DNA of 47,626 nt from a virus. The stretch is from positions 1 through 47,626 of the IMG/VR virus record IMGVR_UViG_3300027631_001442, one strand, 5' to 3'. Under the pieces are notes generated by a model. The model ran no database searches and was not told the DNA's origin. It worked only from the letters and a program-made list of their open reading frames with translations. This document shows positions 1 to 47,626 of this stretch, piece by piece; position 1 is the first letter of the stretch; every line of letters begins with the position of its first letter. Both the position numbers and the translations under genes were made by a program.

Positions 1-525
1 CCATTATCATCGTTGGTTTCAACTGGGCTACCACCTGCTGCCGCAGCAGCATTAACGGCAAGCATAAATTCATTAAGTACTTCAAGTCCTTTTCCTATAA
101 AAATGCCAATAATAGCTGAAAACACAATTAATAGAAGCGAAATATCTTCTCAACTTAGTAACTTGTTGGGTGACAAAAAAGTTCCAATGCCAAACTTTTC
201 AGGAATTGCTGCGTTTCCTATACGAGCCCAATCACAAGCCGATATTGATGCATATGATGCAAATAAAAAAGAAATTGAAAAATTGGATGAAGAACGTGAA
301 GTATTAGCTAAAGCCAAAATAGATGCTGGAAATAAACTTAGGAAAGCTAAAGAAAATTTACCACAAGGTGATCCTTCTATACCAGCATTAGAACAAGCAG
401 TTGAAACAGCCAGCAAAAAAATAAACGATTTGGATAAAAAGGTAGTAGATTTACGAAATGCAGCGTATAAAATAGTTACTGGTAACTCAGTACCAGCAAG
501 TTTAACTCAGTTCCAGCAAGTTTAA
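1..525 (+). CDS. 3' end of an unrecognised virion-region protein (5' truncated)
   Basis: The reading frame is open from the first base of the window, so the true start lies upstream; the TTG at 13 is not a convincing start. The visible 174 residues begin with an Ala/Pro/Ser-rich stretch, then a central segment with 'MPIIAENTINRSE', then a charged Lys/Glu-rich stretch (about residues 85-155) that looks like a helical coiled coil. No catalytic motif is visible. It sits directly upstream of the gp25-like gene, in the baseplate module, so a tail or baseplate role is plausible but is inference only. The last codons lie inside a 20-base tandem duplication (488-527), which changes the C-terminus to end TQFQQV; without one copy the frame would continue for a few codons and stop at 540-542. 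Confidence 0.75.
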   Translation, partial: PLSSLVSTGLPPAAAAALTASINSLSTSSPFPIKMPIIAENTINRSEISSQLSNLLGDKKVPMPNFSGIAAFPIRAQSQADIDAYDANKKEIEKLDEEREVLAKAKIDAGNKLRKAKENLPQGDPSIPALEQAVETASKKINDLDKKVVDLRNAAYKIVTGNSVPASLTQFQQV

Positions 526-527
526 CT
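488..527 (+). repeat. 20-bp tandem duplication across a stop codon
   Basis: Two adjacent 20-base units (488-507 and 508-527) are identical except at one position. The unit length is not a multiple of three, so the second copy is read in a new frame and supplies the TAA stop at 523-525 of the upstream gene. Removing one copy would make the gene end ACT-ATG-GAG-TCA-GCA-TAA. Confidence 0.9.
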
Positions 528-537
528 ATGGAGTCAG

Positions 538-545
538 CATAAATA
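538..545 (+). promoter_or_regulatory. CATAAATA late-promoter-like motif next to the gp25-like start
   Basis: The octamer matches NATAAATA, the late-promoter core described for marine T4-like phages. In T4 the octamer ends near -6, which would put +1 at about 551, on the start codon of the 550 gene. It is therefore either a chance match in AT-rich DNA or would give a leaderless transcript. Confidence 0.3.
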
Positions 546-549
546 CAAC

Positions 550-999
550 ATGACCTCATACATTGGATTTAGCACTATAAATGCCTTCAAACCTCGTTCT
601 ACAAACCTTCAAACAGGCCCTGCTGGAGGTGTCGGTTCTTTAGTAACTCCTTATAGGGTGGGAAACCAATTTGGCTTAGTTGATGCTACATTAGTAATAC
701 AAGATTTTGTAAATTCTCTGAACATTCGGCAAGGTGAAAAAGTAGGGAAGCCGGGGTACGGAACTACCTTGTGGTCGTTTGTTTTTGAACCAAACACAGC
801 AGATGTACAATTTCAATTAGAAACTGAAATACGCAGAGTAGCAAATACTGACCCTAGATTAATTATTAACACAGTTCGTGCATATCCACAGGAAAACGGC
901 ATATTACTAGAAGTAGAAATGGCTGTATCTCCGTTCAATCAAGCTAATCTATTAAGCGTATTCTTTAATAGTGCTACTAATATAGCAGTTTTACAATAA
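550..999 (+). CDS. 25: Baseplate wedge protein, gp25-like
   Basis: This 149-residue protein matches the gp25 (GPW_gp25, lysozyme-like fold) family of contractile tails, in which gp25 forms part of the baseplate wedge core with gp6 and gp53. What is seen is the family's core: 'QDFVNSLNIRQGEKVGKPGYGTTL' spread over residues about 51-75, followed by 'FEPN' and 'EIRRVANTDPRL', and a beta-strand C-terminus ending 'NLLSVFF...'. T4 gp25 is 132 residues, so the size fits. The start is the first ATG after the previous stop; only a weak GGAG lies 16 bases upstream. The gp6-like gene follows 52 bases on, as expected for a wedge gene pair. Identification is strong; the enzymatic activity suggested by older work on gp25 is not assumed here. 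Confidence 0.93.
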   Translation: MTSYIGFSTINAFKPRSTNLQTGPAGGVGSLVTPYRVGNQFGLVDATLVIQDFVNSLNIRQGEKVGKPGYGTTLWSFVFEPNTADVQFQLETEIRRVANTDPRLIINTVRAYPQENGILLEVEMAVSPFNQANLLSVFFNSATNIAVLQ

Positions 1000-1026
1000 A
1001 GCTAAAAAACTTAGATTATTAGGTAT

Positions 1027-1034
1027 GATAAATA
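1027..1034 (+). promoter_or_regulatory. GATAAATA late-promoter-like motif before gp6-like gene
   Basis: This exact NATAAATA octamer lies in the 52-base gap between the gp25-like and gp6-like genes. With T4 late spacing, +1 falls at about 1040, giving a short leader that carries AGAG (1041-1044) seven bases before the ATG at 1052. Both spacing and position suit a real late promoter. Confidence 0.55.
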
Positions 1035-1051
1035 CTTAAAAGAGAATAACT

Positions 1052-4000
1052 ATGGCAACCTCAACAAGACAATCAGCCTTATTTGGAGTAAATGACTGGA
1101 AAGCTATTTACCAGACTTTCAATCAAGCTGACTTTCGTAGCTTTGACTATGAAACATTACGTAAAAGTTTTATAGATTATTTACGTGTATATTATCCTGA
1201 AACATTCAACGATTACATTGAAAGTTCAGAATTTATTGCCTTACTTGACGTTATGGCGTTTATGGGACAAGGTCTTGCTTTTCGCAATGATTTAAATGCT
1301 CGTGAAAATTTCATTGATACGGCTGAACGCAGAGATAGTGTTATCAAGTTAGCAAACTTAGTTAGTTATACTCCTAAAAGAAATTTAGAAGCACAGGGTT
1401 ATTTAAAAGTAACAAGTATTCGCACTACTCAAAATATTATAGATTTAAATGGGTTTAATCTAGGAAATGTTCCTGTATTGTGGAACGATCCGGCTAACCC
1501 AAATTGGTTAGAACAATATAATACTATCATAAATGCAGCATTAATCAATACGCAACGTGTTGGATTACCTGCTAATACTGCACAAATTCTTGGGATAAAA
1601 ACAGACGAATATACATTACAGATTCCAGCCGGAACAATACCAGCAGTACCATTTTCTACGGTAGTTAACGGTTTAAATATGAATTTTGAATTATGCAGTG
1701 TAAGTACAGTTGGATCAGATTATGTTTATGAAATTCCTCCTGCCCCAACGAATACATTCAATATGCTATATCGCAATGATAAATTGGGATACGGTAGTCC
1801 AAACACAGGGTTCTTCTTTTACTTTAAGCAAGGTTCATTGACCAATTTTGACTTTACTCTACAAAATCAAATCTCAAATCAAGTAATTGATATTGGAAAT
1901 ATTCAAGGGGTTAATAACACTGATACTTGGTTGTATCAGGTTAGTCAAGTTAATGGAACATTTGGATTATGGAAAAAAGTAGATAACATTTACGCTGATG
2001 CATATTTGCAAACTGAAAGTTCTGTTAAACAAATTTACTCGGTTAACAGTAGATTCAATGATCAAGTTAGTTATATATTTGGTGACGGGGTATTCAGTCA
2101 AATACCAGTTGGTACTTTCAGAGCATATGTACGTGCAGGTAATGCATTAACTTATACGATTCAACCTACTGAATTGCAAGGTCTATCAGTATCAATTAAT
2201 TATGTAAGTAGAGTTGGTAGAGTTGAGACATTAACATTGGGATTGTCATTGCAAGTACCAGTGTCAAATGCACAAGTTCGTGAATCATTAGCAAATATTA
2301 AACAACGTGCGCCAAGTCGTTACTATACACAAAATCGTATGGTCAACGGTGAAGATTATAACAATTTTCCGTACACATTGTATAGTTCAATCATTAAATC
2401 AAAAGCTATTAATCGTAGTAGTGTTGGGGTGAGTAAAAACTTAGACTTACTTGATCCAACTGGAAAATACTCTAGCACAAACAGTTATGCAAATGACGGC
2501 GGGGTTTGGTTAAACACCGCCAATGGTTATGCAACGCTAACTATAAGCAGCACCGGCGATATTATTACTTTCTTGACTGGCACATTAGCTGCTATTTTAT
2601 CTGATAACAGAACGTCACAATACTATATTCAAAACTATACTAGATATAGTATCAATACTGAATCCGGTGACGGGACATTATATTGGTACACTAGTACAGT
2701 AGATGCTAACAGTTTATCAGGATATTTTTACAATATCACTAACGGAGGTGAAAATCCCGTACCTGTAGGAACATATTCTACCCACAACGCAAAGTATATC
2801 ACTACAGGTGCATTACTTAAATTTATAGCACCCTCAGGTTATTATTTTGATAGCAATAATAGATTGGTAAGCGGAGTAGCAAGCCCATCAGACATTACAT
2901 ATATTTGGACTACGGTATTAAATGTAATAGGTGACGGATTCAATAACGGTATAGGTCAATTTGCAAATGGCTCAGGTCCTATAACATTGAATGGCTATGT
3001 TCCTGAAGGAGCAATATTAACAACAGTTATACCTTCATTCAGTAATACATTACCTAATAGTGTTATACAAGAATGTATTGTTAGATTAGATTTACAACAA
3101 AACTTTTCATTAGTCTTTAATAATTCACTGACTGTTAATCAAAATCGTTGGAGTACTGACATTTACAATTCATCTAACTATTTTGTAAACTTTGAGAGTG
3201 TTGGATCCAACAGATACACTGTAACATATCGTTCACTAGCATATTACTTTGGTAGTGTTGCTGATACTAGATTTACATATGAAGCAGGTAAATTAGTATA
3301 TGATCCATTTTCTGGAATTATACTTCAAGACTTTGTTAAAGTGTTGGTTACCAATACACAACCAAATAGTAATTACGCACTAAGTAATCCTATCTCTACT
3401 AGTATTATTGGACAGACTGTTGAAAGTGACGGTTATATAAATGATTTTGAAGTTGAAGTTGCTAGTATTGATGTTAATAATAGAAGTATTATAAAGAATC
3501 CTGATTTCTTTTATGAAATTACCGGATATGTTACTGGTAGTACAAACATTGGTGTATATGCATTCTTTGAAACAATTCAAGATGCTATAAGTTTAAGTCG
3601 AGAAGATTTGATAGCTTCCTCTATGGTATCATATCAATATTCAACTACCACACAAATTGAAACTGTAAAATATGAATATCCTGTTGGTCAATTATTCTAT
3701 GCATATTCTGAAAATGTGTTCTATTTAACTGTTCAAGACCCAACAATTACAACACCGTATTTTGTACTGGTTGTTCAACCACAATACAGTATGAAGCCTG
3801 GACGTCAAGGGTTGCAATTTCAATATCGGCATAATAGTAATAATACTACACGTATTGATCCTGCTACAACAAACATTATTGATTTGTATGTAGTTACACA
3901 GGCATATTATACTCAATATCAGAATTGGATTCAAGACACCACAAACACGGTGCCTATTCCATCGAGACCTACTATTAGTCAATTAAGCAACGAATATAGT

Positions 4001-4426
4001 CAGATACAAGATTACAAAATGTTAACTGACAGTGCAATATTAAACAGTGTAGTATTCAAGCCATTATTTGGTCCTAAAGCAGCATCAGCATTAAGAGCAA
4101 CTATAAAAGTTATTAAAAATTCTAACACTAATTCTAGCGATAGTGAAATTCGTAGTGCAGTATTAACACAAATGAATACTTACTTTAATATCAATAATTG
4201 GAACTTTGGTGACACTTTCTATTTTAGTGAATTAAGTGCTTATATCCACACTAACATAGGTGACTTAGTAAGTTCTTGTGTAATAGTACCTAACGATCCC
4301 ACATTACATTTTGGAGATTTATATGAAATTAAATGTTTGCCATACGAAATATTTGTTAACGCAGCTACATCAAATGATGTAATTGTGATAGCCGCACTTA
4401 CACCCGCTGAATTGCAGATTGCATAA
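1052..4426 (+). CDS. 6: Baseplate wedge protein, gp6-like (Baseplate_J type)
   Basis: The 1124-residue protein begins with the region that defines T4-like gp6: 'FIDYLRVYYPETFNDYIESS', then 'LLDVMAF' and 'NARENFIDTAERRDSVIKLA' (about residues 40-110), matching the T4 gp6 segment that positions two gp6 chains in the wedge. The C-terminal region (about 990-1110) has a 'LTDSAI...' segment and ends in short beta strands, consistent with the Baseplate_J fold used for dimer contacts. T4 gp6 has 660 residues; the extra length here is a long Ser/Asn/Tyr-rich central beta region (about residues 430-900), a common enlargement in marine relatives. A late-promoter motif and AGAG ribosome binding site precede the start. 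The gene acts in the virion baseplate that triggers sheath contraction. Confidence 0.92.
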   Translation: MATSTRQSALFGVNDWKAIYQTFNQADFRSFDYETLRKSFIDYLRVYYPETFNDYIESSEFIALLDVMAFMGQGLAFRNDLNARENFIDTAERRDSVIKLANLVSYTPKRNLEAQGYLKVTSIRTTQNIIDLNGFNLGNVPVLWNDPANPNWLEQYNTIINAALINTQRVGLPANTAQILGIKTDEYTLQIPAGTIPAVPFSTVVNGLNMNFELCSVSTVGSDYVYEIPPAPTNTFNMLYRNDKLGYGSPNTGFFFYFKQGSLTNFDFTLQNQISNQVIDIGNIQGVNNTDTWLYQVSQVNGTFGLWKKVDNIYADAYLQTESSVKQIYSVNSRFNDQVSYIFGDGVFSQIPVGTFRAYVRAGNALTYTIQPTELQGLSVSINYVSRVGRVETLTLGLSLQVPVSNAQVRESLANIKQRAPSRYYTQNRMVNGEDYNNFPYTLYSSIIKSKAINRSSVGVSKNLDLLDPTGKYSSTNSYANDGGVWLNTANGYATLTISSTGDIITFLTGTLAAILSDNRTSQYYIQNYTRYSINTESGDGTLYWYTSTVDANSLSGYFYNITNGGENPVPVGTYSTHNAKYITTGALLKFIAPSGYYFDSNNRLVSGVASPSDITYIWTTVLNVIGDGFNNGIGQFANGSGPITLNGYVPEGAILTTVIPSFSNTLPNSVIQECIVRLDLQQNFSLVFNNSLTVNQNRWSTDIYNSSNYFVNFESVGSNRYTVTYRSLAYYFGSVADTRFTYEAGKLVYDPFSGIILQDFVKVLVTNTQPNSNYALSNPISTSIIGQTVESDGYINDFEVEVASIDVNNRSIIKNPDFFYEITGYVTGSTNIGVYAFFETIQDAISLSREDLIASSMVSYQYSTTTQIETVKYEYPVGQLFYAYSENVFYLTVQDPTITTPYFVLVVQPQYSMKPGRQGLQFQYRHNSNNTTRIDPATTNIIDLYVVTQAYYTQYQNWIQDTTNTVPIPSRPTISQLSNEYSQIQDYKMLTDSAILNSVVFKPLFGPKAASALRATIKVIKNSNTNSSDSEIRSAVLTQMNTYFNINNWNFGDTFYFSELSAYIHTNIGDLVSSCVIVPNDPTLHFGDLYEIKCLPYEIFVNAATSNDVIVIAALTPAELQIA

Positions 4427-4449
4427 GTATAGTATAAAGATTAATAAAT

Positions 4450-7400
4450 ATGGCATCAAGAATAAGAACATTGGATTTTCTTCCAGAAATATTTAAAACC
4501 ACAACTAATGCACAATTTTTAGCAGCAACGCTAGATCAATTAGTGGCTCAACCCAATAATAAAAAAATTCAGGGTTATATTGGTAGTAAATTTGGATATG
4601 GTGTTAATGCTACAGATCGGTATGTAACCGAACCCACAAAGACAAGAACTGATTATCAATTAGATCCGGGTATTGTTTTCTTAAAAGAAAATGATTCTAC
4701 TGCAAAAGATTTTATTAGCTATCCCGGAATTATAGATGCATTGACTTTAGAAGGTGGATTAACCGCCGATAATAACAGACTATTCAATAGTCAATTTTAT
4801 TCATGGGATTCATTTACTAATTTAGATCCAATTATTAATTTTAATCAATACTATTGGCTACCTGAAGGACCTGAGCGTGTGGTAGTTTCTTCTGACATAG
4901 TATACAATTCAGAAAACTTTATTGTTCAGCCCGATGCAAACTATTATTTAATTTCTTCAGAAACACTTGCTACCCCTAGTGCTAACCCAACGTTAACTCT
5001 ACTAAGAGGTGGGCAATATACCTTTACAGTGAATCAACTTACTCAGTTTTGGATTCAAGGAGTACCTGGTATCACTGGATTTAGTCCAACTGAACGTAAT
5101 GTACAAACTCGTGATGTATATGGTGTTACAAATAATGGGGCAACTAACGGAGTCGTTACATTTGCTGTTCCTCAGAAAAATGCACTAGATGACTTTATTT
5201 TCCCGGGTGATAATACCGTAGGTGTTGTTTCAACATTACCATTTGACCAAGTAAACGGAGCACTAGTAAATGAAATAGGAGGTATTGACGGAGTAACAGC
5301 ATTAGCCGGATTAACTGTAATGTTTTATAATACCGGCGTGCCAAGTGAAAGTGGTTATGTAAATCAATTCTACGCACAAACATTGTATGATGAAGAAACT
5401 CCGTATTCAGTGTTTCCGGGTGGTGGAGCACCCTATGATGAAGCTACTGATTATCCCGGATCATCAATCTTCAACAATAACTATGAAGGCGGATACTATA
5501 CCGATGTATCTGCAACTTTCTACACTATTAGTTTATTGGGAGATATTGATAATCCTCAGATTCAATTGACTGCAACCGCAGCAATCCCTACAAATCAAAA
5601 AATAACTGCAACATATGGTTTTGAGTGGACAAACAGAAACTTTTATAGAAGTTCAATTGGTGTAATAACATTACAGCCATACAACAGTGCCATACTTGAT
5701 ACGTTGTATTATCAAGATGGAACTATCCCCGGTCGTGTTGGTGTTATCAATTTGATTGAGAACAATATTACAAATCAAATTAATGTAGAAACTGACATTT
5801 TGGGTAAGACTAACTATACTTCTAAGAATGGTGTTGTTTTTACTAACGGATTAAAAGTTCTTTTTCAAGGTGATATATATCCTGAAAGTTTCAACAATGT
5901 AGAATTCTATGTTGAAGGTGTGGGCACCGCAATTGAATTGATACCCGTAACCACACTGGTTTCACCTGGCTTATTCTCTGAAGGTTCATATATTCCGTTT
6001 GATACTACATCATATGATATAGGTAACTATGATTCAAGTTTGTACGTTCCGATAAATCCTGATTATATAACTATTGCTAGAAATTCTATTAATAGAAATG
6101 CTTGGTCAAGAAGCAATCGTTGGTTTCATATTGATGTTATTAATGCCACTGCAACATATAACAATACTCCTGCTTTAATTACTGAATACACTCAATTAGG
6201 TAATAAAGCAAAAAGACCTATTATTGAATTCTACCCTAATCTTAAATTGTTTAATAGTGGTGCTGTGGGTAAAAACCCCATTGACTTCATTGATACTAAA
6301 ACAACCGATGCATTTACTTATGTAGCAGGTCAACCTAGCTATTACCCAGATACTGCTGGTTATACAACTGCTAACGCAACTATTGCTCCAATAACCGGAG
6401 CAATTATAAAGACTGCAACTGCAACTACTGCATTAGTAAATCAAGTAGTATTGACTAACACAACTGGATTACATGTCAATGATACTATAACTTTTACCGG
6501 CACTGCGTTTGGTGGAATAAGCACTAGCCCCACAAATAATTCTAACCTATATTATGTTCTGGAAATTATAAATTCTACTAATATTGTAATATCAGATACT
6601 AAACAAGGAACTCCTGTAATAGTAACTACTGCTGCAGGAACAATGACAGCAGCAGTGTATCCATATAGCACTACTGTTACAGTACCAACCACAGACGTAT
6701 TTGGTTTGTTTACTATAGGCCAGTATATAACTGATTCTACTGGTTTATTACCGTCAATTACTTTTATAACTAATGTTAGTGCCGTGGGTTCTGACACTGT
6801 TATTACAGTATCTTGGTATAATCAATCAATTGTTGATGGAACCTCAATTGCATCAGTAGTAACTGCTGATACTCCATTAGATAATTATGCATTATTTGAC
6901 GGATCAAGGGTAGTATTTGCAGCCGATACGGACGATAATGTTAGAAATAAGATATATGTTTCACGCTTTTCTACAATACAGCCAGGTGGTATTCCAATAA
7001 TTACTCTTACTGAAGCTACTGATGGGTTAGTTTTAGCAGATGAACAAACAGCAATTTATAGAGGATATAATTACAAAGGTAAAGATTTTTTCTTTGACGG
7101 GGTTGATTGGATTGATGGTCAACAAAAAACTCAACTAAATCAACCACCTAAATTTGATATCTATGATAACAACGGTATAAGTTTTGGAGACAGTGAAGTT
7201 TATGTTGGCACATCATTTTCTGGTTGCACATTATTTTCATATGGCATAGGATCAGGATCAAATGATGCAGTACTTGGTTTCCCATTAAGATATAGTTCGG
7301 TTAGTAATGTAGGTGACATAAGTTTTGATGTTACATTAAATTCTGACACTTTCACGTATGTTCAAGGTATTAATTCAATAACCGAAAATGTTAATACGGG

Positions 7401-10400
7401 TTATGTTTATAATTACACAATTACACCGGGAATTGCGCCGGTAATTGTTAGACAGTTAGGATGGCAAACTGCGGTATCACCTAGTGTGCAATATCAAATT
7501 TTTGAATTTGAGTATGATGCTCTATCAAACACAACCAACACTTTCACTTGTGATATAGCACCCATTGTTACTACACCCACGTTGTGGCCACTGATTCAAG
7601 TTTATATTAACAATATCTATGTACCAAACACCGACTGGCAGGTGCTTGATCCGCTGTCTACTATTTCAACGACTATTACTATTCCAATAATTCCTACAAC
7701 AAATACAGTAGTACAAATTTTAATTTTAAGCGATCAGGTAAGCAACACTGCATACTTTCAAACACCTATCAACTTAAATAACAATCCATTAAATGCATCT
7801 ATTACAACTGCAAACATAGGTGATATTCGTGGACAGTATCAAAGTATTTTCTTTAACAATCCCGATACAACCGGAATTGTTTTTGGCTCAAACAACTATC
7901 GTGATTTAGGTAATTTAGTGCCATGGGGTAATAGAATTATACAAAATAGTGCTTCACTAGTATTACCTGGCACTTTCTTAAGAAATCAAAATCATAATTT
8001 GTTCAACTCATTGTTGTACAATAGCAGACAATATATTACATTTAAAACCTTATTGGTTGATACCGTTAATAATTCAGATTATTCTAGAATAATGACTCCA
8101 TCGCAAATGTTGGATGATGCATTAGATAAGATTAATGCATCACATGTGGAATCTCAATCATTTTTCTGGAGTGATATGTTGCCTTCTAAGGCTCCCTACA
8201 TCACAAACACATATAGTTTTGCAAATTCATTGGATATAAGTGTTTATCCATTAAGCCATATATATGATTTTGCTACTGCAAATTACAATGGTATATTGGT
8301 ATATTTGATCCGCAATAATGTTCAGACACAATTGGTTACGGGAATTGATTACACTGTTAGTACTGATAGTCCTTCTTTGACTGTTATACTTTCATTAGAA
8401 GCAAATGATAAAATTACTATAAAAGAATACAATCAAACATATGGAAGTTATGTTCCAAATACACCTACTAAATTAGGATTATATCCTGCAACTATTCCAA
8501 GCGTAACATTAGATGCAGATTATAGTCCCGCAACATATTTTATAGTAGGGCATGATGGTTCATTTAATAAACTATATGGTAGCTATGATTCAACTACAAA
8601 TACTCTAAATGATTTTAGGGATCAAGTATTACTTGAATATGAAACTCGGGTATACAACAATTTAAAATTAAGTGCAACAGTTCCTGCAGGTTCATATCAA
8701 GGTGTAATTATCCCCGGCTTCTTTAGAACCACTGATTATTCAAATACTGAATTCTTACAAATCTATAGCGAGTTGTTTTTAAATTGGGTTGGTCAAAATA
8801 GAATTGATTATAAAACGCAAGTTTATAATAAGAATAATCAGTTTACCTTCAACTATAGAGACAGTGGTAACCAACTAAATAATCAACCAATTGAACAGGG
8901 CTATTTTAGGGGTGCTTATTTGTTCTTTTATGACACAAGTACTCCAAACGAAACCCCTTGGCAGATGTTAGGTTTAGCAAATCAACCAACGTGGTGGACT
9001 AGTCGGTATGGTCCTGCACCATACACAAGTGACAATTTGGTGTTATGGGGAGATTTAGAAACAGGTACTGTTTGGAATGACGGTGCACCGTTCATCAAAC
9101 CTAGTTATGCCCGTCCCGGGTTATTACAAATAATACCAGTAGATAGTAATGGAAATTTGTTATCACCGTTTGATTCATTGGTTGGTAATTACGATCAATA
9201 TCTATTCAAACGTGATTGGATAGTAGGGGATGTTGGTCCCGCAGAATTCAGCTATCGTAGAAGCAGCACTTGGCCCTTTGACTTGATGCATATTCTTGCA
9301 TTAACTAAACCAACTGATTTCTTTAACTTGGGTGTTGATGTTGATACGTACAAATATAATGTAGAATTTAATCAATATCTAGTAAATGATAGAAGTCATT
9401 TAGTAATAAGTGATGTTCCAATATATGGGGCAGGAACCCCTGCAACTAGCTATATCAATTGGATAGTTGACTATGAAAAACAAGTGGGAATAGATGCAAC
9501 AACTAACATAACTACATTGTTGGATAACTTAGATGTTCGTTTAGTATATCGTGCAGCAGGCTTTAGCGACAAAAACCTGTTGAAATTCTACGTTGAAAAG
9601 AGTTCAGCAAATAGTAATAATAGTTCATTGTTAATTCCTGACGAAAGTTATGGCTTATTATTGTACGAAAATCAACCATTTGACAGAATTATTTATAGCG
9701 GTGTCGTAATACAAATAACTGAAAATGGTTATAAAGTTTTTGGTAACTCACAAACTAATGCATATTTCAAAACCTTTACGCCAAAATTTGGTGGAAACAC
9801 CCAGACAATTACTGTTGAAAACTTAACAGTAAAAGTTACTGACAGTTTTACTAATACGACACAAGTAATTCCCTATGGAACTGAATTTTACAACACACAA
9901 CAAGTAGCACAGTTTTTGATTAACTATGGTGAATATCTGATAAGTCAAGGTGTCGTATACGAAGAAATTGAAAATGGCATTCCAATTCAATGGCAACAAA
10001 TGATTGCTGAATTTATGTATTGGGCGCAAACTGGATGGGACATTGGTTCTATTACCACAATTAATCCCTCAGCTAACTTAATAACCATCGACAAAGAAAG
10101 CAGAATTGTTCAGCCTTTAACACTAAGTCAAAAAAACTTCTTGTTGAATCAAGAATTATATCCAATCTCAACAAATAATTTAAATATTACTCGTATTGGT
10201 ACTGCATTTGCAGCTAGAACATTAAATGTAGGTGATGCTATCAGTTATGGTCAATTCAATATTAGTAACATTGAAAATGGTATAGTTTTTGATAATGTTA
10301 CATTGTTTAATGATATAATTTATAATTTAGTTACAGGTCTAAGACAATATCGTATATCTGTTAATGGATCATTAACCGCTGATTGGAATGGCAACGTTGA

Positions 10401-13400
10401 TGCTGCTGGATTTATTTTAAATCAAGACAATGTAGTAGAGTGGAACAACACTATTAAATATACTGCCGGTTCTATTGTAAAATATAAAAATAAATATTGG
10501 TCTGCTCTTAGAATAATACAACCAAGTACATTGTTCAAGGAACTTGATTGGAAAGAAACAACATATGATCAAATTCAAAAAGGGCTATTACCTAATAGTC
10601 AAACACGTTCATATGAAAGCACATTATATTATGACGTAGATAAAACTAATTTAGAAAATGATGCAGATTTACTATCGTTCTCTTTAATTGGTTATCGTCC
10701 AAGAGATTATCTAGCATTAGTTGATTTGACTGATGTTACCCAAGTTAATGTTTACAAAAACTTAATTAAAAATAAAGGTACATTGAATGCAGCTAGTGCT
10801 TTTAAGGGGACAAATTTACCACAAGGTGGTATTGATTATACAATATATCAAAACTGGGCTATTAAGTCAGGTGAATTTGGCGGAATACTTAATAACAACT
10901 TCATTGAGTTTAGACTTGATCAACCAAAATTAGTTGGAAATCCTTCTATTGTTGGATTAACATCCGGGATATCAATCAACGGTGTGCAACAAGAAGTACC
11001 ACTATACAGTGTGTTTAACTATGGAAGACCGATAACAACTGTTAATATATTACCTACTATTTCAAACTTACAACCATCATCATTGTATCCCACTGCTGGA
11101 TATGTTAATTTAAATGATGTTAAAATGGCTAGCTATTTTTATTCTGGACTACCAACAGCGCAAAATGCTGCCGGAACTACAATTCCTATTAGTCAATTCT
11201 ATGTGCGTGATTATGTTTGGTTAGCAAACTATCTTTCAACATGGCAAGTTTATACTCCGGCTAGTTTAGGATCAGTTATCAATGCTAAGAACAATTTAAA
11301 CAACACTGTAACTATAACATTCAGCCAAGCACACAACTTGACAAGATATGAATCTTTTGCAATTGTTAATTTTAATATTGCAATTGATAATTATTACATT
11401 GTTGCTGCTGTAGTAGATCCGTTCAATGTCATCATAAATCTTGCATTAAACCCAGAAATAAAAAACATTAACGGTCAAGGTGTTGGGTTTAGATTACAAG
11501 GTCAACGGGTGGCAACTGCACCTGAAATAGGTACCTTGCCATTGTTAGACAATGAGTTTAATAAATTAAAAGTGTGGGTCGATACCAACAATGACGGTAG
11601 CTGGGCTGTATATCGTAAGAGTTTAAATTATCAATATGATAAAGAAATTGTACATCCAGCGAGTGAAACTTTTGGTAGTGCAGTTGCATACACTTCTAGT
11701 TTTGGTTACCTAATAGGTGACAGCGTTACTGGAGAAGTATATCGTTATACCTATGATGCAATCAGCGATTCTTACATATCATTCCAAACAATAACACAAA
11801 TGACATCATTTGGTGCAAACATATCGTATATTAATAACTTGTTTGTTATTTCTCAACCTACGGAAACACCTACCGTTTATGTATATCAATATATTAATAC
11901 GATTGCACTAAACACACTATTATTGTGTCAAATTATTGCAGCTCCGGGCGGAGTAACAACATGGGGAACTTCAACCGCATTGTCAGGTGATCAAAACTGG
12001 CTTTATATTTCTGACATTGATAATAATAGTGTTTATGCTTATCGCAGAGCAGCATATAGTGTTACTGCAGGTAATTTTGTTTTAGGTAATACTTACACTA
12101 TTACCAGTGAAGGTACTACGGATTTTACACTAATTGGAGCAACTAGTAATATTGTTGGAACAATATTCTTAGCAACCGGAGTCGGCAGCGGCACGGGGAC
12201 TGCTACAAATTCTACATATGAATTTGCACACATTATTGACGGTGACGCATTAAGTTTAACTACCGCAGGCGATAACTTTGGTTATAGTATATCAACTGAT
12301 TATTACGGTGATTCTGTGGTTATTGGAACTCCTCAACAAGATTATGATATTGGCACTCAGAATTACGGATATACTTATGTGTTCGCTAGAACCGTTCAGA
12401 ATTTTGAATCACAAGCAAACAGTCAAGCATATATTCCGATAGCATTGCAGTTAGCTTGGACACCTATTACAGTTACACAAACAGCAACTGCAACAACCGC
12501 ATCAACTGATAGAATTACTGTTAGTGATAGTACTGGATTTACTGTTGGTGATCCTGTAGTGTTCTCAGGAACTATCATATCTGCCGGGGCGATTTCACAG
12601 AATACAGTATATTATGTATTGGCTAAACCAACATCAACTACATTTACTATCTCATCTACCCGCAATGGCAGTGTGATACAATTATCTGATGATGCTGGTA
12701 CTATGACAGTAACAGTCCAGTCAACACCTTTATTTGTTCAAGTTAATGGAACTTCACTTGCAGATAACTATTACGCTGTAATTGGTTCTACATTAAACAT
12801 CTATAGTGGAGCAACACCTACATTAAATGCAGGGGACATAGTAAATGTAAGTGGTTCTAACTTTGTGTTAGCACAAACATTAACTAATGAAGAAACACCA
12901 AGAGTTGGTGTTCAATTTGGTTTAAGTACAGATACTAATACATTTGCAAATGAAATATTAGTTGGGGCTCCGTTTGAATTAAGTGCAGAGAACTACGAAG
13001 GTGCTGTTCATAGATACACGAATGGTGGCGAAAGATATGGATCTATCATTGGCACGACTGCATGTAATATAACTACTCCTAGAACTATTCTGTTGAATGG
13101 GTACAAAGTCGTGTTACCAATTGGCAATGCAGCAACTGTAGCAACAAGTATCAACTTATTAAATCTTACTAACATACAAGCAAGTGCAGTAAACGGTAAC
13201 TTAGTAATATCACTAATCAATGTTGATTTGGGTATTGCAGGTAACAAACTAACATTAACTGTATTAGATACAGATGCTTTAGGTGAAATGGGAGTTGTAT
13301 TATACAAGCAAACACAAAAAGTATATTGCCCACATGTGCAAGGTCGTACTCAGTTTGGTACCGTAGTAAAATTTGACAAGTCTAATTCAGGTTCATTTAT

Positions 13401-16400
13401 AGCAAGTGCTCCAGTTGGAACCAGATATTCTAGTACAACATTTGACTTCTTTGACGATGAAATAGACAATGACACTGTATTTGATAACAACGCCACTCAA
13501 TGGGTTGACACATTTACTAACGCAGGCGCGGTGTACATGTTTGACTATTTGGCATTGTACAATGAAAATATAAATAATCCTGGTCAATTTGTATACGCAC
13601 AAAGCACAAATGCCCAAGACTTAGATTATGGCGCACAACCAAATTATGGCTCTGCTCTAGATTTTAACAACAATAGAGTTACCATTGGTACACCAAACTT
13701 TGCTCCAACTGAATATGCTAACGATATCTTTGGGCAAGTTGTTACTTATGTAAGTACAGCAAGCACTCCAGATTGGGCAGTGTATAGAAATTCTTCACCA
13801 ATTGTTGATGTTAACGGAATATTCAATATTCAACTGTTTAGTGCGAACACTAATCAAACCTTAGAAAACTTAGATTACATTGATCCTCTACAGGGAAAAC
13901 TATTGGGGGCGGTATCAGAAAATATTGATGTTGTATCAAACATAGACCCAGCAGCATATAATTCAACAGGGTCTACCCAAGGTGGAAAAGTTTGGGCAGC
14001 AGATAAAGTGGGTAGTCTTTGGTTTGATACATCAAACACTCGTTTTATGAACTATCATCAAAATGATGTAAAATATAACAGCCAATATTGGGGTAGGGTA
14101 TTTCCTGGAAGTAATGTAACCGTTTGTTCTTGGATCGCAAGCCAATCAACACCTTCACAGTATACCGGACCAGGAACACCATATGATGTTAATAGTTATT
14201 CTATTCGTGGAATAATTAATACAGAAGGATTAATAACACCAATTTATTATTATTGGGTAAGAAATACAAATATTGTATTTTCCTCAATAGGTAAAACATT
14301 AGCAGATAGTACACTTGAGTCGTATATTTCACAACCGCAACAATCTGGTATCAGTTACTTTACTTCATTATTACCTAGTGTATTTGGATTGTATAATTGT
14401 GCTGAATATATTAACGCAAAAGATACAGTATTGCATATTGGTTATTCAGAAACCACTAATGATGATGTAGCACATAATCAATATAGTTTGATTCGTGATG
14501 GCTACTCTGAAGATTTCTTAAGTGGTGTTCCTGGCTCAGGAGCAGCATATCAAAATCACGCAACCGTAGGTATAACAGAACCCATTGGTTTGTACAATAG
14601 AATGCTAGACAGCATGTGCGGTGTTGACAACGCTGGTGGAGTTGTACCTGATCCATTATTACCAAAAGCGGTACAAACCGGTATATTAGCTAGACCAAGA
14701 CAAGGTTTCTTTTATAATAGATTTGGCGCACTAGAAAATTACTTGCAGTATGCTAATACTGTATTGGCACAGTTTCCTATTAATGAGATAAGAAATCCTA
14801 AGTTTTTATATAGAACAGGTGAATTCTTTGACACTACTAAGTATTGGAATACTATTAATTGGTGGGCAGTTGGATATAACGATAATACTAAATCATCAAT
14901 GCAAGTTCCTATATATGCAGATTTGTCTACACTAAATGTAGCCAATGGTACTATTGTAACAGTAGCAGCAAATAGTATAGGTAATTCAGAAACTTACATT
15001 TACTCTGGCGTCGGTATCTGGACTAGAATTGGTTTAGCTAATGGTACCATTGAATTTAGCAGCAAATTATGGGACTATGCTGAAGCTATGTTAGGCTTTG
15101 GAGATAACTTCTTTGATACTACCCCATATGATGAATATCCATCTGTAGAAACACGTTATATAATTCGTGCGTTGAATGAGGAAATTTATACTAACGAATT
15201 GTTAGTCTTTAGAAATAAGAGTTTGATATTACTGTTTGAATATATTCAAAGTGAAACCATTGAAAGTCAAAACTATCTAACATGGTTAAACAAAACATCA
15301 TTTATAGATGTTTCTCACACTATTCGTGAATTACTTCCTTTAGAAGTGTTCCGTTCTGATAATCAATTGTTCTTAGAAGGGTACTTGAATGAAGTTAAAC
15401 CATATCATGTAGTAATAAAAGAATTTATCTTTAGATATACTCGCACTGACATATTTGAAGGAGATATAACCGACTTTGATTTGCCGGCGCAGTACAATTC
15501 AAGCATAGATCAATTTGTTACTCCTGAATTAGTGTATGCTAATCCAAGCGGTGATAATCAATATTTACCATCAGACCCGATCTGGCAAACTGCTCCTTAT
15601 AGTCAATGGTTTGGTAACTATGGTTTAAGTATATCCGGTCAAGACGGATATCAAATATCTGTGTTAGCATCTTATATGTCATTGAATTCAACTTCATGTT
15701 ATGTTGACAATGTAAATGGTTTCCCCGTATCAGGTATCATAATTCTTGGCGAAGAAATTATGAGTTATGCTAGTAAAAATATAGCAACTAGTGAATTATT
15801 TGGAATTTCACGTGGCATAAACGGTACTGCTCCTGCCGTACATATTCCCGGTGAAGATATATTCATAAACTTACCTGCCGTATTAGTACTTAATGCAGGT
15901 AGAGGTTATATAAATCCTCCTAGAGTTACTGCATACATTGATACTTCTATATATCCTGTACCAAGAGTTATTGCACAATTTGAACCAATAATGAGTTTGG
16001 GAAATTTAATTGGAGTAAATGTAATTAATCCAGGTGAAGGTTATGCTGTTTTACCTAATATTGTTATTGATCCTGCATTTACTGTTTCAGTAGATAGTAC
16101 ACAGGTAAATACTGTAACAAATACGATTGGTATAACTAATCCTATATTACAAACAGGTGATTTGATAATTTATACAGTAGAACTAAATGGCACACCAATC
16201 TTAGGATTAATTCCGGGGCAACACTATTATGTAAATCTACTAGAGATTACACCGTCTCCCGTGTTTGCGCTTTATGCATCATACCAAACTGCAATAAATG
16301 ATCATGACCGCATTATTTTATCATCACAGGGTATTGGATCACAGTATTTTAATGTAAGTGCGGTTGCAAGTTGTGTTACTAGTTCAAATCCAACAAGAGA

Positions 16401-19400
16401 AAATAGTATTGCATTGAAGTTTGATAGAACAAGTTATACTTCTCAAGTAATTGATTGGGTACCCTCAGGGTTCTATGGATCATTCTACGCCGGAACACTT
16501 AATAATAGCGCACAGGTTTCATCTTCGGCAATAACATTGGAAAGTTCCGCACCTCCAATAAGTCAGATTCTAGCGAGTGCACATGGTGTAAGTTTTGAAA
16601 TTTTGAATTCAACCAATCAACAAACATTGACTTGGTCATCTAGAACTAGAACTACTGTTCAAACTTATGGTTCTGGATATTCTACTACTGCTTATCAAAA
16701 TGCTATTCGTATTAATCCAAGTACAGGCGGCGCTGATGTTGTTGAAAAAATTGGTTCTACAATTGGTTTCTACATTGGCATGCCAATCAAGTTTATTGGA
16801 TCAACAATTGGAACTACCTTAACAAATGGTGTAACTTACTACGTTAAATCATTGATACAATTACCAAATCTTACTACTAGTGCGCTAGAAGATACTGGCT
16901 TCACTATTTCTGCTACTGTAGATAACAACGGTAATCCTGGTGCAGTACTTGCACAAAATACTGCTACCATTGTAACTGCCGGACTAATATTGTACGTAGG
17001 AGAATTGACAAATCTTGCTGTATTAACAATCAACTATGATGGAATTAGAACTGCTACTAATACAGTTTCTGGTATTAATAACATTACAGTTCAGTTAACT
17101 CCTGCAGGATTAGCCGGAACTACAGGATTCTATTTAGGCACTACTATATTCTTTACTGGTGATGTGTTTGGTGGAATAGTTGAGAATGAAATTTATTATG
17201 TAATAACTATCATTGACAATCAGACATTTACCATGTCAACCGATAGCGATCCTACAACCTTTAGCGTAACCGCAACGGCAGCTAGTAATAATTCTATCAC
17301 ATGCGTAAGTGCTACTGGGTTAGCAGTTAATGACCCTATTATATTCACAGGAACAACATTTGGTGGGATAGTTGCAGGTACAACATATTATGTAAGAGAA
17401 ATATTTTCAGGGAATACATCATTTTCTATTGCAGCAACTTTTAACGGGCCCGCAGTTGTATTGACCAATGCTTCAGGATCATGTACTCTTACAGATCAAA
17501 CTAATGCAGTAGTATTGACAACTGCTTCAGGTAGTATGACATTAAATGTTGGACTACCTGTAAGTCCGGGACAGATTGAAGGACAAGAATTTACGTTCTA
17601 TCAAACTTCTATTCCATATTCTAATGTATCCGGTACTGTTTCTAACCTGTTATCAAGAACTATCAATTCAACACTAGCGACTGTTAACAGAATTTGTATA
17701 CTTGAAGATTTGACAAACATTTATAACAACTTAGAATTCAATATTGCTTCTGATGTGGGTGGACTAACTGTAGCAGGTGAACCATACACCGTTAACGGTT
17801 CTGGTACAACAACAGTAAATGTATCTAGCACAAGTAGTTCTGGTAATTGGCTAACACTTCCGTTAGCTACTAATGCAAATCTCACTGATGTATTATATGT
17901 TGGTATGCCAATAGTATTCACTAATACATCATTGGGTGGAATTTCAATTGGTTTAACATATTATGTTTACTCAATAAATGCTAGTCCACCGGCTAGTACC
18001 GGACAATTTACTATTTCTGAATATAGAGCACTTGATCAAGTATTTGTATTAACAACTAGTAACGGAACAATGGTTGGTACAGGTGATAATTACTTGACCA
18101 TTAGTGGCGGTCCTTCATTAATAAATTCAGTACAAACTGCAACTATAACCAATGCTAGTCCGGCAGTAGTAACAGTGACCAACGGTAGTGCATTCCCGAA
18201 CGGAACAGCTATAACATTTGGTTCATACGGAACTTTACCTGTACCGTTAAACAGTGTTACTACATATTATGTTATTAACTTGAGTGGTAATACATTTAAT
18301 GTATCATACAGTTTAAACGGAGCAGCAATAGCTACAATTTCTGCTGGTTCTGGAACACATAGAGTTGCACAGAATGTCGTAACACTAACACAGCAAACTA
18401 TAACTGACCCGGACTTTGATGTTAGCTACATATTAGGAGGATATAGAGCTTCCGTCATTTCAACTTCAATTGGTAGTGGATATGCAGTAAACAATACTAT
18501 AACAATACCAGGACTACTAGTGGGAGGAACAACTCCTGCAAATAATTTAGTACTAACTGTTGCAAGTATAAATTCAACCGGTGGTGTTACCTCAACGATT
18601 GCAAGCGGAACACCTAATGGAATAGTATCTCAATACTACTTAAAAGTATTGTCAGAAACTCAAGTGGGTGTTTATAGTAACCCTAACTTGACAGTAGCGG
18701 TATCAGGAGAAAACTTCCCGTATACAGGTACTATTTCAACAGCCGCAACTGCTACCAACTCTAGTAATAATAGAGTTACTGTAACAAGTTCTGCAAGTTT
18801 TGTTGTTAATGATGCAATCGTATTCACTGGAATAACTTTTGGTAATATTGTATTAGGTCAGACATATTACGTTGCAAGCAAGCCAACATCAACTACGGTA
18901 ACTATTTCTGAAACAATAAGCGGAACCACTTTTGTATTAGCTACTAGTTCAGGTGCGGATATGACAATGGCTAAATTAGGTGACTTTATATTCTTACCAG
19001 AACCATTCTTCTTTAACCCAAGCATTGTAAAATACAACAATCGCTTGTATCAATGTATTGTCAGTAACAATGATATTGACTTTATCTTTGGTAAGTGGGA
19101 ATTATTAATCTCTGGTGATAAGAGATTGAATGCATTAGACAGAATTATTGGCTACTATCAACCTACTGTAAATATGCCCGGTGTTGATTTGACTCAACTA
19201 GTAACAGGAATAACTTATCCAAACAGTACTTATATAGGTAATGCATTTGCTCCCGCCGATGAATATACGGTAGATGTCGAGCTACAGGATCAACCATTCT
19301 ACCCATTAGGTGTTGATTTAAAATCTATTATATGGAATGGATTAGTTTATATTGCTGGTTCAGACGCCGAAACATATTCGGCATTTAATGTAAGTGCAGA

Positions 19401-22400
19401 TGCTAGTAACTGGACAATCAATAAATTATCTAATCAGCCATTATCTATTACTGACTTAATATATGCAGGAGGAAGTTATGTTATTACTACCAATAACAAT
19501 TCAACCCCTATATTAATAAGTGATAATGGATATACTTGGATTAGTAACGGTTCATTCACTCCATTTGATGGTAACCCGTATGATATAGGAAATTTTGATG
19601 TATCATCGGTATCTGTACAGTCACTATCATTAAATGGGGTAACATATCAAAACGGGATATATGTTGCGGTAGGACAAAATGTTGTAACATCTACTGATTT
19701 ATATTCATGGACTGAACGTTATGCATTTACTAATGGATTAACTAATACATTCAACGGTGTTTGTTATGCTACAACTGCTGGATTCACTGGTTTTATTGCA
19801 ATTGGTTTGGGTCAGCAATTAATAGGTTCAAATGCAGTTAATGTTGCAATCATATATACAAGTCTTGATGCATACAACTGGACACAAGTTTCATTTACTG
19901 CAACATCCCTAGGATTTAATAGTATTGCATCAAATAGTCAAACAATAGTAGCTGTGGGTGACGATGGAATCATATACACCAGTTTTAATGGTACTACTTG
20001 GTTTGCACAATCTTCAACTGTTGCTAGTAAGTTAAACAACATAATTTGGGATAGTTACAACAATAGATTTGTTGTAGTTGGTAATAACGGAACAATATTA
20101 ACTGGTACTAATAATGGTATAACTTGGACAAGCCAAACTTCAGGTGTAGCCTCAACATTAGAAAGTGTTGTTTGGAACAATACTGCACTACAATATGTAG
20201 TAGTTGGTCTTAATAACACAATTCTAATTAGTGATGCTAATGCAATTACGTGGACTGTCTCTGCAACATTTGAAATTACCCCGGATGTATACACAATTCA
20301 AGGTGATGACTTTACTCAAGGATACGGCCCAGAAGAATTGGTACCAGGTGTAATAGCTGATACTATTATGATGACTGTAGCTACTCGTCCAGGAACAAAC
20401 TGGGATGAAACTGTTTATCAAAATGTTGGGTACAACACTGTTTCTACCGAAATAACTCCATCAGCTGGTAATCAGGTTATATATAGTTTTAACAATTTAG
20501 TTACGATACCTGCTCAACTTGCAGTTTTTGTAATAAATCGTACAACTAACTTAAGCACTTCTTTGTATAATATAAATAACTACACAGTTGACTGGGTTAA
20601 CAAAACTATCACATTAAATACACCTATAACTTATATTGCACCCGACAATACAGATCGTTTAAGAATTGATGTATATGAAGTAGGTAATGGTGACCAGTTG
20701 GTTAAAGCTAATACTGATACTGATGCATTGCGTCTTAACACAACTACTGGATTTCAAGAAATATATCTAAACGCAAATTACAGCGCAAGTGTATATCAAG
20801 GCTCAGGTGTGATTAGACCAGATACTTCACCAATATATGTAAATGCAATCAGTACTTCTAGTACTACAAATGCAATACTATGTGATAGTGTTACTAATTT
20901 TGTATTAAATAGTACAGTAACTTTCATTGGTGTAGTCTTTGGCAATATTGTTGAAAATCAAGTTTACTATGTTAAATCAATTGGACGTACCACAAGTAGA
21001 ATTACGGTTTCTGCTACATACAATCTAAGTACAGGTACTGCAGGCGAGACATTCTTGTTGACAGATGCAACTGGTGTCATGGAAGCTGTAATTGCAGTTG
21101 GAACAGGCTTGACTTGGACCCCTCCGTCAGTACTTCAAAACGGAAATGAATTGTTACTAGGAACTTATGCTTCAGTAGTACAAACAAATGCAAGTGATAA
21201 CTCAATCACAACGATAAGCACAGGTGGCTTGATCGTGAATACACCAGTAGTATTCAGCAGCACAATGTTTGGTAATATAACTCCTCATGTAGTGTATTAT
21301 GTACAGAGTATAATTAGCGGCACTGACTTTACTATATCGGCTACCCAAGGTGGACCTGTGTTAGCTTTAACGAATGCAGTTGGTGGTGCTTCATTAGTTT
21401 CTAACGACTATGCGTTTGCTATTGCTGACAATGGAATTACCGCAGCACTAGTATTTGCAAGTACATATGATGTTACTACGGATTATTTAACATATACGAT
21501 TATGGGCGAAACATTGCCTGCTCAGTATGGTTACACACTTCCACAAGTTCAACTGTTTAATGGTAATGGATCAGCAGCATCATTTACCTTAACTAACTAT
21601 ACTGGTGGTAATAATCCAAACAATGCAATTGTGGAAATAAACGGGATTAGACAAACTGCGGCAGCTTATACAATAAGTTCTATTACTAATACAATATTAT
21701 TCAATAGTCCTCCTCCGGCAGCTTCTGCTGTGGCAGTAACTACTTATAATCAAACTCAGCGTCAGTATTTTAATACTCAATACAACATCACAGGGTCAGG
21801 TGTGGGTACTGCAAGTATAACGGTTGGTAGTACTACAAACTTACCGAGTGGATTTGATCAAGATACACCTACAGTAGCAACATTTGATGAAGATAGTCCT
21901 ACAGTAGTATTATTTGATCAAGCATTGAACTACTTGACATTAGCATCTGGCACAACAAGTACGTTGATTATTAACAGTGCAATAGTGTTTGAGGACGTTA
22001 TTGGTGGAATAGTAGCTGGACAAACTTACTTTATAACAGAAATATTGAACTCTACTGACTTTGTTATTTCAACTCAAGTTGGTGGTTTACCGTTTGAAGT
22101 CACAACTGATAGTGGATCAATGACTAGTGTGGTTCAAGGATTGTCTGTTGCTAACATTGTTGGAATTGAAAATTCTCTTAGTGATCCAGTGGTGATTATT
22201 GTATCTGGTACAGTAGATGTTGATGATTCAGTAATATGTAATTCTACTGCTAATTTAATAGTAGGACAAGACATAATATTCAAAGCGAGTATTATTTTAG
22301 CTGGTTCAATTGTAAGCACCTATCAATATGAAATCATTACAGTAGGTGATACTGATTGGAACGCAATTGGATATATTGGAACTCCTGTAGTGGGCGGGGT

Positions 22401-24096
22401 ATTTACTTCTATTGGAACAGGAACAGGCACAGGTACTGCATTGCTTGCTAATTTAGGCGGGATCAGTACACTTGGGCAAGTCTACTATGTTAGAGCAATA
22501 CTAGATGCAACACATTTTACAATTGAAGATCAATCTGGTATTATTATTACTCTTACTGGTACTTCAGGTAATAACTTGTATGCGTACAGCGGTGGGCTTG
22601 TTGCAGTAAGAGTTATTACTGGAATAAATCATAACTTTATAGAAAATGATTTAGTTCGTATAGACGGGGTAAGTGGTTCGATACAGTTAAACAACAATAC
22701 ATATTATGTAAAAATAATAAACGATATTGAATTTGATTTGTATAATCAACCATACAACCCTGCATATGCAGCAACTAACTACCCAGTAACTGATGTATCA
22801 TCATATATCTCAGGCGGTTATGCTTGGTTAGATCAATTGTTTACCATTATTGATACTGTTGCAACTCGTTCAACTGCGACCGGTAATAGAATTACTGTTG
22901 ATAGTACTAGCATAATAGTTACTAATACTCCAATATTATTTACTACGTATGGTGCAAATATTGGTGAAAATATATTAGGTGGAATATTAGCAAAAACTCA
23001 GTACTATGTATATGAAGTAAACCCTACTATCTTAGCAGGAAATTTCATTGTAGGAAATAGTTACCAGATAATTGAGTTAGGTACTACTGATTGGAATACT
23101 GCTGCCGGAACAGTAGCGGTAACATATGCCGTGGGCGATACGTTTACCGCAGCCAATGTAGCGAGTGGAACAGGTCTTGCTTCTGGGTTGCAAGAATTTA
23201 CGATTACATCTGATAGATATCCAAATCAAGCACAAGTTGTATTGACCGATGCAACAGGTTCAATCAATGTGACTGAATTTGAACAAGTTAATGTTGACAG
23301 ATTATGGGTAACTGTAAATGGTTACAGAGTTCCATCTAGTTCATTGAAATTGAATCTTTTCAATAACTTGAGTATTTTGACAACTATTCAGACCGGTGAC
23401 CAAGTTATTGTCACTAGTATGATGCCAACTGCAACACCAAATGAAGAAGTTTACTTGTTGAATGTATCAACTTCAAATGAACCTACTGTTTATAGAGCAA
23501 ATACGCAAACTAGAACTTGGTTGATTGAACCTCTACAGTTTACTGACACTACCATATATTTGAACGATGCATCTCGTGTCACAGATAGTGTTGTACAGAA
23601 TGTCACATGTCCCGCAGATGTTGACGGGAAATATAATATTGGGTTAACTGCTAATAAAAATGCAATATGCCATACTAGTGTTTACAATGTAACAACTTCA
23701 ACTACAGTAAATCCTGCAAACTTTACAATAATTATTGTAAATGCTGCCCCAATTTTGCAAATCTCTAGTCAGGTTACGGATGGTGACTTATTGATAATTA
23801 CTTCACTTGTTGGTCGCTTGGTCTATATTAACGGAGAGCAAATTGCATTTGCAGAATGTGACTTGATTACCAATACAATTAGTCAATTGACTAGAGGTGC
23901 GAACGGTACCGGAGTTAGAGATTATACCCCAATATATTCTGAAGTTTTTGGAATAATCCCTAGCAATGTTATGTCGGATGTATTGTATTCAGAAGTTTGG
24001 AATCCAATTCCAGGAGTTTACAACACGACTGAAGGCGATCCATTACAGATTGCTTATAGTCAGGGTGCGGATTTCTTAAGAACGGATAGAAACTAA
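4450..24096 (+). CDS. Giant 6548-residue baseplate or tail structural protein
   Basis: The frame is uninterrupted for 19.6 kb, about 0.7 MDa. It directly follows gp6, where T4 carries gp7 (1032 residues), so it is probably the marine-phage wedge or peripheral structural protein of that slot. The start 'MASRIRTLDFLPEIF' leads a conserved N-terminal block ('FGYGVNA', 'DYQLDPGIVFL', 'NFNQYYWLPEGP', residues 1-140). Residues about 2400-3110 contain FG-GAP-like turns ('ILVGAPF', 'VVIGTP', 'FIASAPVG'). Residues 3160-3700 are Trp/Tyr-rich with a 'FLEGYLNEVKPYHVV' helix. Residues 4957-5275 look like BNR/Ycf48-type propeller blades. At least 13 'YYV' repeats lie mainly at 4090-6275. The C-terminus has a 'LVYINGEQIAFAECDL...TRGANGTG' turn. 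No catalytic motif or signal peptide was seen. The ribosome binding site is weak (AAAGA). Exact function is unproven. Confidence 0.85.
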   Translation: MASRIRTLDFLPEIFKTTTNAQFLAATLDQLVAQPNNKKIQGYIGSKFGYGVNATDRYVTEPTKTRTDYQLDPGIVFLKENDSTAKDFISYPGIIDALTLEGGLTADNNRLFNSQFYSWDSFTNLDPIINFNQYYWLPEGPERVVVSSDIVYNSENFIVQPDANYYLISSETLATPSANPTLTLLRGGQYTFTVNQLTQFWIQGVPGITGFSPTERNVQTRDVYGVTNNGATNGVVTFAVPQKNALDDFIFPGDNTVGVVSTLPFDQVNGALVNEIGGIDGVTALAGLTVMFYNTGVPSESGYVNQFYAQTLYDEETPYSVFPGGGAPYDEATDYPGSSIFNNNYEGGYYTDVSATFYTISLLGDIDNPQIQLTATAAIPTNQKITATYGFEWTNRNFYRSSIGVITLQPYNSAILDTLYYQDGTIPGRVGVINLIENNITNQINVETDILGKTNYTSKNGVVFTNGLKVLFQGDIYPESFNNVEFYVEGVGTAIELIPVTTLVSPGLFSEGSYIPFDTTSYDIGNYDSSLYVPINPDYITIARNSINRNAWSRSNRWFHIDVINATATYNNTPALITEYTQLGNKAKRPIIEFYPNLKLFNSGAVGKNPIDFIDTKTTDAFTYVAGQPSYYPDTAGYTTANATIAPITGAIIKTATATTALVNQVVLTNTTGLHVNDTITFTGTAFGGISTSPTNNSNLYYVLEIINSTNIVISDTKQGTPVIVTTAAGTMTAAVYPYSTTVTVPTTDVFGLFTIGQYITDSTGLLPSITFITNVSAVGSDTVITVSWYNQSIVDGTSIASVVTADTPLDNYALFDGSRVVFAADTDDNVRNKIYVSRFSTIQPGGIPIITLTEATDGLVLADEQTAIYRGYNYKGKDFFFDGVDWIDGQQKTQLNQPPKFDIYDNNGISFGDSEVYVGTSFSGCTLFSYGIGSGSNDAVLGFPLRYSSVSNVGDISFDVTLNSDTFTYVQGINSITENVNTGYVYNYTITPGIAPVIVRQLGWQTAVSPSVQYQIFEFEYDALSNTTNTFTCDIAPIVTTPTLWPLIQVYINNIYVPNTDWQVLDPLSTISTTITIPIIPTTNTVVQILILSDQVSNTAYFQTPINLNNNPLNASITTANIGDIRGQYQSIFFNNPDTTGIVFGSNNYRDLGNLVPWGNRIIQNSASLVLPGTFLRNQNHNLFNSLLYNSRQYITFKTLLVDTVNNSDYSRIMTPSQMLDDALDKINASHVESQSFFWSDMLPSKAPYITNTYSFANSLDISVYPLSHIYDFATANYNGILVYLIRNNVQTQLVTGIDYTVSTDSPSLTVILSLEANDKITIKEYNQTYGSYVPNTPTKLGLYPATIPSVTLDADYSPATYFIVGHDGSFNKLYGSYDSTTNTLNDFRDQVLLEYETRVYNNLKLSATVPAGSYQGVIIPGFFRTTDYSNTEFLQIYSELFLNWVGQNRIDYKTQVYNKNNQFTFNYRDSGNQLNNQPIEQGYFRGAYLFFYDTSTPNETPWQMLGLANQPTWWTSRYGPAPYTSDNLVLWGDLETGTVWNDGAPFIKPSYARPGLLQIIPVDSNGNLLSPFDSLVGNYDQYLFKRDWIVGDVGPAEFSYRRSSTWPFDLMHILALTKPTDFFNLGVDVDTYKYNVEFNQYLVNDRSHLVISDVPIYGAGTPATSYINWIVDYEKQVGIDATTNITTLLDNLDVRLVYRAAGFSDKNLLKFYVEKSSANSNNSSLLIPDESYGLLLYENQPFDRIIYSGVVIQITENGYKVFGNSQTNAYFKTFTPKFGGNTQTITVENLTVKVTDSFTNTTQVIPYGTEFYNTQQVAQFLINYGEYLISQGVVYEEIENGIPIQWQQMIAEFMYWAQTGWDIGSITTINPSANLITIDKESRIVQPLTLSQKNFLLNQELYPISTNNLNITRIGTAFAARTLNVGDAISYGQFNISNIENGIVFDNVTLFNDIIYNLVTGLRQYRISVNGSLTADWNGNVDAAGFILNQDNVVEWNNTIKYTAGSIVKYKNKYWSALRIIQPSTLFKELDWKETTYDQIQKGLLPNSQTRSYESTLYYDVDKTNLENDADLLSFSLIGYRPRDYLALVDLTDVTQVNVYKNLIKNKGTLNAASAFKGTNLPQGGIDYTIYQNWAIKSGEFGGILNNNFIEFRLDQPKLVGNPSIVGLTSGISINGVQQEVPLYSVFNYGRPITTVNILPTISNLQPSSLYPTAGYVNLNDVKMASYFYSGLPTAQNAAGTTIPISQFYVRDYVWLANYLSTWQVYTPASLGSVINAKNNLNNTVTITFSQAHNLTRYESFAIVNFNIAIDNYYIVAAVVDPFNVIINLALNPEIKNINGQGVGFRLQGQRVATAPEIGTLPLLDNEFNKLKVWVDTNNDGSWAVYRKSLNYQYDKEIVHPASETFGSAVAYTSSFGYLIGDSVTGEVYRYTYDAISDSYISFQTITQMTSFGANISYINNLFVISQPTETPTVYVYQYINTIALNTLLLCQIIAAPGGVTTWGTSTALSGDQNWLYISDIDNNSVYAYRRAAYSVTAGNFVLGNTYTITSEGTTDFTLIGATSNIVGTIFLATGVGSGTGTATNSTYEFAHIIDGDALSLTTAGDNFGYSISTDYYGDSVVIGTPQQDYDIGTQNYGYTYVFARTVQNFESQANSQAYIPIALQLAWTPITVTQTATATTASTDRITVSDSTGFTVGDPVVFSGTIISAGAISQNTVYYVLAKPTSTTFTISSTRNGSVIQLSDDAGTMTVTVQSTPLFVQVNGTSLADNYYAVIGSTLNIYSGATPTLNAGDIVNVSGSNFVLAQTLTNEETPRVGVQFGLSTDTNTFANEILVGAPFELSAENYEGAVHRYTNGGERYGSIIGTTACNITTPRTILLNGYKVVLPIGNAATVATSINLLNLTNIQASAVNGNLVISLINVDLGIAGNKLTLTVLDTDALGEMGVVLYKQTQKVYCPHVQGRTQFGTVVKFDKSNSGSFIASAPVGTRYSSTTFDFFDDEIDNDTVFDNNATQWVDTFTNAGAVYMFDYLALYNENINNPGQFVYAQSTNAQDLDYGAQPNYGSALDFNNNRVTIGTPNFAPTEYANDIFGQVVTYVSTASTPDWAVYRNSSPIVDVNGIFNIQLFSANTNQTLENLDYIDPLQGKLLGAVSENIDVVSNIDPAAYNSTGSTQGGKVWAADKVGSLWFDTSNTRFMNYHQNDVKYNSQYWGRVFPGSNVTVCSWIASQSTPSQYTGPGTPYDVNSYSIRGIINTEGLITPIYYYWVRNTNIVFSSIGKTLADSTLESYISQPQQSGISYFTSLLPSVFGLYNCAEYINAKDTVLHIGYSETTNDDVAHNQYSLIRDGYSEDFLSGVPGSGAAYQNHATVGITEPIGLYNRMLDSMCGVDNAGGVVPDPLLPKAVQTGILARPRQGFFYNRFGALENYLQYANTVLAQFPINEIRNPKFLYRTGEFFDTTKYWNTINWWAVGYNDNTKSSMQVPIYADLSTLNVANGTIVTVAANSIGNSETYIYSGVGIWTRIGLANGTIEFSSKLWDYAEAMLGFGDNFFDTTPYDEYPSVETRYIIRALNEEIYTNELLVFRNKSLILLFEYIQSETIESQNYLTWLNKTSFIDVSHTIRELLPLEVFRSDNQLFLEGYLNEVKPYHVVIKEFIFRYTRTDIFEGDITDFDLPAQYNSSIDQFVTPELVYANPSGDNQYLPSDPIWQTAPYSQWFGNYGLSISGQDGYQISVLASYMSLNSTSCYVDNVNGFPVSGIIILGEEIMSYASKNIATSELFGISRGINGTAPAVHIPGEDIFINLPAVLVLNAGRGYINPPRVTAYIDTSIYPVPRVIAQFEPIMSLGNLIGVNVINPGEGYAVLPNIVIDPAFTVSVDSTQVNTVTNTIGITNPILQTGDLIIYTVELNGTPILGLIPGQHYYVNLLEITPSPVFALYASYQTAINDHDRIILSSQGIGSQYFNVSAVASCVTSSNPTRENSIALKFDRTSYTSQVIDWVPSGFYGSFYAGTLNNSAQVSSSAITLESSAPPISQILASAHGVSFEILNSTNQQTLTWSSRTRTTVQTYGSGYSTTAYQNAIRINPSTGGADVVEKIGSTIGFYIGMPIKFIGSTIGTTLTNGVTYYVKSLIQLPNLTTSALEDTGFTISATVDNNGNPGAVLAQNTATIVTAGLILYVGELTNLAVLTINYDGIRTATNTVSGINNITVQLTPAGLAGTTGFYLGTTIFFTGDVFGGIVENEIYYVITIIDNQTFTMSTDSDPTTFSVTATAASNNSITCVSATGLAVNDPIIFTGTTFGGIVAGTTYYVREIFSGNTSFSIAATFNGPAVVLTNASGSCTLTDQTNAVVLTTASGSMTLNVGLPVSPGQIEGQEFTFYQTSIPYSNVSGTVSNLLSRTINSTLATVNRICILEDLTNIYNNLEFNIASDVGGLTVAGEPYTVNGSGTTTVNVSSTSSSGNWLTLPLATNANLTDVLYVGMPIVFTNTSLGGISIGLTYYVYSINASPPASTGQFTISEYRALDQVFVLTTSNGTMVGTGDNYLTISGGPSLINSVQTATITNASPAVVTVTNGSAFPNGTAITFGSYGTLPVPLNSVTTYYVINLSGNTFNVSYSLNGAAIATISAGSGTHRVAQNVVTLTQQTITDPDFDVSYILGGYRASVISTSIGSGYAVNNTITIPGLLVGGTTPANNLVLTVASINSTGGVTSTIASGTPNGIVSQYYLKVLSETQVGVYSNPNLTVAVSGENFPYTGTISTAATATNSSNNRVTVTSSASFVVNDAIVFTGITFGNIVLGQTYYVASKPTSTTVTISETISGTTFVLATSSGADMTMAKLGDFIFLPEPFFFNPSIVKYNNRLYQCIVSNNDIDFIFGKWELLISGDKRLNALDRIIGYYQPTVNMPGVDLTQLVTGITYPNSTYIGNAFAPADEYTVDVELQDQPFYPLGVDLKSIIWNGLVYIAGSDAETYSAFNVSADASNWTINKLSNQPLSITDLIYAGGSYVITTNNNSTPILISDNGYTWISNGSFTPFDGNPYDIGNFDVSSVSVQSLSLNGVTYQNGIYVAVGQNVVTSTDLYSWTERYAFTNGLTNTFNGVCYATTAGFTGFIAIGLGQQLIGSNAVNVAIIYTSLDAYNWTQVSFTATSLGFNSIASNSQTIVAVGDDGIIYTSFNGTTWFAQSSTVASKLNNIIWDSYNNRFVVVGNNGTILTGTNNGITWTSQTSGVASTLESVVWNNTALQYVVVGLNNTILISDANAITWTVSATFEITPDVYTIQGDDFTQGYGPEELVPGVIADTIMMTVATRPGTNWDETVYQNVGYNTVSTEITPSAGNQVIYSFNNLVTIPAQLAVFVINRTTNLSTSLYNINNYTVDWVNKTITLNTPITYIAPDNTDRLRIDVYEVGNGDQLVKANTDTDALRLNTTTGFQEIYLNANYSASVYQGSGVIRPDTSPIYVNAISTSSTTNAILCDSVTNFVLNSTVTFIGVVFGNIVENQVYYVKSIGRTTSRITVSATYNLSTGTAGETFLLTDATGVMEAVIAVGTGLTWTPPSVLQNGNELLLGTYASVVQTNASDNSITTISTGGLIVNTPVVFSSTMFGNITPHVVYYVQSIISGTDFTISATQGGPVLALTNAVGGASLVSNDYAFAIADNGITAALVFASTYDVTTDYLTYTIMGETLPAQYGYTLPQVQLFNGNGSAASFTLTNYTGGNNPNNAIVEINGIRQTAAAYTISSITNTILFNSPPPAASAVAVTTYNQTQRQYFNTQYNITGSGVGTASITVGSTTNLPSGFDQDTPTVATFDEDSPTVVLFDQALNYLTLASGTTSTLIINSAIVFEDVIGGIVAGQTYFITEILNSTDFVISTQVGGLPFEVTTDSGSMTSVVQGLSVANIVGIENSLSDPVVIIVSGTVDVDDSVICNSTANLIVGQDIIFKASIILAGSIVSTYQYEIITVGDTDWNAIGYIGTPVVGGVFTSIGTGTGTGTALLANLGGISTLGQVYYVRAILDATHFTIEDQSGIIITLTGTSGNNLYAYSGGLVAVRVITGINHNFIENDLVRIDGVSGSIQLNNNTYYVKIINDIEFDLYNQPYNPAYAATNYPVTDVSSYISGGYAWLDQLFTIIDTVATRSTATGNRITVDSTSIIVTNTPILFTTYGANIGENILGGILAKTQYYVYEVNPTILAGNFIVGNSYQIIELGTTDWNTAAGTVAVTYAVGDTFTAANVASGTGLASGLQEFTITSDRYPNQAQVVLTDATGSINVTEFEQVNVDRLWVTVNGYRVPSSSLKLNLFNNLSILTTIQTGDQVIVTSMMPTATPNEEVYLLNVSTSNEPTVYRANTQTRTWLIEPLQFTDTTIYLNDASRVTDSVVQNVTCPADVDGKYNIGLTANKNAICHTSVYNVTTSTTVNPANFTIIIVNAAPILQISSQVTDGDLLIITSLVGRLVYINGEQIAFAECDLITNTISQLTRGANGTGVRDYTPIYSEVFGIIPSNVMSDVLYSEVWNPIPGVYNTTEGDPLQIAYSQGADFLRTDRN
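6412..6657 (+). repeat. YYV repeat, outlying copy 1 in the giant gene
   Basis: About 82 residues: a 'TATATTA' lead, 'VNDTITFTGTAFGGI', then 'LYYVLEI', 'NIVISDT' and a closing 'AAGTMTA'. The pattern is that of the main array some 10 kb downstream. The family pattern resembles the small beta domains that profile databases call E1-FCCH-like in marine phage fibres; that assignment is from memory. Confidence 0.75.
12067..12210 (+). repeat. GTTDW-type module, copy 1
   Basis: A 48-residue module with the pattern AG-N/S-F/I-V..Y-I...GTTD-F/W...G...VG..F.A...SGTGTA. Here it is 'AGNFVLGNTYTITSEGTTDF' and 'GVGSGTGTATN', placed in a loop of the FG-GAP-like region. Two more copies lie at 22300 and 23035 inside YYV repeats. 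Confidence 0.75.
12481..12717 (+). repeat. YYV repeat, outlying copy 2 in the giant gene
   Basis: About 79 residues with 'TATATTASTDRITVSDS', 'VGDPVVFSG', 'NTVYYVLAKPTSTTFTIS' and 'DDAGTMTVTV'. The 'KPTSTT-F/V-TIS' stretch is almost the same as in the copy at 18736. Confidence 0.8.
19320..20275 (+). other. BNR/Ycf48-like propeller blades in the giant protein
   Basis: Residues about 4957-5275 show recurrent 'S-x-D/N-x-x-x-W' turns ('DASNWTI', 'DNGYTWIS', 'DLYSWTE', 'DAYNWTQ', 'FNGTTWFA', 'NNGITWTS', 'ANAITWTV'), each followed by 'I-x-x-x-x-x-x-F/Y-V-V-V-G-x-N/D-x-x-I' strands. Seven such turns suggest a six- or seven-bladed sialidase-type propeller, a fold often used for glycan or protein binding. 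No sialidase catalytic residues are claimed. Confidence 0.65.
21853..21923 (+). repeat. 30-bp tandem repeat coding FD-x-D-x-PTV
   Basis: Two 30-base units (21853-21882, 21883-21912) and the start of a third encode FDQDTPTVAT, FDEDSPTVVL, FDQA in frame. They form an acidic linker just before the YYV repeat at 21929. Confidence 0.85.
22300..22440 (+). repeat. GTTDW-type module, copy 2, inserted in a YYV repeat
   Basis: 'AGSIVSTYQYEIITVGDTDW' and 'GTGTGTGTA' interrupt the YYV repeat starting at 22201 between its 'IIFKASI' strand and 'LGGISTLGQVYYV', the loop where other copies simply have 'GTTFGGI'. Confidence 0.8.
23035..23187 (+). repeat. GTTDW-type module, copy 3, inserted in a YYV repeat
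   Basis: 'AGNFIVGNSYQIIELGTTDW' and 'ASGTGLASG' interrupt the YYV repeat starting at 22852 between 'QYYVYEVNPT' and 'LQEFTITS', a different loop from copy 2. Confidence 0.8.
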
Positions 24097-24097
24097 A

Positions 24098-24109
24098 GAT
24101 AAATAAATA
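24098..24109 (+). promoter_or_regulatory. Overlapping GATAAATA / AATAAATA late-promoter-like motifs
   Basis: Two overlapping NATAAATA octamers (24098-24105, 24102-24109) fill the 14-base gap after the giant gene's stop. With T4 spacing the first would start transcription at about 24111, exactly on the ATG of the 49-residue gene. Confidence 0.45.
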
Positions 24110-24110
24110 T

Positions 24111-24260
24111 ATGAACGAAAAAGAAGAAAATAAGCAAATCCAGCAGGAAAAAACTGTGCAAAAACCTAATGAACAGGTGGGCTTTTATTTCTCTTCGGGT
24201 ATAAAAATAACCGATCCAAATACAAAAGAAGTATTGGTTCAAATGCGAGGCGATAATTAA
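24111..24260 (+). CDS. Small 49-residue protein between tail genes
   Basis: The frame begins ATG-AAC-GAA-AAA and ends with TAA at 24258-24260, overlapping the next gene's ATG by one base (TAATG), so translation is probably coupled. The first 22 residues are very polar (Glu/Lys/Gln, likely disordered or helical). The rest, 'GFYFSSGIKITDPNTKEVLVQ' in part, looks like a short beta hairpin. I do not recognise a named family. Its tight placement between the giant gene and a structural gene suggests a small virion or assembly component. No clear Shine-Dalgarno precedes it; the upstream sequence is instead a late-promoter-like motif. Confidence 0.75.
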   Translation: MNEKEENKQIQQEKTVQKPNEQVGFYFSSGIKITDPNTKEVLVQMRGDN

Positions 24261-24880
24261 TGTCAGTAATAACACTATCATATAAAATAGAAGGATTTTT
24301 AAAAATCTACGATCCCAATGACGGGGAAATATTTGTAGATAAGAAAAATGCTATAAATTACGAAAATATGTCAATCGCCATTGCAGATACCTTAAGCAGC
24401 CGCGGTTACGGGGAAATATATGAAATGGCTTTTGGCAACGGCGGTGCAAGTGTATCTGATACAGGTGTTATTACTTATTTGCCCCCAAATGTAACTGGGC
24501 AGAATGCTGCACTGTACAACCAAACATACGCCAAAATTGTAGACGATACTAGTGTTTTTAACTTGGATCCTACACGTAACAAGATGACAGTTACACATAC
24601 GACTGGTAAGTATTATACTGACATTTTGGTACAATGTTTGCTAGATTACGGCGAACCAGCAGGGCAAGCAGCGTTTGATAATAGTACACAAACCGATAGT
24701 TCTTATATATTTGATGAATTGGGTTTGCTTGCTAATTATGGAACTGACAGTTCAGGGTTGGTGATTACAAGATTGTTGACCCACGTGATCTTTCACCCAG
24801 TACAAAAGAGTTTAAATAGACAGATTCAAATTGATTACACCGTTAGGATTCAAAGTTTAACGAATTTAGTAACAATATAA
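24260..24880 (+). CDS. Putative baseplate or tail structural protein
   Basis: A 206-residue protein beginning 'MSVITLSYKIEGFLKIYDPNDGEIF'. It has a mid-region 'YGEIYEMAFGNGG' and a C-terminal beta stretch 'HVIFHPVQKSLNRQIQIDYTVRIQ'. There is no signal peptide, membrane segment or catalytic motif. Its order after gp25-like, gp6-like and the giant protein and before fibre genes corresponds to the region where T4 has gp8-gp12, but the length and sequence do not let me name it as gp8. AGG in the preceding gene (24248-24250) serves as ribosome binding site. Virion location is inferred from context. Confidence 0.75.
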   Translation: MSVITLSYKIEGFLKIYDPNDGEIFVDKKNAINYENMSIAIADTLSSRGYGEIYEMAFGNGGASVSDTGVITYLPPNVTGQNAALYNQTYAKIVDDTSVFNLDPTRNKMTVTHTTGKYYTDILVQCLLDYGEPAGQAAFDNSTQTDSSYIFDELGLLANYGTDSSGLVITRLLTHVIFHPVQKSLNRQIQIDYTVRIQSLTNLVTI

Positions 24881-24888
24881 GATAAATA
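24881..24888 (+). promoter_or_regulatory. GATAAATA late-promoter-like motif before the fibre gene
   Basis: This exact NATAAATA octamer starts directly after the TAA ending at 24880. T4-like spacing gives +1 at about 24894 and an 18-base leader with GGAGAG (24898-24903) eight bases before the ATG at 24912. This is one of the best promoter-plus-RBS arrangements in the window. Confidence 0.65.
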
Positions 24889-24911
24889 ACAGATATCGGA
24901 GAGATTTCAAA

Positions 24912-26162
24912 ATGGCATACACAATTGTAAAAACTAATGGTCAAGTATTAACGACCATTGCTGACGGTACTATTAATACAACTAGTACTTCATTAGCATT
25001 ACCGGGTAGAAATTATGCCGGTTACGGGCAATATTTAGACACAAACTTTGTTCATCAACTTGAAAACTATGCCAATTCTGCTCCACCCCCTAATCCGTTA
25101 GCCGGTCAGTTATGGTACGATACAAATTCTAATACTATGTATGTTTGCCCATTAGATGGAACTACATCGGCTAGTAGCTGGTTAGCACTAACCTCAACAT
25201 CTAGCGGTGGCGCAACAACATTTGGAGCAGTAACAGTAACCGGAAACATTGGGTCAAATAACATGACTGTGACGAACGGAATCTCTGTTGCAGGTACCGT
25301 CACTTCCCTCAATCTGACTGTTACAGCTAATGCTACTATAGCAAATGCAAACGTTACTACCGGTAATATTGGAACATTGAACTCTGCTACAATAACAACA
25401 GGCAGTGCATCTACTGCAGGTACATTAACCGGTACTTGGACTATCAATGGTACAGGCACTGCGAATTCTGTAGCAGGTACCGGTGTATACATGAATTCAG
25501 GTAACATTGTTATCAATAATTCAGGAAACACGTACGGTATTAAAACAGACAAATATATGTACGCTAATGGAACAGCCATAAGTTTTTCAGGTACCTATAA
25601 CAATGGAAACGTATTTGACTACTTGACAGGAGCAAATACTGTAACTCAATTTGCTGGAGTTATCGCTCCTTCAAGTGTTACAACAGCAAATATTACAACA
25701 AGTGGCAACACTATAGCTGGTCAATTGACAGGCAATTGGACATTAACTACCGGTAGTAGATTGAATGCCACATACGCTGACTTGGCTGAACGCTTTGAAG
25801 CTGATGCATATTATGATGCAGGAACGGTAGTTGAATTAGGCGGTGACAAAGAAATCACTAGCGTTAAGTACGAATTAAGTGAAGATATATTTGGAGTTAT
25901 TTCTGATACTGCTGCTTACTTAATGAATTCAGGCGCAGGTGACAATATAACACATCCTCCTGTAGCTATGACAGGTCGTGTTCAAGTTAAAGTAACTGGC
26001 ATCGTTAATAAAAGTGATCGTCTAGTTAGTGCAGGCAAAGGATTGGCACGTGCTGCTCAATCAGGTGAAGCAACTGCATTTAACGTTATTGGACGAGCAT
26101 TAGAAAATAAAACAACAAATGATATTGGAACAGTTTTAGCAATTGTTTCTGTATCTAAATGA
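24912..26162 (+). CDS. Tail fibre or adhesin-like protein
   Basis: A 416-residue protein in three parts. The N-terminal block (1-90) contains 'NYAGYGQYLDTNFVHQLENYA' in part and 'PLAGQLWYDT', a pattern common at the base of marine phage fibres. The middle (about 95-290) is a low-complexity Thr/Asn/Gly/Ala repeat ('TGNIG', 'TVTNG', 'NVTTGNIGTLNSATI') expected to form a trimeric beta shaft. The C-terminal block (about 290-416) starts 'YADLAERFEADAYYDAGTVV' and has 'MTGRVQVKVTG', resembling chaperone-like or peptidase-G2-type ends of fibres; that resemblance is uncertain. It probably contacts the host surface. It has its own late-promoter-like motif and GGAGAG ribosome binding site, and the next gene's SD overlaps its TGA. 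Confidence 0.8.
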   Translation: MAYTIVKTNGQVLTTIADGTINTTSTSLALPGRNYAGYGQYLDTNFVHQLENYANSAPPPNPLAGQLWYDTNSNTMYVCPLDGTTSASSWLALTSTSSGGATTFGAVTVTGNIGSNNMTVTNGISVAGTVTSLNLTVTANATIANANVTTGNIGTLNSATITTGSASTAGTLTGTWTINGTGTANSVAGTGVYMNSGNIVINNSGNTYGIKTDKYMYANGTAISFSGTYNNGNVFDYLTGANTVTQFAGVIAPSSVTTANITTSGNTIAGQLTGNWTLTTGSRLNATYADLAERFEADAYYDAGTVVELGGDKEITSVKYELSEDIFGVISDTAAYLMNSGAGDNITHPPVAMTGRVQVKVTGIVNKSDRLVSAGKGLARAAQSGEATAFNVIGRALENKTTNDIGTVLAIVSVSK

Positions 26163-26171
26163 GGATAAAAA

Positions 26172-27131
26172 ATGACATACGCACAATACGGTACAATATC
26201 AGCAACAGATTTTAATACATTAGTTGGAGGAAATCCTACTACAACTGCTAACACACTTAATGCTACATGGGCAACAGGTGGAGGACAAGCAGGTTATGGA
26301 CAAACTGCTCTTGCCAATGTAGCGGTAGGCACCACCGTCGCAGCAACAGGACAGTGGGCAAATTTAGTAAATTTAACTGCAAGTGCAGCATCACATCAAG
26401 GAACTTCTATTACTTCGGTGACTGCACCAGTTGCCGGTGGAACAATTACATATCTTTCTGCGATCCCTACTAATTTACAAACAATCTATACCAGTAGATT
26501 AAATGCAACTACACAGGGTAGTACTAGTGCTAATTCTGCTAACCGAGGAACAACTTGGAACAACAATTTAGTCGCAACTTTTACTGCTAGTTTTGCAAAT
26601 GGTGATGCTGCTAGATATTTCTTTAATGCAGGTGGTTCACTTAAGCTAACATTTAGTCATCCAACTGGTACAACAATTGATAACTCACTAAACGCCCTTG
26701 CTACAGCAATTGGCACGGTTGTCGTTGCTGCTCCCTCATCCGGGACTATTACAGTTGCCGCAGTTTCATACAACGGTGTTACTAAGATAGGTGGAAGTGG
26801 AACGGTAAATTCAATATCAACTAATTCAGGTTATTGGGGATTGACTACCTCTAATGTTACAATTTTTAAACAATTAGTTGCATCTGCCCCGGTGGGATAT
26901 ACTAATACCAACATCAATATCGTTGCAAAAACTACTGCTACAGTAGGATCTAATGCAGATAATGGTAACGTTATCACTATATATTGTAATTGGGCAGAAC
27001 TTGCTTCAACTGGTCTAACAGCAGCAGTAGGGTCAAACTCAATACTAACTGTAGCTTACCCAGAAACAACTTATACAACTTCTAATTCTTGGGGAGCAGT
27101 TACTACAACTGCTTCGGTCACCGGTACATAA
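26172..27131 (+). CDS. Tail adhesin-like virion protein
   Basis: A 319-residue Thr/Ala/Asn/Gly-rich protein with almost no charged residues. It begins 'MTYAQYGTISATDFNTLVGG' and contains 'GGGQAGYGQTALANVAVGTTV' in part, a Gly-Tyr-Gly-Gln motif also seen in the preceding fibre. The C-terminal half ('NGNVITIYCNWAEL', 'TVAYPETTYTTSNSWG') looks like a beta-sandwich tip. Composition and position immediately behind the fibre gene suggest a receptor-binding or decoration protein on the tail. GAGG (26161-26164) overlapping the upstream TGA is the ribosome binding site. It is the last clear virion gene before the modification genes. Confidence 0.75.
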   Translation: MTYAQYGTISATDFNTLVGGNPTTTANTLNATWATGGGQAGYGQTALANVAVGTTVAATGQWANLVNLTASAASHQGTSITSVTAPVAGGTITYLSAIPTNLQTIYTSRLNATTQGSTSANSANRGTTWNNNLVATFTASFANGDAARYFFNAGGSLKLTFSHPTGTTIDNSLNALATAIGTVVVAAPSSGTITVAAVSYNGVTKIGGSGTVNSISTNSGYWGLTTSNVTIFKQLVASAPVGYTNTNINIVAKTTATVGSNADNGNVITIYCNWAELASTGLTAAVGSNSILTVAYPETTYTTSNSWGAVTTTASVTGT

Positions 27132-27155
27132 TTTTTTATGGCAACATGATATCCA

Positions 27156-27175
27156 TCTAAATACTCTTAGGAGAG
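27156..27175 (+). promoter_or_regulatory. TCTAAATA motif and strong RBS before the modification genes
   Basis: The octamer TCTAAATA (27156-27163) differs from NATAAATA at one position. It is followed by AGGAGAG (27169-27175), four bases before the ATG at 27180. It is the only near-consensus late-promoter site in the gap that separates virion genes from the glycosyltransferase/radical SAM run, so it may drive that whole run. Confidence 0.45.
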
Positions 27176-27179
27176 TACG

Positions 27180-27485
27180 ATGGATATTAAAAACTTACTT
27201 ACTGAATCAAAAGCAAGATTCAATCATAATTCGGCTAAGGCATATCTAGCAGAAAAATTCAAATCAAAACTAATTCTGGCCGAACAAGGTGGTTTATGGA
27301 AAGCAGATGCTGAAACAATCTTATTGCTCACTAGTTTTACCTCAGATTATCTAGTTATTATTGATACCTTTAATAACCCAGTCAAAGTAGATCGTCAACA
27401 ACTTTTAGAAAAATTACAACAAATCTACGAAACTACCATGGAACAATGGTATGCTGAATGGCAACTACTTGAGAGTAAGAGATGA
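27180..27485 (+). CDS. Conserved-looking small protein of unknown function
   Basis: A 101-residue soluble, mainly helical protein: an amphipathic N-terminus ('DIKNLLTESKARFNHNSAKAYLAEKF' in part), a central 'GGLWKADAETILLLTSF' and 'LVIIDTFNNPVKVDR' beta segment, and a C-terminal helix rich in Gln/Glu/Trp. I recall similar small proteins in marine T4-like phages near tail genes but cannot name a family. It has one of the strongest ribosome binding sites here (AGGAGAG) and its TGA overlaps the next gene's ATG (ATGA), so it heads the glycosyltransferase run. No function is proposed. Confidence 0.75.
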   Translation: MDIKNLLTESKARFNHNSAKAYLAEKFKSKLILAEQGGLWKADAETILLLTSFTSDYLVIIDTFNNPVKVDRQQLLEKLQQIYETTMEQWYAEWQLLESKR

Positions 27486-28294
27486 CCCGAGGCGCAATTT
27501 TATTTGCTTTCAATACTGAGAAATTTAATTATTATGAAATGGCAGAATATGCTGCCAAACGCATAAATCATTTTCTTAAACTGCCAGTAACAATCGTTAC
27601 TGATGAAGATTCATACCCTAAAGATACTGAGTATGTCTGGGACAAAGTAATCAAAATTACACCTGACAAAAACAACACCCGAGTATGGGGTACTTGGATA
27701 AACAAAGGAAGGTGGCAAGCATATGAATTTTCACCATATAATGAAACATTGTTATTGGATGTTGATTATATAGTAAACTCATCAAACTTGTTAAAGATAT
27801 TTGATTTTTACGATGATTTTTGCTGCCATAATACTATTGACTTCTTAATGCAACCCAACGCAGAACAAGAAAAAATAAGTCATTATGGATATAACTCCCT
27901 TTGGGCCACAGTAGTTGCATTCAAGAAAACCAACAAAGTTAAAAACATCTTTAACTGTATGAAGATGGTTCAAAACAATTATGAATTTTATATGAATCTG
28001 CATTCATTCAATACAGGTATCTATAGAAATGACTATGCGTTGACTATCGCATTAAGTATTATCAATGGGCATTTAACTGATAATCGTGATTTTATCCCGT
28101 GGAATTTGTTACATATCGGAAACAATACACAAATATATAAGTCTAATAAAGATGAGTTAGATTCAGAATTCACTGTAACCTTTGACAATTGGCAACGAGG
28201 TAAAATTCGTAAAGAATACATAACAATTAACGATTTAGATTTTCATGTTATGAATAAAGAACTCTATGTGGGAATTATTGAAAATGAAAAATAA
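27482..28294 (+). CDS. Glycosyltransferase-like protein (GT-A type), first of three
   Basis: A 270-residue protein opening with a Rossmann-like strand 'RGAILFAFNTEKFNYYEMA' in part, then 'LPVTIVTDED', 'WGTWINKGRWQAYEFSPYNETLLLDVDYI' in pieces, with a DxD motif (D93-V-D95) expected to bind a metal and nucleotide sugar. The C-terminal half has 'HSFNTGIYRND', typical of the acceptor side of GT-A enzymes. Donor and acceptor are unknown. The start overlaps the previous stop (ATGA) and the end overlaps the next start by 11 bases. Such enzymes in phages modify virion proteins, DNA bases or host glycans; the context next to fibre genes favours protein or surface-glycan targets (inference). Confidence 0.75.
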   Translation: MTRGAILFAFNTEKFNYYEMAEYAAKRINHFLKLPVTIVTDEDSYPKDTEYVWDKVIKITPDKNNTRVWGTWINKGRWQAYEFSPYNETLLLDVDYIVNSSNLLKIFDFYDDFCCHNTIDFLMQPNAEQEKISHYGYNSLWATVVAFKKTNKVKNIFNCMKMVQNNYEFYMNLHSFNTGIYRNDYALTIALSIINGHLTDNRDFIPWNLLHIGNNTQIYKSNKDELDSEFTVTFDNWQRGKIRKEYITINDLDFHVMNKELYVGIIENEK

Positions 28295-29048
28295 TAAAGG
28301 CTTTGTGATTATGGCGCAAGGTCTTACTGACTACATGAAATGTGCTCACGCTTTAGAACTTAGTATTAAACAAGTAATGCCCAATGCCAATGTTACTATT
28401 ATAACAACTGAAATGTTACCGCATGGTGATCAGTGCCCTGATATATTTTGGAAATTACAAAACGATTGGCAAGTATATGAAGCTAGTCCATATGAATATA
28501 CTATCAAGTTAGAAGCAGACATGTATATTCCTCGGTCAATTGAATATTGGTTTGATTCATTGAAAGATAGGGATGTTGTAATATGCACCAAAATAAAAAA
28601 CTTCATGCAAGAGGATTCTGATGTGAAGTTTTATCGTAAATTTATTATAGATAATAAGTTACCAAATACTTACAACGGGATTACCTATTTTAAAAAATCA
28701 CAATTGGCTCAGCAATTTTTTGAAACAACTAGAATTATTTGGGAAAATTGGAAAGAGGTACGAACTACACTACAATGTAATGTAAATGAAGTTGCTACAA
28801 CCGATTGGGTATATGCAATCGCATCTCATATAATAGGAGTGGAAAAAACAACTCTTCCACAATTTGAACCAATGGCAATGGTTCACATGAAACAGTATAT
28901 CAATAATACTCCCTCTGAAGATTGGACAGATATATTCACTACTGAGATTCTACCACATACAATTCGTGTTAATACTATTCCCCAGTTATATCCATTTCAC
29001 TATCATGTTAAACACTTTGCAGATACTATATTGGAGAATTTGAAATGA
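28284..29048 (+). CDS. Glycosyltransferase-like protein (GT-A type), second of three
   Basis: With the start at 28284 (MKNNKGFVIMAQG) the protein has 254 residues. A farther upstream in-frame ATG (28266) would add six residues but deepen the overlap. It has a GT-A-like layout: 'GFVIMAQG', 'ANVTIITTE', then 'ASPYEYTIKLEADMYI', where E77-A-D79 replaces the usual DxD. The 'SPYE' lead resembles the 'SPYNETLLLDVD' of the preceding protein, so the two are probably distant paralogues. 'TYNGITYFKKS' and 'NEVATTDWVYAIA' follow, as in related glycosyltransferases. The altered metal motif could mean changed cofactor or donor use. It overlaps the next gene by four bases (ATGA). Confidence 0.7.
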   Translation: MKNNKGFVIMAQGLTDYMKCAHALELSIKQVMPNANVTIITTEMLPHGDQCPDIFWKLQNDWQVYEASPYEYTIKLEADMYIPRSIEYWFDSLKDRDVVICTKIKNFMQEDSDVKFYRKFIIDNKLPNTYNGITYFKKSQLAQQFFETTRIIWENWKEVRTTLQCNVNEVATTDWVYAIASHIIGVEKTTLPQFEPMAMVHMKQYINNTPSEDWTDIFTTEILPHTIRVNTIPQLYPFHYHVKHFADTILENLK

Positions 29049-29389
29049 CAGAAGATAAGGATGATTCTATATTTGTTTGGAATGCCCCGTCTATTGAAAA
29101 GCCCGAATTTAGATTGTATTATGATGAGTTAGGTAGTATAATATGTTATTCTGGTGATAAATTAGAAGGTAACTATATAGTTATTGATGCTCAAACTTTT
29201 GCTGAAGGTAGATATGATCTAAGAATAATTGATGGTAAAGTCATTAAGCATTCTTCTCACGCAACTATCGTTAGATTGACACCCAGTAATACTGGAACTT
29301 TATGCGCTACCGAAGACTTAAGTGTTATTGTAGCAGAAGATGATGAAGTTGAAAAACAATATTGGAAATTAACTGTTTATGAATTTTGA
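29045..29389 (+). CDS. Unrecognised 114-residue beta-rich protein
   Basis: A small acidic soluble protein: 'SIFVWNAPSIEKPEFRLYYDELGSII' in part, then 'NYIVIDAQTFAEGRYDLRIIDGKVI' in part, and a C-terminal beta segment. The 'F-R-L-Y-Y-D...G-x-I-x-x-Y' start and 'ID-x-x-T-F' spacing suggest a compact beta fold. I do not recognise the family and see no catalytic residues. It overlaps both neighbours (ATGA upstream, 11 bases with the next gene), so it is co-translated with two glycosyltransferase-like genes and may be an accessory to them. Confidence 0.7.
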   Translation: MTEDKDDSIFVWNAPSIEKPEFRLYYDELGSIICYSGDKLEGNYIVIDAQTFAEGRYDLRIIDGKVIKHSSHATIVRLTPSNTGTLCATEDLSVIVAEDDEVEKQYWKLTVYEF

Positions 29390-30332
29390 AAACATAATAG
29401 ATGTAGCTGATCTATCAACTATTTATTTAAGCTACGATGAACCGCAGAAAGAAGAATTTTGGCTAAAAATTAAAAACATGGTTCCGTGGGCTAAACGAGT
29501 GGACGGAGTTAAAGGCAGTGATGCTGCACATAAAGCAGCAGGTGAAGCAAGTGATACTGAACGCTTTATTCTAATTGATGGTGACAATATGCCTGAAGAA
29601 AGTTTCTTCAACCTGCAATTAGACTTTACTGATAAAGACCCTAAATACAAATTAGCACAATATCGTTGGAAAGCAGTTAATAGTATTAACGGATTGAGGT
29701 ATGGAAATGGAGGTATGAGTAGTTGGACAAAGACTTATGTTGCTAACATGCAAACACATGAAAATCAAACTGAAGGTGATGTTTCACGTATTGCTGATTT
29801 TTGCTTAGACAGTAAAGATAATTTATATTGGTCAATGTATGATTGTTACTCTACTACTTATCCTAATCATACGCCGTTCCAAGCGTGGCGTGCTGGGTTT
29901 CGTGAAGGAGTAAAGATGGTACTTGACAAAGGGTCAAAGCCTGATATTGATACATTCAAAGAAACTGCTGCCAAGCGTAACCTAAACAACTTAACTATAT
30001 GGCAGAATGTAGGGGCTGATGTTGAGAATGGGTTGTGGGCTATATATGGCGCACGATTGGGAACATATATGACTATGTTAACTGACTGGGAACATACCAA
30101 TGTTCAATGGTTTGATAACTATATCTCATTGTGGGAAGAACATAAAAACGTTGACCCTGCTTTTGAAGCCGCAAGTATCGGGGATTCTCTTAAAGATAAG
30201 TTAGGTTTACCCATGTGTGCGTTAGACAAAGAACAAAGTATGTTCTTTAAACGTCATTACAACGCCGACAAACATAACTTAGGCCCACTTGTAACCGAGA
30301 TGGATATAATAAGAAAAATGGAAGGTTGGTAA
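29379..30332 (+). CDS. Glycosyltransferase-like protein (GT-A type), third of three
   Basis: A 317-residue protein. Residues 40-70 read 'RVDGVKGSDAAHKAAGEA' then 'FILIDGDNM', with D67-G-D69 as DxD-type metal/nucleotide-sugar motif. The 'VDGVKG..AHKAA' block before the DxD is a pattern I associate with glycosyltransferase-like proteins of marine T4-like phages. 'RYGNGGMSSWTK' and 'NHTPFQAWRAGFREGVKM' in the C-terminal half are probably acceptor- or donor-binding segments. Substrate is unknown. Its TAA overlaps the ATG of the first radical SAM gene (TAATG at 30330-30334), physically joining the glycosyltransferase and radical SAM runs into one transcription unit. Confidence 0.75.
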   Translation: MNFENIIDVADLSTIYLSYDEPQKEEFWLKIKNMVPWAKRVDGVKGSDAAHKAAGEASDTERFILIDGDNMPEESFFNLQLDFTDKDPKYKLAQYRWKAVNSINGLRYGNGGMSSWTKTYVANMQTHENQTEGDVSRIADFCLDSKDNLYWSMYDCYSTTYPNHTPFQAWRAGFREGVKMVLDKGSKPDIDTFKETAAKRNLNNLTIWQNVGADVENGLWAIYGARLGTYMTMLTDWEHTNVQWFDNYISLWEEHKNVDPAFEAASIGDSLKDKLGLPMCALDKEQSMFFKRHYNADKHNLGPLVTEMDIIRKMEGW

Positions 30333-31897
30333 TGAACGGGGAGTACGACCAATTTGCAAGAGATATGCGTGACCGCTTGAATGCGGTCAGTCCATCACTG
30401 TGTCTTGCTAAATGGCAACAAGTTTCTATTCACTTGACTAGTGGATTAACACAAAGTTGTTATCACCCACCTACACACAAAATCCCCTTGGACTTATTAA
30501 AAGTTCAACCTAGTGTCCTACATAACACTCCTATTAAAATACATGAACGCAAGCAAATGCTTGAAGGCAAGCGTCCAGAAGGTTGTGCTTATTGCTGGAA
30601 AGTAGAAGATGCTAAGAGTGATGATCCTAAAGGTCATATGAGCGACAGACACTATCGTAGTAGTGAATGGTGGAATGCACCCACATTTGAAGAAGTAACA
30701 CAAAACAAGTTTGACTATGATGTAGTCCCTCGTTATGTAGAAGTTAACTTTAATCAAGCATGTAACTTTAAGTGTATGTATTGTAGTCCACATCTTTCTA
30801 GTAGTTGGGAAGAAGAAGTTAAGAAGCATGGTCCATATCAACTAACGAACATGGCTCACAACAACATTCAGTCGCTTGAAGAAAAAGGTATAATGCCACT
30901 TAAGGTTGCTAATAAAGATAATCCTTATGTTGAAGCATTTTGGCAATGGTTCCCTGAAATCTATCGTAAACTACGTGTGTTTAGAATGACAGGTGGCGAG
31001 CCACTCATGGACAAGAACACATTCAAAGTATTAGACTATGTGAATGAGAATCCTCATGGTCAACTAGAGTTGAGTATTACTAGTAATATGTGTCCTCCTG
31101 AGCAGAAGTTGTTTGATAAGTTTGTTGAAAAAGTCAAGGCATTAGAAGAACTACGTACATACGAAGATAAAGAAAACTTTAACGTACATAGCGGTAATAA
31201 TTGGTATGTAGACAAGGGATTCAAGCACTTTTGGTTGTTTGTATCATTGGATGGATATGGTAAGCAAGCAGAATATATGAGAACCGGGTTAGAGTTTGAA
31301 CGCTTGATGAATAACGTTAGAACCTTTTTGCGTGAAACAAAATATTCTACTGTGAGTTTTATTAACACGTTCAATATCATGTCTATTCCTAGCCTTCATA
31401 ATTTCCTAGCTATGGTCTTAGATTTAAGAGCAGAGTTTGGTGGAAGAAGCCAAGTTGAGTTTGAGATTGCCCCCGACCAAACTGAAACTGAAAAAGAAAA
31501 TAACATTGTACACAAAGTATATACACAAAAGAAATATCAGCGGGTGTTCTTTGATATACCAATATTGCGTTACCCACCGTGGTTTAGCATACAGAATGCC
31601 GGAGACTATGGCATTAACGAAGTTGAACATTGCTTACATTACATGGAAGAAAATGTTCAAGGAAACGACTATTTAGAAACATTTGAGGGATTTAAACCCT
31701 ATGAGATATTGAAAATTAAACGAGACCTTGCTATAATGAAGGAAACTCTATCACAAGAACAATTGTTACTAAATAAGAAGAACTTCTACATGTTTATCAT
31801 AGAATATGATAGACGTAGACAAACAAATTTTATAGAAACTTTTCCAGAACTAAAAAGTTACTGGAAAGAGTGTATTAAAGCACATACCAAACATTAA
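30332..31897 (+). CDS. Radical SAM protein 1, N-terminal twitch type, class A
   Basis: A 521-residue protein. Radical SAM cysteines are C144, C148 and C151 (CNFKCMYC), which bind the 4Fe-4S cluster that cleaves S-adenosylmethionine; the SAM-binding GGEP is at 221-224. Before the core lies a cysteine domain, C24 (CLAKW), C43 (SCYHP), C85 and C88 (CAYCW), the twitch-like auxiliary-cluster site of the family NCBI calls twitch domain-containing radical SAM protein. 'MSDR' (103-106) links the two domains. 'AEYMRTG' and a C-terminal 'YDRRRQTNFIETFPEL' are shared with paralogues. It is the longest of the set, with an extra segment at about 265-290. The start is the ATG in TAATG; a TTG two codons upstream is less likely. 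Substrate unknown. Confidence 0.9.
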   Translation: MNGEYDQFARDMRDRLNAVSPSLCLAKWQQVSIHLTSGLTQSCYHPPTHKIPLDLLKVQPSVLHNTPIKIHERKQMLEGKRPEGCAYCWKVEDAKSDDPKGHMSDRHYRSSEWWNAPTFEEVTQNKFDYDVVPRYVEVNFNQACNFKCMYCSPHLSSSWEEEVKKHGPYQLTNMAHNNIQSLEEKGIMPLKVANKDNPYVEAFWQWFPEIYRKLRVFRMTGGEPLMDKNTFKVLDYVNENPHGQLELSITSNMCPPEQKLFDKFVEKVKALEELRTYEDKENFNVHSGNNWYVDKGFKHFWLFVSLDGYGKQAEYMRTGLEFERLMNNVRTFLRETKYSTVSFINTFNIMSIPSLHNFLAMVLDLRAEFGGRSQVEFEIAPDQTETEKENNIVHKVYTQKKYQRVFFDIPILRYPPWFSIQNAGDYGINEVEHCLHYMEENVQGNDYLETFEGFKPYEILKIKRDLAIMKETLSQEQLLLNKKNFYMFIIEYDRRRQTNFIETFPELKSYWKECIKAHTKH

Positions 31898-31905
31898 GGC
31901 ATAAC

Positions 31906-33435
31906 ATGGCAGGTAAAAAACATACAGAGAGTTTTGCAGAATACAAGGCAAGACTAATCGATCCAATCAGCGAAAGTTATTGTGCAGCAAAATGGCTAAA
32001 TGCTACTATTTGGTTAGGGAACGGACAAACAACAAGTTGTCACCACCCATTAGGGCATCAAATTAATGCTGCTGAATTAATTACTAATCCATCAGCAATT
32101 CACAACACACCGCATAAAAAGTACATGCGTAAGTTGATGCAGGAGGGACAACGTCCTCAAGAGTGCGAATATTGCTGGAAGATTGAAGATATTGGTCGTA
32201 ATAATATGAGCGACCGTGTTTATAAAACTGCTGTGTTTGAAGAAAGCGACATCTTACGTACTGCTAAAGCAGATTGGCAAGAGAATACAATGTTAAAGAC
32301 ATTGGAAATTAGTTTTGATCGCACATGTAATTTTGCTTGTAGTTATTGCAATCCAAGTTTTAGCACAACATGGGTTAAAGACATTCACAAATTTGGACCA
32401 TATCGTAATATTGACGGTGATGCACGTAGTCACTTTATCAATGAGGCTGACCATGCCAAGCCATTAGCAGATGACATAAATCCATATATTCAGGCATTCT
32501 GGAAATGGTGGGAACAAGAAGATGGTCTTGCTGATAATTTAGAGGAAATTCGCATTACCGGTGGAGAGCCACTTATGGCTCCTGGTGTATGGAAATTGTT
32601 TGAATGGTTTAAGAATAATCAAGAACGAGTTAAGAATCGTAAAGACGGCAAAGTTATGCGTTATGCAATTAACAGTAATCTAGTACCTAAAGATGATATC
32701 ATGGATAAGTTAATTGAATTGAGCCATTTTGTACCTCACTTAGAAGTATATACTAGTTGTGAAGCATTTGGAGCACAGGCAGAATACATTCGTGATGGAT
32801 TTGAATGGAGCAAATGGATTCATAATTTAAAACGTTTACATACTGAAGGTAATATCAAAAAGACACACATGATGATGACTATTAATAGTTTGTGTTTGTC
32901 TAGTATTGTTGAATTTATGGATCAAATGATGGAATTCAAAAAGATTCACGACACCCCATATCCAACAATGAGTTTGAACATCTTACGTTTTCCTAGCTTT
33001 CAAAGTTGTACAATGTTGCCAATGGATATTCGTCAGAAATATGCGATAGAATTGCAAACATGGTTAGATGCACAGATTGCTGCTGATTTCAGAACAACTG
33101 ACGGTACACCAATGTTACAATCAATTGAACGTGAACAAACTCAACGGTTAATTGACTATTTGGATGTAATTAAAACTCCGCACAAAAACGTTAAAGATAT
33201 TCCACAAAATCATAGAGACTTTAAACAGTTCTATGCTCAGTATGATGTCCGTCGTGGTAAGAGTTTCAGAAATACTTTCCCACCAGAGTTTGTTGCTTTC
33301 TATGATAGTATAGAAACAGAGTTACCGACAGCCAATGAAATTATTACACAGAATTATCGTACGGGGGTTGATTTGATTCCGGATCATCCACCTGAAGATC
33401 CAAGCAAAGAAGTGTTCTTTAATCCTGATCTATAA
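31906..33435 (+). CDS. Radical SAM protein 2, N-terminal twitch type, class A
   Basis: A 509-residue protein. The N-terminal cluster domain has C26 (CAAKW), C45 (SCHHP), C87 and C90 (CEYCW); 'MSDR' is at 101-104; radical SAM cysteines are C141, C145, C148 (CNFACSYC), followed by 'NPSFSTTW'; GGEP begins at 219. 'EVYTSCEAFG' sits where most radical SAM proteins have S-x-D-G, so the acidic residue is replaced by Cys-Glu. 'AEYIRDGFEW' and the tail motif 'YDVRRGKSFRNTFPPEF' follow. A Pro/Asp-rich extension of about 40 residues after that tail is unique in the set. It is separated by eight bases from gene 1, with AGG as a possible ribosome binding site, and its stop overlaps gene 3 (TAATG). Confidence 0.9.
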   Translation: MAGKKHTESFAEYKARLIDPISESYCAAKWLNATIWLGNGQTTSCHHPLGHQINAAELITNPSAIHNTPHKKYMRKLMQEGQRPQECEYCWKIEDIGRNNMSDRVYKTAVFEESDILRTAKADWQENTMLKTLEISFDRTCNFACSYCNPSFSTTWVKDIHKFGPYRNIDGDARSHFINEADHAKPLADDINPYIQAFWKWWEQEDGLADNLEEIRITGGEPLMAPGVWKLFEWFKNNQERVKNRKDGKVMRYAINSNLVPKDDIMDKLIELSHFVPHLEVYTSCEAFGAQAEYIRDGFEWSKWIHNLKRLHTEGNIKKTHMMMTINSLCLSSIVEFMDQMMEFKKIHDTPYPTMSLNILRFPSFQSCTMLPMDIRQKYAIELQTWLDAQIAADFRTTDGTPMLQSIEREQTQRLIDYLDVIKTPHKNVKDIPQNHRDFKQFYAQYDVRRGKSFRNTFPPEFVAFYDSIETELPTANEIITQNYRTGVDLIPDHPPEDPSKEVFFNPDL

Positions 33436-34826
33436 TGACAAATAAAATTATCCCTGTGTGGGAACATTCCAAACCTCATAAAGATAGTCAGAACAAGGTG
33501 TTTTGTATGGCACCTTGGACTCACACGTATATCAGTCCTCAAAGTGAACGTAGATTGTGTTGCGCCTCACGTGAAGAACATTCTTTTCAAAAACAATATA
33601 TTGATAGTTCAAACGATTCAAAGTATGGGTTAGTAACTGAATCTAAAACAGTACTAGATGATTATAAACCAATAAGTTTAAAAGAACACTGGAATAGTGA
33701 TTACATGAAAGATATTCGTATAAAGCTAATGCGTGGTGAAGAGATTCCACAATGTGATGTATGTAACAAAAATCTATTGATGGAAGGATATAGTTATCGA
33801 GGTTGGTTTACTGGATCATTATTTCACGATAAGATACAAGAGGCATTTGATAGTACAGACGATACGGGTTACACAACAATGGAACCAATCAGTTTTGATT
33901 ATCGTTTTAGCAATCTATGTAACTTTAAATGTCGTATGTGCGGTGAGCAACTAAGTTCAACTTGGGAAACTGAAAAGAAAGTTCATAATATGTGGACACC
34001 AAAGAATCAGCCATTCATGATTCCTGAAATTAAATCAGCAATGAAAACTTTTCAAGAAGAAGTTGTTGAAGTTGAATTTCGTGATGCTGTTAGTCGCGGC
34101 ATCATAGAAGAAATGTATTGGGTTGGCGGAGAGCCATTGATGTATGACATACATTGGTGGACATTGGAAGAAATGTTAAAGAACGGCAGTAATAAGAAAT
34201 GTTACATGCGCTATAATAGCAACCTAAGTCGTATACAATTTGGTGATAAAAACTTATATAACTACCTACCACTATATAAAGATTGGATGATGTGTGCAAG
34301 TATTGATGGTACTGGTGAGATAGTAGAGTATATTCGTACTGGTATTAAATGGGACAAATGGTTAGATAACTTTAAACAAGGCTTATTATTGCCAAATGGA
34401 AAAGACAAGATGGTGCTTGATTTAACATTGACAGCACCGGGCATGTTTAGCTTAAAAGAGTTGTTTGACTTGAGTATAGAATTAGATGTAAAGATTGAAA
34501 CAAAAACAACATTTGGATTTCATAATGATATAATGTGGACACCGTTGAGTTGGCCTAGACCTATACTAAATGACATGGTAGATGATATATTAGAATATAT
34601 TACCCCAAGAGTATCTTGGAAACAACATACATTAGTAGGAAATCTTGAAGCATTAAAGAATACACGTAAAACACATGAAGAAGAATGGCCTGACACATTT
34701 AAGCAGGGCGCTAAAAACGGTAAAGGTTGGGTAGAGCAATTAGAAAAAATACGTGATAATACATTAACAATGCGTGACATATACAGTCGTAATCCTGAAT
34801 TATTAAAGTGGTGGAACAATATTTAA
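33435..34826 (+). CDS. Radical SAM protein 3, N-terminal twitch type, class B
   Basis: A 463-residue protein. The N-terminal domain carries C24 in 'FCMAPW', the tandem C42-C43 and C107/C110 (CDVC), the class B pattern. About 35 extra residues lie between CC and the 'LMRGEEIPQCD' helix compared with its relatives. 'YSYRGW' (120-124) replaces the class A SDR link. Radical SAM cysteines are C162, C166, C169 (CNFKCRMC) followed by 'GEQLSSTW'; GGEP starts at 231. 'SIDGTGEIVEYIRTGIKW' has an intact S-x-D-G. The C-terminus 'LTMRDIYSRNPELLKWW' is a divergent form of the shared tail. TAATG overlap upstream, one base gap downstream. Confidence 0.9.
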   Translation: MTNKIIPVWEHSKPHKDSQNKVFCMAPWTHTYISPQSERRLCCASREEHSFQKQYIDSSNDSKYGLVTESKTVLDDYKPISLKEHWNSDYMKDIRIKLMRGEEIPQCDVCNKNLLMEGYSYRGWFTGSLFHDKIQEAFDSTDDTGYTTMEPISFDYRFSNLCNFKCRMCGEQLSSTWETEKKVHNMWTPKNQPFMIPEIKSAMKTFQEEVVEVEFRDAVSRGIIEEMYWVGGEPLMYDIHWWTLEEMLKNGSNKKCYMRYNSNLSRIQFGDKNLYNYLPLYKDWMMCASIDGTGEIVEYIRTGIKWDKWLDNFKQGLLLPNGKDKMVLDLTLTAPGMFSLKELFDLSIELDVKIETKTTFGFHNDIMWTPLSWPRPILNDMVDDILEYITPRVSWKQHTLVGNLEALKNTRKTHEEEWPDTFKQGAKNGKGWVEQLEKIRDNTLTMRDIYSRNPELLKWWNNI

Positions 34827-34827
34827 T

Positions 34828-36006
34828 ATGAGTGATACATTATGCGTACTCCCTTGGATGCATTTAGCTACACATCCCAATGGAGGTGCTAGCTTATGTT
34901 GCCGCAGTAACCATACTCATGCTATTAGTTGGGCAAAGAAAAGCGATTCACAAAATTTAGTAATGCTTGACAATGATTCAATTGAAGAAATAATGAATAG
35001 TGATAAGTTTATTCAAGTTAGGCAAGCAATGATTGATGGTAAACGCCCAGTTGAATGCGAAGGTTGCTGGAGTGATGAAGATAAAAATATTAAAAGTAAA
35101 CGTCAATACGAGAACGAGCGATGGACACATATTATTCCACTTTTAGAAAAGTCTGCTAGATTACAAAATATTGATTTGAGATACGTAGAATTACGATTGG
35201 GAAATATTTGTAATAATGCCTGTTTAACGTGTAACAGTTATAGTAGTAGCAAATGGTATCCAGATGAAAAGAAAATTGCTAAGGTATTACCTTGGTTTGA
35301 ATTGAGACCACTAGAGAATTTTAAATGGTTTGAAAAACCTGAGTTTTATAAAGATTTAGCTGAAAAAAGCCAAAATGTAGAAGAAATATATATCAATGGT
35401 GGAGAACCCACGTTGATTAAAGCACATTTTGAATATCTAAAAGATTTAATTATCCTAGGAGTTGCAGATAAGGTACATCTTGTGTATAGCTTAAACATGA
35501 TGGATATACCTGATAATTTAATTGAATTATGGAAAAGTTTTAAGCAAGTGACAGTTAATGCCAGCATTGATGATTTAAACGAACGTAACTATTATATTCG
35601 TTACCCTACACAATGGGAAGAAACAGTGTCAAGTATTGAGAAACTAACTAAGTTGTCAAACTTAAATTGGCATGTTACTCAAACTGTCAGCATACTCAAT
35701 ATCTATCATTTAGCCGAGTTTGGTAATTGGTTAGAGACTAATTACAATAAAACACCGCATCACAACTATGTATTATACCCAGACTATTTAAGTATTGCGA
35801 CATTGCCAGATTTCTATAAAGAAGAATTGCGTAGCCATTACGCAACCAGATTACATGAATGGCAACGCAAAGATTTATTAAATAAACTGCATGAACCGTA
35901 CCAACCCGACTTGCTACAAAAAGCAAAAGAGTTTATAATAGCAGTTGACAACGCACGTGGGTTAGACTATAAAGATTATATACCAGAATTAAAAGATATA
36001 CTATGA
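34828..36006 (+). CDS. Radical SAM protein 4, N-terminal twitch type, class B
   Basis: A 392-residue protein, among the shortest. The N-terminal cluster domain starts almost at once: C6 ('LCVLPW'), C24-C25 ('SLCCRS'), C77/C80 (CEGCW). 'KSKR' (89-92) is the link motif. Radical SAM cysteines are C128, C132, C135 (CNNACLTC), then 'NSYSSSKW'; GGEP starts at 191. Where relatives have E-Y-I-R-x-G it has 'NYYIRYP', so the conserved Glu and Gly are both lost, which may mark a different substrate pocket. The tail 'NARGLDYKDYIPELKDIL' retains R....D..PEL. ATGA overlap with the next gene. Confidence 0.9.
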   Translation: MSDTLCVLPWMHLATHPNGGASLCCRSNHTHAISWAKKSDSQNLVMLDNDSIEEIMNSDKFIQVRQAMIDGKRPVECEGCWSDEDKNIKSKRQYENERWTHIIPLLEKSARLQNIDLRYVELRLGNICNNACLTCNSYSSSKWYPDEKKIAKVLPWFELRPLENFKWFEKPEFYKDLAEKSQNVEEIYINGGEPTLIKAHFEYLKDLIILGVADKVHLVYSLNMMDIPDNLIELWKSFKQVTVNASIDDLNERNYYIRYPTQWEETVSSIEKLTKLSNLNWHVTQTVSILNIYHLAEFGNWLETNYNKTPHHNYVLYPDYLSIATLPDFYKEELRSHYATRLHEWQRKDLLNKLHEPYQPDLLQKAKEFIIAVDNARGLDYKDYIPELKDIL

Positions 36007-37289
36007 TACCAATAATACCTGATAAAATTAAAGATTCATTCTGTTCAGCTAAATGGTTGATGGCTACCATGCACTTTGGTATGGGTGAAAATCACTCATG
36101 CTATCACCCACCTATACATCGTTGGAACTTAGAAGATGTTAAGCGTGATCCTAGTATGCTTCATAACACACAACACAAGATTGAACAACGCAGACAGATG
36201 ATGAATGGTGAAAAGCCGAAAGAATGCTACTACTGCTTTGACATGGAAGCAATCAATTCAGATGTTATTAGCGATAGAAAACGTTTTACTAATGAAGAAT
36301 ATGCAATTGAACGTAGACAAGAAATACTTGATGCACCTTTTCACAAACACATCAATCCAAGTTATTTAGAGTTAAGTTTTAGTAATGTGTGTAACTTTGG
36401 TTGCAGTTACTGTAGCCCTGGACAATCAAGTAAGTGGGAACAAGAAGTACGTAAGTATGGTAGTTATCCAATTGAAGACCACACTGTTCATAAAGATAAA
36501 ATGCACGATATGATTCCAGAAGATAATAATCCATACATTGATGCATTCTGGAAGTGGTTACCTGATGCGTACACGGATTTAAAGTACTTGCGTATTACAG
36601 GTGGTGAGCCGCTTGCCACACGTAACTTTATGAAGTTGTTAGACTTTGTATCAGTTAATCATAATCCTAATTTAACATTAGTTGTTAATACAAATTTATG
36701 TGTTCCTGATAAAAACTTAAACGCTTTTTTTGAGAAAGCAACAACTTTACTAAATGCCAAAACTATTAAAGGTCTAGAAGTTTACACAAGTATGGATACA
36801 TGGGGACCGCAAGCAGAATATATACGTGACGGATTAGATATTGACCGTTGGGAACAAACTGTACGTAAAGTCAGCACAACGTTTCATGTACCTATTCGTG
36901 TTATGGTTACTTTTGGATTAATGAGTATTTTTAATTTTCAACAATTTGTTGAAAAAACTATACAGATGCGTAGAGAAGGGATTGATATTATGTTTAATTG
37001 TGCAAGATTAACCGATCCTAAACAGTTTGATTTAAGAATACTACCTGATTCTGTTGATAAATACTTCACTACTACGAATACCTTCATAACCAATAACGGA
37101 TATGTTGCAAACGTAGAAAAAGAAACGTGGGCTATGGTCTATGATTTTTGGAAAGCAAGACATAACACAATGACACCCGAAGACAGATCATGGCGCAAAG
37201 ATCAATTTGCTAAGTTTATTTGTGAATATAACAAACGCAGAGATAAAAATTTTAAAGAAACCTTCCCAGAGTTGGTAGCATGGATTTAA
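36003..37289 (+). CDS. Radical SAM protein 5, N-terminal twitch type, class A
   Basis: A 428-residue protein. C14 (CSAKW), C33 (SCYHP), C75 and C78 (CYYCF) form the auxiliary site; 'ISDR' is at 89-92; radical SAM cysteines are C130, C134, C137 (CNFGCSYC) followed by 'SPGQSSKWEQEVRKYG', close to the same stretch in proteins 1 and 11. GGEP starts at 200. 'SMDTWGPQAEYIRDG' follows, and the tail is 'YNKRRDKNFKETFPEL'. A class A core with all motifs intact makes it a good reference copy. Its start is inside the previous stop (ATGA); its last ten bases overlap protein 6. Confidence 0.92.
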   Translation: MIPIIPDKIKDSFCSAKWLMATMHFGMGENHSCYHPPIHRWNLEDVKRDPSMLHNTQHKIEQRRQMMNGEKPKECYYCFDMEAINSDVISDRKRFTNEEYAIERRQEILDAPFHKHINPSYLELSFSNVCNFGCSYCSPGQSSKWEQEVRKYGSYPIEDHTVHKDKMHDMIPEDNNPYIDAFWKWLPDAYTDLKYLRITGGEPLATRNFMKLLDFVSVNHNPNLTLVVNTNLCVPDKNLNAFFEKATTLLNAKTIKGLEVYTSMDTWGPQAEYIRDGLDIDRWEQTVRKVSTTFHVPIRVMVTFGLMSIFNFQQFVEKTIQMRREGIDIMFNCARLTDPKQFDLRILPDSVDKYFTTTNTFITNNGYVANVEKETWAMVYDFWKARHNTMTPEDRSWRKDQFAKFICEYNKRRDKNFKETFPELVAWI

Positions 37290-38476
37290 CACCTTATAAA
37301 AACTGTCTAGCATTAAAAAATAGTATCTTTATTGCAAATGAAAAAAATCCATACAGACCTTGTTGCTGGTTTAAAACCCAAATTGATGCTACTGATATTC
37401 ATGATTATAAAAAACAATTAGCCGAAATAGATATTAAAACTAATTGCGATTACTGTATTCAACAGGATAACGGTGGAACATATAGTTACAGACAGCACTT
37501 CACTGAAGTTGATGAGTTGATAATAACTGTATCTTTTGACAATATTTGTAATTTAAAATGCATCACTTGTACTCCAAATAATAGTACTCAAATTCTTGTG
37601 GAACGTTTAAAGTTTCATGACAAAGTTAATGATCAAAATATTAAGAAATATTTTGATGAAATAATTATTAAACAAGCACCTAAAAAAATAGATTTTATTA
37701 AATCTATGCTAGCAGATGTTAAATTTAAAAAATTACGATTTGATATATTAGGAGGCGAGCCCTTAATAAATCCTGCTATTTTTGAATTTTTGGATTGGTT
37801 AGCTGAACAATCATACGCTGACCAAACAAACCTATCAATTACAACTAACGGCACAACATACAATGACAAATTGTTAAAGTATGTGCGTATCTTTAAAAAG
37901 ATAAGTGTGCAATTAAGTATAGATGGTATTGGTGCAGAATTTGAATATCTTAGATATGGAGCCTCATTTAAAACTTTAGAAAAAGTATGTGATTCATTTT
38001 ATGAGCTAACAAAGAAAAATGATAATTTTTATATGGGTTGTCATTACACATTATCTTGGATGAATTGTTTAAAATTTGCAGAATTTTTTAATTGGATACA
38101 AAATAGATATCCTGATATTGATCAAATCTACGTTAGTAAATTACAAGAACCATATCAATATTCAATTGAAGCAATGTCATTTGACATGCGTAAACGTGCA
38201 TATGATTTAGTTTCTAGTAAAATTAAACTTATTAGTCAACCATACAAAAAAGCTATGTTTTTATACAAAGAGCATATGTTAAATACAACATATGATACTT
38301 TTGATTTAGAAAAAATCAAACATGGTATGGGAACTTTGACGGTATCTGATAATATTCGAGGTAATAAAAATATAGATATAGTTTACGACTTCATTAATTT
38401 TTTTAACTTAAGTGAATTAGTTAAAGTTAACGTAGGTGAATTAGTTAGAGCAAGTAAATTAGTTAAACTTAAGTGA
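37280..38476 (+). CDS. Radical SAM protein 6, N-terminal twitch type, divergent class B
   Basis: A 398-residue protein. C9, C28-C29 ('RPCCWF') and C56/C59 (CDYC) are in class B order, but the 'PW' after the first Cys is missing (CLALKN) and the linker between CC and the C-x-x-C pair is only about 26 residues. 'YSYRQHF' is the link motif. Radical SAM cysteines are C90, C94, C97 (CNLKCITC); GGEP starts at 158. 'SIDGIGAEFEYLRYG' is intact. Composition is more Lys/Asn/Ile-rich than its neighbours. The tail is not R..F..FPEL but a run of 'ELVKVNVGELVRASKLVKLK', made by local repeats (38405-38480), so the original C-terminus seems lost. It overlaps gene 5 by ten bases; 23 bases separate it from gene 7. 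Confidence 0.85.
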   Translation: MDLTPYKNCLALKNSIFIANEKNPYRPCCWFKTQIDATDIHDYKKQLAEIDIKTNCDYCIQQDNGGTYSYRQHFTEVDELIITVSFDNICNLKCITCTPNNSTQILVERLKFHDKVNDQNIKKYFDEIIIKQAPKKIDFIKSMLADVKFKKLRFDILGGEPLINPAIFEFLDWLAEQSYADQTNLSITTNGTTYNDKLLKYVRIFKKISVQLSIDGIGAEFEYLRYGASFKTLEKVCDSFYELTKKNDNFYMGCHYTLSWMNCLKFAEFFNWIQNRYPDIDQIYVSKLQEPYQYSIEAMSFDMRKRAYDLVSSKIKLISQPYKKAMFLYKEHMLNTTYDTFDLEKIKHGMGTLTVSDNIRGNKNIDIVYDFINFFNLSELVKVNVGELVRASKLVKLK

Positions 38477-38480
38477 ATTA
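38405..38480 (+). repeat. Imperfect repeats ending radical SAM gene 6
   Basis: A 15-base unit (AACTTAAGTGAATTA) occurs at 38405-38419 and again at 38466-38480, 61 bases apart, with further GTGAATTAGTTA-like copies between. Because 61 is not a multiple of three, the second copy is read in another frame and its TGA (38474-38476) is the stop codon. Confidence 0.85.
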
Positions 38481-38499
38481 AACCCCTCTCTTTTAAAAT

Positions 38500-39822
38500 A
38501 TGCAATTACCTAACGCAGAAAAACTTACACAAAAATTACCAGAATCATTCTGTAGCGTCCCGTGGTTACAAATTCATACTGAACCTGATGGTAAAGTATT
38601 CCCGTGCTGTTATTATGGTCATGCAGAAAATCATAAACTAGGCAACTGGAACGATCAAAAAATTAAAGATATCTTTCACGGAGACAAATGGAATGAATTA
38701 CGTAAGGATTTCTTAGATGGTAAAAAACCGGTAGCATGTTCACGTTGCTGGAAAGAAGAAGATTCAGGAATTGTGAGTATGCGCCAAAAATTTAATGAAC
38801 GCTATCATAACTTCCCTGACTATAATTATAAAAATTTGTATGACAAGTTCACTGATATCATTAATGAAACTAAAACTGATGGCTCTGTTGGAGACATCAA
38901 ACTTGCAACTATTGATTTGATATTTAATAATATATGTAATATGAAATGCAGGACGTGCGGTCCTGGGTTAAGTACAGCATGGATGGCTGATTCAAAAAAA
39001 TTGAATCGTAAAAATAATAATTTGGTAACATTACTCACTAATGAAACGGTCACTCATATGAAAGATGATTTAGTTACATTAGTTGAAATGGTTGATCCTT
39101 GTACTGAAATTCATTTCAGTGGTGGCGAACCTATGATGCAAGAAGATCATTATAAATTTTTACAACTGTTGATTGATATGGGAAAAACTAAAATAAAAAT
39201 TAGATACAATACTAATATGACAGTATTCATCCTCAAAGAATACAATGCATTTGAGATGCTACAGCATTTTGAAAATGTATTCATTGTGGGTAGTTGTGAT
39301 TCAATGGGTAAGCAAGGGGAATATATTCGTAAAGGATTTGATTGGGAAAAGGCGCTTGATTGGTTAAAAACATGCAAAGAATATTTACCCAATGCTGAGT
39401 ACGGAGTTAGTGCCGTATATAGTTTATTAAATGCATCTACTGCGATAGATTTACATAGATATATGTGTGAGAGTAAATTATTTAGACGAGGTAATGGTCA
39501 ACCCTTTGGTTTTTATTTAAACACGTTGTCTGAACCCTATTATTTAAAAACTACCTTACTACCATCTGATGTAAAACTAGAAGTTACGGAAAAAATAAAC
39601 AAACATATTGAATGGTTATCTGATACACAAGAACATGATATACATTACAATGTGTATCTAGAACATTGGAAGAATGCAATCATCTTTATGAATAGTGCCG
39701 ACAATTCTAATATAATACCTATTTTTTACAATAGAACTAATTTGTTAGATGATATTAGAAATGAAAAGTTTGAAGATGTATTTCCAGAATTACATGAAAA
39801 GATGAAACCATATGACAAATGA
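38500..39822 (+). CDS. Radical SAM protein 7, N-terminal twitch type, class B
   Basis: A 440-residue protein. C18 ('FCSVPW'), C36-C37 ('FPCCYYG'), C80/C83 (CSRCW) form a textbook class B site with 'LGNWNDQKIKDIFHGDKW' between them. 'SMRQKF' (93-98) links to the core. Radical SAM cysteines are C146, C150, C153 (CNMKCRTC), then 'GPGLSTAW'; GGEP starts at 208. 'GSCDSMGKQGEYIRKG' has Cys-Asp where S-x-D-G is usual. The tail 'DIRNEKFEDVFPELHEKM' carries R...F.D.FPEL. No Shine-Dalgarno is visible: the 23-base leader reads CCCCTCTCTTTT, so translation may depend on coupling. It overlaps the next gene by 11 bases. Confidence 0.9.
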   Translation: MQLPNAEKLTQKLPESFCSVPWLQIHTEPDGKVFPCCYYGHAENHKLGNWNDQKIKDIFHGDKWNELRKDFLDGKKPVACSRCWKEEDSGIVSMRQKFNERYHNFPDYNYKNLYDKFTDIINETKTDGSVGDIKLATIDLIFNNICNMKCRTCGPGLSTAWMADSKKLNRKNNNLVTLLTNETVTHMKDDLVTLVEMVDPCTEIHFSGGEPMMQEDHYKFLQLLIDMGKTKIKIRYNTNMTVFILKEYNAFEMLQHFENVFIVGSCDSMGKQGEYIRKGFDWEKALDWLKTCKEYLPNAEYGVSAVYSLLNASTAIDLHRYMCESKLFRRGNGQPFGFYLNTLSEPYYLKTTLLPSDVKLEVTEKINKHIEWLSDTQEHDIHYNVYLEHWKNAIIFMNSADNSNIIPIFYNRTNLLDDIRNEKFEDVFPELHEKMKPYDK

Positions 39823-41125
39823 TTTTAATCCAGTTGAGATGGCAAAAAGTAGTAAAACGTTTTGCATCTTTCCGTGGATACAACAATATGTAGGTCCACC
39901 GGGAGATGTAAAACCTTGCTGTGTATATGATAACCAAGATGAGATAGGCAGTCTAAAAGAAAACACATTAGCTGAGATTTGGAACAACGACAAAACAAAA
40001 CAGATGCGTTTGAATTTTCTTAACGGAATAGAAGAACCTAGCTGTAGTATATGTAACCGGCGTGCAGTATTGGGACATGCACATAAGAATGAATATAATA
40101 GAATGTTCTTTGATAATGATGAAGAAATTCAAAAAATTGTAGCAAATACTAATCCAGACGGATCTTTAGATGAGCATAAGCTATTCTACATTGATGTTAG
40201 ATATAACAATCTATGTAACTTAAGCTGCCGCAGTTGTGCCCCTCACTTTAGCACAAGTTGGGTAATGGATCATCGTAAGTTATATAATTTAGTTGAAAGA
40301 CGAGACAAGGACGACGGCTTTCAGTTTCCGGGTAAGACTGAAGAACAAGCATTAGAAGAAATATTACCTCACTTAGCTACAGCAAAAATGATTTATTTTG
40401 CAGGTGGCGAACCACTAATGCAAAAAGAACATTATGAAGTACTTAATAAGCTGATTGAATTAGATAATACGGATTTGGAAATACGTTACAATACAAATTT
40501 CAGTAATTTTAAATTGAAAAAATATAACAACGTATTAGAGTATTGGAAGAAGTTTAGTAACGTTCACGTATATGCTAGTTTAGATGGTAACCATAAAAGG
40601 GGTGAGTACTGGCGTAATGGCATTGTTTGGAAACAAGTTGTAGATAATCGTAAACAGATGATGGAAGAATGCCCGCACGTACACTTTATGATTTCATATA
40701 CATTAAGCTGGCCTAATGCGTTTAACTTAGTTGAGTTTCATAGAGAATGGGCAGAGTTAGGTTATCTAAAACCGGAGAATATGTTAGTTAACCCATTAGA
40801 CACTCCGCCTTATTATTGTTTAAAGAATATACCAAAATGGAAGAAGCGAGAGATAGAAGAAGCACTACAGAAGAATATAGATTGGCTTAAATCTTTTAGA
40901 GAACCTTACGGAATCATAAGTATGTATGAGACAGCAATCAAATTCATGTGGGATGAGACCGGTCAATATCATACTGGTATTAATGAAAGTTTGAAAGAAT
41001 TCAATAAGATTACTACTAAGTTAGATGAAATTCGTGATCAAAGTTTCTTTGATGTTTACCCCGAGCATGTGAATATAAAAAATTATATAATTCATAATAA
41101 TTTGAATGTTGAATTTAAGTACTGA
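39812..41125 (+). CDS. Radical SAM protein 8, N-terminal twitch type, class B
   Basis: A 437-residue protein, the closest relative in the set to protein 7. C18 ('FCIFPW'), C36-C37 ('KPCCVYD') and C78/C81 (CSIC) form the auxiliary site, with 'IGSLKENTLAEIWNNDKT' between them. The link motif is 'GHAHKN', replacing S-x-R. Radical SAM cysteines are C135, C139, C142 (CNLSCRSC), then 'APHFSTSW'; GGEP starts at 198. 'SLDGNHKRGEYWRNG' is intact for S-x-D-G. The tail 'EIRDQSFFDVYPEH' keeps R..F.D..PE. ATG lies inside the previous gene; the TGA overlaps the next ATG (TGATG). Confidence 0.9.
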   Translation: MTNDFNPVEMAKSSKTFCIFPWIQQYVGPPGDVKPCCVYDNQDEIGSLKENTLAEIWNNDKTKQMRLNFLNGIEEPSCSICNRRAVLGHAHKNEYNRMFFDNDEEIQKIVANTNPDGSLDEHKLFYIDVRYNNLCNLSCRSCAPHFSTSWVMDHRKLYNLVERRDKDDGFQFPGKTEEQALEEILPHLATAKMIYFAGGEPLMQKEHYEVLNKLIELDNTDLEIRYNTNFSNFKLKKYNNVLEYWKKFSNVHVYASLDGNHKRGEYWRNGIVWKQVVDNRKQMMEECPHVHFMISYTLSWPNAFNLVEFHREWAELGYLKPENMLVNPLDTPPYYCLKNIPKWKKREIEEALQKNIDWLKSFREPYGIISMYETAIKFMWDETGQYHTGINESLKEFNKITTKLDEIRDQSFFDVYPEHVNIKNYIIHNNLNVEFKY

Positions 41126-42378
41126 TGGACGAAAAGAAATTATTTAAAATTAAGGCTGAAACTAGCCCAACTATGTGTTTGGCTAAGTTTCATGAAGCCA
41201 GTATTTGGGTTTATTCTGGTAAGATTGCTAGCTGCCATTATACCCCGTTCATCCAAGTCGGCAGTACAGTAGATACATTTTATAATCCATTAGAAAAACG
41301 TGAACAGCAAAAACGCATGTTAGCCGGCGAACAACCTCCGGCATGTAATAGTTGTTGGCATTATGAAAACTTAGGATTACGTAGTGATAGAACACGCAAG
41401 AGTTTAAGTTTTAAGGACCATTTATCAAGTGAAGATTACAAAAATCCTAACTATGTATTCAAACCCAAGGCGTTAGAGTTAGCATTCCATAACACTTGTA
41501 ATCTAGCATGTAGTTATTGCAGCCCACAATTTAGCACAAGTTGGATGAATGATATTAGAGTGAATGGTGTTTACAATGATATTACTACTGACGACCGTAG
41601 GCATTATCAAAAAAGTATTATAGAAATAGAAGAAATGATTGACCCTCCCGACATGAATTTGTTTTGGGAATGGTTTACCAACATCGCCGAAAATCTGGAA
41701 AGCATACGTGTATCTGGCGGCGAACCGTTAATGCATGAAGAAGTGTTTCGTGTATTTGAAATGATGACCAATATTAACCCTAACATTGAATGTGTAATAC
41801 ATAGTAATTTGTGTCAGAAGCCAGTTATAATGGATCGTTTCTTTGATAAAATTAGTGGCCTAACTAATTTGCGTATGAATATTAGTAACGAAAGTGCAGG
41901 GGAAACCGCTGAGTTTATTCGTGAGGGTATGGTATACACCGAATGGTTAGAAAATATTGAGCGTTTGGGTAATAGCACAGTAAAAGAGTTTAGTATTAGT
42001 ACTACCGTAAGTGCTATTGCATTACAAACGTTAGATCAAATGTATTTAGATATCATTAATATCCGCAAGCGAACCAAAGTTAAACCTTATATATCAATTA
42101 ATATGGTTGACAAACCTGACTTTCAAGGGTTTGGCTGCTTAACAAAGGCTGAACGTGAGTTCTATATAAGTAAATACACTGAGTTTTATAAATATATTGA
42201 TAGTGATTTACTATCAATAGAACGTGAACATTGCGGAAGATTGCTAAAGATGTTAGATAGCGGGTTAATAAAAAAAAATCAACCGCAATTAAGAATAGAT
42301 AGTGATATCTTTTTTGAACAATATACTAAACGTAGAAATAAGTCCAATAATCTAGCAAAATATATAGGATTAAAATAA
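41125..42378 (+). CDS. Radical SAM protein 9, N-terminal twitch type, class A
   Basis: A 417-residue protein. C18 (CLAKF, Phe replacing Trp), C37 (SCHYT), C74/C77 (CNSCW) form the auxiliary site; 'RSDR' at 86-89; radical SAM cysteines are C125, C129, C132 (CNLACSYC), then 'SPQFSTSW'; GGEP starts at 198. 'NISNESAGETAEFIREG' stands where S-x-D-G is usual, so the Asp is replaced by Glu in a shifted context. The C-terminus 'YTKRRNKSNNLAKYIGL' keeps RR but has lost the FPE part, so the tail looks truncated. Joined by TGATG upstream and TAATG downstream. Confidence 0.9.
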   Translation: MDEKKLFKIKAETSPTMCLAKFHEASIWVYSGKIASCHYTPFIQVGSTVDTFYNPLEKREQQKRMLAGEQPPACNSCWHYENLGLRSDRTRKSLSFKDHLSSEDYKNPNYVFKPKALELAFHNTCNLACSYCSPQFSTSWMNDIRVNGVYNDITTDDRRHYQKSIIEIEEMIDPPDMNLFWEWFTNIAENLESIRVSGGEPLMHEEVFRVFEMMTNINPNIECVIHSNLCQKPVIMDRFFDKISGLTNLRMNISNESAGETAEFIREGMVYTEWLENIERLGNSTVKEFSISTTVSAIALQTLDQMYLDIINIRKRTKVKPYISINMVDKPDFQGFGCLTKAEREFYISKYTEFYKYIDSDLLSIEREHCGRLLKMLDSGLIKKNQPQLRIDSDIFFEQYTKRRNKSNNLAKYIGLK

Positions 42379-43565
42379 TGGAAAAAATGTACGGTAAAAT
42401 AACAAGATTGCACATTGAATTGTCTAGTAGATGTAATGCTAGTTGTGCCGCATGTAGCAGAAATTTTTCTGGTGGTCCGGTCGTTCCAGATTTAGAATTG
42501 ACATCATTATCATTAGATGATATCAAAAGAATGATTCCTATTGAAATAGTCAAAAATTTACAGGGTATTAATTACTGCGGTAATGTCGGTGATCCTGGTA
42601 TGGCACCTGACGTATTACCTATAATGCAATATTTTAGTGAACACAGTACAAAAATGGTACAGCAAATGAGAACCAATGGTGGAATGCGTAATTTTAAATT
42701 TTGGACTGCATTAGGTGAGTTTTTTGTCAAACAACCTAAGTTTTCGGAAAATCATTTATTTGATCAACCGGGTGTAGTTTTTAGTGTTGATGGATTAGAA
42801 GATACTAATCACATTTATCGCCGTGGGGTAAAATGGGAAAAGTTAATAGCTAACATGCGAGCCTACAGTGCTACTGGTGCAACTGCAATTTGGGAATGGT
42901 TGCTGTTTGAACACAATAAACATCAGGTTGATGAAGCAAACGCATTAGCTAATGAATTGGGATTTGTTTTTATAATAAAAAATCCAATGGGGTTTGGAGA
43001 ATACGCCGGACGAGTAACTCCAATGAATGTTTATAACAAAGTAGGACAATATGAGTATAGCATTTGGCCTGCTAATGTTGTAAATAAAACAGAAACTCCC
43101 GAGGTAGGGTATGTTGTTGACTTTAATAAAGAGACACTTCTAAATATGAAACACAAAATAATACCAATTATCAATGAGTTTGGTAAAAGTTTAGAAAAAG
43201 ATAACATAGTATGTAAGTCAATACAATATAAAAACAATGGAGAAGTGTATATTTCAGCCAATGGATACATGTTACCGTGTTGTTTCTTGGGAGGAGTGTT
43301 TGGAAACTTCAATACCTCATATTCACGTTATCAGTTTAATACTCTGATTACTGAGTACGGGATTGACAAATTTAATTTAAAGAACTCTAATATGGTAGAG
43401 ATAATGAACGGCCCGCATTTTCAAAAATTCTTCTTAGATGCATGGAAAAAAGACACCATTGTCAATGGTAAGTTATTATTTTGTTTAGAAACATGTGGAA
43501 CAAAATCAGCTATAGACAAGTTATATGTTAAGAGATCCAGCATTATTGAAGAGGTAGTCCTATGA
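42378..43565 (+). CDS. Radical SAM protein 10, SPASM-like type
   Basis: A 395-residue protein unlike the other ten. The radical SAM motif is at the very N-terminus (C19, C23, C26; CNASCAAC), with no twitch domain before it. Auxiliary-cluster cysteines instead lie at the C-terminus: C279, C301-C302 ('LPCCFLG'), C369 and C373 (CLETC), the SPASM-like arrangement of peptide-modifying enzymes such as anaerobic sulfatase maturases. 'CGNVGDPGMAPD' occupies the GGEP position, as in some SPASM enzymes with GxxGDP. 'SVDGLEDTNHIYRRGVKW' supplies S-x-D-G. Because SPASM proteins often modify ribosomal peptides or proteins, this gene supports a protein substrate for the cluster, but that is inference. Overlaps the preceding stop (TAATG). 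Confidence 0.88.
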   Translation: MEKMYGKITRLHIELSSRCNASCAACSRNFSGGPVVPDLELTSLSLDDIKRMIPIEIVKNLQGINYCGNVGDPGMAPDVLPIMQYFSEHSTKMVQQMRTNGGMRNFKFWTALGEFFVKQPKFSENHLFDQPGVVFSVDGLEDTNHIYRRGVKWEKLIANMRAYSATGATAIWEWLLFEHNKHQVDEANALANELGFVFIIKNPMGFGEYAGRVTPMNVYNKVGQYEYSIWPANVVNKTETPEVGYVVDFNKETLLNMKHKIIPIINEFGKSLEKDNIVCKSIQYKNNGEVYISANGYMLPCCFLGGVFGNFNTSYSRYQFNTLITEYGIDKFNLKNSNMVEIMNGPHFQKFFLDAWKKDTIVNGKLLFCLETCGTKSAIDKLYVKRSSIIEEVVL

Positions 43566-43594
43566 GTAAAGAAATTACCGAGAGATATGAATGA
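43562..43594 (+). other. Ten-codon ORF bridging two genes
   Basis: ATG at 43562 overlaps the TGA of radical SAM gene 10 and runs MSKEITERYE to a TGA at 43592-43594 that overlaps the ATG of the SGNH gene at 43591. Two ATGA junctions in a row would let a terminating ribosome reinitiate twice. It is probably a coupling device or remnant rather than a functional peptide. Confidence 0.3.
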
Positions 43595-44334
43595 GCATCA
43601 TCGACAGAGTAATAATATTAGGTGATAGTTTTACTTTTGGACACGGTTGTTCAGACAGAATATACTATTATGATGAAGACCTTAAAAAATTTATAGGTGA
43701 CCTAACTACTATTAAACGTGGTATTCCAAGTGAATACTGTTGGGGGTCACTATTACAAAAAGAACTTCCTAATCTAAAAGTGTATAATTTATCACAACCT
43801 GGTCATTGTAATCAAGGTATGTTTAGAAACTTGTTAGATTTTTATGTCAACATTGACTTTTTTAATACAAATGATTTAATTATATTCAATGGCACGCATT
43901 CAGATAGAATAGAAATTAGAACAATGTATCACGAAGACCAAGTAGGATCATGGGCTATGGGATGGGAATATATGGCCGGTGAGCAAGATTTTAAAGAATA
44001 TATTTTAGCACAAAAATATTATACCAAATATCTATACCATGAGAAAATAGGAATTAATTTGACAATAAGTTCTTTGCTAAGTGCATATGGTTATTCTACC
44101 CTAAAAAAACATATATTTTTATATAGTCTACCTAATAATGGAGATCTTTCAATAATACCTCATTACCTACACGACCATAATATACCAGAAATAATGGCTT
44201 ATGATTTTTCGGGAATAAATGATTATCAATTTAATATAACATGTGAAGCCAAAGATACCCACACTAATGAAAAGGGGCATCAAATTTATTATGAAAAAGA
44301 AATAAAACCCCGCATACAAAAATTTATAAGTTAA
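43591..44334 (+). CDS. SGNH/GDSL hydrolase-like protein 1
   Basis: A 247-residue protein with SGNH blocks: block I 'ILGDSFTFGHG' (residues 9-19, nucleophile Ser in GDS), block II 'NLSQPGHCNQGM' (oxyanion Gly), block III 'IIFNGTHSD' and block V 'DTHTNEKGH' (Asp-x-His). Such enzymes add or remove acyl groups, often acetyl, on glycans or lipids. No signal peptide is present, so it acts in the cell or on the virion. It sits between radical SAM genes 10 and 11. Substrate unknown. The start ATG overlaps a mini-ORF stop; two bases separate it from the next gene. Confidence 0.8.
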   Translation: MSIIDRVIILGDSFTFGHGCSDRIYYYDEDLKKFIGDLTTIKRGIPSEYCWGSLLQKELPNLKVYNLSQPGHCNQGMFRNLLDFYVNIDFFNTNDLIIFNGTHSDRIEIRTMYHEDQVGSWAMGWEYMAGEQDFKEYILAQKYYTKYLYHEKIGINLTISSLLSAYGYSTLKKHIFLYSLPNNGDLSIIPHYLHDHNIPEIMAYDFSGINDYQFNITCEAKDTHTNEKGHQIYYEKEIKPRIQKFIS

Positions 44335-44336
44335 TA

Positions 44337-45641
44337 ATGAAAAAAATATTTCCCATAGTTAATGATGCAGCCTGTTTATATAAATGGGCATGGAGTACCT
44401 TATTTTTAAGTAGAGGAACTACCTCAAGCTGTCACCGCGGCCGTCATTGGAGATTGACTGAAGACAACTTTATGGATTTTCACAATCACCACGGGAAGCT
44501 AGCTGATAGAGAAAAAATGGCAAGTGGTGAATGGCCAGGTAACGGATGTGAATACTGTAGAGACATTGAAAAGACCGGAGGCAAAAGTGATAGAACAGGA
44601 TTCGTTAATGAATCAATTGAATTGTTGCCTCCAGAGTTTGAAGGATATGTACAACGTGCATATGAGTTTGATATTATTCCATTAAAAGTTAGCCCTACTT
44701 TACTTGAAGTCTACTTCAATAATGTATGCAATCAATCATGTGTATATTGTACCCCTGGTTTCAGTAGTCAAATTGAACAAGAAGTTCGTAAATTTGGACC
44801 TAGTGAGTTTAACCAAGATTACAGCACATGGCGTCCTGATAGTAAGTATGAATTATACAAAGAAAAGTTTTGGGAATGGATGGAAAAGAATAGTGAGCAC
44901 TTGCAAATTTTACAAGTGTTAGGTGGCGAACCGTTATATCAGAAAGAATTTGAACAATGTTTAGATTTCGTTGACAGAAATCCTAGACCCAATTTGGTAT
45001 ATCGTTCATTCAGTAATTTAAAGCATGATCCTGAAAAGTTTAAAGCAAAGATTCAACGTGTTCAGAATTTGATTGACCAAGGCAAATTAAAACGTATGGA
45101 GTTTGTTTGTAGTATTGATTGCTGGGGACCTGAGATTGAGTATGTGCGAGACGGATTGATACTGAAAGACTGGGAACAGAATCTAAACACTTTATTACAT
45201 TCACCGGGTGTAGGTGTATTAATTCATGCTACACTCACCGCACTAACATTACCTACACTGCATCAATTAATTGAGAAAACAAACGAATGGCGCAAGATTA
45301 AAGAAACAGTTGGGATCAACTGGAACACAGTAGTTAGACCGTCAACATTTAATCCATACAATTTTGGTAAATATTTGGCACCGTTTATTGATGCATCAAT
45401 TCAAGCATTAGAAAATTATAGTAATCCCGTAGAAAGAGAAAAACTACAAACTCATTTAATGGGTATACAACAACAACTATTGACTACTCCTGCAAACAAG
45501 AAAGAAGTTAATGATTTTGCTAACTTCTTAGCTGATATAGATAAACGTAGAAATAGAGACTGGCAAGCAATATTTCCTCAGATTGTAGACATAATAAATA
45601 CTATTAACAAAGAGGAGCTGGATCATGTTCAAGTGGATTAA
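44337..45641 (+). CDS. Radical SAM protein 11, N-terminal twitch type, class A
   Basis: A 434-residue protein. C13 (CLYKW), C32 (SCHRG), C71/C74 (CEYCR, Arg replacing Trp) form the auxiliary site; 'KSDR' at 83-86; radical SAM cysteines are C131, C135, C138 (CNQSCVYC), then 'TPGFSSQIEQEVRKFG'. The glycine-rich SAM motif is 'LGGEP' with GGEP starting at 196. 'SIDCWGPEIEYVRDG' has Cys for Gly after S-x-D, as in several class A members. The tail 'DKRRNRDWQAIFPQI' is a looser form of RR..F..FPE. It is separated from the other ten by the SGNH gene. Its 3' end contains the promoter-like motif, ribosome binding site and start of the 34-residue gene. Confidence 0.9.
   Translation: MKKIFPIVNDAACLYKWAWSTLFLSRGTTSSCHRGRHWRLTEDNFMDFHNHHGKLADREKMASGEWPGNGCEYCRDIEKTGGKSDRTGFVNESIELLPPEFEGYVQRAYEFDIIPLKVSPTLLEVYFNNVCNQSCVYCTPGFSSQIEQEVRKFGPSEFNQDYSTWRPDSKYELYKEKFWEWMEKNSEHLQILQVLGGEPLYQKEFEQCLDFVDRNPRPNLVYRSFSNLKHDPEKFKAKIQRVQNLIDQGKLKRMEFVCSIDCWGPEIEYVRDGLILKDWEQNLNTLLHSPGVGVLIHATLTALTLPTLHQLIEKTNEWRKIKETVGINWNTVVRPSTFNPYNFGKYLAPFIDASIQALENYSNPVEREKLQTHLMGIQQQLLTTPANKKEVNDFANFLADIDKRRNRDWQAIFPQIVDIINTINKEELDHVQVD
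45593..45617 (+). promoter_or_regulatory. AATAAATA motif and strong RBS for the 34-residue gene
   Basis: An exact NATAAATA octamer (45593-45600) lies inside the end of radical SAM gene 11. T4-like spacing gives +1 at about 45606, then AGAGGAG (45611-45617) seven bases before the ATG at 45625. This is the strongest Shine-Dalgarno in the right half of the window and matches the layout at 24881-24912. The octamer codes Ile-Asn-Thr in frame, so chance cannot be excluded. Confidence 0.5.
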
Positions 45642-45729
45642 AAATTTATATTATACCGTCAAAGCAGAAATACGCTATCGCAAACGCATTAAAGAACTAC
45701 GTAAAAGAGATCCGTTTATCTACAAATGA
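45625..45729 (+). CDS. 34-residue basic protein
   Basis: The frame reads MFKWIKNLYYTVKAE, then a highly basic helix (YRKRIKELRKR), ending in 'DPFIYK'. An aromatic, amphipathic N-terminus followed by a run of Lys/Arg suggests a membrane-surface or nucleic-acid-binding helix. I recall short proteins ending in 'DPFIY' in other marine phages, but without a function. It overlaps the end of radical SAM gene 11 in another frame and its TGA overlaps the next ATG (ATGA). The strong ribosome binding site and promoter-like motif point to high late expression. A role as substrate of the neighbouring enzymes is possible but speculative: it has no cysteine and no obvious leader-core boundary. Confidence 0.75.
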   Translation: MFKWIKNLYYTVKAEIRYRKRIKELRKRDPFIYK

Positions 45730-46556
45730 ACAAGTTTTTTGCCAAATTAAATTTATTAGATTCAAACTCACTTAATGATATTTACCGGTTCAGCAATTTA
45801 GATAACAGTGATGATAATCAAACATCATGGGTAGCCGAACACTGGGGACATGCAGACTTAAAATATGCTGATGATTGGTTACTAGCCCCGATCAATTATC
45901 GTATCAATAAATTTGGATTTAGGGGAGAAGAATTATCCAACAATACTGATATAGCTGCGTTTGGTTGCAGTTTTACATTTGGTACCGGACTATCAGAATC
46001 TATGTTATGGCATAATGTATTAGCAAAAAAATTTCATAAATCAAGCATTAATTTTGGATTGCCTGCTAGATCAATTCAATCTATCATAGATATGTTTTTA
46101 ATCGTATCAAAACATATAAAAATTAAAGATGCTATCTTTTTATTACCTAGTATTTCTAGAATTCAAATAGCAAAAACTCACCCCACTCATAATTTGATTA
46201 ATCATCTCAATTGCTGTGTTGATGTTTCTTCTGCTTTAAATAAGACTTATGGAATCAATGAAGATACTATCTATCGTGCTATACCAGAAGAAGAAATGTA
46301 TAAAAATTGTAAAAATCAATTATACTTATTAGATTACATTTCTAAAGATAGAAACGTACAATGTTATGTAGCTTCTTGGGATTCTGAGGTACATCATTTC
46401 ATTAACCAACTAGATTTTAAATCAGTTATAGTACTCCCTAGATGGGAATCACCTTCATTAGAATATGCAAATGCTGATCTAGCAAGAGACAAACACCATC
46501 CTGGACCTGCTCATCACAGGTTGTGGGTTGATAAAATTAAAGACTACATAACATGA
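45726..46556 (+). CDS. SGNH hydrolase-like protein 2
   Basis: A 276-residue protein. Block I is 'AFGCSFTFGTG' (about residues 78-88): the nucleophile Ser is kept but the usual Asp of GDS is Cys. Block II is 'NFGLPARSIQS', block V 'RDKHHPGPAHH', giving the Asp-x-x-His-Pro typical of the family. 'NYRINKFGFRGEE' before block I is a lead often found in polysaccharide-linked SGNH proteins. It shares the 'G-x-SFTFG-x-G' signature with the gene at 43591 but is otherwise very different, so the pair is not a recent duplicate. No signal peptide. Joined by ATGA to both the 34-residue gene and the carbamoyltransferase gene, which suggests a shared glycan- or sugar-modifying job. Confidence 0.75.
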   Translation: MNKFFAKLNLLDSNSLNDIYRFSNLDNSDDNQTSWVAEHWGHADLKYADDWLLAPINYRINKFGFRGEELSNNTDIAAFGCSFTFGTGLSESMLWHNVLAKKFHKSSINFGLPARSIQSIIDMFLIVSKHIKIKDAIFLLPSISRIQIAKTHPTHNLINHLNCCVDVSSALNKTYGINEDTIYRAIPEEEMYKNCKNQLYLLDYISKDRNVQCYVASWDSEVHHFINQLDFKSVIVLPRWESPSLEYANADLARDKHHPGPAHHRLWVDKIKDYIT

Positions 46557-47626
46557 ACTATGTAGGGATAAGTGCTGGGTTTCATGACGCTGCAATAAGT
46601 GTAGTAGATGATCACGGTAATATTTTATTTGCTGGTCATAGCGAACGGTATAGTAAAAAAAAACATGATAAAGATGTGTGCGAAGATTTGTTAACTGATG
46701 CACTAAAACATACCAACTCATCATGTATTCAATATCATTACTATGAACGTCCGTGGGTAAAATCATTGAGACAATTGCGTAGTGGTGAAGGCTTTACTTG
46801 GCCCACATGGGAAAAGTTATTGGGTTCTGTCTACAACCAAATAGGTAAGCCTAAAATTCATACTCACGGGCATCATCTATGTCATGCGGCTGCAGGATTT
46901 CAAACAAGTCCTTTTGAGGATGCTACCATTGTAGTAATTGATGCTATAGGAGAGTTTGACACTATCACTATATGGGATGCATGGTATGATTTGTTGACAG
47001 GTAAAGCAGAATACAAAAAAATATGGAGTATGCAATACCCAAATAGTATTGGACTATTCTATTCAGCAATGACTGAAAGAGTTGGGTTGCATCCACTTGA
47101 TGAAGAATATATTCTCATGGGCATGTCAGCATACGGAGAACCTACTCATGTTGCTAATATGATTAATGAGTTAGTAGATAAAAAAGATATATTAACCTTC
47201 AAGCAAAATTTACATACCGGTGTTAGTAAAGATTTCTTACAAGATGCTGATGTAATGGACATTGCTAGTAGCAGTCAACACTTACTTGAGTTTATGATTA
47301 CTAGAGTAATGTGGAAAGCTAGAACATTAGGTCTTAGTAGAAATCTAGTATACGGCGGCGGTGTAGCATTGAATTGTTTAGCAAATAGATTGCTGGGGAA
47401 CTTCTATGAAAATATTTGGATTATGCCTAACCCAGGTGATGCGGGTAATAGTCTTGGTGCGGCATGTCTTGGGTATGGTAGTAAAGTTAATTGGACTGAT
47501 GCTTTTCTCGGCTATAATATTCCTGGCAAGTATCCTGTTAACGGTTTACTTGATATCTTACTTACTGATGGCATTGTTGGTGTCGCATCAGGAAGAGCAG
47601 AGTTTGGTCCAAGAGCACTGGGAAAC
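46553..47626 (+). CDS. NodU/CmcH-family carbamoyltransferase (3' truncated by window end)
   Basis: The first 358 residues are present; the frame is open at the window edge. Family motifs in order: 'GISAGFHDAA' (5-14), the metal-binding His cluster 'HHLCHAAAGF' (about 107-116), 'DAIGEFD' (about 130), 'EEYILMGMSAYGEP', 'GGGVALNCLAN' (about 268-278), 'GDAGNSLGAA' (about 294) and 'GRAEFGPRALGN' at the end. These belong to the Kae1-like N-terminal domain and the start of the YrdC-like domain. By homology to TobZ, carbamoyl phosphate and ATP form a carbamoyl-adenylate in the YrdC-like part, and the Kae1-like part transfers the carbamoyl group to a hydroxyl, usually of a sugar. It starts ATGA on the SGNH gene. 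Roughly 200 or more residues should lie beyond the window. Confidence 0.93.
   Translation, partial: MNYVGISAGFHDAAISVVDDHGNILFAGHSERYSKKKHDKDVCEDLLTDALKHTNSSCIQYHYYERPWVKSLRQLRSGEGFTWPTWEKLLGSVYNQIGKPKIHTHGHHLCHAAAGFQTSPFEDATIVVIDAIGEFDTITIWDAWYDLLTGKAEYKKIWSMQYPNSIGLFYSAMTERVGLHPLDEEYILMGMSAYGEPTHVANMINELVDKKDILTFKQNLHTGVSKDFLQDADVMDIASSSQHLLEFMITRVMWKARTLGLSRNLVYGGGVALNCLANRLLGNFYENIWIMPNPGDAGNSLGAACLGYGSKVNWTDAFLGYNIPGKYPVNGLLDILLTDGIVGVASGRAEFGPRALGN

Follow-up and report, generated by a model that had tools for sequence, protein, structure and literature searches.

An ordered run of eleven radical SAM genes beside the tail fibres of a T4-like phage: a candidate glycan-tailoring module

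Introduction

Radical SAM enzymes carry out chemistry that is possible for few other enzymes, and to our knowledge most known pathways use one or a few of them per product. What, then, might a phage do with eleven in a row? The question is raised by IMG/VR record IMGVR_UViG_3300027631_001442, a 47,626-nt stretch of viral DNA (hereafter the window) in which positions 30332-45641 hold a single run of 11 intact radical SAM genes. Here we report that this array is real, widespread and under strong selection, and we propose, at a probability of roughly one half, that it supplies the enzymes of a glycan-tailoring module linked to the tail fibres, within the host-recognition region of T4-like aquatic phages, with a glycan as the candidate substrate.

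Results

Ten enzymes of one family and one of another

All 11 ORFs carry the C-x3-C-x2-C motif, and 10 of them also GGEP. Ten score between 176 and 355 bits against N_Twi_rSAM (NCBIfam NF033640; curated cut-off 170 bits), a family with an N-terminal twitch domain. The genes of the run are:

30332..31897, + strand: p1, N_Twi radical SAM enzyme, 282 bits against the cut-off of 170; groups with bacterial enzymes (99/95)
31906..33435, + strand: p2, N_Twi radical SAM enzyme, 292 bits; 45% identity with a bacterial enzyme across 483 aa
33435..34826, + strand: p3, N_Twi radical SAM enzyme, 290 bits
34828..36006, + strand: p4, N_Twi radical SAM enzyme, 339 bits; conserved cysteines are those of the cluster region only
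36003..37289, + strand: p5, N_Twi radical SAM enzyme, 285 bits
37280..38476, + strand: p6, N_Twi radical SAM enzyme with a shortened N-terminal domain, 176 bits
38500..39822, + strand: p7, N_Twi radical SAM enzyme, 355 bits
39812..41125, + strand: p8, N_Twi radical SAM enzyme, 354 bits; predicted structure (pLDDT 86.7) matches radical SAM folds in the PDB
41125..42378, + strand: p9, N_Twi radical SAM enzyme, 232 bits
42378..43565, + strand: p10, radical SAM enzyme outside N_Twi, in which the radical SAM domain comes first and SPASM is C-terminal; bacterial relatives adjoin bacterial N_Twi genes
44337..45641, + strand: p11, N_Twi radical SAM enzyme, 233 bits

With 45 bits against N_Twi_rSAM, p10 falls under the cut-off and is not assigned to that family; it lacks GGEP, and its C-terminal SPASM match is barely above cut-off. 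A C-terminal SPASM domain as in peptide maturases is absent from the ten N_Twi copies, and in p3, p4, p7 and p8 the SPASM model matches the N-terminus. The N-terminal twitch cysteines and CxxxCxxC are invariant across the ten copies in the window, and all seven cysteines are kept in 693 of 701 viral N_Twi members. BtrN is a sugar-alcohol (aminocyclitol) dehydrogenase, and its twitch domain is the best match of the N_Twi auxiliary domain among solved structures (profile against PDB, E 2e-9, cysteines aligned). Like the N_Twi enzymes, BtrN (butirosin biosynthesis; PDB 4m7s/4m7t) is a radical SAM enzyme with a single twitch auxiliary domain, but the domain lies at the C-terminus in BtrN and at the N-terminus in N_Twi enzymes. 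Motifs, family scores and the BtrN match all agree with an earlier, sequence-only reading of the window, which had described eleven radical SAM genes, ten of them with GGEP and an N-terminal auxiliary domain. Its description of nearly all genes as joined by overlaps of stop and start was too generous: the first gene, with its ATG at 30332, overlaps the preceding stop, and six of the nine direct radical SAM junctions overlap (by 1-11 bp), but the other three leave 1, 8 and 23 bp between the genes, and the tenth and eleventh copies have an SGNH-like gene between them.

The top fold match of the predicted p8 structure is BlsE, a sugar-nucleotide decarboxylase. The fold matches also take in SkfB, anSME and EpeE, whose substrates are peptides or proteins, so the fold does not distinguish a sugar substrate from a peptide one. 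Array positions differ in their additional conserved cysteines, in keeping with different reactions; in p4 and p5 every invariant cysteine lies within the cluster region. A viperin or cofactor-enzyme identity was rejected for the array genes, which reach at most 31 bits against prokaryotic viperin (NF038283; cut-off 180 bits) and of which none of the 11 passes any NCBIfam cut-off for a cofactor pathway enzyme.

Conservation and origin

The eleven genes recur in the same order in eight further records, representing seven distinct viruses, and at least 595 IMG/VR stretches encode relatives. The module typically has 4-14 diverged members, with rows of up to about 14 different radical SAM enzymes. 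No isolated phage carrying p2 was found. The sequence-only reading had taken each copy to be probably under selection of its own and had named pseudogenes and an assembly artefact as ways in which it could be wrong. Neither holds: the gene order is identical in independent assemblies, the cluster cysteines are kept, and a comparison of two relatives gives dN/dS values of 0.03-0.12 where these could be measured. The view on selection is supported: every position forms its own clade and orthologous group, and each is under purifying selection. Four positions group firmly with bacterial enzymes. Because bacterial lineages branch among the array positions in the tree, a single amplification within phages was rejected.

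A fixed block between baseplate genes and array

The module lies behind gp25 and gp6 genes and a giant structural gene, together with tail fibres, as in a T4-like host recognition cluster (PHROG matches and gene order). The giant protein possibly occupies the VrlC position of pelagimyophages, judging from gene order.

550..999, + strand: gp25-like baseplate wedge subunit (PHROG 261/43, E 3e-7), placing the module beside T4-like baseplate genes
1052..4426, + strand: gp6-like baseplate wedge subunit (PHROG 10646, E 7e-254; PHROG 219, E 5e-16)
4450..24096, + strand: giant 6548-aa virion structural protein (PHROG 10938 'virion structural protein', E 2e-118 for one piece of it; conserved at about 48-58% in relatives)
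24260..24880, + strand: u206, conserved gene before the fibres (PHROG 11259; about 90% identity in relatives)
24912..26162, + strand: tf1, tail-fibre-like, with a Peptidase_G2 autoproteolytic chaperone domain (PF11962, above cut-off; 53/53 loci centred on the 317-aa gene)
26172..27131, + strand: tf2, tail-fibre-like by position and composition (53/53 loci)
27180..27485, + strand: u101, small conserved gene behind the fibres (53/53 loci of the 317-aa gene)
27482..28294, + strand: GT1, candidate GT8-like (glycogenin-like) glycosyltransferase (family profile against glycogenin, E 1e-3)
28266..29048, + strand: GT2, second member of the GT1 family (shared family profile; PHROG 1903)
29045..29389, + strand: u114, small conserved gene (52/53 loci)
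29379..30332, + strand: GT317, the 317-aa gene immediately 5' of the array, with a DGDN motif; glycosyltransferase-like by appearance only (77-80% identity in relatives)

The order from u206 through the two tail fibres, u101, the two GT8-like genes, u114 and the 317-aa gene to the N_Twi array is largely fixed: in 95 of the 125 virus groups the block, with u114 or f191 in the penultimate place, stands 5' of the array. Reciprocally, when 53 full-flank loci were collected through the 317-aa gene, radical SAM genes playing no part in the choice, all 53 had N_Twi genes, tf1, tf2, u101 and GT1/2. INPHARED held no isolated phage with the 317-aa, GT2 or u101 gene. Precursor-peptide candidates were sought near the array; the small proteins u101 and u114 (101-114 aa) have no Cys- or repeat-rich core. 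Three glycosyltransferase-like genes had been proposed here, of which two (27482 and 28266) show only a weak likeness to GT8, in a comparison by family profile. For the third (29379), Pfam, NCBIfam and PDB gave no match, profile comparison supports no link to the GT8-like family (probability 3%), and its AlphaFold model (pLDDT 39) is too poor for use. The profile of family f64 gave nothing useful against the PDB.

Neighbours of the array in viruses and bacteria

43591..44334, + strand: SGNH-like gene, GDSFTFG motif (orthologues 37-67%)
45726..46556, + strand: second SGNH-like gene, GCSFTFG motif (orthologues 37-51%)
46553..47626, + strand: NodU-like carbamoyltransferase, cut by the window end (PF02543, E 2e-35; PHROG 1601)

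The carbamoyltransferase noted earlier is thus confirmed by its Pfam match, while the call of two SGNH genes rests on their motifs, no Pfam or NCBIfam model matching either. A carbamoyltransferase lies near the arrays of 52 virus groups and a StrB1-like amidinotransferase family near those of 21; array neighbours in other viruses also include DegT aminotransferase, UDP-glucose/GDP-mannose dehydrogenase, NAD-epimerase/GDP-mannose dehydratase and several methyltransferases. In bacteria, within a neighbour set drawn from one class of genomes, N_Twi genes adjoin polysaccharide-type (Wzm/Wzt-type) ABC exporters, with GT group 1 (10 times), GT family 2 (6 times), the ABC-2 exporter membrane component (4 times), DegT and carbamoyltransferase as neighbours.

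Discussion

The fixed block, the sugar-enzyme neighbours in other viruses and the bacterial gene setting fit the multi-step modification pathway that had been suggested for this locus, and we consider that the radical SAM row probably builds or decorates an unusual sugar structure. GT8-like enzymes, and perhaps the 317-aa protein, would place sugars on a carrier during infection, the tail fibre being the most likely carrier and the host envelope a less likely one. The radical SAM enzymes would then alter C-H bonds, each in a way of its own (oxidation, epimerisation, deoxygenation or similar) and each at one residue or position of the glycan or its precursors. Further groups would come from carbamoyl- and methyltransferases and, in relatives, from amidino- or aminotransferases. 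The likely use would be altered host recognition, or a virion hidden from rivals or defences. More tentatively, a dedicated phage pathway of 10-14 different radical SAM enzymes acting in sequence might yield a glycan unlike any known, possibly with guanidino or carbamoyl groups. Attached to tail fibres, it would help the phage to recognise hosts or to stay hidden, and such a device would be common in lakes and in the sea.

Several observations count against a glycan. The GT8 match is weak (E 1e-3) and the 317-aa gene has no recognised domain; tail fibres belong to the best-conserved block, whereas the enzymes for carbamoyl, amidino and sugar-nucleotide chemistry vary. It is, moreover, common for T4-like phages generally to have sugar genes near their tail fibres.

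The exporters and carbamoyltransferase beside bacterial N_Twi genes would also suit an array that remodels host surface polysaccharide during infection, for superinfection exclusion or receptor masking, and O-chain modification by GT8 enzymes encoded in the same genomic region has been proposed for pelagimyophages (PMC7029224). We regard this as rather unlikely, as no exporter was recognised among the phage genes of the window and such a role does not need strict linkage to tail fibres.

That linkage, seen at 53/53 loci, would instead suit enzymes that work like RiPP maturases and directly modify virion proteins, whether of the tail fibre or elsewhere, with each enzyme having its own target residue and introducing epimerisation, cross-links or backbone and side-chain changes. 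The peptide- and protein-acting fold matches, the SPASM domain of p10 and the extra invariant cysteines at several positions, such as epimerases use, point the same way. However, p4 and p5 lack such cysteines, the auxiliary domain is N-terminal and BtrN-like, and bacterial relatives adjoin polysaccharide genes. Most of the enzymes also diverge more slowly than the tail fibres: p1-p5, p8 and p9 are conserved at 72-93% in relatives, against 46-66% for the fibres, a pattern more in keeping with a small, conserved substrate than with protein targets that change rapidly. Direct protein modification is therefore unlikely. A role as auxiliary metabolic genes that enhance the host's cofactor or iron-sulphur metabolism, the reading favoured by the authors for the multi-radical-SAM phages of Campylobacter (PMC2853527) and for a marine T4-like genome (PMC5332604), is very improbable here, given that no array gene passes as a cofactor pathway enzyme and that a fixed, tail-fibre-linked block of paralogues is an unusual shape for host metabolic genes.

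A widespread phage module that links typically 4-14 diverged members to tail fibres suggests that much chemistry is still to be explored where phage and host come into contact, and since the positions are stable orthologue groups, some with bacterial cousins, the reactions can be tested one by one.

Comparison with known systems

Two statements of the sequence-only reading, that a phage has one or a few radical SAM genes and that no comparable system is on record, are not supported. Campylobacter phages CP220 and CPt10 (Firehammervirus) were reported with 11 and 12 radical SAM genes (PMC2853527); our recount gives 11 each. Like the window phage they are T4-like, if distant, and their five-gene cluster, described as an exchangeable module (PMC2853527), holds a putative glycine amidinotransferase, an enzyme type also found near N_Twi arrays. 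Unlike those of the array, their radical SAM genes are scattered, some five of them excepted, and all fall short of the N_Twi cut-off, so that the enzyme families differ. The 183-kb marine T4-like genome TARA_ERS488813_N000010 has 12 radical SAM genes, given as a count in an iron-sulphur context in a passage that names neither gene order nor family (PMC5332604); compared by that count alone, it is plausibly the same system. The isolated 255-kb Vibrio phage K566 has five N_Twi-like genes, two above cut-off, but they lie on both strands, are 22-24% identical to the window genes queried and, unlike the window module, have no annotated tail-fibre block in the stretch inspected. In the pelagimyophages, likewise T4-like, the host recognition cluster behind VrlC holds tail fibres, GT8 glycosyltransferases and radical SAM cassettes (PMC7029224). 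That paper names the cassettes, which its freshwater members lack, but describes neither an ordered array nor a fixed gene block. We found no published description of a tail-fibre-linked N_Twi module.

A run of eleven diverged radical SAM genes

The sequence-only reading had described eleven radical SAM genes in one run, and this observation is confirmed: a motif search of the window, a virus record of 47,626 bases, found CxxxCxxC in all eleven ORFs and GGEP in ten.

Features of the window discussed here
4450-24096: one gene of 6548 aa, Thr/Asn/Ser/Ile-rich, Cys 0.3%, 41% of the window
29379-30332 (+): 317-aa gene, ending at the start of position 1
30332-45641: eleven radical SAM genes, positions 1 to 11
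42378-43565: position 10, radical SAM domain N-terminal, SPASM domain at the C-terminal end

In an NCBIfam profile search, ten of the genes passed the curated cut-off of NF033640 ("twitch domain-containing radical SAM protein", hereafter N_Twi) with near full-length alignments, and the SPASM-type gene at position 10 fell below it. The N_Twi copies share only 17-32% identity with the first sequence of their alignment. Nearly all of the genes had been described as overlapping, which is true of six of nine direct junctions, the others being gaps of 1, 8 and 23 bp.

Conservation and selection

All eleven genes, in unchanged order, are found in eight further IMG/VR records (40-352 kb), two of which are near-identical and are therefore counted as one of seven distinct viruses. 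Orthologues of the window genes are 57-96% identical, and four records have extra copies at fixed insertion places, giving 11-17 radical SAM matches per record. A tree of 111 sequences contains one clade for each of the eleven positions, with 99-100% support except at position 10 (86%), indicating that each position is an orthologous group. Between two of the relatives (G004 and G005), dN/dS is 0.03-0.12 at the nine radical SAM positions with unsaturated dS, and all seven cluster cysteines are kept in 693 of 701 full-length viral members. The two explanations that the sequence-only reading had set against itself are therefore excluded: decay of the copies by the dN/dS values and cysteines, and an assembly artefact by the identical gene order in eight other records.

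Distribution in viruses and bacteria

Two viral scans yielded at least 159 loci, in 125 distinct virus groups, with 876 N_Twi genes; an N_Twi gene was what led to each locus, and the counts are conditional on this. Among the matches listed, 145 of 159 loci have three or more N_Twi genes within about 21 kb, the largest groups hold 14 distinct copies, and 868 of 876 copies are on the same strand as the query gene. One scan gave at least 595 confirmed viral relatives, and the family is therefore common in viral contigs.

With bacterial members added, what looked like a single amplified gene becomes a set of long standing. Two bacterial enzymes cluster with position 1 (support 99/95) and another two with position 2 (100/94; 45% identity over 483 aa). 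Position 4 falls with a bacterial clade (100/100), and position 10 falls with SPASM enzymes of bacteria that adjoin bacterial N_Twi genes (100/99); position 7 is joined to one bacterial enzyme with weaker support. A member over the cut-off is present in 11 of 58 genomes of the bacterial class searched, which is the class of a Bdellovibrionales MAG; one genome of this class, G013, contains eight N_Twi genes, including four in a row. The neighbours of bacterial N_Twi genes include many glycosyltransferases and ABC exporters of the polysaccharide type. In G013 (1.8 Mb; loci L132, L133 and L134), two N_Twi clusters each adjoin an ABC_transp_aux/DUF4340 transporter operon, of one type in both cases, and N_Twi genes have SPASM partners resembling position 10 directly beside them.

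Linkage to tail-fibre genes

The array is preceded by a block consisting of u206, two tail-fibre genes (tf1 and tf2), u101, two GT8-like genes (GT1 and GT2), u114 or another small gene, and the 317-aa gene, which often runs directly into the first radical SAM gene. Recognisable block genes lie upstream of the array in 95 of 125 virus groups among the matches listed, the block being partly hidden by contig ends in many loci. A converse search used the 317-aa gene alone as query and covered the closest 80 loci rather than all; among these, N_Twi genes occur in all 53 loci with complete flanks (three or more in 45), as does each of tf1, tf2, u101 and GT1/2. Upstream of the block, the window encodes baseplate proteins of the T4-like kind and one giant virion protein.

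Relatives of the giant gene are about 48-58% identical (6145-6420 aa). A swappable extra gene separates the 317-aa gene from position 1 in G001/G008, G005, G006 and G007, being methyltransferase-like in G005 and, as judged by eye, similar to a sulfotransferase in G001, G006 and G007; none is present there in the window, G002 or G004. After the carbamoyltransferase, G002, G003, G004 and G005 (79029-83312, L050 into L051, in the last) carry a gene of about 1300-1450 aa with repeats such as FDFSWHPDPTEPPYIYVFGNQW, and its C-terminal stretch is a relative of the 317-aa gene, at about 29% identity.

Chemistry and substrate

The best PDB match of the auxiliary domain is the BtrN twitch domain (E 2e-9). 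For position 8, the predicted structure (pLDDT 86.7) has radical SAM enzymes as its top fold matches, BlsE first, with GDGT-MAS, MoaA, SkfB and anSME; the TM-scores are modest (about 0.3-0.4), and the fold therefore does not reveal the chemistry. Extra invariant cysteines vary by position, which is consistent with different reactions.

Viral arrays also contain genes for DegT aminotransferase, UDP-glucose/GDP-mannose dehydrogenase, GDP-mannose dehydratase-type epimerases and methyltransferases. Among the matches listed, a NodU-like carbamoyltransferase occurs in 52 virus groups and a StrB1-like amidinotransferase family, near N_Twi arrays, in 21. The phage gene of this family at L257:2604-3605 resembles inosamine-phosphate amidinotransferase StrB1 (E 5e-16), a streptomycin-pathway enzyme. 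Tryptophan-halogenase-like, fatty acid desaturase and TctA transporter-like genes are interleaved in single arrays (within L143-L301). Two large, conserved families, f49 (A14; e.g. L242:15641-16720) and f64 (A13), lie inside or just after arrays in 49 and 64 virus groups, respectively, and had no Pfam match in the members tested.

Given the glycan-type neighbours in bacteria and the sugar, amidino and carbamoyl genes in the viral loci, gene context favours glycans. We propose, with a probability of about 0.5, that the array may encode a pathway for glycan tailoring, in which the fibre is the most likely carrier. That the enzymes instead remodel the host surface seems rather doubtful to us, and direct peptide modification is unlikely: most array enzymes are better conserved than the adjoining tail fibres, and this faster fibre divergence would speak mildly against direct protein substrates.

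Comparison with known systems

The sequence-only reading was supported as to a multi-step modification setting and failed on the novelty of gene number. A report of 2010 credited the phages CP220 and CPt10 with 11 and 12 radical SAM genes, five of which form a swappable cluster together with an amidinotransferase (PMC2853527); our recount with the Pfam model gave 11 each. A 183-kb marine T4-like genome is reported to have 12 (PMC5332604), and radical SAM cassettes are described in pelagimyophages (PMC7029224). Since these precede it, the gene number is not new, and the claim of no precedent is not supported. The CP220 and CPt10 genes are, however, spread over the genome, whereas those of the window form one run, and in a profile search none of them reached the N_Twi cut-off. 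In the open-licence literature (an account in a subscription journal is possible), we found no description of the ordered N_Twi array, of its fixed linkage with tail-fibre and GT8-like genes, or of position-by-position orthology and bacterial cousins. T4-like phages have a "host recognition cluster" (PMC7029224), which the setting of the module, with baseplate and giant virion protein genes upstream, matches. The module is widespread and belongs among the modification islands of phage host-recognition regions.
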